From Tetradesmus obliquus (lineage: Eukaryota; Chlorophyta; Chlorophyceae; Sphaeropleales; Scenedesmaceae), in NCBI GenBank assembly GCA_030272155.1, contig CP126195.1, forward strand, positions 310,001-374,000: a DNA stretch of 64,000 nt, given 5' to 3'. Under the pieces are notes generated by a model. The model saw nothing but the letters and a program-made list of their open reading frames with translations, made no database searches and had not been told where the DNA came from. Shown in pieces: positions 1 through 64,000 of this stretch. The position numbers and the translations under genes are program-made. Position 1 is the stretch's first letter, and the number at the start of each line of letters is the position of its first letter.

Positions 1-980
1 TCATTACACCTGCTGCCAGCATTGCAGCAGGCGTGCATGGTGTCAGGAGCCATGTCTCAACATTGGGTGTTGCTGCTTGCAAGCTGCAGCTGGGTGCTGA
101 GCAGCACCGGAATCGGGCACATGCCCAGCATGGTGTAGACTACTTGCGATGCATCATTGACGAAACAAACTTGCACACACCTGCTGACAGTGACAACAGC
201 CGTGTTATGTCCAGTGTACAGGGCGGAAGGCTTTTCAGCAGATGTGGTGCAGGAAGCAGACCATTTTTAAAAATTATTTGTCAGCATGTTGTGTGCAGGG
301 TCTTGCAGTGACATGAACATGCACTGTCCAAGCTCTTGTTTGTGTGCAGCCTGCGTGCCGCCTTGCATCATGTGTGTTGGCTGGTGTAGCTGGATCCTAC
401 TGCTACAAATCAGCACACAATTGCCAGGCTGGCAGCTTGATGGCAGGTCCACGAGGCCGCAGTCAAGCAGTGCTGCGCGGCATTCAAGTTCATGATGATG
501 TTTCAAACCCTGTTACAACCAACACTGTGATGTTTTGCTGCTGCCAGCATCTGGCATGACACTGTCAACGGTTGACAGTGACTGTGCATGGCTGCTGTCT
601 ACCATGCATACGTGCAGGCATGAGGCACCATCATCTGGTGTTGCAAATTTGTGTTCACGAGCTGTTGTTTTGCACTGGGCTTTCAGCCCTGCCTGGCAGT
701 GCCAGGTCTGTAACCACCCAAGCCCTAGTGACACTGTTAGCTGGCCATCAGCTGGGAACTTTCTTCAGTGGTGTATGTTACAGCCGTTGCTGCGCTCCGG
801 GCCTCACGAACTCAGCAGAGGTCGTCTCATGGCCTGTCCTGAGCAACACGGCTATCAGCTTCACAGTGACACCTGTCCACATGGTAGCAGCAACGACATG
901 CTGATGATTGCATGCTGAGTTGATCGTAGTGTGCAGTCTTGTTCGTGCATACGAGCTGAATGCTCTAGCTTTAACACGAG
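1..980. other. Upstream region without a recognised gene
   Basis: No reading frame here has protein-like composition, convincing splice sites or a recognisable family. Short open stretches on both strands are rich in Cys, His and Ser, as expected from random frames in TGC/CAG-rich DNA. The region presumably holds the promoter and 5' leader of the coiled-coil gene whose ATG is at 981. One perfect palindrome lies at 560-580. Confidence 0.5.
560..580. repeat. Perfect palindrome with 10-bp arms
   Basis: CACTGTCAAC and GTTGACAGTG are exact reverse complements separated by a single G. It sits about 400 bp before the start codon of the golgin-like gene. It could be a dimeric transcription-factor site or a small hairpin; nothing else supports either role. 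Confidence 0.5.
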
Positions 981-3900
981 ATGGCCTGGTTAACCAACAT
1001 CAGCACGCTTACGCAAAGCCTGCAGGCAGCAGCTGAACAAGCGACGGATGTAGTTCGAGCAGTCGGTCTGGATGGACACCTCGTAAGTACATGCTGCTGG
1101 CTGCACCTGCGCGTGTTCTCATGGTGCCTTGCTGTTCATTGCCCTGCTGTGCTTGCAGCTTCTTCCTGCAAGTGCTGATACTCTTGATTGATGCCCTGTG
1201 ACACACGCAGGAGCAAGCAAGGCATCAATTCACCGACCAGCTCAGCAACTTAGCCACCAGCGTGCTCACCATTGAGCCAGGCACACAGCCAGCTGGGACT
1301 GCAGCTAGAGCAGCAACAGCATCTCCAAGCGGCGCTGCCAGGAAGCATGCACAGCAAGGGGCAGTGCCAGCAGCAGCAGGATCTCCGCAGTCTTCTTCGG
1401 CTTCAGGGGAGGCATTTGATGCAGATGGCTTTGCCAGCATACCGCTGGAGCCTGCAGGAGATGAGGTGCGTAGCAGTTGGCGGCGGTTGCTGCTGCAGAC
1501 TCACAACTGCACACAACATGGAGCTACCAGTCCCTCAACACATTTGCTCCTGGCTGCAATAGCAGCTGTTTGTAAGCGCGGCATGCCTGCCCGTGATTTC
1601 ACAGTGTTGTGATGCACAAAATTTTGCTTTGCTCCACTCTCCACTATCTGAGCCTTCTTTGTCCCCTCCTGTCCTGCAGGGCCCCCTCAAGCTGCTGGGC
1701 TCGCCCACAGCAGCCCTGGCAGCCGCAAAAGCCCGCCTGAGCAGCAGCAGCACCACCGCCACCGCCACATCCAGCAGCCTGGCAAAGGAAAACGCAGCGC
1801 TTAAAGCAAGGCTGGCAAAGGTTGAGGAGGCGGCAGCGGAGGCGCTGGGGGAGCTGCAGGACGCACAGGATGAGCTGGATGCACACAAGGAGGCGCGCCA
1901 GGCGGCAGAGCAGCAGGTGGGCTCAGGTTTTGGTGAGACGGCTTGGTTGCTGGATGCGCTGCATGTTGTGGACTTTTACAGCAGCAACAGAGGGTGAGCT
2001 GGATGCACACAAGGAGGCGCGCCAGGCGGCAGAGCAGCAGGTGGGGCTTCAGAATGCGTCGAAAGGCCTGCATGTCGGATGCACTGCATGCTGACACTTG
2101 AGACGACAACAGAGGTAGTAGCAGGAGTGGTGCTGTTGGGTGAATGACTGCCTCACGTGCAGCAATTGCGGTTTGAAGAGGGCCCTGTGACATGGCAGCA
2201 GGCGTCTGACATTGTTGGCATCTTGTTTTCAACACTCGCACCCCCAATGCTTGGAGCTTGGACTGGCCACGTGTACCGCGCAGTGTGCCAGCCTGCCTCC
2301 CTAAGTGGGACACAGCACACTGTTGGAGTGTGGCGTCTCTCCATCTGACAGCAACACATGTGCACCTGATGTCATGGGCTTGCTCCTGCTGCCGCCTCTG
2401 CCCCGCCATGCAGGTCCTGATGCTGCAGCAGCAGCTGAATGCTGCTCAAACAGGCAAAGACCAGGCGCAGCAGCAGCTGCAGCAGCAGATCCAGCAGCAA
2501 GCGCAGCAACTTCAGGAGTTGCAGCAGCAGCTGGAGCAAGCAACAAGCCAACAGCAGCAGCAGGCTCCTGCTGTTGAGGTTTCAGCAGATCTGCAGCAGC
2601 AGCTGGAAGCAGCCACGGCTGCTGCACAGCTGTGGGAGAGCCGGGCTCTGAAAGCCAAAAGCAAAGCGCAGGAGCTGCAGCAGCAGCTCAAGGCACTGCA
2701 GGATGAGCAGCAGCAGCAGCAGCAAAGTGAAGGTGCTCCTGCCTTGCAGGACATTGTCAGCAGCGCAGCAGCCAGTGCAGCAGCAGCAGTCGAAGTGGCT
2801 GCCTTGCAGGAGCAGCCGAGTCAGCTGCAGCAGCAGCTGGAGGCAGCGCAGGCCACTACAGCCACCTGGGAGGCGCGTGCCAGGAAGCAGCTGAAGAAGG
2901 GCTCAGAGCTGCAGCAGCAGCTGCAGGAAGCTACTGCGCAAGTGGCTGAGCTGCAGCAGCAGCTGCAGAGGGATGGCGCTGCAGACACAACAGCTGCCGG
3001 TGGTGTTGCGCTGTCTGAGCAGGAGCGGGAGCACCTGGAAGAGCAGTACAAACAGCAGCTGGCGGAACTGCAGCAGCAACTGCAGCAGCAACAAAAGGCT
3101 GCTGCTGAAGAGCAGCAGCAGTTGACGCAGCAGTGTGAACAGTCTGAGCAGCAGCTGGCAGAGCAGCAGCAGCTGGCAGCAGCGCTGCAAGCAGCCCTTG
3201 AGCAGGAGCAGCTGCGTGTCAAACAGCTTGAGGAGCAGCAGCAGCGGCAGGGTCCAGCCAGTCAGCCACCTGCAGCAGATGATGCCGTACATTCTGCTGC
3301 TGCAGCAGCAGCAGCAGCAGCAGAGGAAGAGTTGCAGTCGCTGGGGCAGCAGCTGCAGCAGCAAGCAGAAACCTTGGAAGAGGCTCAGCAGGAGTGGCAG
3401 CTAGCACACAATCAGCTGCAGCGTGCACATGCGCAGCTGGAGCATGCTCAGCAGCAGCAGCAGCTGCAGGCGGATGCAGCTGCAGCAGCAGAGGCATCCG
3501 CTGCAGAGGCGCAGCAGCAGCTGGCGGAGCTGCAGCAGCAGCTGCACCAGCAGCAGCAAGATTGGGATGCCAAGGAGCAGCAGCTCCTGGAGCAGCTGCT
3601 GCAGCAGCAGCATCGTGCTGATGACACAGCAGCAGAGAAGCATGCAGCAGCAGCAGCCACTCAGCTACACGCCATCCAGCAGCACCTGGCAAAGTGGGCT
3701 GCTGCTGCGTCCGCGCTGCACCCAGCACTGGAGGACCTAGAAGCGTCCAGCTGCGTGTCGCACCAGCAGCGGGAGCAGTTTGAATCTGTGCTGGACTCTC
3801 TGCAGGGCCAGATCCTGCCCGAGCTGCTCGCAGCTGCTGCTGCCGCTCCTGTAGCAGATGCTGCTGCTGCAGCCGGCGATAGCATGGATCTGGCTGGTAG

Positions 3901-6900
3901 AAGTAACAGCAGCAGCAGCATGTCGTCCAGCGCTGCAGGCAAACAGGGCCGCAAGAAGAAAAAGAAGGGCGGCAAGCAGATCTCGGAGGAGCTTCAGCCA
4001 GCAGAAGAGCCAGCTGATGGCAGTGATGCAGCAGCAGCAGCAGCACTGGCAGCGGATCTGGCAGCAGCTAGGGCTGAGTTGGAGTTGGTGCAGGCAGCGC
4101 TGGCAGCAGCAGAGGCGGCCGCACAGGAGCAGCAGCAGCAGGCAGAACAGCAGGCAGCAGCAGCTGCTGACCTGGAAGCTGCACTGGCTGCTGCTAGGCA
4201 AGAGCTGGAGCAGCAGCGGCAGCAAGTGCTGCAGTTGCAGGTATCAGCGGATCTGCAGCAGCAGCAGCAGGGACAGGATGGACTGGAATTTGAAGCGCAG
4301 ATGCTGCAGCAGCAGCAAGCAGCATGTGAGCAGCTGCAGCAGCAGCAGCTTGCCGAGCAGCGAGAGGAGTGCGAGCAGCTGCAGCAGCAGCTGGCGGAGC
4401 GAAATGCTGAGTGCAGCGACCTGCAAGGGCTGATCAAAGACAGGGAGGGTGAATGCCAGGAGCTGCAACAGTTGCTGGATGAGAGAGCAGGGCAAGTGGC
4501 AGAGCTGCAGCAGCAGCTGCAGCAGGCACAGTCAAGTGCGGAGGAGCTGCAGCAGCAGGCGCAGCAGGCGGCTGCTAGCAGGGCGGCTGAGCTGGCAGCG
4601 TTGAGGGATGGCGCTGCAGCAGAAGTGGCTCAGGTGCGCGTGGGGTGCAGCTGTGCAGCGCGTTGCACTGTGGGACGGCAGTGCGTTGAATCAGCAGTGG
4701 AGTGGCAAAGGCCTTGCAGGACAGTTTTGTTAGCAGCAGCAGTGAACTGTTGACGGTCACCTAAGCGTGAATATGTCGGGTGTGAGCCTCGCACCTCCTG
4801 CGAGCAACGCTTTGCTTAGCAATCCTGCTGTCTCTAGCCTTGCATTTGTGTTGCTGCAGGTGCTTGTGCGCCTGTACTACCTCTGGTCACCATTTCCCTC
4901 GCTTGCATGTCACCCACTTGCCTTGACACCAAGCTGTATCACCTCGTTTGTCCTGCAGGCTGTATCCAAGGTGCAGTCTGCTTCATCACAAGTGGCAGCA
5001 GCAGTTGCACGTGCAGCAGCTGCAGAGGCGGCAGCAGCACAAGCCACCTCAGAAGCACAGCAGCTGCAGCAGCAGCTGGAGGCAGCAGAAGCCTCACTTG
5101 CAGCCGCACGAGGCGAGGCAGCAGCGTTGCAGCACCAGCTTGAAGCACTGCAGGATGAGCAGCAGGACAAACTGCAGCAGCTGGCACAGCTGCAGCAGCA
5201 GCACACATCGGACAAACAGGAATTCGAGGCGTTGCTGCAGTCCAAGGTAGCGCAGGCAGCTGAGCAGGCTTCGCTGGAAGCTGCAGCAGCGCTTGAGGCG
5301 GCTGTAGCAGCAGCACGGCAGGAGGTCACTCAGCAGCTGGAGGCAGAGGCACAGCAGCTGCGGGATGAGCTGCAGGCTGCACAGCAGCAGCTGGCTGCAG
5401 CGGAAGGCGGCCAGGCGGCAGCTGTGCAGGCGCAGCAGCAGTTGCAGCAGGTGCAGGAGCAGCTCGCAGCAGCGCAGGCTGCTGCTGCGGCTGCTGCTGC
5501 CGAGCGCGACGCTGCGGCTGCGGAGGCTGCGGCGGCTGCTGCTGCTGCTGAGAAGCTGCAAGCTGATGCTGCGGAGCGCACGAAGCGCTTTGTGGCGCTG
5601 AACAAGACATTCAAAGCGCATGAGGAGCAGCTGAAAGGGGATCTGGAGCAGGTGCGTTTGGGGCTTGCATGTGCTGCTGCTGTTGCTGTGTTGCTCATGT
5701 GCAGTTTTGCAGCAAGTTGCGGCACTGCCGTCATGTACAGGCAGCCTTCAAATCGCAGCAAGCCATTGTGTCACAGCATGCTGATCTTCGCTACGCACTC
5801 AAAGCTGTAACAGTGTGCAGTGCGCTTTGCTTGGGCATAAATAACAAATAAATTGCATCTCCATGCACGCGCAGGCGCGTTCAGAGCTGGCGGGCTGGCA
5901 GCAGCAAGTCTCTGATGCAGCAGCGCAGTCAGAGGCCTCGGCAGCAGCGCTGGCTGAGGCGCAGCGCCAAGCTGAGGAGCTGCAGCGGCAGCTGGGGGAG
6001 GCGCAGCAGGGCAGTGCCAGGCTCAAAGAGCAGCTGGCTGCACAGGTGGGGTGTGTTGCTGTTTGGCGGGGTGCGCAGGTGCTACTGTAGCGAGCGCGCC
6101 ACAGTGTTACGGCATCACCCAACAACTTCTGCTTGAAGTGACTGTCGCTATTTTTTTATGCTTCGTGTGCAGTATGTTTGCAAGGAGAGCAGTGTGGGCA
6201 GCAAGTGCATGTCGTGGTGTTGTAAGATGCCTGGCTTATTGCTGGAAAGTTGATGCAGCCGGCTGCATCAGTCAGCAATGCCAAGCTGGTGTGTCAAGCA
6301 GGTCAGGGCTGCTGCGCTGATTTTCCTCCGCTTTCAACCCATCGCTGCTTGTTATGATTGCCGCTGCGTGCAGGTGACTGCTGCGGCTGCAGCAGCAGCC
6401 AAAGCGGCAACGCTGGAAGCACAGTTGGAGGCGGAGCGGGCTGGCCAGTCAGCAGCAGCAGCGGACGAAGCAGCGCGCCAGGCTGACATCGACCGCATGG
6501 TGGCTGCAGCAGTGGCGGCACGGGAAGAGGAGGCAGCACGGCAGGTGGCAGCAGCACAGCAGCAGATACAGCAGGTGAGTCTGCGTGGGTGTTTTTGTTG
6601 TTCTCGTAGGCGGGCTTGGTTACGGCTCGCGGCTCTCCTGTGTGGCTGAGGTAGCAGGTATAGCCAGCCAGCAGCACATGCCTGGCAGAGGGCGTACATG
6701 GACCTTGTCCTGTGTCCATGGCCGGGAGTGCATGCTGTGAAAACGCGCAGATGCCACACACCGATGGCGGTTGTAGTATCTTCTGCAACATTTTGTTGTT
6801 TCCTGCTGTTGTCGCCACTGCTGCTGGCCAGGCACTAGAGCGTGCCGAGGCCGCGCAGCAGCGCGCAGCGATGGCGGAGCAGGCCAAGATAGAGCTCACG

Positions 6901-7006
6901 CTGGCCCTGGCTGAAGCAGCAGAGGCGCGAGCAAAGGACGTCGACACGCACACGCATGGCGGTGCCAGCAGCCGGCCCAGCACAGAGCTGCAGGAGGACG
7001 CTGACT

Positions 7007-7043
<37 letters not shown>

Positions 7044-10000
7044 GGAGGCTGACGGCTGGGGCGAAGCCGGGTGGGGTGCTGAGGATGCTGCTGACTTCGT
7101 TGGTGATGCTGCTGCTGCTGAGCATGGCGCAGCAGGCAGTACTGCCAGGCCCAGGGGCCGTGCTGGTACAGCAACAAGTGACGAGCGTGTGGTGCTGCCG
7201 CCTGGCTGTACTGTGGTGGCTGCTGGCGAGATGGAGGCGCTGCTGCGGCGAGCTGATGAGGCTGAGCTGGCTGCTGCTGTGCAGACGCGGCGCGCTGCGG
7301 CAGCGGAGGGAGAGCTGGATGGGCTCAAGCGGCGGCTGGCTGATGCTGAGAAGCAGGTGGGTTGTTGCTTTTTCTCCTGATGACAGCGCATGTGTGTGGT
7401 GATGTGATCCTGGGCCGCGGTTCCTGTTGTAGGATATACTGCGTGCGTAGCATGCAGGACATGCCAGGCAGTGGCTTGCTCTGTGCTTGCTGGGTGGTGC
7501 TGAAACTGCCTCGTAGCGGGCTAGAAAAGCCTTCTCAGTGTTGACAGCGTTCTGCATGGGCGGAAGCGGCGGCAGTGGCTTGCTCCTTGCCTTCCGGTTG
7601 GCGCTGCGGCTACCCGCCCAGTGATCTGCAAACGCCTATGTTTCCCACTATGTGTTGCCTCAGTCTGTGTGCTGTCTTTGCTGCTTGCGCTGCTGCAGGT
7701 GAAGGACCTCGGCTGGCAGGTGCAGATGATGGCGGACCCTGTGGCTATTGGCGGGGCGCGTGCGCGGCAGCAGCAGGGCGGCGCTGGCGGAGCTGCAGGG
7801 GGTGGCGGCACGGGCTGGTTTGCAGACATGCTGGGCTGCGGGGCCAACTACGTGAGGAAGTGATGCGGCTGTGTCAGCAAGCCAAGCGCCCCTGCCGCTG
7901 TGATGCGTGGTGACGGGCGCAGAGGAAGCACAGAGTGGAAGCTGGTTGCTTTGCTAGGACAAGCGTGGGGCCAAGCACCTTTGGGATTGTGGGTGGCGTG
8001 AGGCTTGAGATGAGAGTCGAGGAGTGGCTGGATCCTGAACAAGGATGGTGCGAGGCCCCCAGCATGCTGAACAAGGATGGTGTGAGGCCCCCAGCATGCG
8101 TATGCCGCCGCACTGCAAGAGTGCGGCTCGCATGTCAGCAGTTGTAATGGGCATGTTGGTGGCTAGTGACGATCACCACTAGCATGAGCGGTTTGGGGGC
8201 CTGCCATTGCGCAAGGCAGCACAAATGTATGCACATCACATCAGGCTGGACCAGGCTGTGGTGGTGCTACGTTTGCAACTGTGCACCGGTGTGAACTGTG
8301 CACATTCACTTCACACAAGACCCTGAACATCGTCAGGTGCTTCGTGGTGCTGGCGGTGCTGGAAACAGAGCGTGCGATGTATTCTGGTTGCTAAGCATCG
8401 GCTGCTGCTGTTATGTAGACGAGAACGTGTAGAGAGCAGCACCACGGCGAGCATCTCGGCATCGAAAAGATATAGACCGGTTCCTCGCGTGTGCACATGT
8501 AATATGCGTATGAAGCTTTAGGTATTCACAGGCATGCACTGGCAGCTGCAGTACTCTGCTTGCTAAGCAGTAGCTTTGCAGTCAAGGTAGGCAACAGCAG
8601 CGCCAGTGGCCCTGCTGCCCTACTGGTGCAGCACCAGCCACCCCAGCCTGTTGCACCATCTGAACTCAGCTGCAGCTACCTCAATTCAAAACCTTTGGGG
8701 TGTGGGTTGTTGGTGTCCTACTCAGGAAGAGATCAGCAACTTGTTGGCTGTCACTGCTGTGTGCAGACTTGGTCAGCAGACCCACCAGCTGGTGCTTGGT
8801 CCATCAAGAGGCCAAACCGCTAGCATCTCGGAACTGCAAAAGCAGCAGCACCTGCACCTGCACCTGCAGCAGTTTCAAAATGGCCAGAAACAGGCAGGCA
8901 AATTGGGAGAAGTGGGTGCATGGCGAGCTGGTTGCCTCGCTGCAGGCGAAGGGCAAGCTCCCAAAGCAGCACACTGCAGCATCCGAGTACAAGGTCGGTC
9001 AGGCACTCCTGGTTCTTGTTGTCTGGAAGCATTCACTCCACATAACAGTTGCTGATGTGCACCCTAAACATGCTGATGTTATGACGTTTAAGCGGGTCAG
9101 GCCTTTTTTGCGGTCTGGGGCGCCTACACGTGGTGTCGAGTTGATGATGCGTGTGCGTTTGGGTTGCTTGGCTGTACATGAACGCACCAGTCGTTATGGT
9201 GGCAGGCGAGCTAATGGTAATACAGCATGTCCGGCGTGTGGTGCTGGTGTGGAGTCATTGTCACATTTGTTGTTTGATTGTGCTGCGACGTCTGTGCAAA
9301 GAGATGAGATGTTTAATGAGATTAGGGCTTTGTCTGGTTGCGCTGCAAAATTGCGTAACTTGTTGTCTATTACAGATGCTGAGGTGAAGGTGAAGCGGTT
9401 TGTGTCGGATGATGCTTGGGGTTCTGTTAGGTTACTGGTGTCTAGGTTCATTGCTCGTTTTTTTGAAAAGGCTTGGGGTGTGCGTAATGCTTGCAAACAC
9501 GAGGGTGTAGTTGCCGCTCCATTGGGGCGCGGGGCCGATGGCGTTGATGCTATGGCTTGATGAGTAACATGATGATGATGAGTTGCTGATGGACGTCATG
9601 CCTACAACTAACACAGCTTACAGCAATGAAACACGCAAGTTGAAGCATGATGGTGCTGCCAGTACAGTCTGCAACATATCACCATTCACACAACAACAGA
9701 AACTGAATCCTGCCGTGGCCTGCTGCCTTGCAGGAGAAGGCGTACAGCAACACAGGCGAGCGCATCTTCCCCGTCACAGGCGAGGACGCGCAGGACATGA
9801 CAGCGGTGCTGATGGCAGAGGCGCGGCAGAAGCTGGCCACAGCGCAAGCCAAGCAGCACAGCCAGCAGCTGCTGCCGCAACAGCAGCAGAAGGCAGCACA
9901 GCAGCTGGAGGGCTCAGAGCAGAACACGATGAACAGCAGTAGCGGCAGCAGCAGCAGCAGCAGCAAAGAGCGTGCGGAGCTGAAGGTGAGACACTGCAGA

Positions 10001-10348
10001 TGCTGCCATGCGCGTAAGGGCTGCAAGCAGCACAGCCTGTGCACGACTGCCAAGTTTGATCACACTGTGCAGAGTCTGCAAGGCGTCGTGGTGCACTACC
10101 TAGATGCTGCTCACTGCACAAGGAGCAAATTACGGATGTGGCAGAGCTACACGTTTACCATTGCCTATGTAGCAAGTGCCCTCGCTTGGCATGCGTGCTT
10201 TCAAAGCACTTGTTGCTGACTGCTGCCCCGCTGTGTCTACATCCACCTGCAGGCACGCATCGCTGCTATGCAGCAGCAGCTGAAGCAGGAGGCCAGCAGT
10301 TGTTCAAGCTTGCAACAGGCGATAGCAGCTGTTAAGAAGTCTGGGTAG
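981..10348 (+). CDS. Golgin-like giant coiled-coil protein
   Basis: Eleven exons, all with phase-0 junctions, give 1634 aa: 981-1082, 1211-1465, 1680-1916, 2414-4633, 4959-5651, 5875-6045, 6374-6574, 6832-7356, 7699-7851, 9734-9985 and 10253-10348. The N-terminus (MAWLTNISTLTQSL) has the short hydrophobic-amphipathic start seen in TMF/golgin-candidate proteins. Exons 4 to 8 are almost pure Gln/Ala/Leu/Glu coiled coil, 740 aa in exon 4 alone. I found no GRIP domain and no C-terminal membrane anchor, so a Golgi-tether role is inferred from overall shape only. Exon 9 is delicate. Splicing at 7851 joins it across a 1.9 kb intron holding a retroelement, whereas read-through stops at 7863 after VRK. 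The start ATG is the first in a frame that splices cleanly. Alternatives are another long coiled-coil protein (centrosomal or cytoskeletal). Confidence 0.7.
1872..2044 (+). repeat. Exon echo: exon 3 end of the golgin-like gene
   Basis: About 49 bp ending exon 3, including its GTGGG donor (1872-1920), recur at 1996-2044, an offset of 124 bp. The copy lies inside intron 3 and keeps the same exon/donor boundary. The sequence between the copies is also related to what follows the second one, so the duplicated unit spanned the junction. Confidence 0.85.
8035..8098 (+). repeat. 32-bp tandem duplication in golgin-like intron 9
   Basis: Two units (8035-8066 and 8067-8098) differ at one base. They lie in the intron that also holds the retroelement. 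No coding role is visible. Confidence 0.85.
9058..9580 (+). mobile_element. LINE 3'-end copy 1, with 11-bp target-site duplication
   Basis: This is a 523-bp piece of the C-terminal end of a non-LTR retrotransposon. It has one open frame through to a stop shortly before an (ATG)n tail. The frame carries a CPAC-x7-H-x4-C cluster typical of the zinc-binding region downstream of reverse transcriptase (zf-RVT). It is flanked by the direct repeat AGTTGCTGATG at 9047-9057 and 9581-9591. Codon use (TTG, GTT, TGT) is clearly more T-rich than the host genes. It lies in sense orientation in golgin-like intron 9. No reverse transcriptase or endonuclease is present, so it is a 5'-truncated, non-autonomous copy. 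Confidence 0.9.
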
Positions 10349-10513
10349 CCGTTAGATGGATAGTAGCAGTGGTTTTGGCCGGTGACACTAGCTAGTAGCT
10401 GTCGCCAGGTTCAAATGGCAGCCCCAAGCTAGGGACAGCATGAAGCCAGCAGGAAGCTGCCGTGCTAGAGCTCCGTCGTAGGGTGAACTTGATTGCGTGT
10501 CAAATGTTCTCGG

Positions 10514-10518
10514 TGTAA
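10514..10518 (+). terminator. TGTAA poly(A) signal of the golgin-like gene
   Basis: TGTAA is the standard chlorophyte poly(A) signal. This one lies 166 bp after the golgin stop and just 66 bp before the next gene's ATG, so the two plus-strand genes are packed tightly. Confidence 0.55.
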
Positions 10519-10583
10519 AAGTTCAATCGGCGGCTTATCTTGCGTGTGGGACACAGACTTGATCGCTCCCTGGCGAGGTGAAG

Positions 10584-11683
10584 ATGGTGCTAGCGGCATC
10601 AAAAAGCTGCGTCGCAATCATCAATCCGGCAGGTATATTAACAAATTCGCTCAACTGCACTTTGACGTAGTCGGCACTAGGATGGCAATCTCACTGCACG
10701 GCAGGGCAGCAGCAGTAGCAGCAGCATCAGTTTGCACAGACGCAGCTATGTAACCGCACAGATGTCGCAGCTGCGACTCGTGAAAACAATTACTGAGACT
10801 TGTTTTTGCTGCTCACACGCAAGGTGCTGGAGGCAGGACCAAGCAAGCATGGAGCAAAGCAGCGCCAACTGTCAGGCAGAGGCTGGAGCTGGCTGAGTAC
10901 AAGGTGAACAGCAACAGCGCTTTGAGAGCACTGGCAGCACAGCAGCAAAAAGGAGCAAGAATCAGCAGCAGCTTGCAGGAAAGCTGTACTGCTGTATGGA
11001 TGCGTGTGATTGCCATGTGGCAGGTGGCTCACGTGGTGACGCCCTGCTGCGCTGCTGCTACCAGTAAAAGGGCATTGATGCTGTGCTGCTGCACCTAGAC
11101 GCGCCTTGGCTCCTGTCCAATGAGCACAACTGGCATGGCAAGACTGCCCCGCAGGGCATTTCAGGAGCACTTGCCACCGTGGCAGGCGCGCGGCTCACCT
11201 GCAGAGCAGCGCTTCCGCTCTTGAGGCTGTGTCACCACCAGCTGTTCCCTGTGTAGCCATCTCAACTGTGCTGCGCGTGTGCTGTTACCTAGTCTCATGC
11301 TGCGGGCCCTGCTGCCTGCAGCGGCTGTGGCCCGTACATGCCACTGCATGTCAAGCGCCCGTGCGCTATGCATGTGCTATTTGCACCACATGTTTGCATG
11401 CCGTAGGTCCTGCTGCCTGCAGCTTCAAGAGCGCTTTACTGCTAGCCCCGGGGAAGCGGCAATACAGCCCTGAAGGGCACTTCAGCAGCACTTGTCACAT
11501 GCTCTTGTGGTGATCTATATATAGTCTGCTGACGCTTGAACATTGCGCGGGTCCTGCTGCCTGCAGCTTGAGGAGCGCTTCACTGCTGGCCCCGGGGATG
11601 CGGTGCGGCTGGCTGCGGAGGCGGTGGCGGCAGGCGCGGCTGCTGTGCTGGCGGTGGGCGGCGACGGCACCATCCACGAGGTG

Positions 11684-11735
<52 letters not shown>

Positions 11736-12265
11736 TGTTACTAGGGACACGGCTGCAGGCTGTGGCAATTTGTAGGTGCAGCTGCGGTGATGCTTTGCCT
11801 AAGGGCAGAGGCAGCAGCTCGCCTGCAGTTTGCCTAAGGGCTTTATGTGACCGCAGCATGGTTCTCCGAACACGTCATTTATTTCAGGCTGAAGGGCGCA
11901 TATCTTTATGGCACAGGTCCTGCTTGCTGCACTTGTGAGCAGCCGCTTTACTGTTTGCATGGCGTGTGCTGCAGGTTGTCAATGGCATGATGGCAGAGTC
12001 TGCGCAGCGGGGCCCAGGCGTGCCACCTGCCACTGCCCTGGGCATCCTGCCCCTGGTGAGGCTGGCTGCCTCTGGCTTGGGCAGCTGCTGTGCAGCAGGC
12101 TGCACTTGGGGTGTGTGTGTGTGTGTTTTCCAACAGCACGTCACAGCTGCGGGCAGGTTTGGGAGTGTCGCCGACAGAGTAGCTTGATGCTGCAGCACTG
12201 CTGGCGTAACTCCTGACACAGGCATGCGTACCCAGTGTCCTGAGTATGACGTGATACGACCTCAC

Positions 12266-12323
<58 letters not shown>

Positions 12324-12779
12324 ACCTTTCATTACTGCCAGGGGACTGGTAGCGACTTCAGCCGTACTTTTGGCTGGTGGGTGGTAACACTGGGCCCATC
12401 GCACAGCCATGCACGTACCAGCTGTTCTGGCAGAGCTATCAGCGGTGGCCTGCAACACACTGCCAGCTGCTGTTCAGCATAATGCCAACAATGCACCCGA
12501 GCAAGAGGATCCAGCCAAATGTTCTGTCCTGTCACCGCCTGCACCTGGTGCTTGATGTGCGTCTTGCATCACTCGCAAGCATCCATGTCCTTGTTGCGTG
12601 GCGCATTGCTGTCTTGCAGGAGCGAGGACGACATAATCGGGTCGTGTGACCGCATTACCGGGGGAAAGCGCCAGCCGCTGGACGTGGCCAGGGTGCTGCT
12701 GAGCCGCCCCAGCAGCAGCAGCAGTGTGCCGCAGGATGCTGCTGCTGCTGACGGCAATGCCCCAGCAGGCCCAGCAAGC

Positions 12780-12812
<33 letters not shown>

Positions 12813-13099
12813 GGAGGTGTGGAAGTCAAATACGTTGTCAACATCTGCAGCTGTGGGGTGGGTGCCACCACACCGCCTATTGTGAACAAGCTCAAGTGGC
12901 TGAGAACACTGTGTGAGTGGCAGCAAGGCATGCAAGCAGGCATGCAGGCAGGCAGGATGCAGCATTGTTCCTGCAAGAGCATGGAGGCAGTTGCACTGCT
13001 GTTGGTACGCATAAGAGATTGAAAGAGTGCAGCAACTCCATTTGCACTGCTGCACTGGTGCATGCTGAGCTTTGCGAAAGGTAACCTCAAGCTGCCCTA

Positions 13100-13161
<62 letters not shown>

Positions 13162-14956
13162 TATGCTGCCATGTGTGTTGGCTGCTGCTGCCTATGCTGC
13201 CATGGTATGTTGGCTGCAGCTTATCCTGTAGCGTCTGTGGCAGCACTGCTCAAGTACAAGCCACTGGCGGTGCAGGTGTCCTGTGATGGAGGCCCCTGGC
13301 AGGTGTGCTGCTCCGTTAAATAACACATCAATCAACCCCTCATGATGGGACATGGGACATGGGATGTTGGATAGAAGGGGCTATATCGGTGTGTTAGTGC
13401 GGCTATGCCACGACAGACACTGCTTCTCCCTCGCCAGCTGCAGCATCATGTAGCGTCTGTGGTTCGAGAATCAGGCTTGACTCCTGCAGTCATAGCCGCA
13501 GCAACGGCATCATCATCAAGACATGACAGGGCAGTGAGCCTGTGGCTGGTCTCACGTCAATCGCCTGTTGTCCATGGGATGGTGTTATGTTGCCACTAGG
13601 TGTGATACAGCCTGGACTGTTGTGTCAAAACATCTGCATGCTGTGTTTTGCTGCTACTGCTGCAGACGTTGGAGCAGCTCACCATGCTGGTGGTGGGGAA
13701 TGGCATCTACTGGGGTGGAGGTGAGCGCGCATGTAGAAGGACAAAATCATGCAATTAATGCATGTGCCTGCTGCTGGTGTGGCTCGGGGCCTGTCAGACA
13801 TGAATATCCTGGCCTCATTGTATATGTGGTGAGCTGTGTGCGTAAGGCAGTGGAATTTCCATGTAGTGCCGGCATCGCTTGCTTGTGTTTTGCCGAGTTG
13901 CACCCAGCAAACATGTCACAGCGGCATCCCATGCTTGACTGCGTCTGACAAGACAGATCTGCACACAGCTCGGCATCAGAGCAGATCCCTGCAGCACTCC
14001 ACCCCGTGTTGCCAACGCAAGCCATTGATGCTGAACTTGTCTGCGCACATGTGCCATCCGTCATGCCCCGCAGGCATGCGTGTGTTCCCGCGCGCTAGCA
14101 CACATGACGGGCTGCTAGATACTATGATAGTGCAGCGCATGGGGCTGGCTGATCTCGTCACTAAAGGTGGGACCCTCACACAACAAGCCTTGTTTCAAAG
14201 CCGCTCACCAGTTGGAGTATATAAGATGTCAGCAAGAGTGCACACTGGCTGGACGCCATGGTGGTGTAGTGCATGGGGCTGGCGGACTCTGTCACTAAGT
14301 TGAGGCCTTGTTTCAAAAATGCTCAGTGCAACATCAGCCGTTGGAGCAGATATCATCATGTCAGCAAGTGTGCGGGCTGCTGGAAGACATCTTACTGCAG
14401 CGCATGGGGCTGGCGGACCACATAACCAAAGGTGAGGTCGTATTTAGAAGCCGCTCAGCCCTTAGAGCAGGTACACTGTTTGCATCCTGGCGGACACCAT
14501 AGTGCAGCGTATGGGGCTGGCAGACTCCGTCACCAAAGGTGAGGCCTTGTTCCAATGCTGCAGTGCTACGTGCCTGCTGCCAACTGCTGCGCTGCCTTTG
14601 CGCGCAGTCAAGCGGCTGGTCGCCTGCCATGCCCAGCCAAAAGTGGAGGCCTTCTCATGAGGATTCTTGAGGAGTTTTGGTCATGGTTCGACCCCTGGTT
14701 CAACACGCATGCTGTTGAACAACACAAATGCCTTGTAGACCCGAACTGTGACGGGTTCTACTGCTCATGCTTCTGCTGCTGGCTGTGCTGCCGCTGCTGC
14801 CTTTGCTCACTCAATTATCTGCCTGCAGGCCACCTGCTGCGCTCAGGAGAGTATGAAAACCTGCAGAACGTGACAACGCTGCCGCCCTGCAAGTCTCTGA
14901 AGGTCAGACCAGTCCAGACTGCAGGCGCAGCAGCAGCAGCAGGCGCAGCAGCAGGC

Positions 14957-15031
<75 letters not shown>

Positions 15032-15124
15032 TGCCCCTGGTGGGAGCTGGATGGGGAGGGCCAGGGGCCCTGCAGCGAGGTCAGCATTGAGCTGCTGCCT
15101 GCAGCACTCCAGCTGTGCGTCTGA
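10584..15124 (+). CDS. Diacylglycerol/lipid kinase family protein (DAGK catalytic fold)
   Basis: Ten exons give 392 aa: 10584-10632, 10824-10903, 11567-11680, 11975-12055, 12342-12376, 12620-12912, 13220-13302, 13666-13720, 14074-14166 and 14829-15124. Family landmarks occur in order: an NPAGAGGRTK nucleotide loop at about residues 14-23, GGDGT at 74-78, GTGSDFSRTFGW at 109-120, and a C-terminal half with DGGPW, a GN-x-YWGGG segment, the HDGLLD motif and a closing WELDGE strand. This is the fold shared by diacylglycerol kinases, sphingosine/long-chain-base kinases and YegS/BmrU-type lipid kinases; substrate cannot be told from sequence. The protein begins almost directly at the catalytic domain, with no targeting peptide or membrane span, like bacterial-type members. 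An in-frame stop at 10560 supports this ATG. A 25-residue poly-Ala insert near the C-terminus comes from a GCA repeat (14957-15030). Confidence 0.88.
11407..11458 (+). repeat. Exon echo: start of lipid-kinase exon 3
   Basis: The last intron bases, the CTGCAG acceptor and the first ~35 bp of exon 3 (real copy from 11551) recur 144 bp upstream with several substitutions that break the frame. A weaker trace of the same acceptor region lies near 11305. Confidence 0.75.
11685..11734 (+). repeat. (CAG)n array after lipid-kinase exon 3 donor
   Basis: About 16 CAG units begin five bases inside the intron, directly after the GTGA donor. This is an exception to the usual orientation here, in which introns carry CTG on the sense strand. 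Confidence 0.9.
12267..12323 (+). repeat. (CTG)n array before lipid-kinase exon 5
   Basis: About 19 CTG units end some 18 bp before the acceptor at 12341 and may serve as its pyrimidine-rich tract. Confidence 0.9.
13103..13160 (+). repeat. (CTG)n array before lipid-kinase exon 7
   Basis: About 19 CTG units lie in intron 6, roughly 60 bp upstream of the acceptor at 13219. A 33-bp imperfect duplication containing CTGCTGCCTATGCTGCCATG follows it. Confidence 0.9.
14245..14545 (+). repeat. Three exon echoes of lipid-kinase exon 9
   Basis: The 3' part of exon 9 (around 14128-14170, coding for IVQRMGLADLVTK and its donor) recurs at about 14260-14300, 14389-14431 and 14497-14541. The last two copies keep an AAAG|GTGAG donor. 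The copies carry stops or frame breaks upstream, and only the first fits the protein, so the others lie in intron 9. Confidence 0.85.
14957..15030 (+). repeat. Exonic (GCA)n coding for poly-Ala
   Basis: About 25 GCA units in the last exon of the lipid kinase give an uninterrupted alanine run between two conserved strands of the C-terminal domain. Length variation here would not break the frame. Confidence 0.9.
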
Positions 15125-15506
15125 CGCTGTGAAGGACATTGTGAAGGAACGCAACATGACCCATAGCTGCAATATGACAGTTTAGGCATGGTAAATGCAC
15201 AACTGCAGCAGGGCTGGCACTTCTGCTGAGTTCACAATGTGATTGCAACTGGTTGCATGCAGAGTGGCTTCATGAGGTTGCATGCAGAGTGGTTGCATGA
15301 GGTTGCATGCAACCAGGCGAGCGTTCACCTCTGGTACATATCCGATATGGCACTGGGTTGGTGGTATTACGACATTGAGCAACTGCACACATCAAACGAA
15401 CCTGTTGACAGGTGTTTACTCCTTTTTGGCATGGAGGCATATGCCAGTGCATTGGCACGGCAGCTCACCAGGTGTGTCAATATCATATCCACAAGTTGTG
15501 GAAATT

Positions 15507-15511
15507 TGTAA
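15507..15511 (+). terminator. Candidate TGTAA poly(A) signal of the lipid-kinase gene
   Basis: First TGTAA downstream of the lipid-kinase stop, 383 bp away. The spacing is acceptable for a chlorophyte 3' UTR but is not proof of use. Confidence 0.35.
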
Positions 15512-15707
15512 GTTACACCATGATGAGATGTACATGTGCAGGAAAATGCCAGCAGCCAGCCAGCAGAAAGTCACTCAGCATGTATGCGGCCACGGCCACA
15601 CTGCTGCCCATGTCCTGGCAGTGGCAAAACCTGCCCTGTATACCAACACACCAACTGGTGTGCCACCAACACACGACAGAGCACAGCACGTGATGTGCAA
15701 GCTTTCT

Positions 15708-15709
<2 letters not shown>

Positions 15710-15746
<37 letters not shown>
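15710..15746. repeat. (CCAG)n tetranucleotide array
   Basis: Nine consecutive CCAG/CAGC units, unusual in a window dominated by CAG/CTG triplets. It lies in non-coding DNA. Confidence 0.9.
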
Positions 15747-15747
<1 letters not shown>

Positions 15748-17054
15748 TGCAGTCATGTGTGTGCACATGTGCACGCTTCCTACCTACTGCACATTCAGCC
15801 CCTCACTGAAACAAACAACATTCAGCCAGGCTCCAAGTGTGCGATCACCACACTGCACAAACAAGCAGCTCTGGTAGCACATGCACAGTATAACAAGTTC
15901 AAAACAAAACAGGCGGCTTTCGGCCTGCACCAGCTAGCAATTTGTACATAGTCGCCAGGCTGCCGTGCGAGGACAAGCACACACATGTTCGCATTAACGG
16001 ACCCAAATGCAACCCCTCTGTCAACATGTGTACATACACACCAACTGCACTGAGCTGGGCACAATGCGCTTCAATGTCACATGTACATAGTCAATGGCAG
16101 CCGCCAAGCCACATGGCATTCCTGGGCAGCTGTTGCACATGCACACAAAGGCAATGCGGCATCCCTGACACACATATGTATGCATGCGATGGAACCCCTT
16201 TCAGCTGGCGCCTGCATTCCTGCTTGCAAGCCGCGCATCCCTACATAAAGCAGTGCACCATGGCACAAGTCACTGCGGCACGTCATCAAATTAGTATCAT
16301 ATAGAAACCCAACGTACTAAAACCAAAGCAGCCTGCCATGTGACAGGACATTTATTGTAGGGAGAAAACACCAGTGCTGCCGCTAAGACCACCACAGGCA
16401 AGCCACTGCACTCCGAACATGCACATGTGTGAGCAATCAGCGGGCATACAGCTGCCACTAACCAACCAAAGTTTATTGCTTTGCCGTGCTGCACCAGAAA
16501 ACACACTAGCACGGCACTGCATGGCAAGGGTAGCTCTGCAACAGTGTCTGGCCGTCCAATGTGCACCAGGCGTCCTGTGCACATGCACAACTGTACAATC
16601 CTTCGCAGTATACTTCAAAACCTGCATCTGTGCCTGCGCCCCCTTCAACTGATCCCTGAGCAACACAGCCGTGCACACGACATGTAAGCGTGCTAGCCAC
16701 TGATCAGTTCTATAACCCTGCCATGCATGCACCTGCTCACGTATTGTGTGCTTGCAGTCCCTGACCTGACAGATATCCACTGTGCATCAGCCAAATCACC
16801 ATGTCTTCTGCCTGTACAGAGCGACCTTGATTGGTGCATCCAAAAACCTACACGGCAGCGGTATGTGTGCAGTGCACTGGTTTGCAACCGCAACACGTGG
16901 CACTACCTTGACCTGGGTGTAACCAGGCAGCCCAGGCCAAGCACCTGCAGCAGCAGCAGCAGCAGCAAGGGGCATGCTGCCCCTTTATCACTGTTGCTAG
17001 CACAAACCCCACAGGTGCCACTGTAAACACAGCAGCTGCCGAAGCAGAACTCAA

Positions 17055-17172
17055 CTCACACTACTAGTAGTAACTCAAATCACACTACTAGTAGTACAGC
17101 AGCAACACAGCATGCCTGCAGTGTACTCGTTGTAACACAGCAGCAACACAGCATGCCTGCAGTGTACTCGTT
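17055..17172. repeat. Two adjacent short tandem duplications
   Basis: A unit with the palindromic core ACTACTAGTAGTA occurs twice at 17055-17096. It is followed at once by two copies of a ~35-bp unit containing CAACACAGCATGCCTGCAGT (17098-17172). Both duplications look recent, being nearly identical. Confidence 0.85.
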
Positions 17173-18343
17173 TATGATGCACCAAAGATGGCAATTTTTG
17201 TAATGCAAGCCTCGGAAATTGACGCAGTTCCACCCAGTGCTGGTAGCTAACTCATCCGCAAATCATACAACCCTGCACATGCACTCCTTCCCACTGGGCT
17301 GGAGACCTAAACCTCTGCCTGTGTGCCCTCAGACCAAACCCTCTCACAGTCACAGCCACGCACACAGCAGGTAACTGGCAAATGATCAGTTCTTGAACTA
17401 TGACAGACATGTGCCTTGCTGCATGCTGTCTGTCTTGCAGCCCCTAACCCACAACAGATATGCCTGCTGCTTCATTTGCACACCATTCTCTCCCAACCAA
17501 GGACAAAACACTCTGCTGCATTCCATCCGCCGCACTACAGCGGCTGATGATTCACATTGCAAGGCTTGCAACCATCAGTGGCTGTACGGCGATGGCAGAA
17601 CAGTATAAAGGCACACCAGGTAAAGCACTTGCAACAGAAGCAAGCAGGTGCCACCAGGTCATCTCCTTGACACTACAAACCAGACAGACACAAAGCCAAC
17701 GCAGCAGCTGTCCAAACCTAACCAGAGAAACAGCAGTACATCAGCAACATACAACGACCACAACGTACCCGTTCACGAGGCCCAGACATCGCTCCTCCTG
17801 TGATACAATCCTCTCATGGGAGCGATGCAGCAGTCTCAAGCAGTGCTGTTAGCTAACACGTCTGCAACCCCTAAAGCGCTGCACCAAGAAACGCACCAAA
17901 AACACAGTTTTAAGCATGCACCCCCCCCTGGCTCGATGGGTATCAACAAGACACCCACCACACTACTGCACACTTATCTCCCATGTGCTGTGTCGCACTT
18001 GAAGCACAATCCTGCAAAGCAAAGTCCTGTGTGATATTATTTCACAACGTCCAACAACCATAGCCTGACATGCGTTGTCCTGCAAACCTTTGATTAGCGT
18101 CCCACACAGCCCCTAGGTGTTGCGCCTGACATTAGAGCTCAACACAACCAAAAAGGAGATGTGCACAGCTTGTGCCTACTACCACATCGTCCCTATTCAG
18201 CACTAAACACACTCGCCACCCACCACACCACAGCCAAGCAGCTGACGCCACACAACGAGCCCATATGGGCTGGCATGCATGCACAGACAGCCGAAACCAC
18301 GCGCACACCCACACTTTGAAATGCAGGGGCATCCCCAAAGTGC

Positions 18344-20855
18344 TCAATTTGGTGCCAACGCCTTGAAGTTGGCCTTTATGAGTGTGCGCTGCGAGTTGCC
18401 GGGTAGGGAGGTACCCTGTATCCTCTGACACTTTGTGCCTGCAGCTGCACCTACGACATCACCTATCTGCCCTGTCGATGCATCCCACGCCCCAAACACC
18501 ACACCCGAACACAAGCTGTTGTACGTGCACGCCCCCAAGCAGTCATTCAGGCTATTAACAGCGACAGCAACTAAGCTGCCTGCACTGATTGTCGCAGCAG
18601 CTGCAGACCCTGCAGTGTAAGAGTAGTGTCCAGAGCCCATATCTTTTGCCTGCACCAGGCTGTTGCTTGCTGATGCAACCTCTGCTACTGCTGCTGCTGT
18701 TGTTGTTGTTACCGCGTCACCAGTAGCATCAGCAGGTGCCTTCACTCTTGCAACGACTGACATAGAGTTGACTGTTTTCAGCGCAATGCCGCCGCTGGCT
18801 GCATAGCTGCTAGGGGCTGATGTGCCAGGGTGCCACAGCTTGCAGGAATTGTCATCGTAGTCAAAGGTTGCTGCTGCACAGCTGGCGCTGTCCCTGCACC
18901 TCTGGACACACCACTGCAGAGGGAATCACAGCAGCAGCGGCAGCAGCAGCAGCAGGTGTTACACAGGCGCAGCAACACTGATGTTGTGGTTGTTGAAGCT
19001 GGCAGTGGCTGTTGACTGCAGCAACGCACTGACAGGTCGTCTCTTGCTGTATGGCATATGCAGCCACAGGCTGCCACAGCACTGCCGTGATGCTGCCATG
19101 TGTTGCGTGCAGCTAGCAAGCACGGCAGCAGCTTCGCAGCGGCGGCCAACACAGCAGCTGATACCATTTTTTTTTATTGCAGTGCAGGCACGCGCAGCCT
19201 TTGCAGGTAATGACAGTGGCTGCTGAAAGCAAATTTTTATGTTACACGCTCTTTGAAATCTCACCTGCCAGCTGCCAGAAGCGCCGGGCGCGTCTGCCGA
19301 CTTGAACTCTGGGCCCTCTTGCAGATCCAGGAAGAATGCACCGTCCACTGTCTGCGAAAAGTCAGCCAGGCAATCGCCCTGCGAGGTGGCTCCTGCAGGG
19401 CTTGTTGCGAGTGGCACAAAGTCATTGTCGCCATTCCAAGGAAATGAGAAGACCCGGCTCACTGGGCATGCCAAGCAGCGAGTGGTGTCCAGAATCCTGC
19501 CACTCAGCGGGTTGTAATATCCATCCACGCAAGGCTTGCAGCTCTGCGGCGATGCGCCGCCATACCCAGCTGCACATAAGCTGCAGTCTGTGGCAGATGT
19601 AGCGCCGGTCTCTGGTGTTGTGCGGCCCTCTGGGCACTTGCTGCAGGCTGATTTGCTGGCTGCGCTGTTGGTGCCGTCTGAGAAGGTGCCGAGTGGGCAG
19701 CGTGCTGTGCTGCCGTCAATCTCTGCACCCCAGCCGGGCGCATAAAGGGTGCAGCTTGCTGCACTGGTGGCCTTTGTTGCTCCAGTAGTGGTGCCATTGG
19801 GGCACCTGCAGAGAAAGCAGCATGAAAACATGACAGCACAAGGATCAGCAAGAGCTGCAGTGTTTTCAGAGTGTTGTTGGCGCAATTCAAGATACTCAAA
19901 CTCTCCTGGCTGGCGCACAGCACTGACGATGACCAAACACAGCATGGTGCAGCGAATTAGAAGTAAATGTATGTGTTGGGATGCATTGCAGCACTGATGT
20001 GGCACGCAAGCTGCCGAAAGCAACGTATATGGCAGTGTAGGATGCATGCGCCAGCCACAGTATGCCTGCTGTGCGCATGCAGCAGCAACTTCCATCACGC
20101 ATGCCAAGCATTTCTGAGGTGTATGCACAAAAGCCGGTAAACAGGATCGCATGCTCACTGTTTGCACGGCAGCAGGTTGCCTCCAGCGTTGTAATACCCC
20201 GGAGGACACTCCTGCGCGCCGTCACCGTAGTAGCCATAACCCGGCTGGGTTACGCACGCGCTGATGCTGTAGTAACCCCCCTCTGCGATTACCACCGTCT
20301 CGCCAGCTGTGGTGGTATATGACGCCGCCCTTGCGTCATTGCCAGCCGTGACTGTAAATGTGGGGCACGCTGCACACGGCGCGACTGACAGGCCGTGCCT
20401 GATGTCGCTGCTTCCGAAGAAGTTTACCGGACAAATAACAGCTTGCAGGACACCCGAAGATGACAGCTTTGTAACGCCCATGCCTGGCTGGATGAAGCAG
20501 GACTCTGGGCTGCCTCGTACATACTTGACTTCTGCTGTGTCCCCGTTGTTTGGGTCCAGGATGTCAATGCCGCTGGTTCTGGAAGATAGCCACAGGCCTT
20601 CGCCGCAAGGTGTGCAGCGCGCAGCACGGTCCCAGCCCTACAGCAGCAGCAGCAGCGTGTGGAAGAGGACAACAGACAGTGGGTACAAATGTGAGCGCAG
20701 AAGCCAAGTAAGGAGCTGGGCAAAAGAAGCACGACTGCACTCACCTGAGCACGTGATGTGGCTGCAAGCAGCGTGCAGGCACCTTCCAATGTGGCCGGCA
20801 GCAATTCCCAGTACTATCCCTTCCCATGCAGCATGCTGATACACCGCGGCAGCAC

Positions 20856-20895
<40 letters not shown>

Positions 20896-21746
20896 TCCTC
20901 TCACCTCCTTGTATGTGCCGCTGGGGCACTCCTGCACGTCCTGGCTGGCATCAGCCGGCAGGAACCAGCCTGGTGGCGCCACGCACTGCTGCTCGCTGAC
21001 TGCGCCCTCCTGCTCTGTCATCATGCCTCGGGGGCAGCGGCTGGGAGGGGTGGTGCCTCCAGGGCTGCACACACACACAGAGAGGCAGCAGCGCAAGCAG
21101 CGGAATGAGAATAAGATGGGATGGTGAGGTTGTGCATTGCAGAGCTGCGTGCCTGGCAGCGCTGCCGCTGGTATGTCAAACAGTGCCGCACATTCCCCGC
21201 TTGACGCATAACACATATGCACAACACGGTTGCGACTGAAATGCGCGGCGCGAGGCGTGTCATGCTACTGCGTCTCACCAGTAGAACGACTGCGGGCAGG
21301 CCTTGGTGGTATTGCCTGAAGTTTGCCCTGTGATGGTGCCAAATGAACCGCCAGTGCCAACCACTACTTTGTTGCGGTCCACAAACGCCACTCCGGGCTC
21401 CAAAACATTGCAAGCCGATGATGAGGTGGCAGCAGGGCTAGCTGTAGTGACGCCCGCACCGACTGCATCCTCGCATTCAATGCATTCTGCTTCATTCGAG
21501 TACTCTGCGCTGAATGTGCCAACAGGGCAAGGGGCCACTGCATCGCCATTCACAAAGTAACCAGGCGGCGCCTTGCAGACTGCTGCAGAGGTGTGTGAGC
21601 CAACCTCGCTCTCTGGGTCTGTTACAAACCCGGAAGGGCACGGCGTGCAGGATGTTGCACGGTCCATACCAGCGCTGTACTCATTGGCACCGCAAGGCAC
21701 AGCCACAAAGGTGGCTGCTGCTGCTGCTGCTGCTGCTGCAGCTACA

Positions 21747-21788
<42 letters not shown>

Positions 21789-22622
21789 ACATCTGCTCCT
21801 GCTGCTGCTGCTGCAGGTGCAGCAGCAGGTGCAGCTGCAGCAGCTGCCGCCTTAGGTCGCAGGAAATAGCCAGGCGCGTTCAAGCACGAAGCCGCCGTCT
21901 TGGCGCCCCGCCTGCGCGTGAGTGTGTTTGCAGGACACCTCTTCATGAACTGACCAGCGCCAGCACCTGGGATGGGCTGGTTGGTGGCTGCTCTGGGGCA
22001 GAAGAAGTGCTGCTGGCAGTCAACGCAGGTGCCACCAGTTGAGGGGTAGGTGCCGGCAGGGCAGACACACTCCGTCTGGGCGCTGTTTGGGACGCGCGGC
22101 GCCTGGCAGGCAGTGCAGAGGGTGCGGGCGCCTGGGCGCTGCATGCAGGAGCCTTGGGCGCAGAACCTGGCGCAAGAAATGCGGCAAAAGCACGGACAGA
22201 ACGTTAGTTGTGGGCTTGAGTAGCGTAGGAGCAGGTGTTGATGCAGCATGCTGGAGCAGGGGCGTGTAATGTGTGGGACACGCTAGGTGAGGTGTGGCCT
22301 GCAGAGCCAGCTGAGTGGCTGCTGCTGCAGGCAACCTGATGGATGCCAGCTTGCTGAGAATGGCGGTGGCAAGCTGCTAATCATACAGGATAACAATATT
22401 CGGATATGAAAAGCAAATTGTCGCCAGCCTGTAGCGACAATTACAGCAGCGGCTGCTGGTTTTGACAAGGAGCTACTGTACAGGTACGCACCTGATGGGG
22501 CACAGCTGCTGCAGCGACCGCGTCGGACCATTAGACGTCGTCGAATCGGGCAAAAGGCGTGCACAGACCGTGCGAACACTCAAGGAGCTGCAGCACAGCA
22601 CCAAGACTACCACCCGCCACAT
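18344..22622 (-). CDS. Secreted cysteine-rich protein (GCC2/GCC3-like repeats, PAN-like end)
   Basis: Seven exons give 939 aa: 22622-22492, 22166-21279, 21064-20905, 20637-20159, 19805-19265, 19015-18965 and 18913-18344, with junction phases 2, 2, 0, 2, 0, 0. The first ~21 residues (MWRVVVLVLCCSSLSV...) form a signal peptide. Residues ~44-720 consist of repeated short units with the pattern C-x2-C...G-T/F-...C, as in GCC2/GCC3 ephrin-receptor-like and TNFR-like modules. They are interrupted by poly-Ala linkers near residues 150-200. Residues ~751-939 contain two apple/PAN-like pieces (CVQRCRDSASC...F-x-YDDNSCKLW, and CLGACTYNSLCSGVVFG). There is no C-terminal membrane span, so the protein is probably secreted to the wall or periplasm. 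Such proteins are common in green algae, but none has a function I can assign here. Two small exons (18965-19015 and 20905-21064) make the model moderately sensitive to error. Confidence 0.82.
20857..20894. repeat. (CAG)n array in an intron of the cysteine-rich gene
   Basis: About 12 CAG units on the plus strand read as CTG in the sense direction of the gene. They lie 11 bp inside intron 3. A shorter run at 20641-20655 abuts the acceptor of exon 4. Confidence 0.9.
21715..21840 (-). repeat. Exonic GCA repeats coding for Ala-rich linker
   Basis: Two interrupted GCA blocks, read on the minus strand, give long alanine runs with scattered Val, Asp and Pro between cysteine modules of the secreted protein. 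Confidence 0.85.
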
Positions 22623-23813
22623 TGCAGCGACTGTTGATGCGGTGCTGGTAGCGCCTTTCAGCTGACGATAAGCTAACTTTTGCTGATCTTCAGTTGTTGA
22701 GGTTCAGCTATTCGAAGGCTGTGCAAAAGATGCGGCTATGGTGTCCACGATCGACCGTCGTCTGCAACTATATGGGTATTTAGACTACCAAACGTGTGAA
22801 TGATTGAGAACGAAGAAGTGTTGTGCTTCAGAGAGGCAGGGCTGCGCTTTTTATGATGTCACTCAGATTGGTGGGACCTAGTGGTTTCGCCTGTGCACGA
22901 CAATACGGGCAGTTTGTGGTTGCTGCAATATTTGAGACGCCTTTCAAGCGTAAAGCGTTATCATGTGTTGTTTCTATGATTACTTGAATGTCCGTATGCT
23001 GCCCATTGCAGCTCCTATACGCTCCTCATATCCGAACTAAGACGGACTTGTTGTGACTTCAGTGCAGCGAAGCCAGTATCCTTTCATCATAATTGTATTT
23101 TAATGTCCATTTTATTCAACAGATCGCCACGAACATTGGTCCTGGCCTGCATTGCAGGCGCTTTGCAGACCATCACTCAACAGCCGTGCATCAACAGGTT
23201 ACTGGGCACCACCGCAGGTGGTGGTACCCTCAGTGGCGTACGATACAAGCTGATCGCTTCAAAAACTCTCACTCTATTCACGGATACTCCTGTTCCCGTG
23301 CCTGGCTATACAACAACATCTTGCAATGAGATGACTCACTGTTGACGCAGTAGGAGCAGGCTCGTTGCGGCCCTGCAGGTCCTACAAAGTAATCACAGTC
23401 AACTGTATCAGACGCAGCATATACAAGCCCTACATGCTCTGCAAATGATTTGCATTAAAACTCAGCCCCTGGTGCTGCATGCAGGATGCTTGGCACCAAG
23501 GCCCTGCAGCCTGCAGGCGCTGGCACAGTGCCCAGGTGACCTGAAAAGTCCTTCAAACACTCCCAAGCAAGACTCAACCTGCAACGTCGCACTACTTGGC
23601 TTCACTCTGCAGGTCCTCAACCTGCAGTAATCGATCACCAGGCTGCTCAGTTGTCGATGCATGTCCCTTGAGCGCGCGCTCCCTCAAGCACTCGGCTGAA
23701 CCGCACGCCCGGCATTCGTCACAACAGCAGCACCAAATCGACAGCCAGCCACCGCAGCCCTCAGCATCACCAGCAGCACCACGCTGCCACATTGCGTCAC
23801 ACCCACCCAGCCG

Positions 23814-23845
<32 letters not shown>

Positions 23846-23897
23846 GCCATGTCTGCTACGCACCTCTGCAACCTCTACTTGACATCGGCTGAAGCAC

Positions 23898-23937
<40 letters not shown>

Positions 23938-23987
23938 GTTGCTGCTGCCCTGTAGCTGCTGCCTGGCATCATCCACCACCCACTGCT
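22623..23987. other. Intergenic region, no gene seen
   Basis: This lies between the start of the cysteine-rich gene and the stop of the next minus-strand gene. About 22650-23440 is AT-richer than the rest of the window, with no protein-like frame; promoter elements of the cysteine-rich gene should be here. The stretch 23790-23940 holds two (CTG)n arrays. Confidence 0.5.
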
Positions 23988-23992
23988 TTACA
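23988..23992 (-). terminator. TGTAA overlapping the stop codon
   Basis: On the minus strand the end of the 702-aa frame reads ATGTAAAG, so the stop TAA is part of a TGTAA motif. If it were the true poly(A) signal the 3' UTR would be extremely short; coincidence is more likely. Confidence 0.25.
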
Positions 23993-24317
23993 TGGCCCCA
24001 CTCTGGGCACCCTCAGACTGCTGCTCACGTGGCTGCTGCTCAGGCAATGCACGTGCCGCCCCTGCATGCTTGCCAGAGTCCCTGCCACCCCTGGGCTGCA
24101 CTGCATGCCTCACATTCACAACGCAAGCCGCACCAAACCGCACTCCAGCCACCACAGCCCTCAGCACCACCAGCAGCACAACACTGCCCACTAGCCGCAC
24201 CATGCTGCCAACTTGCCGCCTCACCCCCACCCAGCCGCCAGACGCATCTGCATCATATCTGCTGCGCGGCTCACCATCTGCCACATCATACACCAAAGCA
24301 TCGCTGCTGCCGCTGCC

Positions 24318-24373
<56 letters not shown>

Positions 24374-26096
24374 CCCTGCTGCCCTGCAGCTGCTGCTTGG
24401 CATCATCCACCACCCCCTGCAGCCTGCTGTCCATCTTGCCTGCCAGCTCCCTCCCCAGCTTGTATCCCAGCTTTGCACCGCCCACAAGCCCCAGCTTCTG
24501 GATCAGATCAATAACTCCCATAAACCCCAGCCTCTGCACAACCCTAGCAGCTCCGCCAGGCCCCACCTCTTCCAGAACAGCAACATTGGCACTGGATCCC
24601 AGCTTGCCCACTACAGTAGCTGTGTTTGAACGCCCCAGAAACTCCACCAGGTCAGCCGTATTGCGGTTGCCGATCAAGCCCACCACTGCCGCCAGCAGCG
24701 GCGGGCCGACCTCTTCATACATCTCATGCGCTGACTGGTTGAAGGCGTGCCGTGCCTCGTTAGATTGGCGCAGCAGCTTCTGCGCTGCCTGCTCGCGCTG
24801 CTGGTTTAGGTGCACCATGCTGGCAACCCAAGAGCCTCGCAGCCGTGTTGCTGCTAGCTTGAGCCGCGCCTTACGCAGTGTTGCAGCCTGCTGCCGCTGC
24901 TGCTGCTGCTGCCTCGCCAGCTGACCCTGCTCAGCAATGCTGCAGGAGGTGGCTGTGGCACCATCTTGCAGCTGCATTGCTGCTGCCGCTGCTGAGGAAG
25001 CTGGGTAGCAAGAAAGCTGCTGCAGCTGAAGCTCCACCACAGCCCTGGCAGCGCTAGCTGCTGCTATGCTTGCAGCATTTGCAGCGCTTGCTTCCAGGTT
25101 CTCTGCTTGAGCTGGCAATGCACCAGCAGTGCTGCCAGCACTTCCAGAAGCAGCGCTAGCTGCTGCAGTGAGCTCAACGGCAGCATTCACACTAGCAGCA
25201 GCAGCGCTGAGCTCAGCTGCTGCACTGTCAGCCCTGCTAGCCACATCCTGGAGAGTCTGCTGCTGCACCGCATCGGGCACAGCACCATCAGCTGCATCTG
25301 CTGCAGCAATCTGCTGTTGCTGCTGCTTGATGTGCTGCACAGCAGCCTCCAAGGGGCCTAGCATGATGTCTGCTGCTGCCAGCCCCACATCCACTGCCTG
25401 CTTCACTGCTGCTGCTGCGCTGCTGATCAATGCGCCTGGCTGGAAGCGTGCCTTGAAGTACAGGCTGTCAGGGCTCACTGCAGGTGGCTGCGCCATGTCC
25501 TGAATGACACGCGCCTGCACTGCGCTGAGGCCGCTGGGGTCCTGCTCTACTGCAGCAAGACTGGCGCTCAGGGCATCCTTGCTGCTGCTGTTGCTGCTGC
25601 TGCTGGGGGTGCTGCTGTTGTTGGTGGTGCTACTGCCAGCAATCGTGCTGTCAGGCCAGTGCTGTCCATCGTGCGCTGGCAATGGCTTTGCTGCAGTTTG
25701 GGGCTCCTCTGGATGGGCATGCACATGTAGCTGCCATGCATTTTCATCGCCATCGTGTTCATCGGAGTTCCTGTACCTGTACCGAAATATTCCGTGTTCT
25801 GCAGCATGCTGGTGTCGTCTGCTGGGCCTGCTGCTGCTGTACCTGGCCCTGCTGCTGCTGAGCCTGAGAGAAGGCCTGAGGCTGCTGCTCGTGGCCAGGT
25901 ACGTTAAGCTGCTTGGTGCATACGCAGATGACCTGGAGCTGGGTTGAAAGTGTGCGTTCAAGGTTGTTGAAGGCCTGCCTAACGCCGTCTGCGAGGTGCA
26001 CAGCATTGCAAGCTCCAGAAGCAGTACAGCAGCAGTGATGTTTCGGTGGCTAAAAATTCTGCAAGAGCGCGAAGAAAAGTAACATACAGAATGCAT
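23988..26096 (-). CDS. Uncharacterised 702-aa protein with helical repeats and hydrophobic C-terminus
   Basis: I do not recognise this protein. A single open frame begins at ATG 26096. The N-terminus has a hydrophobic stretch (ITAAVLLLELAMLC) that could be a signal anchor, followed by a Ser/Arg-rich segment. The middle is Ala/Gln-rich and helical. Residues ~455-550 contain degenerate helical units of about 17 residues, each closing on a K-L-G or R-L-G type end (VVGKLG, VVQRLG, LIQKLG, LGYKLG). A poly-Ser tract follows, then a hydrophobic segment near 632-665 (VRLVGSVVLLVVLRAVVAG). The N-terminal ~120 residues are uncertain: another frame over 25759-25990 looks more protein-like, and CTCTTGCAG at 26057-26065 (minus strand) could be an acceptor, so an upstream exon or a frame-changing intron is possible. 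From about residue 120 onward the frame is convincing. Confidence 0.6.
24321..24372 (-). repeat. Exonic AGC repeat coding for poly-Ser
   Basis: A plus-strand (CTG)17 array reads as AGC on the coding strand. It gives a serine run between the helical-repeat region and the hydrophobic C-terminus of the 702-aa protein. Confidence 0.9.
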
Positions 26097-27202
26097 TAAC
26101 TGCTACCTCTCCGCCCAGACGGTGTGTTGACATTGACGTCACGGCGTACAGTCACGCCTCCCGATGGCATCCGGCCCGGTCCGCTGCATGGCACTAGGGA
26201 GCAGTTTCTCATAATTCTCTTGCCAAACATTAGGCTATCAGTGCGTGGTCAGTGCTACATGCAATTCAGCCAAGCTCCCGCATCGGTGACCAGGTAAATT
26301 TGGCTGACAAGTACTGCAAGGGGAAAGGAAGCCGCCAATTGGCTGATTGCGGCCTGCATTCACAGAGATCACGAAGGAGACAAGATGAGCCAGGCGGGCC
26401 CTTCCCGTCTGCTGGCAGTGACTCTGTCCATCCGTTGGTTCTCACAACCTGTAAGGATTACAGGCTGCAGGAATGCTTGTGCTGATTCCTGTGGGTGCTG
26501 CCTCTGATTTACACCATGCAAAGGCTGCAAAGACTTTGGTTTCTGTATCATACCATGATGGTGTCGAGTGACTGCTAAGTTGAGCCGGCGCACAGTCCTA
26601 GTAAAATGCCAACTGCAACTGCTGGTGTGCAATGCTGATGCAGGTGGAATTCACTGTGAATGACGTTCACTGCTGGTGTGCACTGCTCGATCACAACTTT
26701 CATGTGGTGGCCCCAGGACTGGGAAGTCGCGTTACCTCATGTACAGCCCTTCAGAGGCGAAGTAACGGTTTCCACCCAGCTGCCTCCTCACTGTGATACA
26801 CACGGGAGTCGCACAAAAAGGCCCCCGCCGATTTACATACAAGACACCACAAGCGCGGTGCGCCCTCCTCCGACGGACTCAAAAACTCACTCCAACTGCT
26901 CGCTGTGCCGCTGCAAAAACTGCTGCATCCACAGCTGTGAGCCGCACAAAAGCAGTCAGCATGCCAGCAGCGCTACTGGTTCTGCTCTACCTGCCACGGC
27001 GGCCACACTCACTCCTCCTACAAACTGTAGAGCTGCAGAACGCTGCTCGAATGGTGCACCTGCTCATGAAGAAAGCAACAGTGCGCTCCAGGCTGCAACA
27101 GCTGTCGCTGCGCTGGAGTGTTTTTCAGGCGCTGCGCGGGCTGCAGTGCTTTTCAGCACAGCGCCGCGCGGCCCGTCTGCTTTGGACCTGCGGTGTAGTG
27201 GT
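26097..27202. other. Intergenic region between the 702-aa gene and PsbR
   Basis: The upstream region of the 702-aa gene and the PsbR 3' UTR lie here. Plus-strand open frames overlap this region and run antisense into PsbR exons. Their composition is not protein-like and they are best read as shadows. No other gene is supported. Confidence 0.5.
26833..26837 (-). terminator. TGTAA poly(A) signal of PsbR
   Basis: TTACA on the plus strand is TGTAA in the sense of PsbR, 366 bp after its stop. It is a suitable candidate for the 3' end of the transcript. Confidence 0.45.
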
Positions 27203-28715
27203 TTATGCGCCCAGCTGGCTGGTGGAAATGATGAGGTTGCCACCGATCAGCAGCAGCACCAGCACCAGACCAGCCCTGCAGCAGGAACACACAATGAGCA
27301 GCAGCAGGAGTACCTTGTTTGATGTTGTGTTGTTCTTTTCAAGAATGCTAACTATACACCTTCCATGCTGTTCCTCAGCCTACAGGTTCGTTCTTTCAAC
27401 TGGCGCGCACACTCAGCATTGTGCTGCTGCTGCTACCACATATCCATGCATGCAGCACAGCCACATAGCACACATTCTGCTCACAGCGCTGACACTTCCA
27501 CTGCTGCAGCTCTCATTGTTCTGTCAAACAACAATCCAATCACATACACATGAACCTGCAATTACCCCATGTCCCAAGCAGACACCTGCATCACACTGCG
27601 CGTCACACTGCTGCTCCATGCCACACCCTGTGAGCAGCCACCCACCAAGCGATGAGGCCCTTGGTGCCCAGCTTGTAGGCGTCACCACCCTCGGTCCACA
27701 GGTCGGGGGTGTAGATGGGGGAGTAGCCGTCCACGTTGGCGCCGTACTTGTCCTGGAACCTGTACACACCGTAGCCCTGCAGGAGGCAGCAGCAGCAGAG
27801 AGAGCAGAGGTAAGACCACAAGCAGAAACTCCCCTGCAGTTCCCAGCCTAGCGCTGCTGCTGTGCTCAAAGAATCGGTGCAGCTGAGGCGGCTGTCAAAC
27901 AACAACAACAACATCTGGCATGAGCGATATGCAATCGCCGGGCGACATTTCACTTGGGGCCGCACAGCTTGGTGCTAGGTGGCAGAGCCACAAATGGGAA
28001 TGCAGGGTGCTGAAAGCAAAGTGCAGCATGGCAGGTTGCTGCAGCTACAGATACCTGCCACATCTAGCTAACCAGAGGTGGCATGAACACAAACTGGACA
28101 TTCAGATGGACAGGTGGCATGCTGCTCAGCTGCTGCCCCCAGATGCTGACGGTGCTGTTCCCGCCATGACCGCAACCATCGCCGCGATCGCAGGCCAGCT
28201 GCTGCCCATAATATGCAATCAAACGAATCGCACCTTGCCCTTGCGGCCCTGTGCGTCCACCCAGCCCTTCTTCTGCATCTGAGGGGCCACGCCCATCAGG
28301 TTGTTCTTCACAACACCGTCGGGGACGCTGTTCAGGCCCTGCTTCTTGATGTCGGTCTTGCCACCGCCAGATGCGCGGATCACGGCAGTGCGCCTGGAGG
28401 CCCTGCGTTCGGAAGAGACAAGTGGCAGGTGAGGTCTTGCCTTTGCCAAAGCTCCTGCTCTCATGGCTCCGCAGAGCTATCCGCTGCTGTCAGCTGCTGG
28501 ATCCATGTCCATGTGCAGCTTTAATCTGTGGCAGGGGCAATCCTGCAGCGGACAGCGAGGCATGCTGCCCTATGCCACGGCTGCCCGAGAGCTGTCTCTG
28601 GCGCCCATGCTGCTCGCATTGCCCCTTCAATCACCATGCATCTACAATACAAATCATGTACACACCTCAGGGACATGCCCTGGCCAACCACGGACTTGGT
28701 GGCGATGGCTGCCAT
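27203..28715 (-). CDS. psbR: Photosystem II 10 kDa protein PsbR
   Basis: Four exons (28715-28666, 28402-28234, 27776-27646, 27275-27203; phases 2, 0, 2) give 140 aa, the usual length for algal PsbR. The first ~30 residues form a thylakoid-targeting presequence. The mature part carries the family signature YGANVDGYSPIYTPDLW followed by LGTKGLIAW. The last exon encodes the C-terminal membrane helix (AGLVLVLLLIGGNLIIST) and ends SQLGA. PsbR is a lumen-exposed subunit of photosystem II that stabilises the oxygen-evolving extrinsic proteins. The 73-bp last exon lies almost 400 bp from the previous one and is easy to miss, but the codon split across the junction restores the conserved Trp. A CTATAGAC box about 85 bp before the ATG could be a TATA element. 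Confidence 0.96.
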
Positions 28716-29879
28716 TTTTTTGATCTGTGGCTGGTAGGAAGGGTGGGACAGGCCGTGTATGTGCGGAGTGTCACAGTCGAAGTGAACTAAGCGAGTCTAT
28801 AGGGTAGGCGAGGCCGAGATCTTCTGCTTGTAAAACCCTGCCCGAATGTTATTCAACTCGTCTTCTCATCGCAGCAGTATCGTTGGCGCAGAATAAGAAT
28901 TTTAGGTTTGATGTGAAGGTTATAGTGCTATGATGGTGGCAAAGTTGAACATCCTGTGTTGCTGTCGATCATTTTGAACAGTATTACCTTCTCCTGGTAC
29001 TCAACAGGCTCAGAACCTTCTACGTTGTGCATCAAACAGTTTGAAGAGTCTGAAGCTTGTGTTGACGCTGACATGAGCCTGCAGCTGGTGCCAATGGGCT
29101 CATAACGCCAGGCCAGGCTTCCATCAGGGCTACCCAGCTAGCCAGCACTGCCTGGCGTCGTTGCAAAGCCACCATGCAAGCTGGGTGATGGCTCTAAAAC
29201 CATATTTAAACTTAGCTTCGGCTACATCGCACATTATGCGCCATGTAGGTTAGGTGTACAAGTAGGGGCCTGGCGGGCCAGAGACCTGCCCAGGTGCTGC
29301 TGCTCATGCTGATCAGCTCACATGGGCTGGCCCGAAGCTGGTTGCATGTGCAACAAGCAGTCGCTCACTGTGAGCCAGAATCGCCGCCTGCCTCCCACAA
29401 GAATATAAACGCCAAGCTGATGCCAGGACGCAACTCAGTTGCGTATTGAGGCTCAAGAGGTTCATGTTTTTTACACCACCCTGCTGTCGCGAGCAAGGAT
29501 ACCCGGTCTTGGCACATACTCCAAATGAATCCGACGGGCAGCCCAATTGCTAACTGCTTACTCAGCCTAGTGGGCTAGCATATTGTGCTCTGATCCTGCC
29601 GTCATCATACAGCAGGCACTTTATCGCCCCCTGCTGAAGTGCCCTCAAGGGGATGACGGCTGCTATCTTCGCCGCACTGTAAACAGGACGATTCTAACGC
29701 ACTGCTTTTGGCTGAAGCTGTGCACAGTGGCAGCTACGGAGAAGATACAAGCCCACATAAATTTTTGTACTCATACAAGCTACCATCCACACAAACATGC
29801 AGTTCTCCCACCCACTAACATCTTGCTATGCGCTGCTAAGCGCACAACCCCAGCACCCCCAACTCCTGCTGCACCCAGT
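28716..29879. other. Intergenic region: PsbR promoter and BIO2 3' end
   Basis: No protein-like frame or RNA gene is visible. The part next to 28715 should contain the PsbR promoter; a CTATAG box sits at 28797-28802. The distal part should contain the BIO2 3' UTR. Confidence 0.5.
29471..29475 (-). terminator. Candidate TGTAA poly(A) signal of BIO2
   Basis: TTACA on the plus strand, 405 bp downstream of the BIO2 stop in its sense direction. It is the only such motif I noticed in this gap on that strand. Confidence 0.4.
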
Positions 29880-29952
29880 TTATGCTGTTGCCTGCTGCTG
29901 CTGCTTGCTGCCGCAGCCGCCACCGCAGCAGCCGCTGCTGCTGCTGCTGGCC

Positions 29953-29986
<34 letters not shown>

Positions 29987-32968
29987 GGCTGCCTGCTGCT
30001 GCAAAGTCCCTGCTTGTCTCATTGCCGCTGGGGTAGTTGAGGAAGGCTGGGCGTGAGCGCAGGCCCAGCAGCTCAAACATCTGCTCGTCCTCGTTCCTGC
30101 AAGTGTGCACAGCCAGCAGCAGCGCGCGGCAAGCAGTTCATGGCCGCCGTGTGAGTGCATCTGGGTTACGTGTCTATCCTCGCAACCGCATGCATGTGAC
30201 GTGCAGTGCCAGATCAGACAGGCAGTTGCAGCGCTGCAAGTAACACGTGGCTGGACAGCTGCTGCGCCGCCCATTATCGTTGTCGGTCGTGGTCAGCACC
30301 TGCATCCCCCTACGCTGTACATAACACATGACGCTGCCGACTGCCGCTTAAGACTGCCGCTAGCTGCCGCCATGAATCACCCACCTGTCATTGTTGGGTG
30401 TGGTGAGCAGCTTGTCACCATCAAAGATGCTGTTAGCGCCAGCCATGAAGGCCAGGGCCTGCTCTGCACTGCTCAGGTCCAGCCGCCCCGCGCTCAGCCG
30501 CACCACGGTGCGCGGCATCACGATGCGGGCTGTTGCAATGCAGCGCACCAGGTCCAACCCTGAGGGCGGTTCCTGGTTCTGCACATGAAAAAAGGCATGC
30601 AGCAGCCAATTGTGTGGGAGTTAAACCCACAGCCAGCAAGCAAGCCAGCTGTGGCGATGCAGCGCACCAGGTCCCGCCCGGATGGCGGTTCCTGGTTCTG
30701 CACGATGGAAGTGAAGACATGCAGCAGCACAATACGCTGACGCAGTGCAGAAAAACTCAGCATTGCTCGCTGGCACAAACACTGAGCTCAGCAGCAAACA
30801 AGCCACACGCACCTGCAGCGGCGTGCCCTTGACAGCCACCAGCCTGTTGATGGGCACGCAGCTGTGTGCAGCTGCACTGCAAGCTGCACAAAACAACGAT
30901 CACAGCTGCCGCAATCAGACATATGCATCAGCACACCCGCACCTGCAGCGGCGTGCCCTTGACCGCCACCAGCCTGTTGATGGGCACGCTCTCAGGGTGC
31001 TCGGGCAGCGTGGCCAGCTGCAGCAGCAGCCCCACGCGGTCCTGCGGGCCCTCCCCAAGCCCGATAATGCCGCCAGCACACACGCTGATGCCCGCGTCAC
31101 GCACCGCAGCCAGCGTGCTCAGGCGGTCCTCGTACCTGCACGCAGCCGGGCACAATAGCAACAGGTAAGTTCGGCGGAAGCAGTAGCAAGGCGTTGGCTG
31201 AAAGCAGCGTGCTCAGACGGTCCTCGTACCTGCACGCAGCCAGGCACAATAGCAGCAACGCGTAAGTCCGGCGGAAGCAGCAAAACTAGTGTTGGCTGAA
31301 CGCAGCGTGCTCAGGCGGTCCTCGTACCCGCACGCAGCCAGGCACGTGCGACGCAGCAGCGCCAGCAGCAGCAGCAGGTGAGGCTAGTGGTTCGCAAAAC
31401 ACATTGAAAAGTGATTATCTGGCTGCACCACTCTGGGCATCACTTTCCAATCATGCCAGGCACATGTGCCAGTCTGCAGAGATCACGCTGCCTCAAAGCA
31501 GTTATAGGTTGTCCCGCTCACTTGCGCGTGGTGGCTATTCACCAGTCAGTTGGACATGCTTGCATCACTAGCCGGTATGTTCACTCACTTGCGCGTGGTG
31601 GTGATCTGGCCGTAGTACTCTGGGCTGGTGTCCAGGTTGTGGTTGTAGGCAGTCAGCCCTGCCTCGCGCAGCTCGCGCGCCTGCTCAGGGGTGAGCATGC
31701 CCAGCGTAGTGCACACCTGCACAGCCACACAATTGTTGTTTGTTGTACTCGTCTGGAAGGACCAGCCGTCACTGCTTGATAGCCGTTTCTTACTTGCACA
31801 GCGCCACTGCCAGCGTGTGCCCCAACATACCTGGGAACTCATCCCCATACGCAGTGCAAAGCGAAGCAAATCCAAAGAACACATAGCAGGGAATAATGCA
31901 AACTGACACTCTGGCTCTCACCACCATGCCCAGCCCCCTGATGCGCCGCACCACTCCAGCACAGAACAGCACAAAAAAAATCACAAGAAGCCAGTTCGAA
32001 CTGATTGGAGTGTTACTAACAGACAGCAAGGCCATACAGCGCCCCTCACATCCAAGCCCAGCCCGCGGATGCGCCGCACCATCTCCAGCACGCGGCCCTT
32101 CTAACAACCGCACAGCCACACAAACCTCAGGCACTGCAGCAAAGCATAACAGCCGTGCCTCACCTCCATGCCCAGGCCCCTGATGCGCCGCACCATCTCC
32201 AGCACGTGCCTTTCTGACACAACGCAGCACATAACAAACACAAGGCAGCCATGCACAGCACGATCACAAGGCGTACCTCCATGCCCAGGCCCCTGATGCG
32301 TCGCACCATCTCCAGCACGCGGCTCCACTGGCGCGGCCCCACCTGGCTGGGACCACGCCACGCAGCACCCATGCAGAAGCGCGTGCTGCCGGCCTCACGC
32401 GCCCGCAGCGCGGCCTGCACTTTCAGACAATTCAAAGTGTTGGTGAGCAACAGCACACCGCATGCCGACAAGCCGTGCCCATGCAGAAGCGCGTGCTGCC
32501 GGCCTTGCGCGCACGCGGCGCAGCCTGCAGTTTCAGACAGTTCATGTCATGAGTGAGCGCCAGATTTATCAGCGTGCTGAGAAGGCACCTGCAGCTGTCC
32601 AATGGCAATGTGACATTTATGCTGCGCCGCACCTCGTACACGGAGCACCAGGTCCATCAGCAAGCTAACAACGCACGTACTGCTCTTCAAAGCGCACGAA
32701 CATACTAGATACTTGGTACTTATGCTGCGCCACACCTCGTATACTGGCTCCAGGTCCATCCGCATGCTCAAAAGGCCTGCAATTACTGAACGAACCATGC
32801 AAATGACAGACACAACCGCTCGCCGCACCTCGTACACCGGCTCCAGGTCCATGAGCTTCTCCGCCTTGAGCCCCGTGTCCTCGCTCCAGTGGCTGCTCTG
32901 GCTGCAGTAGTTGCAGTTCTCGGGGCAGCCGCCAGTCTTGATGCTCAGCAGCGTGCAGCGCTGGACCT

Positions 32969-33000
<32 letters not shown>

Positions 33001-33819
33001 CGGCACGTGTCAGGAGCAGGCCTGCACATGCGCACGGCTGCAATGTAAGTGTACTGCTGGAGGGCGCTGTTACTGCGGCGTGCTCGCTTTGCTCAGCTGT
33101 GTCACACAGCTGCCACTTTACTGTGGTATGACCTGCACCACAACCTGCAGCCTGGCGATTCGCGCTGTCACGAGCATCATGGGATGAGATGTGTGACCTT
33201 GCCTGCCTGCTGACACTGGTGTGTTGCATCACTGATGTCATATCGTGTTGCGAAGAGCACTGCTGAGCTCATGTGCAGCGCTGCAGACAAGCTGGCTGTT
33301 GCACGCTGGCTTGGGTTTGCCTGCTGCCAAGCCACAGACAGGCCAACAGTGTGCTAGGCACTGCCCAGCTGCTGCCAAAGCTGCTGCTGCTGCTGCTGCT
33401 GCCAACCTTCCTCACCATAGCGGGGTCATTGTACATGCGGTGTACAGATGCAGCCTTGAACACAAGGTCCAGCAGGGGCAGGTTGTACACATCTGTAACC
33501 TCCTCGCGACTGCAGGCATCATGCAGCAGCAGTTTGGTGTGTCAGCCAGGGTTGTTGTCACATGGCTGTCTTGCAGGGGGTCTTGTCAGCTGCAGCAGCG
33601 CGTAATAAACAACACTCACGTCCAGTCCGTCCGAATGGCCCCCAGTTCGCGGCTCCACCTGGGCTCTGCAGGTCCCTCGTCCTCGGCTGCCAAAGGCTGT
33701 GCTGCAGCTGCTTGGCTGTTGCTGGAGCTTGCAATGGCGCGGGCCAAACGGGAGCTGACAAGGCCCGAGGCAGCAAATGCTGAGCGTGCCAGCACGCTGG
33801 CCTGCTGCAGGAGGGCCAT
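29880..33819 (-). CDS. BIO2: Biotin synthase, mitochondrial type
   Basis: Eight exons give 433 aa: 33819-33620, 33509-33416, 32966-32829, 32414-32277, 31716-31589, 31135-30943, 30578-30385 and 30096-29880, with phases 2, 0, 0, 0, 2, 0, 2. The enzyme is a radical-SAM protein that inserts sulfur into dethiobiotin, the last step of biotin synthesis. The [4Fe-4S] motif CPENCNYC is at residues 112-119. The [2Fe-2S] ligand positions are met by the Cys of TRFCMG, the Cys of VCTTLGM, the Cys of [11 protein letters not shown] and the Arg of [18 protein letters not shown] is the usual substrate-side motif. Residues 1 to ~50 ([15 protein letters not shown]...) look like a mitochondrial presequence. The C-terminus is odd: a poly-Ser tract and then CCGGGCGSK, beyond the family's usual end. 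Introns are crowded with decayed copies of exon edges. Confidence 0.96.
29938..29985 (-). repeat. Exonic AGC repeat coding for poly-Ser in the BIO2 tail
   Basis: Plus-strand CTG units read as AGC on the coding strand and give the serine-rich C-terminal extension of biotin synthase. Confidence 0.85.
30650..30860 (-). repeat. Exon echoes in BIO2 intron 6
   Basis: Two echoes lie between exons 6 and 7. At about 30650-30705 is a copy of the first ~45 bp of exon 7 with its acceptor. At about 30808-30860 is a copy of the last ~45 bp of exon 6 with its donor. Each is adjacent to the exon it came from, so both flanks of this intron have been duplicated. Confidence 0.85.
31200..31350 (-). repeat. Two exon echoes of the start of BIO2 exon 6
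   Basis: The acceptor and first ~25 bp of exon 6 (real copy ending at 31135) recur at about 31203-31245 and 31303-31350, roughly 100 bp apart. The intron sequence upstream of the acceptor is copied too. Confidence 0.85.
31505..31530 (-). repeat. Short exon echo of the end of BIO2 exon 5
   Basis: GCTCACTTGCGCGTGGTGG at about 31516-31534 repeats the end of exon 5 and its donor, found at 31583-31603. Confidence 0.65.
31918..32215 (-). repeat. Three exon echoes of the end of BIO2 exon 4
   Basis: Copies of the final ~45 bp of exon 4 (coding [13 protein letters not shown] plus donor; real copy 32277-32320) lie at about 31918-31962, 32045-32098 and 32158-32210. Spacing is 110-125 bp and divergence increases away from the real exon. 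The nearest copy still has an open frame. Confidence 0.9.
32461..32770 (-). repeat. Exon echoes in BIO2 intron 3
   Basis: Intron 3 is built largely of exon copies. At about 32475-32545 lies a copy of the start of exon 4 (the [11 protein letters not shown] coding stretch and acceptor). At about 32622-32660 and 32718-32765 lie copies of the end of exon 3 (MDLEPVYE plus donor). Confidence 0.88.
32968..32999 (-). repeat. (CTG)n acceptor tract of BIO2 exon 3
   Basis: In sense orientation the intron ends in about ten CTG units and then CAG|GTC, so the microsatellite itself supplies the last intron bases and the AG acceptor. Confidence 0.85.
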
Positions 33820-34523
33820 ACTGCAAACTGGCGCAGGCGATTACGGCCGAAGCAACAAGCCTGCAGCAGAACAAACCTTGATCGATGCAAATGGAAGCAC
33901 GTAGCCAATGTGCCGTGAGTGGGCGAACATGGACATAACGCTTTTCGCGTGTTTCGTTATTTCGTGAACTTGGTGTGCTAAAGCACCAACAGGCCCTTCC
34001 GGGGCAACCACGTGGTTAATGAAGCCAGTATTGTTTGTACTACACCACCCATTCAGCGCCTCTTTCGCCTGTTTCTCGGCATGTAGCCCTAATCCGAACC
34101 ATACACCATACCCTCGGATCCAAGCGCGCTGGCATCCATTTACTTGCAAGTCACATACATTGCTCAATCTTTCAGGTGCTACTTTGCTGGAGTTTGTTGG
34201 GGCACACGATCAGCACGAGCTCTGCAGCTGCAGCAGCAGTAGCAGCAGCAGTGGCAGCTGGTGGCAGCAGCAGGAGAATGGCCCCAGATGAGGGGCTGCC
34301 AACTAGTCAAGTGCCAATCAGATAGTGAGAGGAGCCCTTCTGTGAACGCCGGCTACTTTTCCGTGTCTGAGCAGCTGCAGCAGTAACACCCACAGGACAG
34401 TTGCATCTTACCAACCACACACAAGCTTTAGCAGGGTCAAATTCCATCCAGCCGCTTGCGCCCACACGCATCCGCAGCTGTTGCCGCCTACGTGTGCACT
34501 CTACAGCAGCCGTAGCGCAGCCG
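33820..34523. promoter_or_regulatory. Divergent promoter region of BIO2 and the sterol-desaturase-like gene
   Basis: 704 bp separate the two start codons on opposite strands, so both promoters must lie here. I see no protein-like frame and no clear TATA box. A CAG-rich stretch occurs at 34215-34275. Confidence 0.6.
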
Positions 34524-35897
34524 ATGGCCGGCACCAGCAGCAGCAGCAGCTGGCTGCAGCTGCTGCACCTGCAGCCACTGTGGGGTGGCGGCTTCCTAGT
34601 GGCTCTGTGCCAGCTGTCTCTGTTCTATTACGGGCTGGGTGCAGTGCTGCATTGGGTGGTGCCGCTGCTGGGTCCAGTGCAGGGCATCCAAGAAGCACCA
34701 CGCAAGCCAGGGGAGGTGGCCAGGGACGCGATTAACAGCATAGGTGAGCAACAGTGGAACGGGATGCAGCGCATCATGTGTTTGGAGTGCAATTTCACTC
34801 ACATTTGGGTAGCGTAGTCCAGCACATTTACATCAATCTGGGTGTGTTGGTTGCGTATGGTGGCATAGCAGCTGTATCGTGTGCTGCTTTCCATTGTTGC
34901 AAGGCACATGCGCCTGTGTGCAGTTTCCTTGCACGCCCCATGCTCTGGGCGCCTGCGAACCCAACGTGCCCTGCTTCTCTGTTCAATCAAGCCAATGTTG
35001 CCACACTTCTCCCTGCAGGGCCGATTGTGGTCAAGGCTGGCATCTGGTACATTGTGGAGCAGATGCACGCAGCTGGCATCAGCAAGCTGTATGCTGGCCC
35101 AGTCAGCAGCCCCTACCAGGTGAGGCGGCTGCAGCTGCTAGACCCTTCGTATTGCACATTTACTTCCTGCGGTCTGGCAGGCCTGACGGATTGGACAGAG
35201 CAAAGCTTCAGCTATGACATGATTGTGCTCTTAGTGCTGTACTTACCAGTGCATTTGAGTGCGTCACGCGCAGCAGGATTGCGTGCAGTGCAGTTGCGCA
35301 TGTGCTGAGACCAGGGCTTGTGGCGCGTCTCCCACAGCACAAGCTTGTGGATGCTGCTTCTGTTTCTGGACCACCCACGTGATCCTCAACAAAACAATGC
35401 ATCTTTAGCGACTACTAGGTCTAAACAAATTATGCTGTAATCTGCACATGCTGCTGCGTCAGGTGGCGTACCTGCTGCTGTGCATTGTGCTGCTTGACTA
35501 CCTGCACGACGCCTGGTTCTACTGGACACACCGCGCCCTGCACTGGCGCCCACTGTACAGATGGGTGCACTGGGAGCACCACAGGTGGGCCGGCCCGCTG
35601 CATACACAAACATTTGCTGTGCCAGCGCTGGATGTAGCTGCTGCTGCTGCTGCAGCAGGGCACATGCTGCTCTGCAGTTGGCCGTCTGGCGGCGGCCAGC
35701 GCGCCTTGCTGCGCTGCAGCCTTCTGCGCGCTGCATGTTGCAGTACTGCAGCCATACAAATGTGCTGTGTCTGCTGTGCTCTTTACAGCACCTCCCGCAG
35801 TGATCCCGTCATCTTGCATGTGGGCAGACACCAGCCTGGCAGCTGCTCGGCTGGTCCTTTTAGCCATGGCAGTTCCTGTTGAAATGTTTGCTGGCGC

Positions 35898-35936
<39 letters not shown>

Positions 35937-37643
35937 GATCAACCCACATGCTGCCACAGGTCCACTGCTCCCTCTGCCTTCACCGGTTACGCCTTCCACG
36001 TGGTGGAGGCGCTGATCGTGTTAGCTGCGCCCAATCTATCCCTCCCATCTCTCTGCCAACATCCTGCCAAAACTCAAGGTATTTCTGCCTTGCTGCCGGT
36101 GCTGTTCACCAAACTGCTCTCGACACAAGCCCCCGCAGGTGCACTGCTCCCCATGCAGCCTCTGAAACATCCTTTCTGCACTGCTGCTGCTATGCACCGC
36201 ACATGCTGCCGCAGGTCCACCGCTCCCTCTGCCTTCACCGGCTACGCCTTCCACGTGGTGGAGGCACTGATCGTGTTTGCGAATGAGGTGCTGGTGTGCT
36301 GGCTGTTCCCCATCCACATGGGACTGCACCGCATCTACCACATCGCAACCACAGTCATACACGAAGGTGCGGCGGCACAGCAGCAGCAGCGGCAGCAGCA
36401 GCAGCAGCAGCGCAGTGCAGCAGCAGCAGTGCTCTTTGCGCTGCACGCAAGCTGCTGTGGACGGCCTTTCTCTGAAAGGTGGCCTGCCCTGCCTGCAGGC
36501 AGCTGAGCGCTCGCGTCCTGTGCGCACTGCAACAGCTGCTCCCACCTATCACACTTTTGCAGCCTTAGAGCAGACTCGCACTGACAGTAATCAAACTGCC
36601 TGCCTGGTTGTGTCCTGCGTAGTCCCGCCTGCCTTGCCCACTTGCCGTAATGCAGCTGGGCTTGTGGGCTGCGAGCTGTTGCCCTTCATCCGATGCATGC
36701 ATGCGCCCAACTAACTGCCTGTGGTGCTGGCCCCCTGCCTGCCATGCAGCTGGCCATGTGGGCTGCGAGCTCTCTCTCTTCATCCCCACTGTAGAGCCCT
36801 GCATGCTCATTGCTCTTACTGCTGCTGTGCACTCGCCATTCCCTTCCTATGCAGCTGGGCACGTGGGCTACAAGCTCTCTCCCTTCACCCCCACTGTAGA
36901 GCCCTGCATGCTCATTGCTCTCACTGCTGCTGTGCACTCGCCATTCCCTTCCTATGCAGCTGGGCACGTGGGCTACAAGCTCTCTCCCTTCACCCCCACT
37001 GTAGAGCCCTGCATGCTCATTGCTTTTACTGCTGCTGTGCGCTCGTCAATCCCTTTCTATGCAGCCGGGCACGTGGGCTACGAGCTCTCTCCCTTCATCC
37101 CCACACTTGAGGGCATTGCTGCGCTGCTGGGCTGCGGGCTGCGGGGCTCCCCGGGGCTCAACACGGTGCAGCACCACGACATGCACCACAGGTGCGGCTG
37201 CTGTTGTATAAGATCTTTGGTTGTTTGAAAGCGCTGTGTGTGTCACTTGGAGCAAATCACGATGAGCTGCTTGCTGCGCACTGTTGCACACACTCGACAC
37301 TGGAAACGGGCAGTGCGCTGCAATATGCTGCGCCAGTTACACACCGGTATGTAATAGGACAATTGTCTACAGTCCTGGAATGTCGTGCTGCTGTGCTGTG
37401 CTGTGCTGTGCTGTGCTGTGCTGCAAGTACCCCACCAAGCACTTCTCGCTGCACCTCAAACTGTGCTTCGCACTGTGCTTCGTTGTGCACTTCACTTCAC
37501 GCTGCTCTGTACTTACTACTCTTGCTGTGCTGTGCCGCAGGTACCCCACGAAGCACTTCTCGCTGTACTTCACGCACTGGGACCGCTGGATGGGCACGCT
37601 GCACCCCAAGTACGACGCGGGGCTCTTCAGGTACTTCAGCTGA
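34524..37643 (+). CDS. Sterol desaturase / fatty acid hydroxylase superfamily enzyme
   Basis: Six exons (34524-34743, 35019-35119, 35463-35584, 36215-36366, 37065-37191, 37541-37643; phases 1, 0, 2, 1, 2) give 274 aa. This is a membrane di-iron enzyme family acting on sterols, sphingoid bases, fatty alcohols or carotenoids. The histidine boxes are visible: HDAWFYWTHRALH, HWEHHR and, near the C-terminus, QHHDMHHR, with additional histidines in GLHRIYH and VIHEAGH. Membrane spans surround residues ~20-40, ~75-90, ~110-125 and ~165-190. The protein ends KYDAGLFRYFS without an obvious ER retention signal. The substrate cannot be assigned: it lacks the signatures I would need to call C-5 sterol desaturase or sphingobase hydroxylase. 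ATG 34524 gives a short Ser-rich lead before the first span; no plastid presequence is evident. Confidence 0.88.
35951..36020 (+). repeat. Exon echo: start of sterol-desaturase-like exon 4
   Basis: The acceptor region and first ~60 bp of exon 4 (real copy from 36205) recur about 254 bp upstream, nearly identical through GTGGTGGAGGCGCTGATCGT and then diverging. The acceptor AG of the copy is intact, so it could compete for splicing. Confidence 0.88.
36645..37064 (+). repeat. Four exon echoes of sterol-desaturase-like exon 5, 105-bp period
   Basis: Copies of the end of intron 4 plus the first ~45 bp of exon 5 begin near 36650, 36747, 36851 and 36956; the real exon starts at 37065. The later copies are exact 105-bp tandem repeats, each with TATGCAG|CTGGGCACGTGGG or similar. 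After the exon part they carry a shared unrelated tail (CACTGTAGAGCCCTGCATGC) that replaces the coding sequence. Only the last copy continues into a full exon. Confidence 0.93.
37389..37460 (+). repeat. CTGTG repeat and exon echo of sterol-desaturase-like exon 6
   Basis: A pentanucleotide (CTGTG)n run at 37391-37422 is followed by a copy of the first ~25 bp of exon 6 (TACCCCACCAAGCACTTCTC). The real exon begins at 37541, so the offset is about 114 bp. Confidence 0.85.
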
Positions 37644-38811
37644 CCAAGCAGCAGCAGTTGAATGGCATTCACCAGGCACCGCGCTGCCGCTGCGGGCATG
37701 ATGGCAGGAGCAGCAGCTGCTGCTGCAGCAGCAGTGGTGGCTGTTTTGCGCACTGCTGTTGATGACAGCCTCAGTACTGCTGCTGTGTCAGCAGCAGCAG
37801 CAGCAGCAGGTACTCAGCTCAGCGCACCAGTTGCATCGAGGCCATGCAGCGTCCTCAAGAGAGCATTTGAACATGCGCATACAGCGCACGCCACTGCTCT
37901 GGGGCAGCTGCTGCCTGCAAGCAGGCTGTCTGCTTGCAGTGCAGCCGCCAGGCACGCATGTTGCAGCAGACGGTGTGGCATGCGTGGGGGCATGGCTGTG
38001 TATGTTCCCTGCTGGAGACTAGCTTGGCCCAAGCCAGCCGTCTTTTGACTGCGGCCTTGCATCACCGCATGTGACACAGCTTGATTTGCTGTGGTGTTGC
38101 AGCAAATGTTTGTGTTTAGTAGTTCAGCAGGGTTGCATGTACTTGTGAAACACATCTCTTCATTTCCAGCTCAGGTGCAGAACTCCTTCTGCAGAACATA
38201 ACCGAGATTGCTTGTTGTGCATCAGCAGAGTGCACGCTCAACTCATGCTCTTAGCTTCAAGAGTCTTAAGGCAGAGTGGATGTTCGTTGCACGCAGAGCA
38301 TGCCATTTTGTCAGCCCACGATTGTCAGCAGGAAGTTCAGCTAAGACTGTTACCCTTCTGGTTGGGTGCGCTCGAGTGTGTGGACCACGTCCGTAGTGTT
38401 GACGTCTGTACAGTCTGGTCTCTGACCACGTGTTCATGCTGCTGTGGCTGGCGTCGTGGCTGACACCGTCATCAGATGTGCTGCGCATTGGCGGTGCCAG
38501 GACCCAACTGTAACTAAATGTATTCTGGCTGAGGAGGGGACTCTGAGCAGTGTGTTTCAGCAGTTTTCACATCCAGCGCGTTAATGCGGGCCAAATCTAG
38601 CCATGTGAGCGCCGCATATCCTGGCCAGTGGGCCTGGGGTTCTGCGCGTCACATCCATAACAGCAGACACGCCCCAGGTGCCAGATAGCGCACACTTCAG
38701 CCAAATGTACCTACTTAACATCATGATGTGATGTACCTACTTAACCAGGCTTCAGTCACAGGTGATGCGCTTCAACGGTTTCCAAGTCACATGCAGACAC
38801 ATAACACGCTA
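37644..38811. other. Convergent intergenic region
   Basis: 3' ends of the sterol-desaturase-like gene and of the helical-repeat protein gene meet here. A 128-aa plus-strand frame at 37662-38048 is Ala-rich but follows directly on the stop codon and is probably 3' UTR. A TGTAA lies at 38509-38513, 866 bp after the plus-strand stop. No other gene seen. Confidence 0.5.
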
Positions 38812-39053
38812 CTAGTAGGGTTGAGCAGCAGCCCAGGCCATGGGAACATGCAAGGCTGTGACACACGCTGCCTGCGCAATGACTGCAACCTCCTGCTGTT
38901 CCAGTCCATGTTCGTGTCCAGTTTCTTGTTGCTGCTGCCACTGCTGCTGCTGCACTGCCTTGACCAGCTGCAGCTGCAGGAGCGCAGCTCCTAGAGGCTG
39001 CTGCGGCTCGTTGCTGCTGTACCACTCTGGCCGGCACAGCAGCAGCACTGCAG

Positions 39054-39088
<35 letters not shown>

Positions 39089-40670
39089 TGCTGCACGTCT
39101 GCTGTGGTGGCTGGTCTGGAGTCAGCATCAGCTTCTTGCTGCTCCAGCTGCAGCAAACGCAGTGGCTGCTGCAGCATCTGCGGCCAATCTGCTGGCCAGC
39201 TGGTAGATGGCCCAGCGTCAGTGCTACTCTGTGCTGCTGCTGGTACATGCTGCTCTTGTTGCTGCTGCTGCTGCTGCTGCTGTTGATCATCTGAGCAATG
39301 GTCACCAGGACTGCTCTGCACAACCCATGCGCCAAGCAACTGGCGCACTGCTGCAGGATCCTGCTGCTGCTTCTGCTGCTGTTCTTCCTCTGCGTCATCT
39401 TCTGCTGGCTCTGACAGCAGCACCGGCTGCAGTGCTACATGCCCTTCTGTCACAGCTGCAGCAGCATGCAGCCGTCTGTCTAGCGCCTGGTGTGCTTTCC
39501 AAAACTCACCACTGCAGCCTAGAGGCTTCTGCAGCTCCCCTCTGCTGCTGCTGCTGCTGCTGTAGTCTGGTGGGAGCTCTACTGTGTTGCTGCTGCACCA
39601 GTGCTGCCATGCTGACTCAGCCCTGGCCAGCAGCTGAGCTGGCAGCACCTCAGTCGCCATGTCAGCACCATCCTGGCCAAGCAGCACCTGCAGAACAGTT
39701 CAAATGCATGATATGCACCGGATCAATCAGCGGAAACCTAAATCAGGAGAAAGCATATGGCCACTCTGACCAAGCAGCACCTGCAGCAGGCAGCAGCTGC
39801 AAACACAGGCAGAACAAACGAGGTTTACATGTAAAAAAAGAGTATAGGCCTATCACAGCAGCAAGAACGCCTAAATTCCAAAAACCAAATGCACACAAAC
39901 CAAAGCATCGCCCTTTTTTTCACCTGCGCTTGCCGTACCACGAGCAGCTGCTCCTGCTGCAGCTTCTGCCAGCCCGCTGAGCCAGCCAGTGCCACCAGCA
40001 GCCAGCCCAGCCTTGCAATATCTAGCACATCCAGCACTGCCAGCGACCACAGCACCCTCACTACCTCCGCTGCACTCAGCTGCTGCTGCTTAGTCCTCTG
40101 CTGCGCCGCACCCCCTGCTGCTGCTACTGCGGTGCCTGTGTCGTCAGTGTCAGTGCTGCTGCCGAGTGCTGCGAGGACTGCTGCGTCTGCTGCTGCTTTA
40201 AGTTGTGCTGCTGGCAGCGCTGCTGCCAGCTGTGCGCTGCTGAAGAGCAGGCTAGCCAGCTTGCTGCAGCTGAGGGTGCTGTGGGGGGTGCTGGACCAGG
40301 CTGCTGCCATCAGCGCAGACAGCACCTGCAGCCACCAGAGCAGAGCAAAAGGCGGCTATAAGCATATCTTGAAAAGGCAAATCAACATAAGCAGACACAT
40401 CTCTTACACGTCACAAGCGCTGACAGGACCTGCAGCCAACAGAGCACAGAGCAATAGGCGGCTTTCAACATAACTCACGAAGTCACTTAGCTTTCCATAC
40501 AGAGCAGAAACCTGTCCCACATGGCATAACATAAGCCGTGTGAGGCCGTTCAAGCAAACCACAAACAGCACAGCTCCGGCAACCAGCATGCAGAACTGCA
40601 GCAGGGCCGGGCTCACCTGCTTCCCTGGGTGGTGCCCTAGTGTTGCCAACACCTCCAGCACCTCCTGTGC

Positions 40671-40724
<54 letters not shown>

Positions 40725-42564
40725 GCCCTCTGCCTCTACATGCAGCAGCAGCGCAGGCATCAGCCCCACCAGCAGCAGCGCAGGCGGCCTGAAGCCCAGC
40801 TGCAGGTGGCTAGACAGCAGCGCAGCAGCGTGCTGCAGCCGCCACTGGCAGTAGTGTGCTGATGTTGCATACTCATCTGGGTTGGCTGCATGCAGCTCAA
40901 CGGCTGCAGCAGCCGCCTTGCAGGCCTGTGTAACAGAGGGTGTAGGTGCGAAAGGGGTGGGCAGCTTGATGCTTGACGTGCTGCTGCAGAATGCATGTGA
41001 ACGGCTGGCATGCAGCTCAATGGCTGAGGCGGCAGCTTTGCAGGCCTGTGTAACCGAGGGTGTAGGTACAAAGAGGGTGTGCAGCTTGATGATTGACGTG
41101 CTGCTGCAGAATGCATGTGAGTGGCTGGCATGCAGCTCAATGGCTGAGGCAGCCGCCTTGCATGCCTGCACAACGGAAAGAGCACGTATGATTTGGGGCA
41201 GGGCAGCACGGGAGCTGGCACAAAAGGGATGTAGCAGCAGCCACGCGTCTTGATCCAACCAGGTGGCCGATGCTGCCATTCTCAACAGCTCACCAGCTGC
41301 AGCTAACAGACAGCCCAAAAAGCTGAGGCGGACAACCAAACAGCTCATTTGGCCCGTGATGGCAATGCCGCCATACTATATTATTGGTAATACATCACAA
41401 CACAACACAACACACGAAAACCCACCTGCTGATCCAGCGCATGCAGCAGCTCAGGCACCACCACGCTGCGGTGCTGCCACAACATCATAGCAAATAACAT
41501 GAAATAACATAACGCATGACAAGCCACCTGCTGGTCCAGCGCATGCAGCAGCTCAGGTACCACCACGCTGCGGTGCTGCCATAGCACATCATAACATAAC
41601 AAAATTAACATGAATTAACATAACACATGACAACCCACCTGCTGGTCCAGCGCATGCAGCAGCTCCGGCACCACCACGCTGCGGTGCTGCAGCCGTGCAT
41701 ACACGGCTGCCACTGCCGCCAGCTGCTGCGGGCTGCTGGGGGCCTGCAGGTGGCGTGCCCTCACACGCTTGACCAGCCAGCCAGCCACAGCATCAAACAT
41801 GCGGAGGCTGGGGCCTGCAGCAGCACCAGCGGCACAAAAACAGTAGCACAAGGACGGCACACTGAAATGAAGTGATTTGATGAGCCTGGTGCTTGATGCA
41901 CGCAGCCTGCTTTGGGCAAGCTTTCAAGACGTACATAAGCAGGAAAGGAGCAGCGTGCAGCACCACCAGCACTTCGCCCTGCAGCAGCCACCAGGGCCAA
42001 CACAGCAGCCAGCTTTTTGTGGCGATTACCTGCACAGCTGCAACATACACACCAGCAGCTTTAAATCTGCGACAAACAAACTCAACATCCTTTTGCTGCA
42101 GGCCTGCATAGCTGCCCAGCGCGCACGCATCACAACACGCTTATTCATCAAAGTGGCCGTTTTGCAGCTTGTTTGCCTTGAGAGAGAGGAATGGTTCTTC
42201 CAAACAACAGCCCGCACAAACTCACCATCCTTGTACTGCAGGTCTGCATAGCTTCCCAGCAGGTTTGCAGCCCCTTCCACAGTGAAGCTGCCAGCTGCGC
42301 TGTGCCTGTTGCTCAGCTGGCGGTACACCTCATGCGCTATCGCATCCAGCAGCTGCGCTGCGGCCTGAGACTTGAACCCTGCTGCTGCTAAACCCGCTGC
42401 TGCATCAGTGAGGTCTTCCGGGTGCCAAGGGTCTAGCAGTTGGGCTTTAGCGTTGGGGTTTTGGGGCTGGAAGGATGCAGGGATATCTGCTGTGTTGTTA
42501 GAGTACTGGATGAGGTGTGTGATGTGGCTGCAGAGCAAGGTGAACAACTGCTGTTGTTGTTGCT

Positions 42565-42618
<54 letters not shown>

Positions 42619-42945
42619 GCTTGTTGCCTGATTTCTGCTGTAGCCGTGTCAACTGGCCACACGCCCACAGCAGTGACACAGCATCCTGCAGCACAAGGCA
42701 GAGCGGAGCAAGGGAAGGCACGACAATGAGGCGCATGCTGCACACGTGAAATTCGCATATGTTACTGACGAGACACACACAGCATCCTGCAAGGCAGGGA
42801 ACTTTTGGCAACGCTTTCTAGAAAGAAAGCAGTGAGGCCCACACCGTGCATGCTTGCTGTTGCAACGCTGGCTGCGACAGTGAGGTCATAGCAGCCAAGC
42901 GATGTCTCTGCATTGGGGTCATGCGCACCGATGCAGCAGCGCACG

Positions 42946-42976
<31 letters not shown>

Positions 42977-44550
42977 ATAGTCTGCTTAGTCCCGCAACCC
43001 CTACGCTTGCCCTCATGTCGAACTGCAACACTTGCTACCTGAGGTTGCCATGCTGCACCAATGTTGCGCAACACTGTGTCAACTGTCCAATATTGTACCG
43101 TTGCACTTACCCCTCTCGCCATGTCGTTGCAGCCCCAGGTGCTGCTGCAGCTGGCAACAGCGTCCACAAGCGCCACACAGCCGCTGCTGAGGTACCAAGC
43201 GGCACTGCTGCTGCCATCGCTGCTGTAGCTGTCTTTGCTGCCAACATCAGCAGCAGAAGCCTTACAATCGACAGCATGCACTGCCATGGCAAACAGCATG
43301 TCAGCCAGCTGCTGAATCAGCACATGCTGCTGCTGTTGCTGCTCCTGCTGCTGGCTGCCATTGCTGCTGCTGCTGGCGCTCTCTGTCAGCTGCGTTTGTT
43401 GCTGCTGCAGCAGCGCTGCTGCGGCATCCTGCATCGGCTGAGGCAGGCTGTCATGCAGATGTGCCTGCTGTTCTGGGTACTGCTGCAGATCCATCTCGTG
43501 TAGCATAACAAACAGCCTGCAGCCAGCACCGTTGGCAGGTAGTGTCGACAGGGCAACACACAAGCAGTTACATCAACTGGGTGCGGCAACGAAATTACAC
43601 AGTAGGCCGCTGGTCATCTGCGTCAAGTCTTGCTGCTCAGCTAAGCGTGGCCTTGATGCAGCTTTCAAACAGTTGCAACGGTGACAACCGGCTGGCGCTG
43701 GCCTTTTAGAATTCTACATGTCTTGCAAAGCAGACGAAGGCTGACAGGAGACTGCTGTCCTCACTTGGCATTGCCGAAGTTGCTGGCAGTGCATTCAATG
43801 CTAGCCTGCAGTGAACTGGCTGCTGCTGTGCTGGTGGCAGGCGTGCAGTAGTGCTAGCTCGTCACGCTCATAACAGCCTCAGTTCACCTGAACAACAGCC
43901 GCAGCCGATGGGGCAGCAGCAGTTGCTGCTGCTGATGCGCTGCCAGCTCCAGTAGCTCCCAAGGCGTCTCTGCAGCATTCAAGTCTGCCAGCAGCTGCTG
44001 CGGAGGCACTGCACTGGGGGCGCCAGCCGTTGCTGCTGTTGCAGTGCCTTGCATCACGGCATTGCTGCTGTTGTTTGCTTTGCTGGGTGTGGTGTCTCGG
44101 TTTTCGTGTGAGCCCCAGTAGAAACTGTATTCGTGGGACTGCAGCAGCAGCAGCAGCAGCAGCGGCAGCAGCAGCAGCAGCAGCAGCAGTTGCTGGGCAA
44201 GCAAGCAGAAGTGGGCCCAGAGGTACTACTGCTTGTCCACTGCACCAGTCCTTTCAACAAGACTCAGCAGCTTTATATCTGTCATTTCATCAAGCATTCG
44301 CGCCCAGTCTTGTGGAATCGACTGTCTCCGGCCCGTGACAGCACTGCCAGTGGCAGCAGCTGACTAGGGTTGTTGCTGCAGCTGCCTGGCTGACACGCGA
44401 TACTCCCACCTACTCCATAGACGAGGACAAACAGCTCACCTTGACTACTTTCATGTATCTGCTGCTACCAGCAGCAGCTCGCACCACGCAGCACGCCCTG
44501 AGCTGCGCCGTTCCACTGGCAGGACGCCCGATACGCCTCGTATTAAGCAT
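38812..44550 (-). CDS. Organelle-targeted helical-repeat protein (OPR/FASTK-like)
   Basis: Nine exons are modelled, 1117 aa: 44550-44440, 44138-43888, 43516-43111, 42685-42226, 41814-41639, 41288-40617, 40325-39924 and 39687-38812 carry the clear parts; junction phases are 0, 2, 0, 1, 0, 0, 0. (These eight segments are what I can support; any further small exon would be additional.) The first exon (MLNTRRIGRPASGTAQLRAC..VVRAAAG) is Arg/Ser/Ala-rich and acid-free, like a plastid or mitochondrial transit peptide. The body has helix pairs reminiscent of octatricopeptide or FASTK-type organelle RNA-binding proteins, for example DAVSLLWACGQL, LLADLNAAETPWELLELAA and VVRVLWSLAVLDVL. A final segment (LLLCRPEWYSSNEPQ...) weakly resembles a RAP domain. 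Long Gln and Ser tracts interrupt it. If the family call is right, the protein would bind organelle transcripts. Exon 41288-40617 contains a three-fold 40-residue repeat that may be partly intronic. Confidence 0.6.
39055..39085 (-). repeat. Exonic CAG repeat coding for poly-Gln
   Basis: Plus-strand CTG units read as CAG on the coding strand near the C-terminus of the helical-repeat protein. A second such run lies at 39253-39282. Confidence 0.85.
40670..40725 (-). repeat. Exonic CAG repeat coding for ~17 Gln
   Basis: A CTG/TTG-interrupted array on the plus strand gives an uninterrupted glutamine run in the helical-repeat protein, just before HAQEVLEVLATLGHHPG. Confidence 0.88.
40886..41165 (-). 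repeat. In-frame 120-bp repeat, three copies of an exon start
   Basis: The coding stretch for ACKAAA-x-A-x-ELHA occurs three times with a period of exactly 120 bp (40 codons), separated by two copies of an ~85-bp interval that ends in TTACACAG on the coding strand. The frame is open throughout. It may be translated as a 40-residue repeat. Alternatively the first two copies are exon echoes, with the intervals acting as introns, since each interval ends in a plausible AG acceptor. Confidence 0.9.
41420..41584 (-). repeat. Two exon echoes of the end of the 41639-41814 exon
   Basis: The last ~55 bp of that exon with its donor (coding QHRSVVVPELLHALDQQ) recur at about 41424-41480 and 41525-41581, some 100-115 bp apart, and at over 90 percent identity. 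Both keep the CAGCAG|GTGG donor (in the nearer copy) or a CAGCAG|GTGGG-like donor, inside the following intron. Confidence 0.92.
42566..42616 (-). repeat. Exonic repeat coding for Ser/Gln tract
   Basis: A (CTG)17 array on the plus strand reads as AGC/CAG on the coding strand within the helical-repeat protein and gives a long serine run followed by glutamines. Confidence 0.9.
44138..44196 (-). repeat. (CTG)n acceptor tract before exon 2 of the helical-repeat gene
   Basis: In sense orientation the intron ends in about 18 CTG units and CTGCAG|TCC. A Leu-rich open frame through this repeat would lack an ATG, which favours the splice acceptor reading. Confidence 0.8.
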
Positions 44551-46016
44551 TTTTAGCTGACAGATCAGCAATTTTGCAGTCCAGTGGCGGGATATGATAT
44601 GTGGCCTGGATCGCACTACAGTGACCGCACAAGCATCATGCAGCCAGCTGCAGCACAGTGCACAAGTCTTGAAAAGCTAAATATACGCATGAACTGAAGC
44701 TGTGTGTCGACACAGTGATGTGCAGACCTGCTGCAGTTGTCACACAGCTGTAACTAGTGCCTGCAGTACACCAGTACACAGCCAGCAGCAGAGTGGCAGC
44801 AGAACGTTGCTCACTGCACCGTTTGGATTCAGACGCCGTTTGGATTCAGACGCCCTTCAAAAGGCTGCAAGAAAAGTGGACAGCAGCTTCACTAAGCAAA
44901 GAATGCCTTCTAGTGGCATTTAGTGACGGCCAAAATGCTTGCAGCATGGCGCTGGCAGCCTGCTGTGCACTACAGCACCGTGCTGCGGCAGGTGACCTGC
45001 CTGGTCGGCCCTGTATGGCCTGTGACAGAACCGCAATTCATGTTCAACTCGACTTGATAGCGACACTGATGGTGTACAACAAAAAGTGTAAAAAACAGTA
45101 CCTATGGCACACTGTGTCAGACCAGACATACTGAAAAACCCGGCAAATCACCACCAGCACAGCCAATCGGCTGCGTGGCACCCATGCGGCCCAAAGGGCC
45201 GGTGAACCACAATACATACTTGATAGGCTTTTACAGCATCTGCACCTTGGCGCCCATGCTAGGCACATGTGCGTGCATGCCCTTGGCACAGGCACGTGGG
45301 GCAGAAGACATCGACTATTGCCGACTATTGCCAATAGTTGAAGGCCGCCGCTCAAATCCGAAACTTTCAGCACACTAAAACACAATAAAAACGTTCAAGC
45401 TCTTGTTTATGAATGTTCTTTGAATTGTCGACCGTTCTTACAAAAATGTGCTACGAGCCTCTCGTTGGCTCCTGACTGGGGTTCCCACTCCTCGTTGAGC
45501 CCTATGAGCCTCTCGTTGGCTCCTGACTGGGGTTCCCACTCCTCGTTGAGTGGAGCATGTAATGTAATGTAACGTATGAAAACCACTCGGGGCTCGTCTT
45601 GCGCTCATCCTGTCTTGAAAAGCTGCAAATGTTTTTGAAACATGGAAAAGTTTGTTAATCTCGTTCACTTTAGCCACTTTGAAACGCCAACCGTATGCGA
45701 CGTGTTGATGCACAGGTAGGTGCATTGCAGCACTGAGTGTGATAGTCCTGCAGACTTGCAGTCTCAGGACCAGAATATACAATCAAGGCACCTATATTGC
45801 GAATTTCGTGATTACTCGACTAACAGTGGCAGTGCATTGTGCTCAACACTCTATCTGTCACTGCCTGACACTCTGGCTGCTCAGACGTACTGCTGCTTTG
45901 TTTGGCTGGAGGCTGTGTCGTCGTAACCAACTGCGCTGCTGTGTGCTTGCAGGTTACCTTTCTTTTGGTCTGACGACGTTTAAAGTGCAATTGCAAATTG
46001 AATCATCGCTGCAGAC
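44551..46016. promoter_or_regulatory. Divergent promoter region, 1.5 kb
   Basis: Separates the helical-repeat gene (minus) from the SGNH-like gene (plus), so it must contain both promoters. No protein-like frame is seen. It contains one tandem duplication at 45455-45556. Confidence 0.55.
45455..45556. repeat. 51-bp tandem duplication
   Basis: Two units starting GAGCCTCTCGTTGGCTCCTG (45455 and 45506) are almost identical. They lie about 460-560 bp before the SGNH-like start codon. Confidence 0.9.
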
Positions 46017-46158
46017 ATGCCAGCAGCCATGCACAGCCATAAGTCAGCAATCGCCAGGCTGCAGCAACTGGCCAGACAAGCACTGCTGGTGTCACTCCTG
46101 CTGCAGCAGCTGCTGCTGCAGCCTTGTGCAGCACAAGCAGACCCCGCAGCAGCAGCTG

Positions 46159-46211
<53 letters not shown>

Positions 46212-46612
46212 GCAGCACCAGCGCCTGCAATGCCAGCATCAACAGCTGCAGCAGCACAAAAGGCGCTGCGCTCGCTGATGCAGCCATCCCTATACGGCCC
46301 GCCTTCAATGCTAGCTGATGGCCTAAAATGGTCCATCAGCAAGCCCCGCAATTGGGCCAGGCTGGCGCAGCGGCTGTCCATTCCAGGGGCTGATATAACT
46401 GTAGCAGCACTTGGTGGAAGCCTCACTGCTGGCTGGGGGCTGCCCAGCAGGAAGCAGAGCTGGGCCTACCAGTTTGCAGGATGGCTGCAGGAGGCCTTTC
46501 CTGATGTGACTGTTAGTTTTGAGCACAACTTTGCGCGGGATGGCATTCAGATCCAGCTGGCGTCGACCTGCTGGTGAGCGCGGCTGATCAGCGCAGCAGT
46601 ACTTTTGGGGCT

Positions 46613-46671
<59 letters not shown>

Positions 46672-49348
46672 CAGCCTGCCGCACTCAGTGGCTGCGGCAT
46701 GACTTTAGTCGAGTTCTGCTGCCCTTGCATGCTTTGTGACACATGTTGTGATGCAGGAATACTTTGTTGCGGCAGCGGTGGACATGCTGGGTTGTTGTGT
46801 TGCTATGCCGCATGCCCTCAAACCTTTGGATTTCTGCAGTGCTTTGCATTCAGCCCCACAGGCTCGTATGTGGTACACCACACCTCGCGTTGCTGCCGCC
46901 CCTGCCCTGCCAGCCCTTGACTCTGCTGTGACATATCCATGCATCATGCTGTGGTGCTCACACTGCAACGTGATCATGTGTCACCGCCTGCACCTGTGCT
47001 GGCATGCCTCTAGGTACCAGTACGTGCCTGCAGCAGCCGACATCGTACTGATCGATTACAACTTGAACGCATGCGGCTACTTTGTATGCGGGACAGTTTC
47101 AGCCCCTCAAGTGAGAACTGATGAGCCATGACGCAGCAGGCCAGCGCCTGAAACAGGCCTGCAGCACAGAGCAACGCACAGTGACTCGTGTGGTGACTGG
47201 GCCTGACACAATGCCTCTTGTGCTACTTGCATCGTGGCCAGGGTGCACTGCACACAAGGCCCAGCAGTACCTGATGCAATATATAACACAATACAATACA
47301 CTTTCGGGACTGAACCCGACCCCAGGCACTAGCCCAGCGAGCCGCTATTCCGCTCATGGGGGATAGTAGTAATTGTAATATAGTTGCATGGCAAAATCTG
47401 CGCATGCAGGAGATATTCAACTCAGATAATGAATCACTGTGCTCCAGTGCTGCCAGTCTCACCACCATCTGGTGTGTCGCTGCATGTGTACATGAGCAGA
47501 TCGCCGCCTATGAGAACTTGCTGAGGCGTGTGATGCGTGCAGCACCCAAGGCAGCTCTGCTGGCCCTGGACGCCTTCATGTTTGGCTCGTACAATGCTAC
47601 CAATGCTGGAGGCCAGCAGGTGCAGCTGGCAGAGCCATACTACAACTCAGGTGTGTGAACTGTTCATGTCAACACCGCTTGCGGCTGAGCGGCCAAATGG
47701 CTACAGCAGTGTTGCTTGTTGCAAACTCTACAAGCTGGCAGCTGCTGTGGAGGCAGTGCGCAGTCACAGGCTGTGCCTGCAGCACAGCATTGGACGCAGT
47801 GTGAGGCCCCTCAGGTGGCAGACTGCAAGAGGGGGGATCAGGTTGCAGACAGCAAATTTTGAAGGAAATAGCGGTGCTACTGCATCTGCTGCTGCTGCTG
47901 CCGAGACTCTATTGCTGCACAGCACGTGATGCTACTCAAGCTGGAACCAGTGCAAGCCAGCATTACGCATTTCAACCAGTTTCAAACACCAGTGGAATAG
48001 CGGTGCCATGCACACTGTCAGCGGCGTTGACAAGTGCATGCCGCCGTGCACCCGCTCTGCCAACACTCTGCTGCGTCGTTCTGTGCCTCTGCTGCGCACT
48101 ACAGGTGAGGAGATGCACGCCATGCTGACGAAGCGCTACCGACTGCCGCTGACATCAGCGAGAGATGCAGCATACGACTACATGTACAGCGGGCAGTCAG
48201 CGCAGCTGGCATCTGGACTTGGAGCCACATACGAGCAGCTCATGCAAGACCCTAGACACCCAACAGCACTTGGGGCCAGATTCTACGGCCGAGGCCTTGC
48301 TGCATATGCGGCACGGCAGCTGCTGGTTGCACAGCTGGCTGAAGTTGCAGCTGGCGGTAAAGCAGCAGCAGCAGCAGCAGCAGCAGATCCTGCACAGCCG
48401 CCGTCTCTGCCCCGGCCAGTGAGCCCCCTTGCAGCCCAGTCAGCTGATTTTTTAACTTTTTGTGTGAAGGAGGGCCACTGCAGCAGCTAATTGATGCAAA
48501 GCAGGCAGCTGCCAGAGGCTGGAAGTGGCACGTGAGCATCCAGACGCGCAGCTGCTGGCTGCCAAACTGCCGCATGGTTGGGTACCTTGGACATGGCGAT
48601 GGCACGCACATTGAGATCAAGATCAACACGGCGGCTGTGCTGGCGGCTGCACAGGCTGCTAGCAGCAATGCGCGCACAAACATCAAGCTCAATCTGTTTG
48701 CGATCTACTCGTCAAGTTTGGCCATTTTTCCTTACACGAAGCCCGTCAGAGCTCGTGTGGAGTGTGTCAGCGGCTGCAGCTGCAGCCAAATGATGCTGGA
48801 CGGCTCAAACAGCGTCTCCTACATGCTGATGGACAGCACTGAGGTGAGCAGCAGCAGCATGCTCTGCATGAACATGGGCATGTGCCAGGGCGTTGCAACA
48901 AACAGGTAATGTGTGGTCTTCTGGCTGCACAATGCAGCACATGCACATCCACAAATTCTCTATGCACCGCGAGCTCTCAGCAGCCGCATGCCTGTCTGGC
49001 TGCACCTGCACCTGCTGACCTGCTATGCCTGTCATGTATGCCGTGCAAAACAAAAGCCAAGCCTGCAAGTACTGCCGGCTTGAAATCACCCCACCAGCAG
49101 CTGCTAGCTCATACAACAGTTGCTGCTCACCTCTGGCATAACAAATGCCCATGCAAACACAACCCTTCCAGCTGACACCCAAGACATGCTTGTGCTGGCT
49201 GCAGGTATCCGCTCACAGCGAGTGTGTGGTGCGCTTCACCATTGTGGGAGACAGCAGCTTCAAGCTGCAAGGCCTGGCAGTTGAACCCTACGACACAGCT
49301 ATACCCTACTCTGCCTTGGACCTTGCAGCGTTGCAATCTGGCCGTTGA
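46017..49348 (+). CDS. Secreted SGNH-hydrolase-like protein
   Basis: Six exons (46017-46573, 47014-47110, 47500-47650, 48105-48356, 48470-48843, 49205-49348; phases 2, 0, 1, 1, 0) give 524 aa. An N-terminal signal peptide (ALLVSLLLQQLLLQPCAAQA) is followed by a poly-Ala tract. Block I of the SGNH/GDSL fold is present as VAALGGSLTAGWG, with the nucleophile Ser in GGSLT. A later DIVLIDYNLN resembles the strand that precedes block III. The DPRHPTALGARFYGRGLAAY stretch supplies a candidate catalytic D-x2-H. The C-terminal ~170 residues form a separate Cys-containing beta-rich segment I do not recognise. Exon 4 could read on to a stop at 48490, but a GGCG|GTAAAG donor and GTGAAG|GA acceptor remove 113 bp and join the C-terminal domain. 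The class includes acyl and carbohydrate esterases; a cell-wall or extracellular substrate is inferred from the signal peptide. Confidence 0.8.
46160..46203 (+). repeat. Exonic GCA repeat coding for poly-Ala
   Basis: About 14 GCA units follow the predicted signal-peptide cleavage site of the SGNH-like protein. Confidence 0.9.
46614..46669 (+). repeat. (CAG)n array in SGNH-like intron 1
   Basis: About 18 CAG units lie some 40 bp inside the intron. Like the array at 11685, it lies near the donor and is in CAG orientation. Confidence 0.9.
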
Positions 49349-49724
49349 TGCAGCAGATGTCAGTTGTGGTGCAGTTGTGCAGTTACAGTGCTGTCAGGTG
49401 GTATGCTGTCGACGGCAATGTCACAATACAAGTTCTACAACATCCTCAGCTTATTCCGGCGTGTGAAAATCAAGGAGAAGAGTTCGCTAGCCAAGCCCCG
49501 CGTCACAGTATGTCGTGACAAACCCTCTACCATCGCAATTGTCACACATGGAGGTTGTGCAGGCTGCTGCCTGCTCCATGCTGTGTACAATTGTCATGGC
49601 GGCCTGGCGCCATTACATAGAATGATTTGGCGGCTGGCAGCAGCTTCTAAGGGACAGATCTTCTACAGTAGCTTCAGCCACTTGCTGTACTTGCAGACGG
49701 AGGCTGCACAGATTGGCTTGTGCT

Positions 49725-49796
49725 CATCATCATCATGTTACTCATCAAGCCATAGCATCAACGCCATCGGCCCCGCGCCCCAATGGAGCGGCAACT
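49725..49796 (-). mobile_element. LINE tail copy 4 (72 bp), with 13-bp target-site duplication
   Basis: Only the last ~60 bp of the element and its (ATG)n tail remain, in minus orientation. The direct repeat ATTGGCTTGTGCT flanks it at 49712-49724 and 49797-49809. It matches the 3' ends of the copies at 9058 and 54162 almost exactly, so it is a heavily 5'-truncated insertion. Confidence 0.92.
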
Positions 49797-50254
49797 ATTG
49801 GCTTGTGCTGAGGTGTCAACAGTCACTGGTTGACGAACGTGACGGGATCAGCGCCACTGTGTGAGGCTGCACATGCATTACCGACCTAACCATCATGGTG
49901 TGCCATGAGCATGAGCAGTAGCATGGACTATGCTGCGCCGCACCGTGAGACGACCACGTCATGCAATTGTAGCACTGGAATTGTTACCTGGTGGCCAAAC
50001 GCCCACACCATCGGCACTGTTTGAAGTCCACGCCGCAACATACTGCATTTTCCCCCTCATAAAACTTGTCGCTGCCGGCTCATGGCACTGTGCACAGCTG
50101 CGTCTTTCATCACATCAACCCTGAAGTCACAAGTCACGGCATGCGGTAACTGAAGCACTTCATACTGCGAACCGCATACTATTCAGCGCTGTGTGTAGCC
50201 TGGCCTCTTAAGTAATCACACCTCCCCTGAAAAGACTGCGGCACAAGCAAGCCA

Positions 50255-50461
50255 TCACATGCCAAAAGCGATTACCAGCGGCAGCCTAAAGACAGTGCCA
50301 AGCAAGTCCTGCAAACACCCACAGCACCCAAGGAGCCAGCCTGGGACATGCAGATCATCTGCCATGATGAGGCACAACAAAGGCCATTTGTATGCCGGCG
50401 CTGCTGCCACCAGTGAAGCCACCAGTACCAGGCAGACGGTAAAACGCCAGCAACGCTTCAT
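50255..50461 (-). CDS. Possible small secreted protein, 68 aa
   Basis: From ATG 50461 the frame begins MKRCWRFTVCLVLVASLVAA-APAYK, a textbook signal peptide, and ends at 50255. The remainder is hydrophobic with two adjacent Cys pairs. It has no recognisable family. A GTAATC near the end could be a donor to further exons that I cannot find. It may be a chance frame. Confidence 0.25.
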   Translation of the reverse strand: MKRCWRFTVCLVLVASLVAAAPAYKWPLLCLIMADDLHVPGWLLGCCGCLQDLLGTVFRLPLVIAFGM

Positions 50462-50547
50462 CTCATGCTGCAGGGACACGTCCACAACCCTACAGCCACA
50501 GCCGCTCGCGTCACAGCAGACGATCAGGCACCGAGGTCACACAGCTG

Positions 50548-50549
<2 letters not shown>

Positions 50550-50601
<52 letters not shown>
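50550..50601. repeat. (CTG)n array
   Basis: About 17 CTG units in non-coding DNA upstream of the small secreted-peptide candidate. Confidence 0.9.
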
Positions 50602-50602
<1 letters not shown>

Positions 50603-51674
50603 GACTTGCAAAGTACACGATTATGGCGGTCACACAGCTGCTGATACAAGCGTGCGCAAGATGGCGCTGATGCTAAAAATGTGGTGTGTTTTGTCTACCA
50701 CCTTACAAAATGCATGTGCGTGCCACCAAAACCAGTGCGACAGCCGCATAGTCTTGTGCAGCTACAGCACTGAGCTGCAACCACATTTATGATGATTTAA
50801 ACACGCAGTGTAAGGTATCACTGCCAGCAAGGCCCTGTCAAGCAGACATTGCTGCTGTATGGCCACATCAATAGCTGCTGTCAAAGCAACAGACAATTGG
50901 GGAGCTTAGCGTCGAGCCTGCGGGCCGTGCACTGGGTGCATGCAACCGTGCCGCCACAGAGCAGGGTCAGCTCCAACAGAGCAATGCATATAGCAGGTAT
51001 GCGTATGCCTGCTCAGAAGCAGCAGACCAGCAACACAACCTGTACTAGAACGTCTAGTTGAGGCAGGCTAAAAAAAACCAACCTGGAAGTGGACAAGCTG
51101 GCAACATTTCCCGGAATATTTCAGGCTAGTACAAGGCCATGAATAGCGGCAAACCAGCAACAGGGCCTGGAATAGAGGCAGTCTAACAACATGACCTACG
51201 ATTGGGGCAGGCTGGCAACAAGGGATCTAAGCAGGGTGGCAACAACACCTGGAATCAAGCAGTGTGACTACAAAACCTACATCTTTCACATTGATATTAT
51301 CAGTAGTAGTACTGTCCAATAGTAGAATACAAGGAGCGCGACCTTTAGATGCACACAAAGATGCCGGCCAATGCATTCACTGGCTGGTCAGCCATAATGC
51401 AGCGGGGTTGAACCTCAACTGAAATAGTGATGCAGGACTGGACTGTCACATGCGCAACAGCAGCCGGTGTTGATTCATGCAGTCGCTGCCAAGCGGCGGC
51501 ATCAAGGTGGTATCCAGGCCAAACCGCAGCACATACGGGCACATACAGTAGCGCAGCTGCTGGTCCACAGTGCAGCAGTGGCCCACTGTGGAGATGCACT
51601 CTGCAGCCGGTCACACTTGTGTTTTTGTCATCATGTGTGTGCCTCATGCTGCACTTTCATCGACACTCGCTGTT

Positions 51675-51745
51675 ATTTGAAGCTGCCTATGCATCTGGCG
51701 CAACCCCAGCCAGCTGCAGCAGCTTTTCAAGCTTTGCCACAGATG
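51675..51745 (-). repeat. Echo of the 3' end of the 433-aa gene
   Basis: The last ~60 bp of the coding region (coding around EELLQLAGVVPDA and stop, 51865-51925) recur about 190 bp downstream of it in sense direction, over 85 percent identical. Here the echoed piece spans a stop codon rather than a splice site. Confidence 0.85.
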
Positions 51746-51868
51746 CTTTGAGCCACCGCGCCTGCCAACCTTTTAGACTAATCCAGCCTGTCACAGATCA
51801 TGTATTTCAAAAAGAGGGCTGTGCCTCATGCCGCAGCATGTTTGCGCGTTGCCGTCTTTCAAATCTGC

Positions 51869-53265
51869 CTATGCATCTGGCACAACCCCAGCCAGCTGCA
51901 GCAGCTCTTCATGCTCTGCCACACAAGAGGCCAGCACACCAGCCTCAACAGCTGCCGTCACAAACTTGTGCTGCACATCCTGCTGCTGCTCACCCGACCC
52001 TCGTAGCTCAGCATACACTGGCGCCACTTCATTCACCAGTGCATCCATCATCTTGCGGCGTGCTTCAGGGTACTGCTCCTTGGTTTCACGCGAAGCAGTA
52101 GCTGCTGCTGCTGCAGTTTCCTCCAGCCATTTTTTGCAAGCAGCCACCTTCTGCGCTGACAGCTCTGTACCATCCTCAAACCACTTTGCCTCCCAATCTG
52201 CTGGAGTGAATTGCAGCACAGCTGCCACTCTCGACAGCAGCTGCGTGTGCGGTGCTAGCGCCATCAGCCCCCGCCTGCTGCCAGACATCGGCTTCATCCA
52301 CTGCAGCAGCTGCATGGTGTGGCCATAGCCTGGTGGCGCCCCGAACCGCTCTCCGCTCTGCAGCTTTCGCACCGCAGGCTCTAGTGCCTGCAGGTATGCT
52401 TCAGCTGCTACTGCCACACGCCGCATGCGCTGCAGGGTGGCCAGCAGCGCTGCATCGCCCTGTGCGTCCAGAATGCGCTTCACAAACGGCCGCGCAAAAG
52501 ATGTGTAACCGCTGCAGCCGGCCAGCGCTAGCATACAGTCCAGCAGCTGCGGCTGGTGCATCAGCTGGCTGCTGCCTGGCAGCCACCGCAGACTGCAGCC
52601 AGGCGGCAGATCCACCTGCCGCGCCAAATCACATCCCAAGCCTGATGTGATGCCTTCTGGTGCTGCTCCTGCAAAAGGCCGGGGAAAATCTGGCTCCCAG
52701 AGCAGCCAGAGAAGGCTGTACCTGAAGTCTGCTTTCCAAAAAGTGGCGGCAGCAGCAGCCTCCCTGCGCTCAGCAGATGCCTGCACTGCTGCCAGCACCT
52801 GTGCTGCATGCTGACGCAGCTCCTGCCGCACTGCCTGCTGCTCTGCGCTATCCTGGACGCTGCTGGTGATGATGGAGAACATCTCTTCTGCGCTGCTATT
52901 CTGCCCTTCTCCAACACCCTGCTGCACTCCAAGCAGCACGGGTGCCACCAGCTTGGGCCACAGCTGCGTGTTTGCGAGCAGCAGCTCCTCCATGTTGCTG
53001 TATACGTCAATCACTGCCGCACTAGAACCTGCGGTTCGCCTGAAGCGTGACTGCAGGCTGGAGCAGAGTGCACTCCAGCGCGTTTCAAACGTTGGCACGT
53101 CCTTGGCCTCTGCGAGCTGCTGCAGCAGGCCGTCCTGAAAAGACCTGCAAAAAGAAAAGAAACAGTGAATACGAGTTCCTGCTTTTGCTGCGACTGAAGC
53201 TAGAAAAGCAGGACTCATGTGCGCTGAGCACAAGCTCACCTGTCGAAACTTGACCCGTCCGCCAT
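51869..53265 (-). CDS. Uncharacterised 433-aa protein
   Basis: Two exons: 53265-53240 (MADGSSFD plus two bases) and 53144-51869. The first junction codon becomes Arg and gives MADGSSFDRSFQDGLLQQL, which reads smoothly. I do not recognise the family. The protein is largely helical, with no signal peptide or membrane span, and has a Trp-rich stretch (SLLWLLWEPDFPRPF), an Ala/Glu-rich amphipathic helix near residues 150-175 and a charged C-terminal third. It looks cytosolic. Unlike its neighbours it has few low-complexity tracts and only one intron. The nearby (3') retroelement cluster is upstream of its promoter, not inside it. Confidence 0.75.
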
Positions 53266-53547
53266 CGCAGCTGACCGTTTGTTCACGGTTTGCTTGGATT
53301 AATCACAAAAAATGAATGTAGGGAGCACAAAACCTGCTGCCCGTTTGTCGTAAGAGATGGTCAATGTATGACTGCCAAAAGTACGTTACTGAGAGTATAC
53401 TATGGTTTGAGAAGCCGTGAAGCGAAAACATGAAATTTCATGCCTCATTTTTTACTTGACTTTCGAGCAGAGAATAACCGCAGCATGCAGCATGATGCAG
53501 CCCTAGCACACCCGTATCACCAGAGCAGCAGCAGCAGCAGCTGCACC

Positions 53548-53779
53548 CATCATCATCATCATGTTACTCATCAAGCCATAGCATCAACGCCATCGGCCCC
53601 GCGCCCCAATGGAGCGGCAACTACACCCTCGTGTTTGCAAGCATTACGCACACCCCAAGCCTTTTCAAAAAAATGAGCAATGAACCTAGACACCAGTAAC
53701 CTAACAGAACCCCAAGCATCATCCGACACAAACCGCTTCACCTTCACCTCAGCATCTGTAAGTAACATGATGATGATGA
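53548..53779 (-). mobile_element. LINE 3'-end copy 3, with inverted tail at its other end
   Basis: 213 bp in minus orientation match the last part of copy 1, from about 9370 to the (ATG)n tail. The frame is open to the element's stop. At its 5' end (53761-53779) it abuts AGTAACATGATGATGATG, which is the element's own tail in plus orientation, so the insertion is bounded by inverted (CAT)n/(ATG)n ends. No target-site duplication was found. Inversion during insertion (twin priming) or insertion next to another tail would both explain it. Confidence 0.8.
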
Positions 53780-54161
53780 GGCTCAGAGCCAAAACACTGT
53801 CACCACCAGCAATGTCACAGCATTTGGTATAAGGTAGCGACATCGGCTGAATCATTGATCATCATTCAAAGTGATGCACTGCCTGGTACTACTGGCAATA
53901 ATACTACAGTAGCTGCCTCACTCTGGTGTCACCCTGCCAGAGAGACTCTGGTGACACCCCAGGGGGCGCCTCTGCCGTCACACTAGGCAGGCAGCTCAGT
54001 GACCCACTCGGAGCTGCTGTTGCACTGGCACTGGCAGGGTACCAGCATTGCCTGCCGCAGCAGCTGGTGGCACCATGCAGCACCCAGCTGCTGCCTCCGA
54101 AGAGCCCTGGGCGCTCACTGCACCAACACTTCATTGCTACATGCTCCGTCAAACAGCGCGC

Positions 54162-54702
54162 GAGTTACATCACGCATGTGCACCCTAAACATGCTGATGT
54201 TATGACGTTTAAGCGGGTCAGGCCTTTTTTGCGGTCTGGGGCGCCTACACGTGGTGTCGAGTTGATGATGCGTGTGCGTTTGGGTTGCTTGGCTGTACAT
54301 GAATGCACCAGTCGTTATGGTGGCAGGCGAGCTAATGGTAATACAGCATGTCCGGCGTGTGGTGCTGGTGTGGAGTCATTGTCACATTTGTTGTTTGATT
54401 GTGCTGCGACGTCTGTGCAAAGAGATGAGATGTTTAATGAGATTAGGGCTTTGTCTGGTTGCGCTGCAAAATTGCGTAACTTGTTGTCTCATTACAGATG
54501 CTGAGGTGAAGGTGAAGCGGTTTGTGTCGGATGATGCTTGGGGTTCTGTTAGGTTACTGGTGTCTAGGTTCATTGCTGATTTTTTTGAAAGGGCTTGGGG
54601 TGTGCGTAATGCTTGCAAACACGAGGGTGCAGTTGCCGCTCTATTGGGGCGCGGGGCCGATGGCGTTGATGCTATGGCTTGATGAGTAACATGATGATGA
54701 TG
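54162..54702 (+). mobile_element. LINE 3'-end copy 2, with 11-bp target-site duplication
   Basis: 541 bp, over 95 percent identical to copy 1. The direct repeat AAACAGCGCGC flanks it at 54151-54161 and 54703-54713. It has about 19 bp more at the 5' side than copy 1. One inserted C at about 54490 breaks the frame that is open in copy 1. The zf-RVT cluster (CPAC-x7-H-x4-C) is intact. Confidence 0.92.
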
Positions 54703-54721
54703 AAACAGCGCGCCAGCTGTT

Positions 54722-54965
54722 GTTGCTGCTGCTGCCGCCCTCAGCGCGGCCCGCCACCGCGCCACTGCCCAGCAGAGCGCGCTAGCTGAAACTGCTGTTG
54801 TCACAGCGCCAGGCTGTCGCTGATGCAGACCTACTGCGCGGCACGCCACTGCTGCCATCAGTTTCACTGCTGGCTGTCGCTGCTGCTGCAGCCCTCAGCG
54901 CGGCCCGCCACTGCGCCCCGCTTCTGCAGCTCTTCAGCCATCTCATGGAAGCTGACTGTGCTGAA
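54722..54965 (-). repeat. Two echoes of the last NDUFAF5 exon
   Basis: A copy of about 80 bp of the final exon (coding [20 protein letters not shown]; real copy 55085-55170) lies at about 54880-54960. A shorter one lies at 54725-54785. Both are 3' of the stop codon in sense direction, at spacings of 155-205 bp. Confidence 0.88.
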
Positions 54966-55064
54966 GATGTGGCAACTGCAGCAAAGCAGCCTACCCCTGT
55001 CTCTTCTCAACCACTGGCTGAAGGAAGGAGCACTGCTGCAGAGTGCTAGCTGGCCCTGCTGCTG

Positions 55065-56497
55065 TCACTGATGGCTGTCATTGCTGCTGCTGCCGCCCTC
55101 CGCGCGTCCCGCCACTGCGCCCCGCTTCTGCAGCTCTTCAGCCATCTCGTGGAAGCTGACCGTGGCGCTACCCCGCTTGGCCGCCTTGGGCGTGCTGCTG
55201 CTGGGAGACCAGCCTGTCATGAACATGACCTGACGCAGCAGCAGCAGCAGCAGCAGCAGCGGCAGCAGCAGCAGCAGCGGGCTCAGTACAACAAGAAAAC
55301 CCAGAGCAGGGCAGCCTACCCAAGCTGAAAAAGCTGACGTGTTGGTGGCATATGTGCGCACCACACGCCCTGCTGCTGAATTCTGCAACCGTAGCAGCAT
55401 CAAGGACTGTCTGTAAGCTGTGCTCCAGCTCTCCAGAGTCAAATGTTGCAGCTGCACACAACAGACACGATTTCTGTGTGCACACAGCATACGCTGCTCA
55501 CTGCAGGCTTCACGGCCCACCTGGTATGTGGCCTGGATGTGGTCGCCCTCCTCCTCATCGCAGTACAGGCTTTGGTAGGCTGCTGCTGCTGCCAGCGCAG
55601 TATCTCGACTCAGCCCTGAACCGCGCTTCACCTGTGACAGCAGCAGCAGCAGTGGCAGTGGTGGCAGTGGTGGCAGCGTTTATTAGGTCACAGCCAAAGA
55701 GACCGTCCATGGTGCGGGCTGGCAGGAGCTTGAGGGTCTTGGCAAGGTCAATGCACACCAACACGCTGCAAAAGCTGCAGCCTGTTGACAGCAGCTGACA
55801 TGAAACCAGCAAGCCACCTGCTCAATGCAGCATGGGGCGTAGCAGCAACACAGCACTAATGTGCCCCACCTGCAGCGCGTTGCTCTCGCCCATGAGCCTC
55901 AGGTGGCTGACAAGTGCGCTGGCAGCCAGTCAGCAACTACAACCCACAAGGCCCCATCACGAATGCTGTGTGTGCCCACCCACCTGCAGCGCATTGCTCT
56001 CGCCCATGAGCCTCAGGTGGCTAACCAGCGACACAGCGGAGCTGTAGCGCATCACAAACGTGTCCACGTCAACTGTTGGCAGCGCCAACTCAGCACGCGT
56101 CAGCAGGTTGCCCGCGTCACGCACCTGCAGCCAACCGCATGCAAGAAGTGGAGACCAGTGCTGACGGTGACATCGTATGCGAGAAAGCCGTGTGCAGGCC
56201 TCCACATACATGGCATGCAAGCTGTGTGGGGCGCCCTCACAACAGCAGCTGCCTGTGCGCATGCAGCCTGACAAAGGCAGCGGCTGGTAAGACATACACG
56301 AAGGAAAGGGAGCTGAGCGGTTTGGCAGCCAATTATTCATGTGCCAAGGAACCCTGAATTTGATCAGTGTACGACAGACACATTGGGCTGCATGGAATAC
56401 ATGTTGGAATCCATGGCCCACCTGTGCCAGTGGTGACACGAAGGGTGACACGCCTCCCTGCCGCTCCTGCTGAGCCAGCGAGCAGCAGATGCGCAGC

Positions 56498-56559
<62 letters not shown>

Positions 56560-59500
56560 CAGTCAACAGACAGCCCCAGCACCACCAGCCACAGCGTCGG
56601 CACCACCAGTTTGTGCACACGCATGCAACATAACAGCAAGAAACACCAAGGGACTGCCCGACCATGCGTGGGACAACTGACAGCAGCGCTACCGCTGGCA
56701 CCAGCAGCAGCAGCAGCAGTGCACTGCGTCCTCACCTGCACCGTCTGCCCCCCAAGCATTGCCCCCAGGAAGAGCCCGTCGGGCTTCAGCGCCCGCCTGA
56801 TCTGGGCCAGCGTGCCCTGCACAGCAGGCAGGGCAGACAACAAGGCGCAATGCAAATATGGGCTGGTTCACTACGCACAGCCGCACGGCGTGACCCACGC
56901 AACACCCAGAGGTGCTCGCTTTGCAGGCAACATTGAGCTGAAAGCGCACGGTAAGGTACATGGGAGGTGCAGGGTGGCGTTTAAATAACTGGAGGGAGCA
57001 CTTGCCAAGTGCTTGGGAAGTCGCTGTTTGTGCAGTTGTAGCCGAGTGCTGCTGTCTGTCCAGCACACAACTGTTCACCACACAGCCCCGCCAGCCAGCC
57101 AGCACACAAGGTGCTGCCGCCGGCTGAGGCCTGCCTCGCTGTGCGTGCCCTGTTACAGCGCCCAGCCACCACTAGGGCTGGCCGCTGGCTTTAGGGACGG
57201 CTTTGAGAGTCAATTCAATCACACATTGCAAGCCACCAGAATGCAATCCAACTGTGAACACAAGGCATGCATGTGGTGCAGAGCCCAGCCACAACTAGGG
57301 CTGGCCGCTGGCTTTAGGGACGGCTTTGAGAGTCAGCCGGTATACACATTGCTTGCCCCCCCCCCCCTCCAAATTGCAATCCAAATGATGTAAGACCACG
57401 CAGTCTGAATGTGGCTGCACATTGTTCTGTTCCGTACAAACACGAGCGATGTGCAGGATTCTGCAGAGACACGGGGGTGCATGCATGTGTTCGCTTTCAG
57501 CATGGAGTTCGCAGTGCTGCTTTGCATGTGAACCAGATCGAAAGCGCTTGATCTGGCTATGGTGAATGACCCGCCGCTCACCGGCACGTCGTTGACCCAG
57601 TGCAGCCCCAGGCAGCTGACAATCACTGCAGCAGCAAGAACACAAGGCAGCTGAGCGAACAAGTTGCACAGCAGCGGAGATCAACCAAAATGCACAGAGG
57701 CTGAGCGGGCAAGATGCACAGCATGAACAGGACAGCATAGGCATTACTGGGCTGCACGAAGTGCATGCGTACACAATAGGAGCGCGCAACGAACAATCAT
57801 CAAGTGCCGGCATGCACATTGTCTCAGGCTGTTATGGAGCTCACCCCAAACCTAAACCTGCGCCTATTGTAAACTAGCGGATGCTCACGGTCCCGTCTGC
57901 CAGCGGGAGGTACTGCTCACCAGCCAGCACATACAAGTTCTCACATTGCTGCTGAACCCAAGTGTGAACCTGATGCTGCGTCTTCAACCTACAAGTTGCT
58001 GCTCACGGTCAACGCTGCCGTCTGCCAGCGGCAGGTACTCCTCATCAGCCAGCACGTATGAGGTCTCAGGCACGTGGCCTGGCGGGTGCCGCGCCTGCTG
58101 CTCCGCTGCGCGCTCCTGCAGCCAGGCCGCAGCAGACTGAGTTCATCCCAATGAGCGGCAGCAGGCATGCTGCATCACGCGCTGCGCCACACATACGCTT
58201 GGTCACGCTGAAGCACGTGAGCCGCATTATGCACACATGCGATGACAAGGCACGGTTCCCACCTCCACCTTGCCACCTGAAGCATGCCTGGCGAGGTGTG
58301 TCCGTGTATGGCTCCAATGGCCCAGGCCTTCATCCACTGCATATGTATAGGTGTTGTCCGCGCCTCACCTTTGCTAGTTCAAGCATGCCTGGCGAGGTGT
58401 CCATGTGTATCACGCGCTGCACGCCCGCGCGCCCGCCAGCCAGGCCCTGAGCCACCACCTCCCCAGCACCACCCAAAATAACAGCAGTGGGGAAGCTGGA
58501 GAGGCAGTCCTCCAGCCTGTCTAGTACTGCTTCAGATATCAGGCCCTCCTTTTGTACATGAATATATCATCCACGACTTTCTCACCTTTGCTAGCTCAAG
58601 CATGCCTTGTGATGTGTCCATGTGTATCACGCGCTGCACGCCAGCCCTCCCGCCAGCCAGCCCCTGAGCCACAACCTCACCCGCACCACCCAGAATAACA
58701 GCAGTGGGAAAGCTGGAGAGGCAATCTTCAAGGCGGTCCAACAACCGCTCGGTGATGTGCAGCAGCAGCGGGTCGGGGCGGTGCAGGGCACGGCGCAGCA
58801 GCGCGGCCCGGTCACGCTGCGCAGCCTTTTGGGACCTGCAGGGGAGGGGTGGGGTGGGAGGACACGCATTTTGCTGGTTTTCTTGCTGCAGCTGCTGATT
58901 GTAACCTTGGCTGTGCATGCAGTGACCAAATGCACATAGCAACGCAGTTCCAACTGCAGTCTGTCATAAGTGTTTTTTGTAACATCTAATGCACAGCCAC
59001 AGGATGCCTGCAACGCCCTGCTGCTGGATTGCGCATCCACCTGCATTGGCTGTGCTGGATCTTCTTTTACATGCTGTACACTTGCTGTCCGCTGCTGCGC
59101 AGCTGCCAGTTATGTGCTGTGCCACCCGCAATAGAGAGAGGATAGTTACATGTGGGTCCTGGCACCATCTTGAGCCACAACAGGTTGAACACAGGTCTGA
59201 GACCAGAAGAGGAGAGTGAGCACCGTAAAACACACTGCACACCCTTGAGCACCAAATCTCTCATGTTATATCCAGAGGCGTCTTACTGCGGTGCGCAACG
59301 GCACCCCACCTCACCGGCAGCTTGCTCTCAGTGCAAACCACACCAACAGATAGCATGCTGTCGCAAATCAATAGCCAGAAGGGTCGGGCAGCAGCTTCTA
59401 AGGCAAGGTCCAGCAGTTAGCAGCAAATGGACAGTACAACTACCCTACTGCGCGTGACGCGCTCATGAGCTAGGTTCAACAGCATGTAGCGTGTCATCTT

Positions 59501-59898
59501 CTGGCACAAAACTGTCAGGCTGAATTGGCACATGTTCTGGGGACAGCCCCAACAGAACAGACCGGTACAACCACATACGATACACCACAACCGCATGTAA
59601 TGCACGTGACTGCGCAAGCAGCAGCAGCAGCGATATGCAAACAGCCCCAAGACCACCATCACCACAAGGCTTGCAAAACAAGCCAAACACATCCAAGGCC
59701 ATACAATGCACGTACTGCCCACCTGTCAAATAGGTCCATTGGGTTTTCCAGACCAGCTTGAAGCATCTGCTGTGCACTGCTGGTGTGGAGCCACTGCTGC
59801 TGCTGGTGCTGCTGCTGCTGCTGCCAAGCAATGCGCAGTGCTGCTGCCAGGCCTGACTGGCGTAGGCACGGCAGAGTGGGAGCTAGCAAGCAGCTCAT
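55065..59898 (-). CDS. NDUFAF5: Complex I assembly factor NDUFAF5 (methyltransferase-fold)
   Basis: Nine exons give 384 aa: 59898-59723, 58835-58586, 58115-58007, 57625-57582, 56816-56736, 56499-56422, 56124-55984, 55631-55521 and 55229-55065, with phases 2, 0, 1, 0, 0, 0, 0, 0. The protein has the class I methyltransferase fold and in animals hydroxylates an arginine of the complex I subunit NDUFS7 during assembly in the mitochondrial matrix. Seen here: a presequence ([20 protein letters not shown]...) ending in [11 protein letters not shown]-binding motif [15 protein letters not shown], the family-typical [15 protein letters not shown], the [16 protein letters not shown] strand, [20 protein letters not shown] and a C-terminal MFMTGWSP, all in the family order. 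Poly-Gln in the presequence is a local peculiarity. A 1 kb first intron and many exon echoes make the gene long for its protein. Confidence 0.95.
55863..55920 (-). repeat. Exon echo: end of NDUFAF5 exon 7
   Basis: The last ~45 bp of exon 7 with donor (coding [13 protein letters not shown]; real copy 55984-56030) recur at 55866-55912, 118 bp away in the following intron, with two differences. Confidence 0.9.
56503..56559 (-). repeat. (CTG)n acceptor tract of NDUFAF5 exon 6
   Basis: In sense direction about 19 CTG units lead directly into the CCAG acceptor of exon 6. Confidence 0.88.
57160..57345 (-). repeat. 124-bp tandem duplication inside NDUFAF5 intron 4
   Basis: A ~60-bp block containing GGGCTGGCCGCTGGCTTTAG occurs at 57174-57213 and 57298-57337, period 124 bp. 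No exon edge is included, so the duplication process is not restricted to splice junctions. Confidence 0.88.
57885..57955 (-). repeat. Exon echo: end of NDUFAF5 exon 3
   Basis: A copy of the region coding [13 protein letters not shown] with flank lies at about 57890-57945; the real exon ends at 58007. The spacing is about 117 bp. Confidence 0.82.
58270..58540 (-). repeat. Exon echoes of NDUFAF5 exon 2
   Basis: The 3' two-thirds of exon 2 (about 160 bp with donor; real 58586-58745) recur at about 58366-58530 with roughly 90 percent identity. A further ~45-bp remnant is at 58272-58312. This is the longest echo in the window. The donor of the large copy is intact. Confidence 0.92.
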
Positions 59899-60460
59899 GG
59901 CTGCTGGAAATGTGGTGGGCCTTGCCCTCTGCTGCCTGCTCTTCTGGGCGGACTACAGTCTGCAACCTTCAGCGCATCTGAAGTGAGCACTGCCACAGCA
60001 CCTATGCCGAGTAGCAGCTGGTGCTGGCTGCAGGACTGACAGGCTGAGATTAAAGACAAATAAGTAAGGCGCTATATGTATGGGCAATGCACTGAGCTTA
60101 ATGCTGCAGTCGATGGAGCAGGGGTGTTGCCTGTAGGGTAATGCGGTGCAGATGCCAGGCAGTACTGTTGCAGTGTTGTGCAGCCTCTTCACCGTTTGGC
60201 AGCAAAGATGCAGGTGACGTGCTTTGAGTACAGTGGTCTGCGCAAGCAGATCAAGGCGTGATGTCAGTGGCCAGCACAGCAGACCACAAGCCAGGGCTTT
60301 TGTGACACAAATGACAGCCACAAACCTCAGCGTATTCATATTGCAGAACGCTTGTGCACAAGTTGAAGCACCCAACTGATCAGCTAGCAAGTCTCACATT
60401 CAAAACCACTGAACGAACGAAGTCCAAGCTCGCACTGCCTTGCAATTGGACACCGGCACA
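59899..60460. promoter_or_regulatory. Divergent promoter region of NDUFAF5 and the HEAAH gene
   Basis: 562 bp between opposite start codons, one for a mitochondrial and one for a chloroplast protein. No protein-like frame is seen. A GCTATATGTA box at 60071-60080 is a possible TATA element. Confidence 0.55.
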
Positions 60461-60973
60461 ATGCAGCGCGCCCTGCAGCAGCGATCCTCTGCGACTCCGT
60501 TCAGGAGCTTTTCAACGTCACAGAAGCACAATGGCCGTTTGGTTGCTGTGAGATGCACGGCACAGGCAGCAGCTACAGCAGACAAGGCGAAGCTCTTTGA
60601 GGAACTCAAGGAGTCGTGCGCTGCGTTCAAAAAGGCACCACCGTCAATGGTGAGTGATGTTCGTAATCGTATTTATGATGTGATGCGTTTGCTGGGGACA
60701 GCAGCAGCGTGCGAAGAGTTGCCCGCCCACCACCACAAGTAGGTCACCTGACTGGCCAGCTACAACTGCCAGCATCGCCTGGCAACACGCTGCCGTTCTG
60801 CTCCACTGAAAATCTGCACCAACAACGAGCTCATGTAACGTTATACCACATCACGTAACCAAGCAGCAGCTTTGGGAACAGCAGCTCTATATCCTTGCAC
60901 TTTTCGCATGCACCAGCAACGCGGCCGAATGCTTGCAGCTGGAGCTACGCTGTGTCAGCGCTTCTGCTGCTGC

Positions 60974-61006
<33 letters not shown>

Positions 61007-62314
61007 GACTGCAGAAGCTGGAGTTCAGTGCAGACATCCTGTCAGCGCTGAAGGATCTGCAGGCAGCAGCAGCCCTGCCCAAGTGGGGCTGCGAGTCGCC
61101 AGAGGCACAAGCAGGTGCGCTGTCAGCAGCCAGCATGCGTGCTAGGCTACCCGCAGCACATTCAGCTCGCCTGCTGTCCGATCAACTGTGCTGGTTCAAC
61201 AAACTGCAAGGGTGAGCAAACAAGGTGTGCACGCGGCAGTCGATTGAAGGCCCCGCGTTGCCTTGGCAGAGTCGCCAGCGATGCAGCAGCACCCCCAGCA
61301 GCAGCAACCCACCAGCACCCTTCTATCAACCGCAGCCAATCAGCGGCAGGACTTCAGCTGCCAAGCGACCCACATCGTGTCTTAGAAGCAAGCTGAAGCA
61401 CAGCAGCACTAAGATGTACAACCGAGACTTGCACTCAAGCAATACGTTGCGTGTGGGAACTCACGTTGTTGCTGGCGTTGTGACCTGTACCCTGCAGGCC
61501 AGGAGCAGGCGGGCGGCTTTGCTGGCCCTTCTGCGCGCCGCAACGTGTTCATGGGCGAGCTGAAGCAGATGGGCATCAAGGCGCCAGACCAGATCGCCAC
61601 ACCATCAGTGCGCAACGACAGTGCCTTCCTGTTCACAGTCGTTGGTGAGTGTGTTTTTGGGTGCTAAACAAGATACTTGGCTGGACCATGCATGCATGCA
61701 TCCTGCGTGCTGCGTCAGCATGCTGCCTGACCGCTGCAGGCAACAACAGCGCCTTTCTCTTCGCAGTCGTGGGTGAGTGCTGCGGTTGAGCAGCACAAAG
61801 AGATGGAGTGCTGTGGCCAGGCCCTGCATGGAGCTGCTGTGCTGCGCTGCGCTGTGCTGCGCTGCGCTGTGCTGCGCTGTGCTGTGCTGCGCTGTGCTGT
61901 GCTGCGCTGTGCTGTGCTGCGCTGTGCTGTGTTGTGCTGTGCTTGCAGACGGCTGCATGCTAGGTGGGCATGCTAGTTTGAGTTTCTCGCGTGTACCAGT
62001 CCAGCAGTTGTTTAAACCACCTGTCCTGCACTGCCACTGACAGATGTTATGTGCTGCCTGCCTCTCTTGTCGGCATCCCAGTGGCTATCCCACCGCTGCT
62101 GCTGCTGTTGTAAACCACAGGCGTGTGCAGCGTTGCCGCGGTGCTGCTGGGCCAGCTGCCAGGCAATTGGGACTGTTCTAGCTTCTCATTTAGCTCATGG
62201 CTCTGCTGCTGCTGCTGCTGTGCCCTGCAGGCGTGTGCAGCGTTGCCGCGGTGCTGCTGGGCCAACTGCCTGGCAATCGAGACTGTGATATTGTTGCACG
62301 AAATTGATGGCTCT

Positions 62315-62346
<32 letters not shown>

Positions 62347-62437
62347 GCTGCAGGTGTGTGCAGTGTTGCCGCGGTGCTGCTGGGCCAGCTGCCTGGCAAT
62401 CGGTACTGTGATATTGTTGCACGAAATTGATGGCTCT

Positions 62438-62469
<32 letters not shown>

Positions 62470-64000
62470 GCTGCAGGTGTGTGCAGTGTTGCCGCGGTGC
62501 TGCTGGGCCAGCTGCCTGGTGACTGGGGCTTCTTCAGCAGCTACCTGACAGGCGCCATCGTGCTGGTGGTGCTGGCGGTGGGGTCGACAGCACCAGGGCT
62601 GCTGCAGGTGTGGGGAGTGGTTAGCGTGCTACAGTGCTAGAAGAGGCAGCTGGCAGGGCAAGCACAGCTGATGCGGACATAAGCATGCGAGCGTTGCTGC
62701 AGGAGCAGGGGTGTCTGCAGCACGTGGATGGTGTGCTGTGGCGATGGCTGCGCTGCGCACCTGGACGGTGCTTCTTTCCTCTTTATCAGCAGCGCAGCTT
62801 TCAAACGCGTCCTTGGTTTGTGTGAGGCTACGTCTCAGCACCCGCCCTGCTGCTGTCGCCCCCCGCAGGTGTTCATTGACAAGTTCAGCCAGGTGTTCCC
62901 AGACTACAGGGAGCGCGTGGTGGCACACGAGGCGGCACACCTGCTCATCGGTGAGGGGGCTGTGCTGTTTGAATGAGCTCTCCTCTTGCTGAGAGCATAA
63001 GGTGGAATGCACAAGCAAGCTGCCGCGGTTGCCACGGCAGCACAAACTTCGCACGGACGACATGCCACACCTGCTTGTAAGAAGGCAGGAAAAGTCAATG
63101 CAACAGCATTTTTGTGCATTTGCCACATCCTGCTGGGCCTGCCTGCTGATCGCGGCTTGTCTTGGTGAACATGGGCTGCAGGCTACCTGATGGGTGCCCC
63201 CGTCACCAGCTGCAACCTCTTCCTGGTCACTTACTGCTTGCCTTGTTCTGCACTGTGCATGCTCACCGCAGGCTACCTGATGGGTGTGCCTGCTACCAGC
63301 TGCAACCTGATCACATTGTGTGACAGCTTCTCCCTGCTGCGTTTCTGTAATTGAAGAAGCATCTTATGTGTTTGCATGCTGTCTGCAGGCTACCTCATGG
63401 GTGTGCCGGTGACCAGCTACAACCTGGGCATTGGCCAGGAGCACGTGGAGTTTGCGGAGGCCAAGATCCAGGCGCGCATCATCACACGGGACCTCAGCGA
63501 TGCAGAGATCGACGCCCTGGCAGTGGTGGCGGTTGCAGGTGGGGCAGGATGATGCTTTCCATATTTTTACGTTGTCATCTTCGTTGCTGGCAGCTCTCCA
63601 CTTGGTGTATTTCACCAGGCAGTGGGCCAAGACGCTGCTTTGAAGCCATTCAACAGCCACAATGTGCGATTGCGCGGCATGCTGTTGAGTTTGGCGGAGG
63701 AGGCCAAGATCCAGGCGCGCATCATCACACGGGACCTGAGCGACGCAGAGATCGACGCGCTTGCTGTGGTGGCGGTGGCAGGTGAGCTGGGCTGATGTGT
63801 TGGTGATGTTATCATATTCGTCCTTTGGGTGGGGGTGCGTGGCGCGCATCATCACGAGACCTCAGCGACGCAGAGATTGACGCGCTGGCAGTGGTGGCGG
63901 TGGCAGGTGGGACAGGCTGGTGACAGCACTCAAATCATGGCGGGTGGGGCTGGCTGGCGCATACACACAGCTCTTTTTGCAAGCTGCAAACCTTTGAGCG
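60461..64000 (+). CDS. Chloroplast membrane protein with HEAAH zinc-site motif (partial)
   Basis: Six exons lie in the window: 60461-60649, 61015-61114, 61498-61644, 62477-62607, 62869-62950 and 63389-63538, with phases 0, 1, 1, 0, 1, 1. They give 266 residues; the gene continues past the window end. The first ~40 residues are a plastid transit peptide ending near AVRCTAQAAA. Two hydrophobic spans follow, one across the exon 3/4 junction (FLFTVVG-VCSVAAVLLGQL) and one at TGAIVLVVLAVG. HEAAH at residues 209-213 lies in ERVVAHEAAHLLIGYLMG, and GVPVTSYNLG and a DLSDAEIDALAVVAVAG helix come after it. This matches the plant family of plastid proteins related to the FtsH (M41) protease domain but lacking the AAA module (VIR3-like). 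Activity as a protease is not shown by sequence alone. Its introns hold seven or more exon echoes. Confidence 0.82.
61739..61777 (+). repeat. Exon echo: end of HEAAH-gene exon 3
   Basis: A copy of the last ~30 bp of exon 3 plus its donor (coding SAFLFTVVG) lies at 61746-61776; the real copy is 61618-61648, an offset of about 128 bp. The GTGAGTG donor is intact and the frame is preserved. Confidence 0.9.
61838..61945 (+). repeat. CTGTG/CTGCG pentanucleotide array
   Basis: About 20 units of CTGTG and CTGCG alternate irregularly in HEAAH-gene intron 3. Both strands are open over long stretches, giving meaningless Cys/Ala-rich frames. Confidence 0.92.
62112..62476 (+). repeat. Three exon echoes of HEAAH-gene exon 4
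   Basis: Acceptor plus the first ~45 bp of exon 4 (coding VCSVAAVLLGQLPG) occur near 62119, 62229 and 62353, then as the real exon from 62477. Periods are about 110, 124 and 124 bp. Each unit includes a (CTG)n tract and a CAG acceptor. The copies diverge after the LPG codons (GCAATTGG or GCAATCG instead of GTGACTGG). Confidence 0.94.
63178..63310 (+). repeat. Two exon echoes of the start of HEAAH-gene exon 6
   Basis: Copies of GCAGGCTACCTGATGGGTG and the next ~25 bp lie at 63178 and 63269; the real exon starts at 63389. The first copy keeps its CAG acceptor. Both turn into unrelated sequence after the SCNL codons. Confidence 0.93.
63690..63910 (+). repeat. Two exon echoes of the end of HEAAH-gene exon 6
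   Basis: About 90 bp of the end of exon 6 with donor (coding AEAKIQARIITRDLSDAEID...) recur at 63697-63785. A copy of about 65 bp lies at 63842-63908. The first is about 95 percent identical to the real copy at 63450-63540 and keeps a CAG|GTGAG donor. In the second a small deletion breaks the frame. Confidence 0.93.

What the first reader, a model, noticed from the sequence alone, without database searches (positions are those of the whole stretch)
1..64000. Window-wide 'exon echoes': local duplications that span splice junctions
In at least eight of eleven main genes, introns contain decayed tandem copies of a piece made of some intron, the splice site and 25-160 bp of exon. Spacing is most often 100-145 bp. 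Both 5' and 3' exon edges are affected, one to four copies each, usually more diverged with distance. Examples are BIO2 intron 4 (three copies), the sterol-desaturase-like exon 5 (four copies, 105 bp) and the HEAAH gene exon 4 (three copies, 110-124 bp). Tandem duplication containing AG|GT is a proposed route to intron gain and alternative splicing; here it appears as an ongoing, genome-style process rather than a rare event. The 100-145 bp spacing may reflect a mechanical step such as template switching or nucleosome-scale repair. I know of no described system that would produce this pattern so densely.
Basis: partly seen in the sequence, partly recalled or inferred. Interest (0 to 1): 0.82.

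Follow-up and report, generated by a model that had tools for sequence, protein, structure and literature searches.

The report
Exon-edge echoes inside algal introns
In a green alga's genome, many introns hold decaying same-direction copies of the edges of neighbouring exons, usually 100-140 bases apart and more often at exon edges than random duplication would give, which points to a little-known way in which introns may grow.

Summary
With simple repeats masked, the window and 25 sampled loci hold 494 local direct repeats against 4 at control lags; lags peak at 100-140 bp. Of 142 clusters, 127 involve a predicted exon edge (85 by random placement), 8 are intron-only (29 expected), none is intergenic (17 expected); the sampled loci alone repeat this. 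A simulation of uniform neutral duplication with slower exon decay gives 32-38% exon-involving pairs; 80% are observed. T. obliquus proteins for three window genes leave the echoes out. Echoes look neutral: 43 frameshifting against 4 in-frame indels. In 25 loci no local inverted copies were found. Best reading: same-strand tandem duplications of about 115 bp across exon edges, left as echoes inside introns, with exon edges either attracting them or keeping them recognisable, perhaps by gene conversion. Intron gain, ongoing activity and alternative splicing are not shown. In 13 of 32 adjacent high-identity pairs the intron flank is not recognisably copied, which plain tandem duplication does not explain.

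The parts
32277..32414 (-). BIO2 real exon 4
   Evidence: gene finder and P0001 residues 144-191
32465..32527 (-). echo of the start of BIO2 exon 4 (3' splice side)
   Evidence: residues 144-164 at 76% identity; not in the protein
32161..32205 (-). echo 1 of the end of BIO2 exon 4 (5' splice side)
   Evidence: residues 177-191 at 100%
32047..32094 (-). echo 2 of the end of BIO2 exon 4
   Evidence: residues 176-191 at 88%
31919..31954 (-). echo 3 of the end of BIO2 exon 4
   Evidence: residues 180-191 at 83% (E 0.08); DNA pair 31917-31962/32159-32205 at 96%
30943..31135 (-). BIO2 real exon 6
   Evidence: gene finder and P0001 residues 233-297
31205..31231 (-). echo 1 of the start of BIO2 exon 6
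   Evidence: E 0.33; TRF array 31111-31345, period 98
31303..31326 (-). echo 2 of the start of BIO2 exon 6
   Evidence: E 0.25; DNA pair with 31111-31153 at 95%
30813..30857 (-). echo of the end of BIO2 exon 6
   Evidence: exon part 98% identical over 47 bp
30638..30703 (-). echo of the start of BIO2 exon 7
   Evidence: lag 119
36215..36366 (+). sterol-desaturase-like gene, real exon 4
   Evidence: P0121 residues 148-198 at 100%; ends read from the sequence
35960..36025 (+). echo of the start of sterol-desaturase exon 4
   Evidence: 94% identity, lag 255
37065..37191 (+). sterol-desaturase real exon 5, the only copy in P0121
   Evidence: ends read from the sequence
36633..37064 (+). four upstream copies of the start of sterol-desaturase exon 5, spacing 94/105/105/105
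41639..41690 (-). predicted exon end (5' splice side) in gene call 38812-44454
   Evidence: gene finder
41426..41579 (-). two echoes (41528-41579 and 41426-41477) of that exon end, 96% identical
   Evidence: one place in the genome
42086..42120 (-). echo of predicted exon end 42226-42260, lag 140
11423..11459 (+). echo of predicted exon start 11567-11603, lag 144
14115..14551 (+). four related copies of one exon-edge-like piece, spacing 134/131/107
   Evidence: family D19; which copy is used was not settled
58586..58835 (-). methyltransferase (NDUFAF5-like) real exon
   Evidence: P0241 residues 59-144, gene finder
58369..58521 (-). long copy of the end of that exon (lag 217)
   Evidence: not duplicated in P0241
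57880..57943 (-). echo of the end of methyltransferase exon 58007-58115 (lag 118)
54716..54962 (-). two copies of the CDS end (stop codon, not a splice site) of the methyltransferase gene, downstream of 55068-55232
   Evidence: stop codon read from the sequence
51680..51741 (-). copy of the predicted CDS end of gene call 51869-53265, lag 182
   Evidence: by position
62115..62470 (+). three copies of the start of the HEAAH-gene exon that begins near 62474, spacing 110/123/123
63176..63309 (+). two echoes of the start of exon 63389 of the HEAAH gene
63688..63922 (+). two downstream copies of exon end 63445-63538 of the HEAAH gene
   Evidence: which copy is the used exon is not settled here
61740..61772 (+). 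echo of exon end 61612-61644 of the HEAAH gene, lag 128

Best explanation
The introns carry the remains of recurrent, same-strand, local tandem duplications with a unit of about 100-140 bp that straddles an exon edge. After such a duplication only the copy joined to the rest of the exon is used. The outer copy becomes a neutral echo inside the intron (or, at a CDS end, beyond the stop codon), and later events tend to push older echoes outward. Shown: direct orientation only (25 loci); preferred unit length; enrichment at predicted exon edges; no intergenic clusters; echoes absent from three annotated proteins; frame-breaking indels in echoes. Inferred: that the exon edge either attracts the duplication (a bias at birth) or keeps echoes recognisable by repeatedly re-copying selected exon sequence into them (gene conversion or transient template switching), which would explain sharp similarity ends at splice sites or stop codons and patchy mismatches. 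The DNA step itself (slippage, template switching or fill-in of staggered nicks) is a guess.
For: Lag peak 100-140 bp; 494 against 4 at control lags. Cluster classes against random shifts: 127 of 142 with an exon-edge pair (85.2+-5.5), 8 intron-only (28.6), 0 intergenic (16.8), 7 exon-exon (11.1); sample alone 105 of 117 against 71.8. Simulated uniform neutral duplication with slower exon decay predicts 32-38% exon-involving, 44-49% intron-only, 17-19% intergenic; observed 80%, 13%, 1%, plus 5% exon-exon, of 282 pairs. Label bias is small: 176 of 190 implanted intron and 70 of 71 intergenic duplications keep their label. Direct 373, inverted 0 (controls 3 and 1) in 25 loci; 10 of 10 implanted inverted copies found. 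Exon part and spacer anticorrelate (-0.56, 49 pairs), as for one unit of 123+-17 bp. Flanks of 57 adjacent pairs are related as a group, mismatch 0.295 against 0.444 random; 67 of 122 pairs reach p<=0.05 singly. Mismatches cluster inside exon parts in 14 of 83 pairs at p<0.05, Fisher p 7e-6, some pairs counted from both sides. Protein anchors.
Against: Of 32 adjacent pairs with exon identity >=0.9, 13 have a spacer no more similar to the sequence beyond the echo than the null 95th percentile; over all lags, 13 of 28 instances at >=0.96 and 28 of 41 at 0.92-0.96 lack flank similarity (some counted from both sides, and in longer arrays, e.g. L019 2680/2954, a truncated last copy may be the reason). 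In 15 pairs with clearly related flanks the exon/flank divergence ratio is 0.49, near plain neutral decay, so these need no conversion. Conversion alone needs about 60 events per substitution and a lax homology need to reach a fourfold lifetime gain, while enrichment over intron-only clusters is about fivefold. The edge peak is not seen at the 25+25 edges of the very strongest exons (0.07-0.12 at edges, 0.00-0.24 in introns). Coverage more than 1 kb from strong exons (score >=20) is still 0.07-0.09 against 0.12-0.15 within 600 bp. Introns with echoes are not longer in my models (median 242 bp with none, 206 with one, 99 with two), though the gene finder cuts introns at copies. Codon-position-3 mismatches are 2.2-3.3 times those at positions 1-2 in high-identity pairs, at or above a neutral echo. 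Most junctions rest on a self-trained gene finder; the 'junction' class includes CDS ends.
Confidence: 0.5

Rival explanations
1. Duplications of about 115 bp arise evenly along the genome and are neutral outside coding sequence. They look exon-linked only because introns are short and dense and because exon copies stay recognisable longer.
For: Random placement alone already puts 85 of 142 clusters on an exon edge. Recent pairs contain a junction only mildly above chance, 41 of 72 against 31.0+-4.4. Coverage falls only gently with distance from strong exons, and the edge peak is absent at the strongest exons (25+25 edges).
Against: The simulation with that ascertainment predicts 32-38% exon-involving and 17-19% intergenic pairs; observed 80% and 1%. 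Among recent pairs (>=93% identity, 72) intron-only are 4 against 16.7 and intergenic 0 against 8.4.
Confidence: 0.12
2. The duplication process is aimed at exon edges or expressed gene bodies by a transcription- or splicing-linked event, so the bias is mutational.
For: Zero intergenic clusters against 16.8 expected. Coverage is 0.24-0.29 in the last 50 bp of exons before donors, 0.083 in deep introns and 0.021 in intergenic DNA. In pairs of >=93% identity, 47 of 202 junction instances end 3-9 bp inside the intron.
Against: Copies of a CDS end (54716-54962) end at the stop codon, not at a splice site, so the boundary may follow coding constraint rather than splicing. No link to expression was tested.
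Confidence: 0.25
3. One-step local templated insertion: a piece of exon edge with its splice site is copied into the nearby intron, without tandem duplication of the flank.
For: High-identity adjacent echoes without a flank copy, e.g. L011 591/701 (98% over 55 bp) and L024 7030/7182 (98% over 87 bp).
Against: Such repair should also insert inverted copies; none were found in 25 loci. As a group the flanks are related, and exon part plus spacer behaves as one unit (correlation -0.56).
Confidence: 0.1
4. Echoes are functional: alternative or decoy exon edges kept by selection.
For: Splice dinucleotides are intact in 109 of 122 echoes, somewhat above expectation in the most diverged class (41 of 46 against about 74%). 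Third-codon-position mismatches are in excess. In-frame stops were seen in only 8 of 122 echoes.
Against: Within echo exon parts 43 indels break the frame and 4 keep it. T. obliquus proteins P0001, P0121 and P0241 contain none of the echoes. Echo exon parts are mostly partial.
Confidence: 0.08
5. Assembly artefact or protein-repeat artefact.
For: None found; raw reads could not be checked.
Against: Most copies are diverged, not identical. Lags outside exon-exon pairs are evenly spread mod 3 (116/132/120), while exon-exon pairs prefer multiples of three (14/5/2). Clusters occur in 25 of 28 sampled loci before exclusions (none in L008, L018, L021).
Confidence: 0.03

Closest known systems
[quoted passage not shown] reviewed in PMC3443670, passages read)
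   Same: Local direct duplication in coding genes; duplicated splice-site sequence; no foreign DNA.
   Different: There an exonic AGGT segment is duplicated and a new intron appears. Here the unit straddles an existing exon edge and no new intron was shown.
Potato RdRp junction-crossing tandem duplication (PMC4974935, abstract read)
   Same: The duplicated piece crosses an intron-exon boundary and carries splice signals along; the nearest single case found.
   Different: One event that gave a new intron. Here about one cluster per 2.1 kb, a preferred spacing of 100-140 bp, and the outer copy left as a silent echo.
Drosophila novel introns from coding tandem duplications (PMC2891723, passages read)
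   Same: Local duplication reshapes gene structure; one copy becomes intronic.
   Different: A few introns, from exonic units with proto-splice sites; the passages seen describe no arrays of decaying edge copies.
Introners (PMC9860276, passages read)
   Same: They change introns in bulk and are reported in green algae.
   Different: Introners are dispersed families of similar introns. Here three units tested occur only at or beside their own place.
Minisatellites or tandem repeat arrays (recalled)
   Same: Direct repeats with a unit length, probably grown by slippage or unequal exchange.
   Different: Here a few copies tied to exon edges, not free arrays.
Paired-nick or patch-repair tandem duplications in plants (recalled; one search gave a listing only)
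   Same: A possible DNA route to short direct duplications.
   Different: Not tested here; no exon-edge preference known to me.

Membership tests
[quoted passage not shown]
   373 direct and 0 inverted in 25 loci
[quoted passage not shown]
   copies straddle existing exon edges; 67 of 122 pairs carry a related intron flank
[quoted passage not shown]
   no aligned second genome; in three genes the echoes lie inside introns, or past the stop codon, of the mapped model
Introners | similar intron copies at many unrelated loci | tested here: not met
   3 of 3 echo units searched match only their own place, one with a further copy beside it (the search skips common words)
Tandem exon duplication / mutually exclusive exons | whole exon with both splice sites and frame kept | tested here: not met
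   mostly partial edges; 43 frameshifting against 4 in-frame indels over 122 pairs
Tandem exon duplication / mutually exclusive exons | copies are spliced into transcripts | not testable with these tools
   no RNA data; three annotated proteins lack them
Protein-repeat coding | period is a multiple of three | tested here: not met
   non exon-exon pairs 116/132/120 mod 3
Minisatellite | occurs irrespective of gene structure | tested here: not met
   0 of 142 clusters intergenic against 16.8 expected

The most novel reading that the evidence does not exclude
T. obliquus has a continuing, gene-linked mutation process that duplicates a stretch of about 115 bp across exon edges, in one orientation only. 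Introns grow stepwise outward from both edges, and the conserved exon keeps re-copying itself into its nearest echoes. Much intron sequence would then be decayed exon-edge copies, of which the recognisable ones (about 9% of intron bases if each stands for 115 bp) are the youngest or best kept.
Probability: 0.3. Interest if true: 0.88.

Novelty: new variant of a known kind. Interest (0 to 1): 0.72.

Why it matters
Where intron sequence comes from, and what makes introns lengthen, are open questions with few traceable events. Here the source of the sequence is still readable at about one strong exon edge in five (95 of 484), with a preferred step length, so birth, decay and re-copying could be measured directly in a cultured alga with two 17-contig assemblies (PMC12571836, table passage). 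It also warns annotators: my gene finder took several echoes for extra exons.

Tried and rejected
Rejected: (1) chance or composition (control lags; cross-locus control, 212 hits at score >=40 against 13 expected, nothing dropped); (2) coding protein repeats (lag mod 3); (3) dispersed intron elements; (4) inverted copying (positive control); (5) label bias of the gene finder; (6) pure ascertainment (simulation). Inconclusive: whether gene conversion alone can give the enrichment (toy model: only at high conversion rates). No support: simple repeats as the trigger, since the masked fraction is lower beside echo junctions (0.025) than at all predicted intron edges (0.063). Uninformative: intron length against number of echoes, where introns with echoes came out shorter because the gene finder cuts introns at copies. 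One search failed on a script error and was redone. Literature: ten searches, of which I saw titles and abstract beginnings, listed no paper on dense exon-edge copies in introns; most subscription papers are not held, and Gao and Lynch 2009 was not held.
Full report
WHAT WAS EXAMINED. The window is G000:C5:310001-374000 of a 104,662,953-base, 17-contig genome. BIO2 matches a T. obliquus protein (98% to a hand-edited query) and the sterol-desaturase-like gene matches OEZ86_012425 of T. obliquus (100% over 92% of a hand-edited query). A table in PMC12571836 (passages read) lists T. obliquus GCA_030272155.1 with 104.70 Mb and 17 contigs; that this is the same assembly is an inference. Besides the window I used 28 stretches of 10 kb, at least one from each of the 17 contigs. 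Before most counts I dropped window 1-7400 and loci L003, L005 and L017, because CAG-rich coding sequence or long satellites dominate them (seen); 306.6 kb remain, about 0.3% of the genome.

THE REPEATS ARE REAL AND HAVE A SIZE. A scan of lags 8-699 with simple repeats masked found 494 local direct repeats (score >=22) against 4 at control lags 3000-3691; with nothing dropped, 594 against 11. At score >=25 the histogram rises from 1-5 per 10 bp at 50-80 bp to 35-38 per 10 bp at 100-130 bp, falls, and rises again at 240-260 bp. Window and sample show the same first peak separately. Merged, they form 336 alignments in 145 clusters, one per 2.1 kb; a second, non-redundant set has 282 pairs (lag 60-450) in 142 clusters. 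Lags of pairs that are not exon-exon are evenly spread mod 3 (116/132/120); exon-exon pairs prefer multiples of three (14/5/2), as selection for frame would give.

GENE MODELS. No RNA data were available, so I trained a gene finder on the sequence itself; it converged on donor AG|GTGAG and acceptor CTGCAG|G, with 644 introns of median 224 bp. T. obliquus protein P0001 (BIO2) maps to eight exons and skips eight further edge-like pieces: one before exon 4, three after exon 4, two before exon 6, one after exon 6 and one before exon 7, that is 5 of 14 splice edges (three pieces have weak E-values but recur as DNA repeats). P0121 contains one copy of the start of sterol-desaturase exon 5 where the DNA has five, and skips the copy of the start of exon 4; P0241 (methyltransferase) skips its copies too. 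In L025 the predicted Rpt2 matches the best PDB chain, 8amz_I (labelled AAA domain-containing protein; other matches are labelled 26S proteasome regulatory subunit 4), in three pieces that overlap on the chain, so two stretches are present twice in the prediction.

PLACEMENT. Copies cover 14% of predicted exon bases, 11.8% of intron bases and 2.1% of intergenic bases. Over all predicted exons, coverage peaks at edges (0.24-0.29 in the last 50 bp before donors, 0.20-0.25 in the first 50 bp after acceptors) against 0.083 deep in introns. Random shifts within each locus give 85.2+-5.5 clusters with an exon-edge pair, 28.6 intron-only, 16.8 intergenic and 11.1 exon-exon; observed 127, 8, 0 and 7 of 142. 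Three of the seven exon-exon clusters (L025 903, L028 3987, window 54864) are, by eye, echoes whose copies were both labelled exon. The 25 sampled loci alone give 105 of 117 against 71.8, 7 against 24.4 and 0 against 11.8; the window alone 22 of 25 against 13.9, 1 against 4.2 and 0 against 4.8. Among recent pairs (>=93% identity, 72), intron-only pairs are 4 against 16.7 and intergenic 0 against 8.4.

WEAKER OR CONTRARY PLACEMENT RESULTS. The simple test 'a predicted junction lies inside a copy' for the same recent pairs gives 41 against 31.0+-4.4, reached in 5 of 300 shifts. At the 25+25 edges of the very strongest exons (score >=50) there is no clear edge peak. Coverage by distance from strong exons (score >=20) falls only from 0.12-0.15 within 600 bp to 0.07-0.09 beyond 1 kb. 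Introns with echoes are not longer in my models (median 242, 206 and 99 bp with 0, 1 and 2 echoes), but the gene finder cuts introns at copies, so this test is blunt.

IS IT ONLY ASCERTAINMENT? Exon copies are constrained, so their echoes stay recognisable longer. I simulated uniform duplication with that effect: exon-involving pairs come out at 32-38%, intron-only at 44-49% and intergenic at 17-19% over three age ranges; observed are 80%, 13% and 1%, with 5% exon-exon, of 282. Implanted duplications show little label bias: 176 of 190 intron and 70 of 71 intergenic implants keep their label. So plain uniform duplication, as modelled, does not explain the placement.

ANATOMY. At strong exons 55 of 244 5' edges and 40 of 240 3' edges have at least one echo on the intron side. 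Exon part (mean 49 bp) and spacer (mean 74 bp) anticorrelate (-0.56), so their sum, 123+-17 bp, behaves like one tandem unit (49 pairs). At 25 edges with two or more echoes the nearest is more similar at 16, the farthest at 6, tied at 3. Copies are direct only: 373 direct (control 3) against 0 inverted (control 1) in 25 loci; 10 of 10 implanted inverted copies were found. Three echo units have no copy elsewhere in the genome; one has a further partial copy next to itself. L027 2180-3400 is the clearest case: about five copies, the real one included, at each of two exon edges, spaced about 95-120 bp, by eye.

ECHOES LOOK LARGELY NEUTRAL. Indels in echo exon parts are 43 frameshifting and 4 in-frame over 122 pairs; in-frame stops were seen in 8 of 122. 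Splice dinucleotides are intact in 109 of 122, close to expectation except in the most diverged class (41 of 46 against about 74%). Mismatches fall more on codon position 3, by 2.2-3.3 times in high-identity pairs and about 1.7-2.4 times in the others. My estimate for a neutral echo of a constrained exon is about 1.5-2, so some constraint or mutation bias remains possible.

WHAT PLAIN TANDEM DUPLICATION DOES NOT EXPLAIN. Among 32 adjacent pairs (exon identity >=0.9, lag 85-170) the spacer is no more similar to the sequence beyond the echo than the null 95th percentile in 13, for example L011 591/701 (98% over 55 bp) and L024 7030/7182 (98% over 87 bp). Over all lags, 13 of 28 instances at exon identity >=0.96 and 28 of 41 at 0.92-0.96 lack flank similarity; some pairs are counted from both sides, and in longer arrays such as L019 2680/2954 a truncated last copy may be the reason. 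The share with flank similarity does not rise with exon identity (18 of 31, 25 of 45, 24 of 46). Yet as a group adjacent flanks are related (mismatch 0.295 against 0.444, 57 pairs), and in the 15 with clearly related flanks the exon-to-flank divergence ratio of 0.49 is near simple neutral decay. Mismatches cluster within exon parts (14 of 83 at p<0.05, Fisher p 7e-6, pairs not all independent). At the CDS end of the methyltransferase gene the similarity stops at the stop codon, not at a splice site. This mixture suggests that the constrained exon re-copies itself into some old echoes whose flanks have long diverged. In a toy model conversion raises the lifetime advantage of exon-anchored pairs from 1.5 to 4.1 only at about 60 conversions per substitution with a lax homology need. 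A bias at birth is about as likely.

COMPARISON AND NOVELTY. The nearest single case found is the potato RdRp duplication that crosses an intron-exon boundary (PMC4974935, abstract). Tandem duplication as a source of introns is established (PMC3443670, passages; PMC2891723, passages). Introners differ by being dispersed (PMC9860276, passages). Ten library searches listed no report of dense exon-edge copies in introns; many journals are not held. I call it a new variant of a known kind: the building block is known, while its density, step length, exon-edge anchoring and possible re-copying are not described in what I could see.

LIMITS. No RNA, no second genome, no raw reads; about 0.3% of the genome was sampled; the gene finder was trained on the same sequence and predicted junctions carry errors; the class called exon edge includes CDS ends. 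'Ongoing' and 'intron gain' are not shown.

Noticed in passing
window 54716-54962 and 51680-51741: Copies of the coding end of two genes lie downstream of the stop codon, so the habit is not limited to splice sites.
   Followed up: partly
L005 1-1146, L017 1-6040: Long satellite arrays with periods of about 191, 274 and 351 bp.
   Followed up: no
L018 1-10000: The predicted protein repeats about two and a half times in tandem and looks transposase-like by eye; no family search was run.
   Followed up: no
window 2429-7356: Predicted protein dominated by Gln/Ala-rich coiled-coil-like sequence encoded by CAG/GCA runs (gene-7863).
   Followed up: no
whole genome sample: CAG and CTG trinucleotides are very common: combined density 0.06-0.12 per base over the sampled loci.
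   Followed up: no
window 62203-62519: CTG runs sit between the HEAAH-gene copies, but simple repeats are not enriched beside echo junctions in general.
   Followed up: yes
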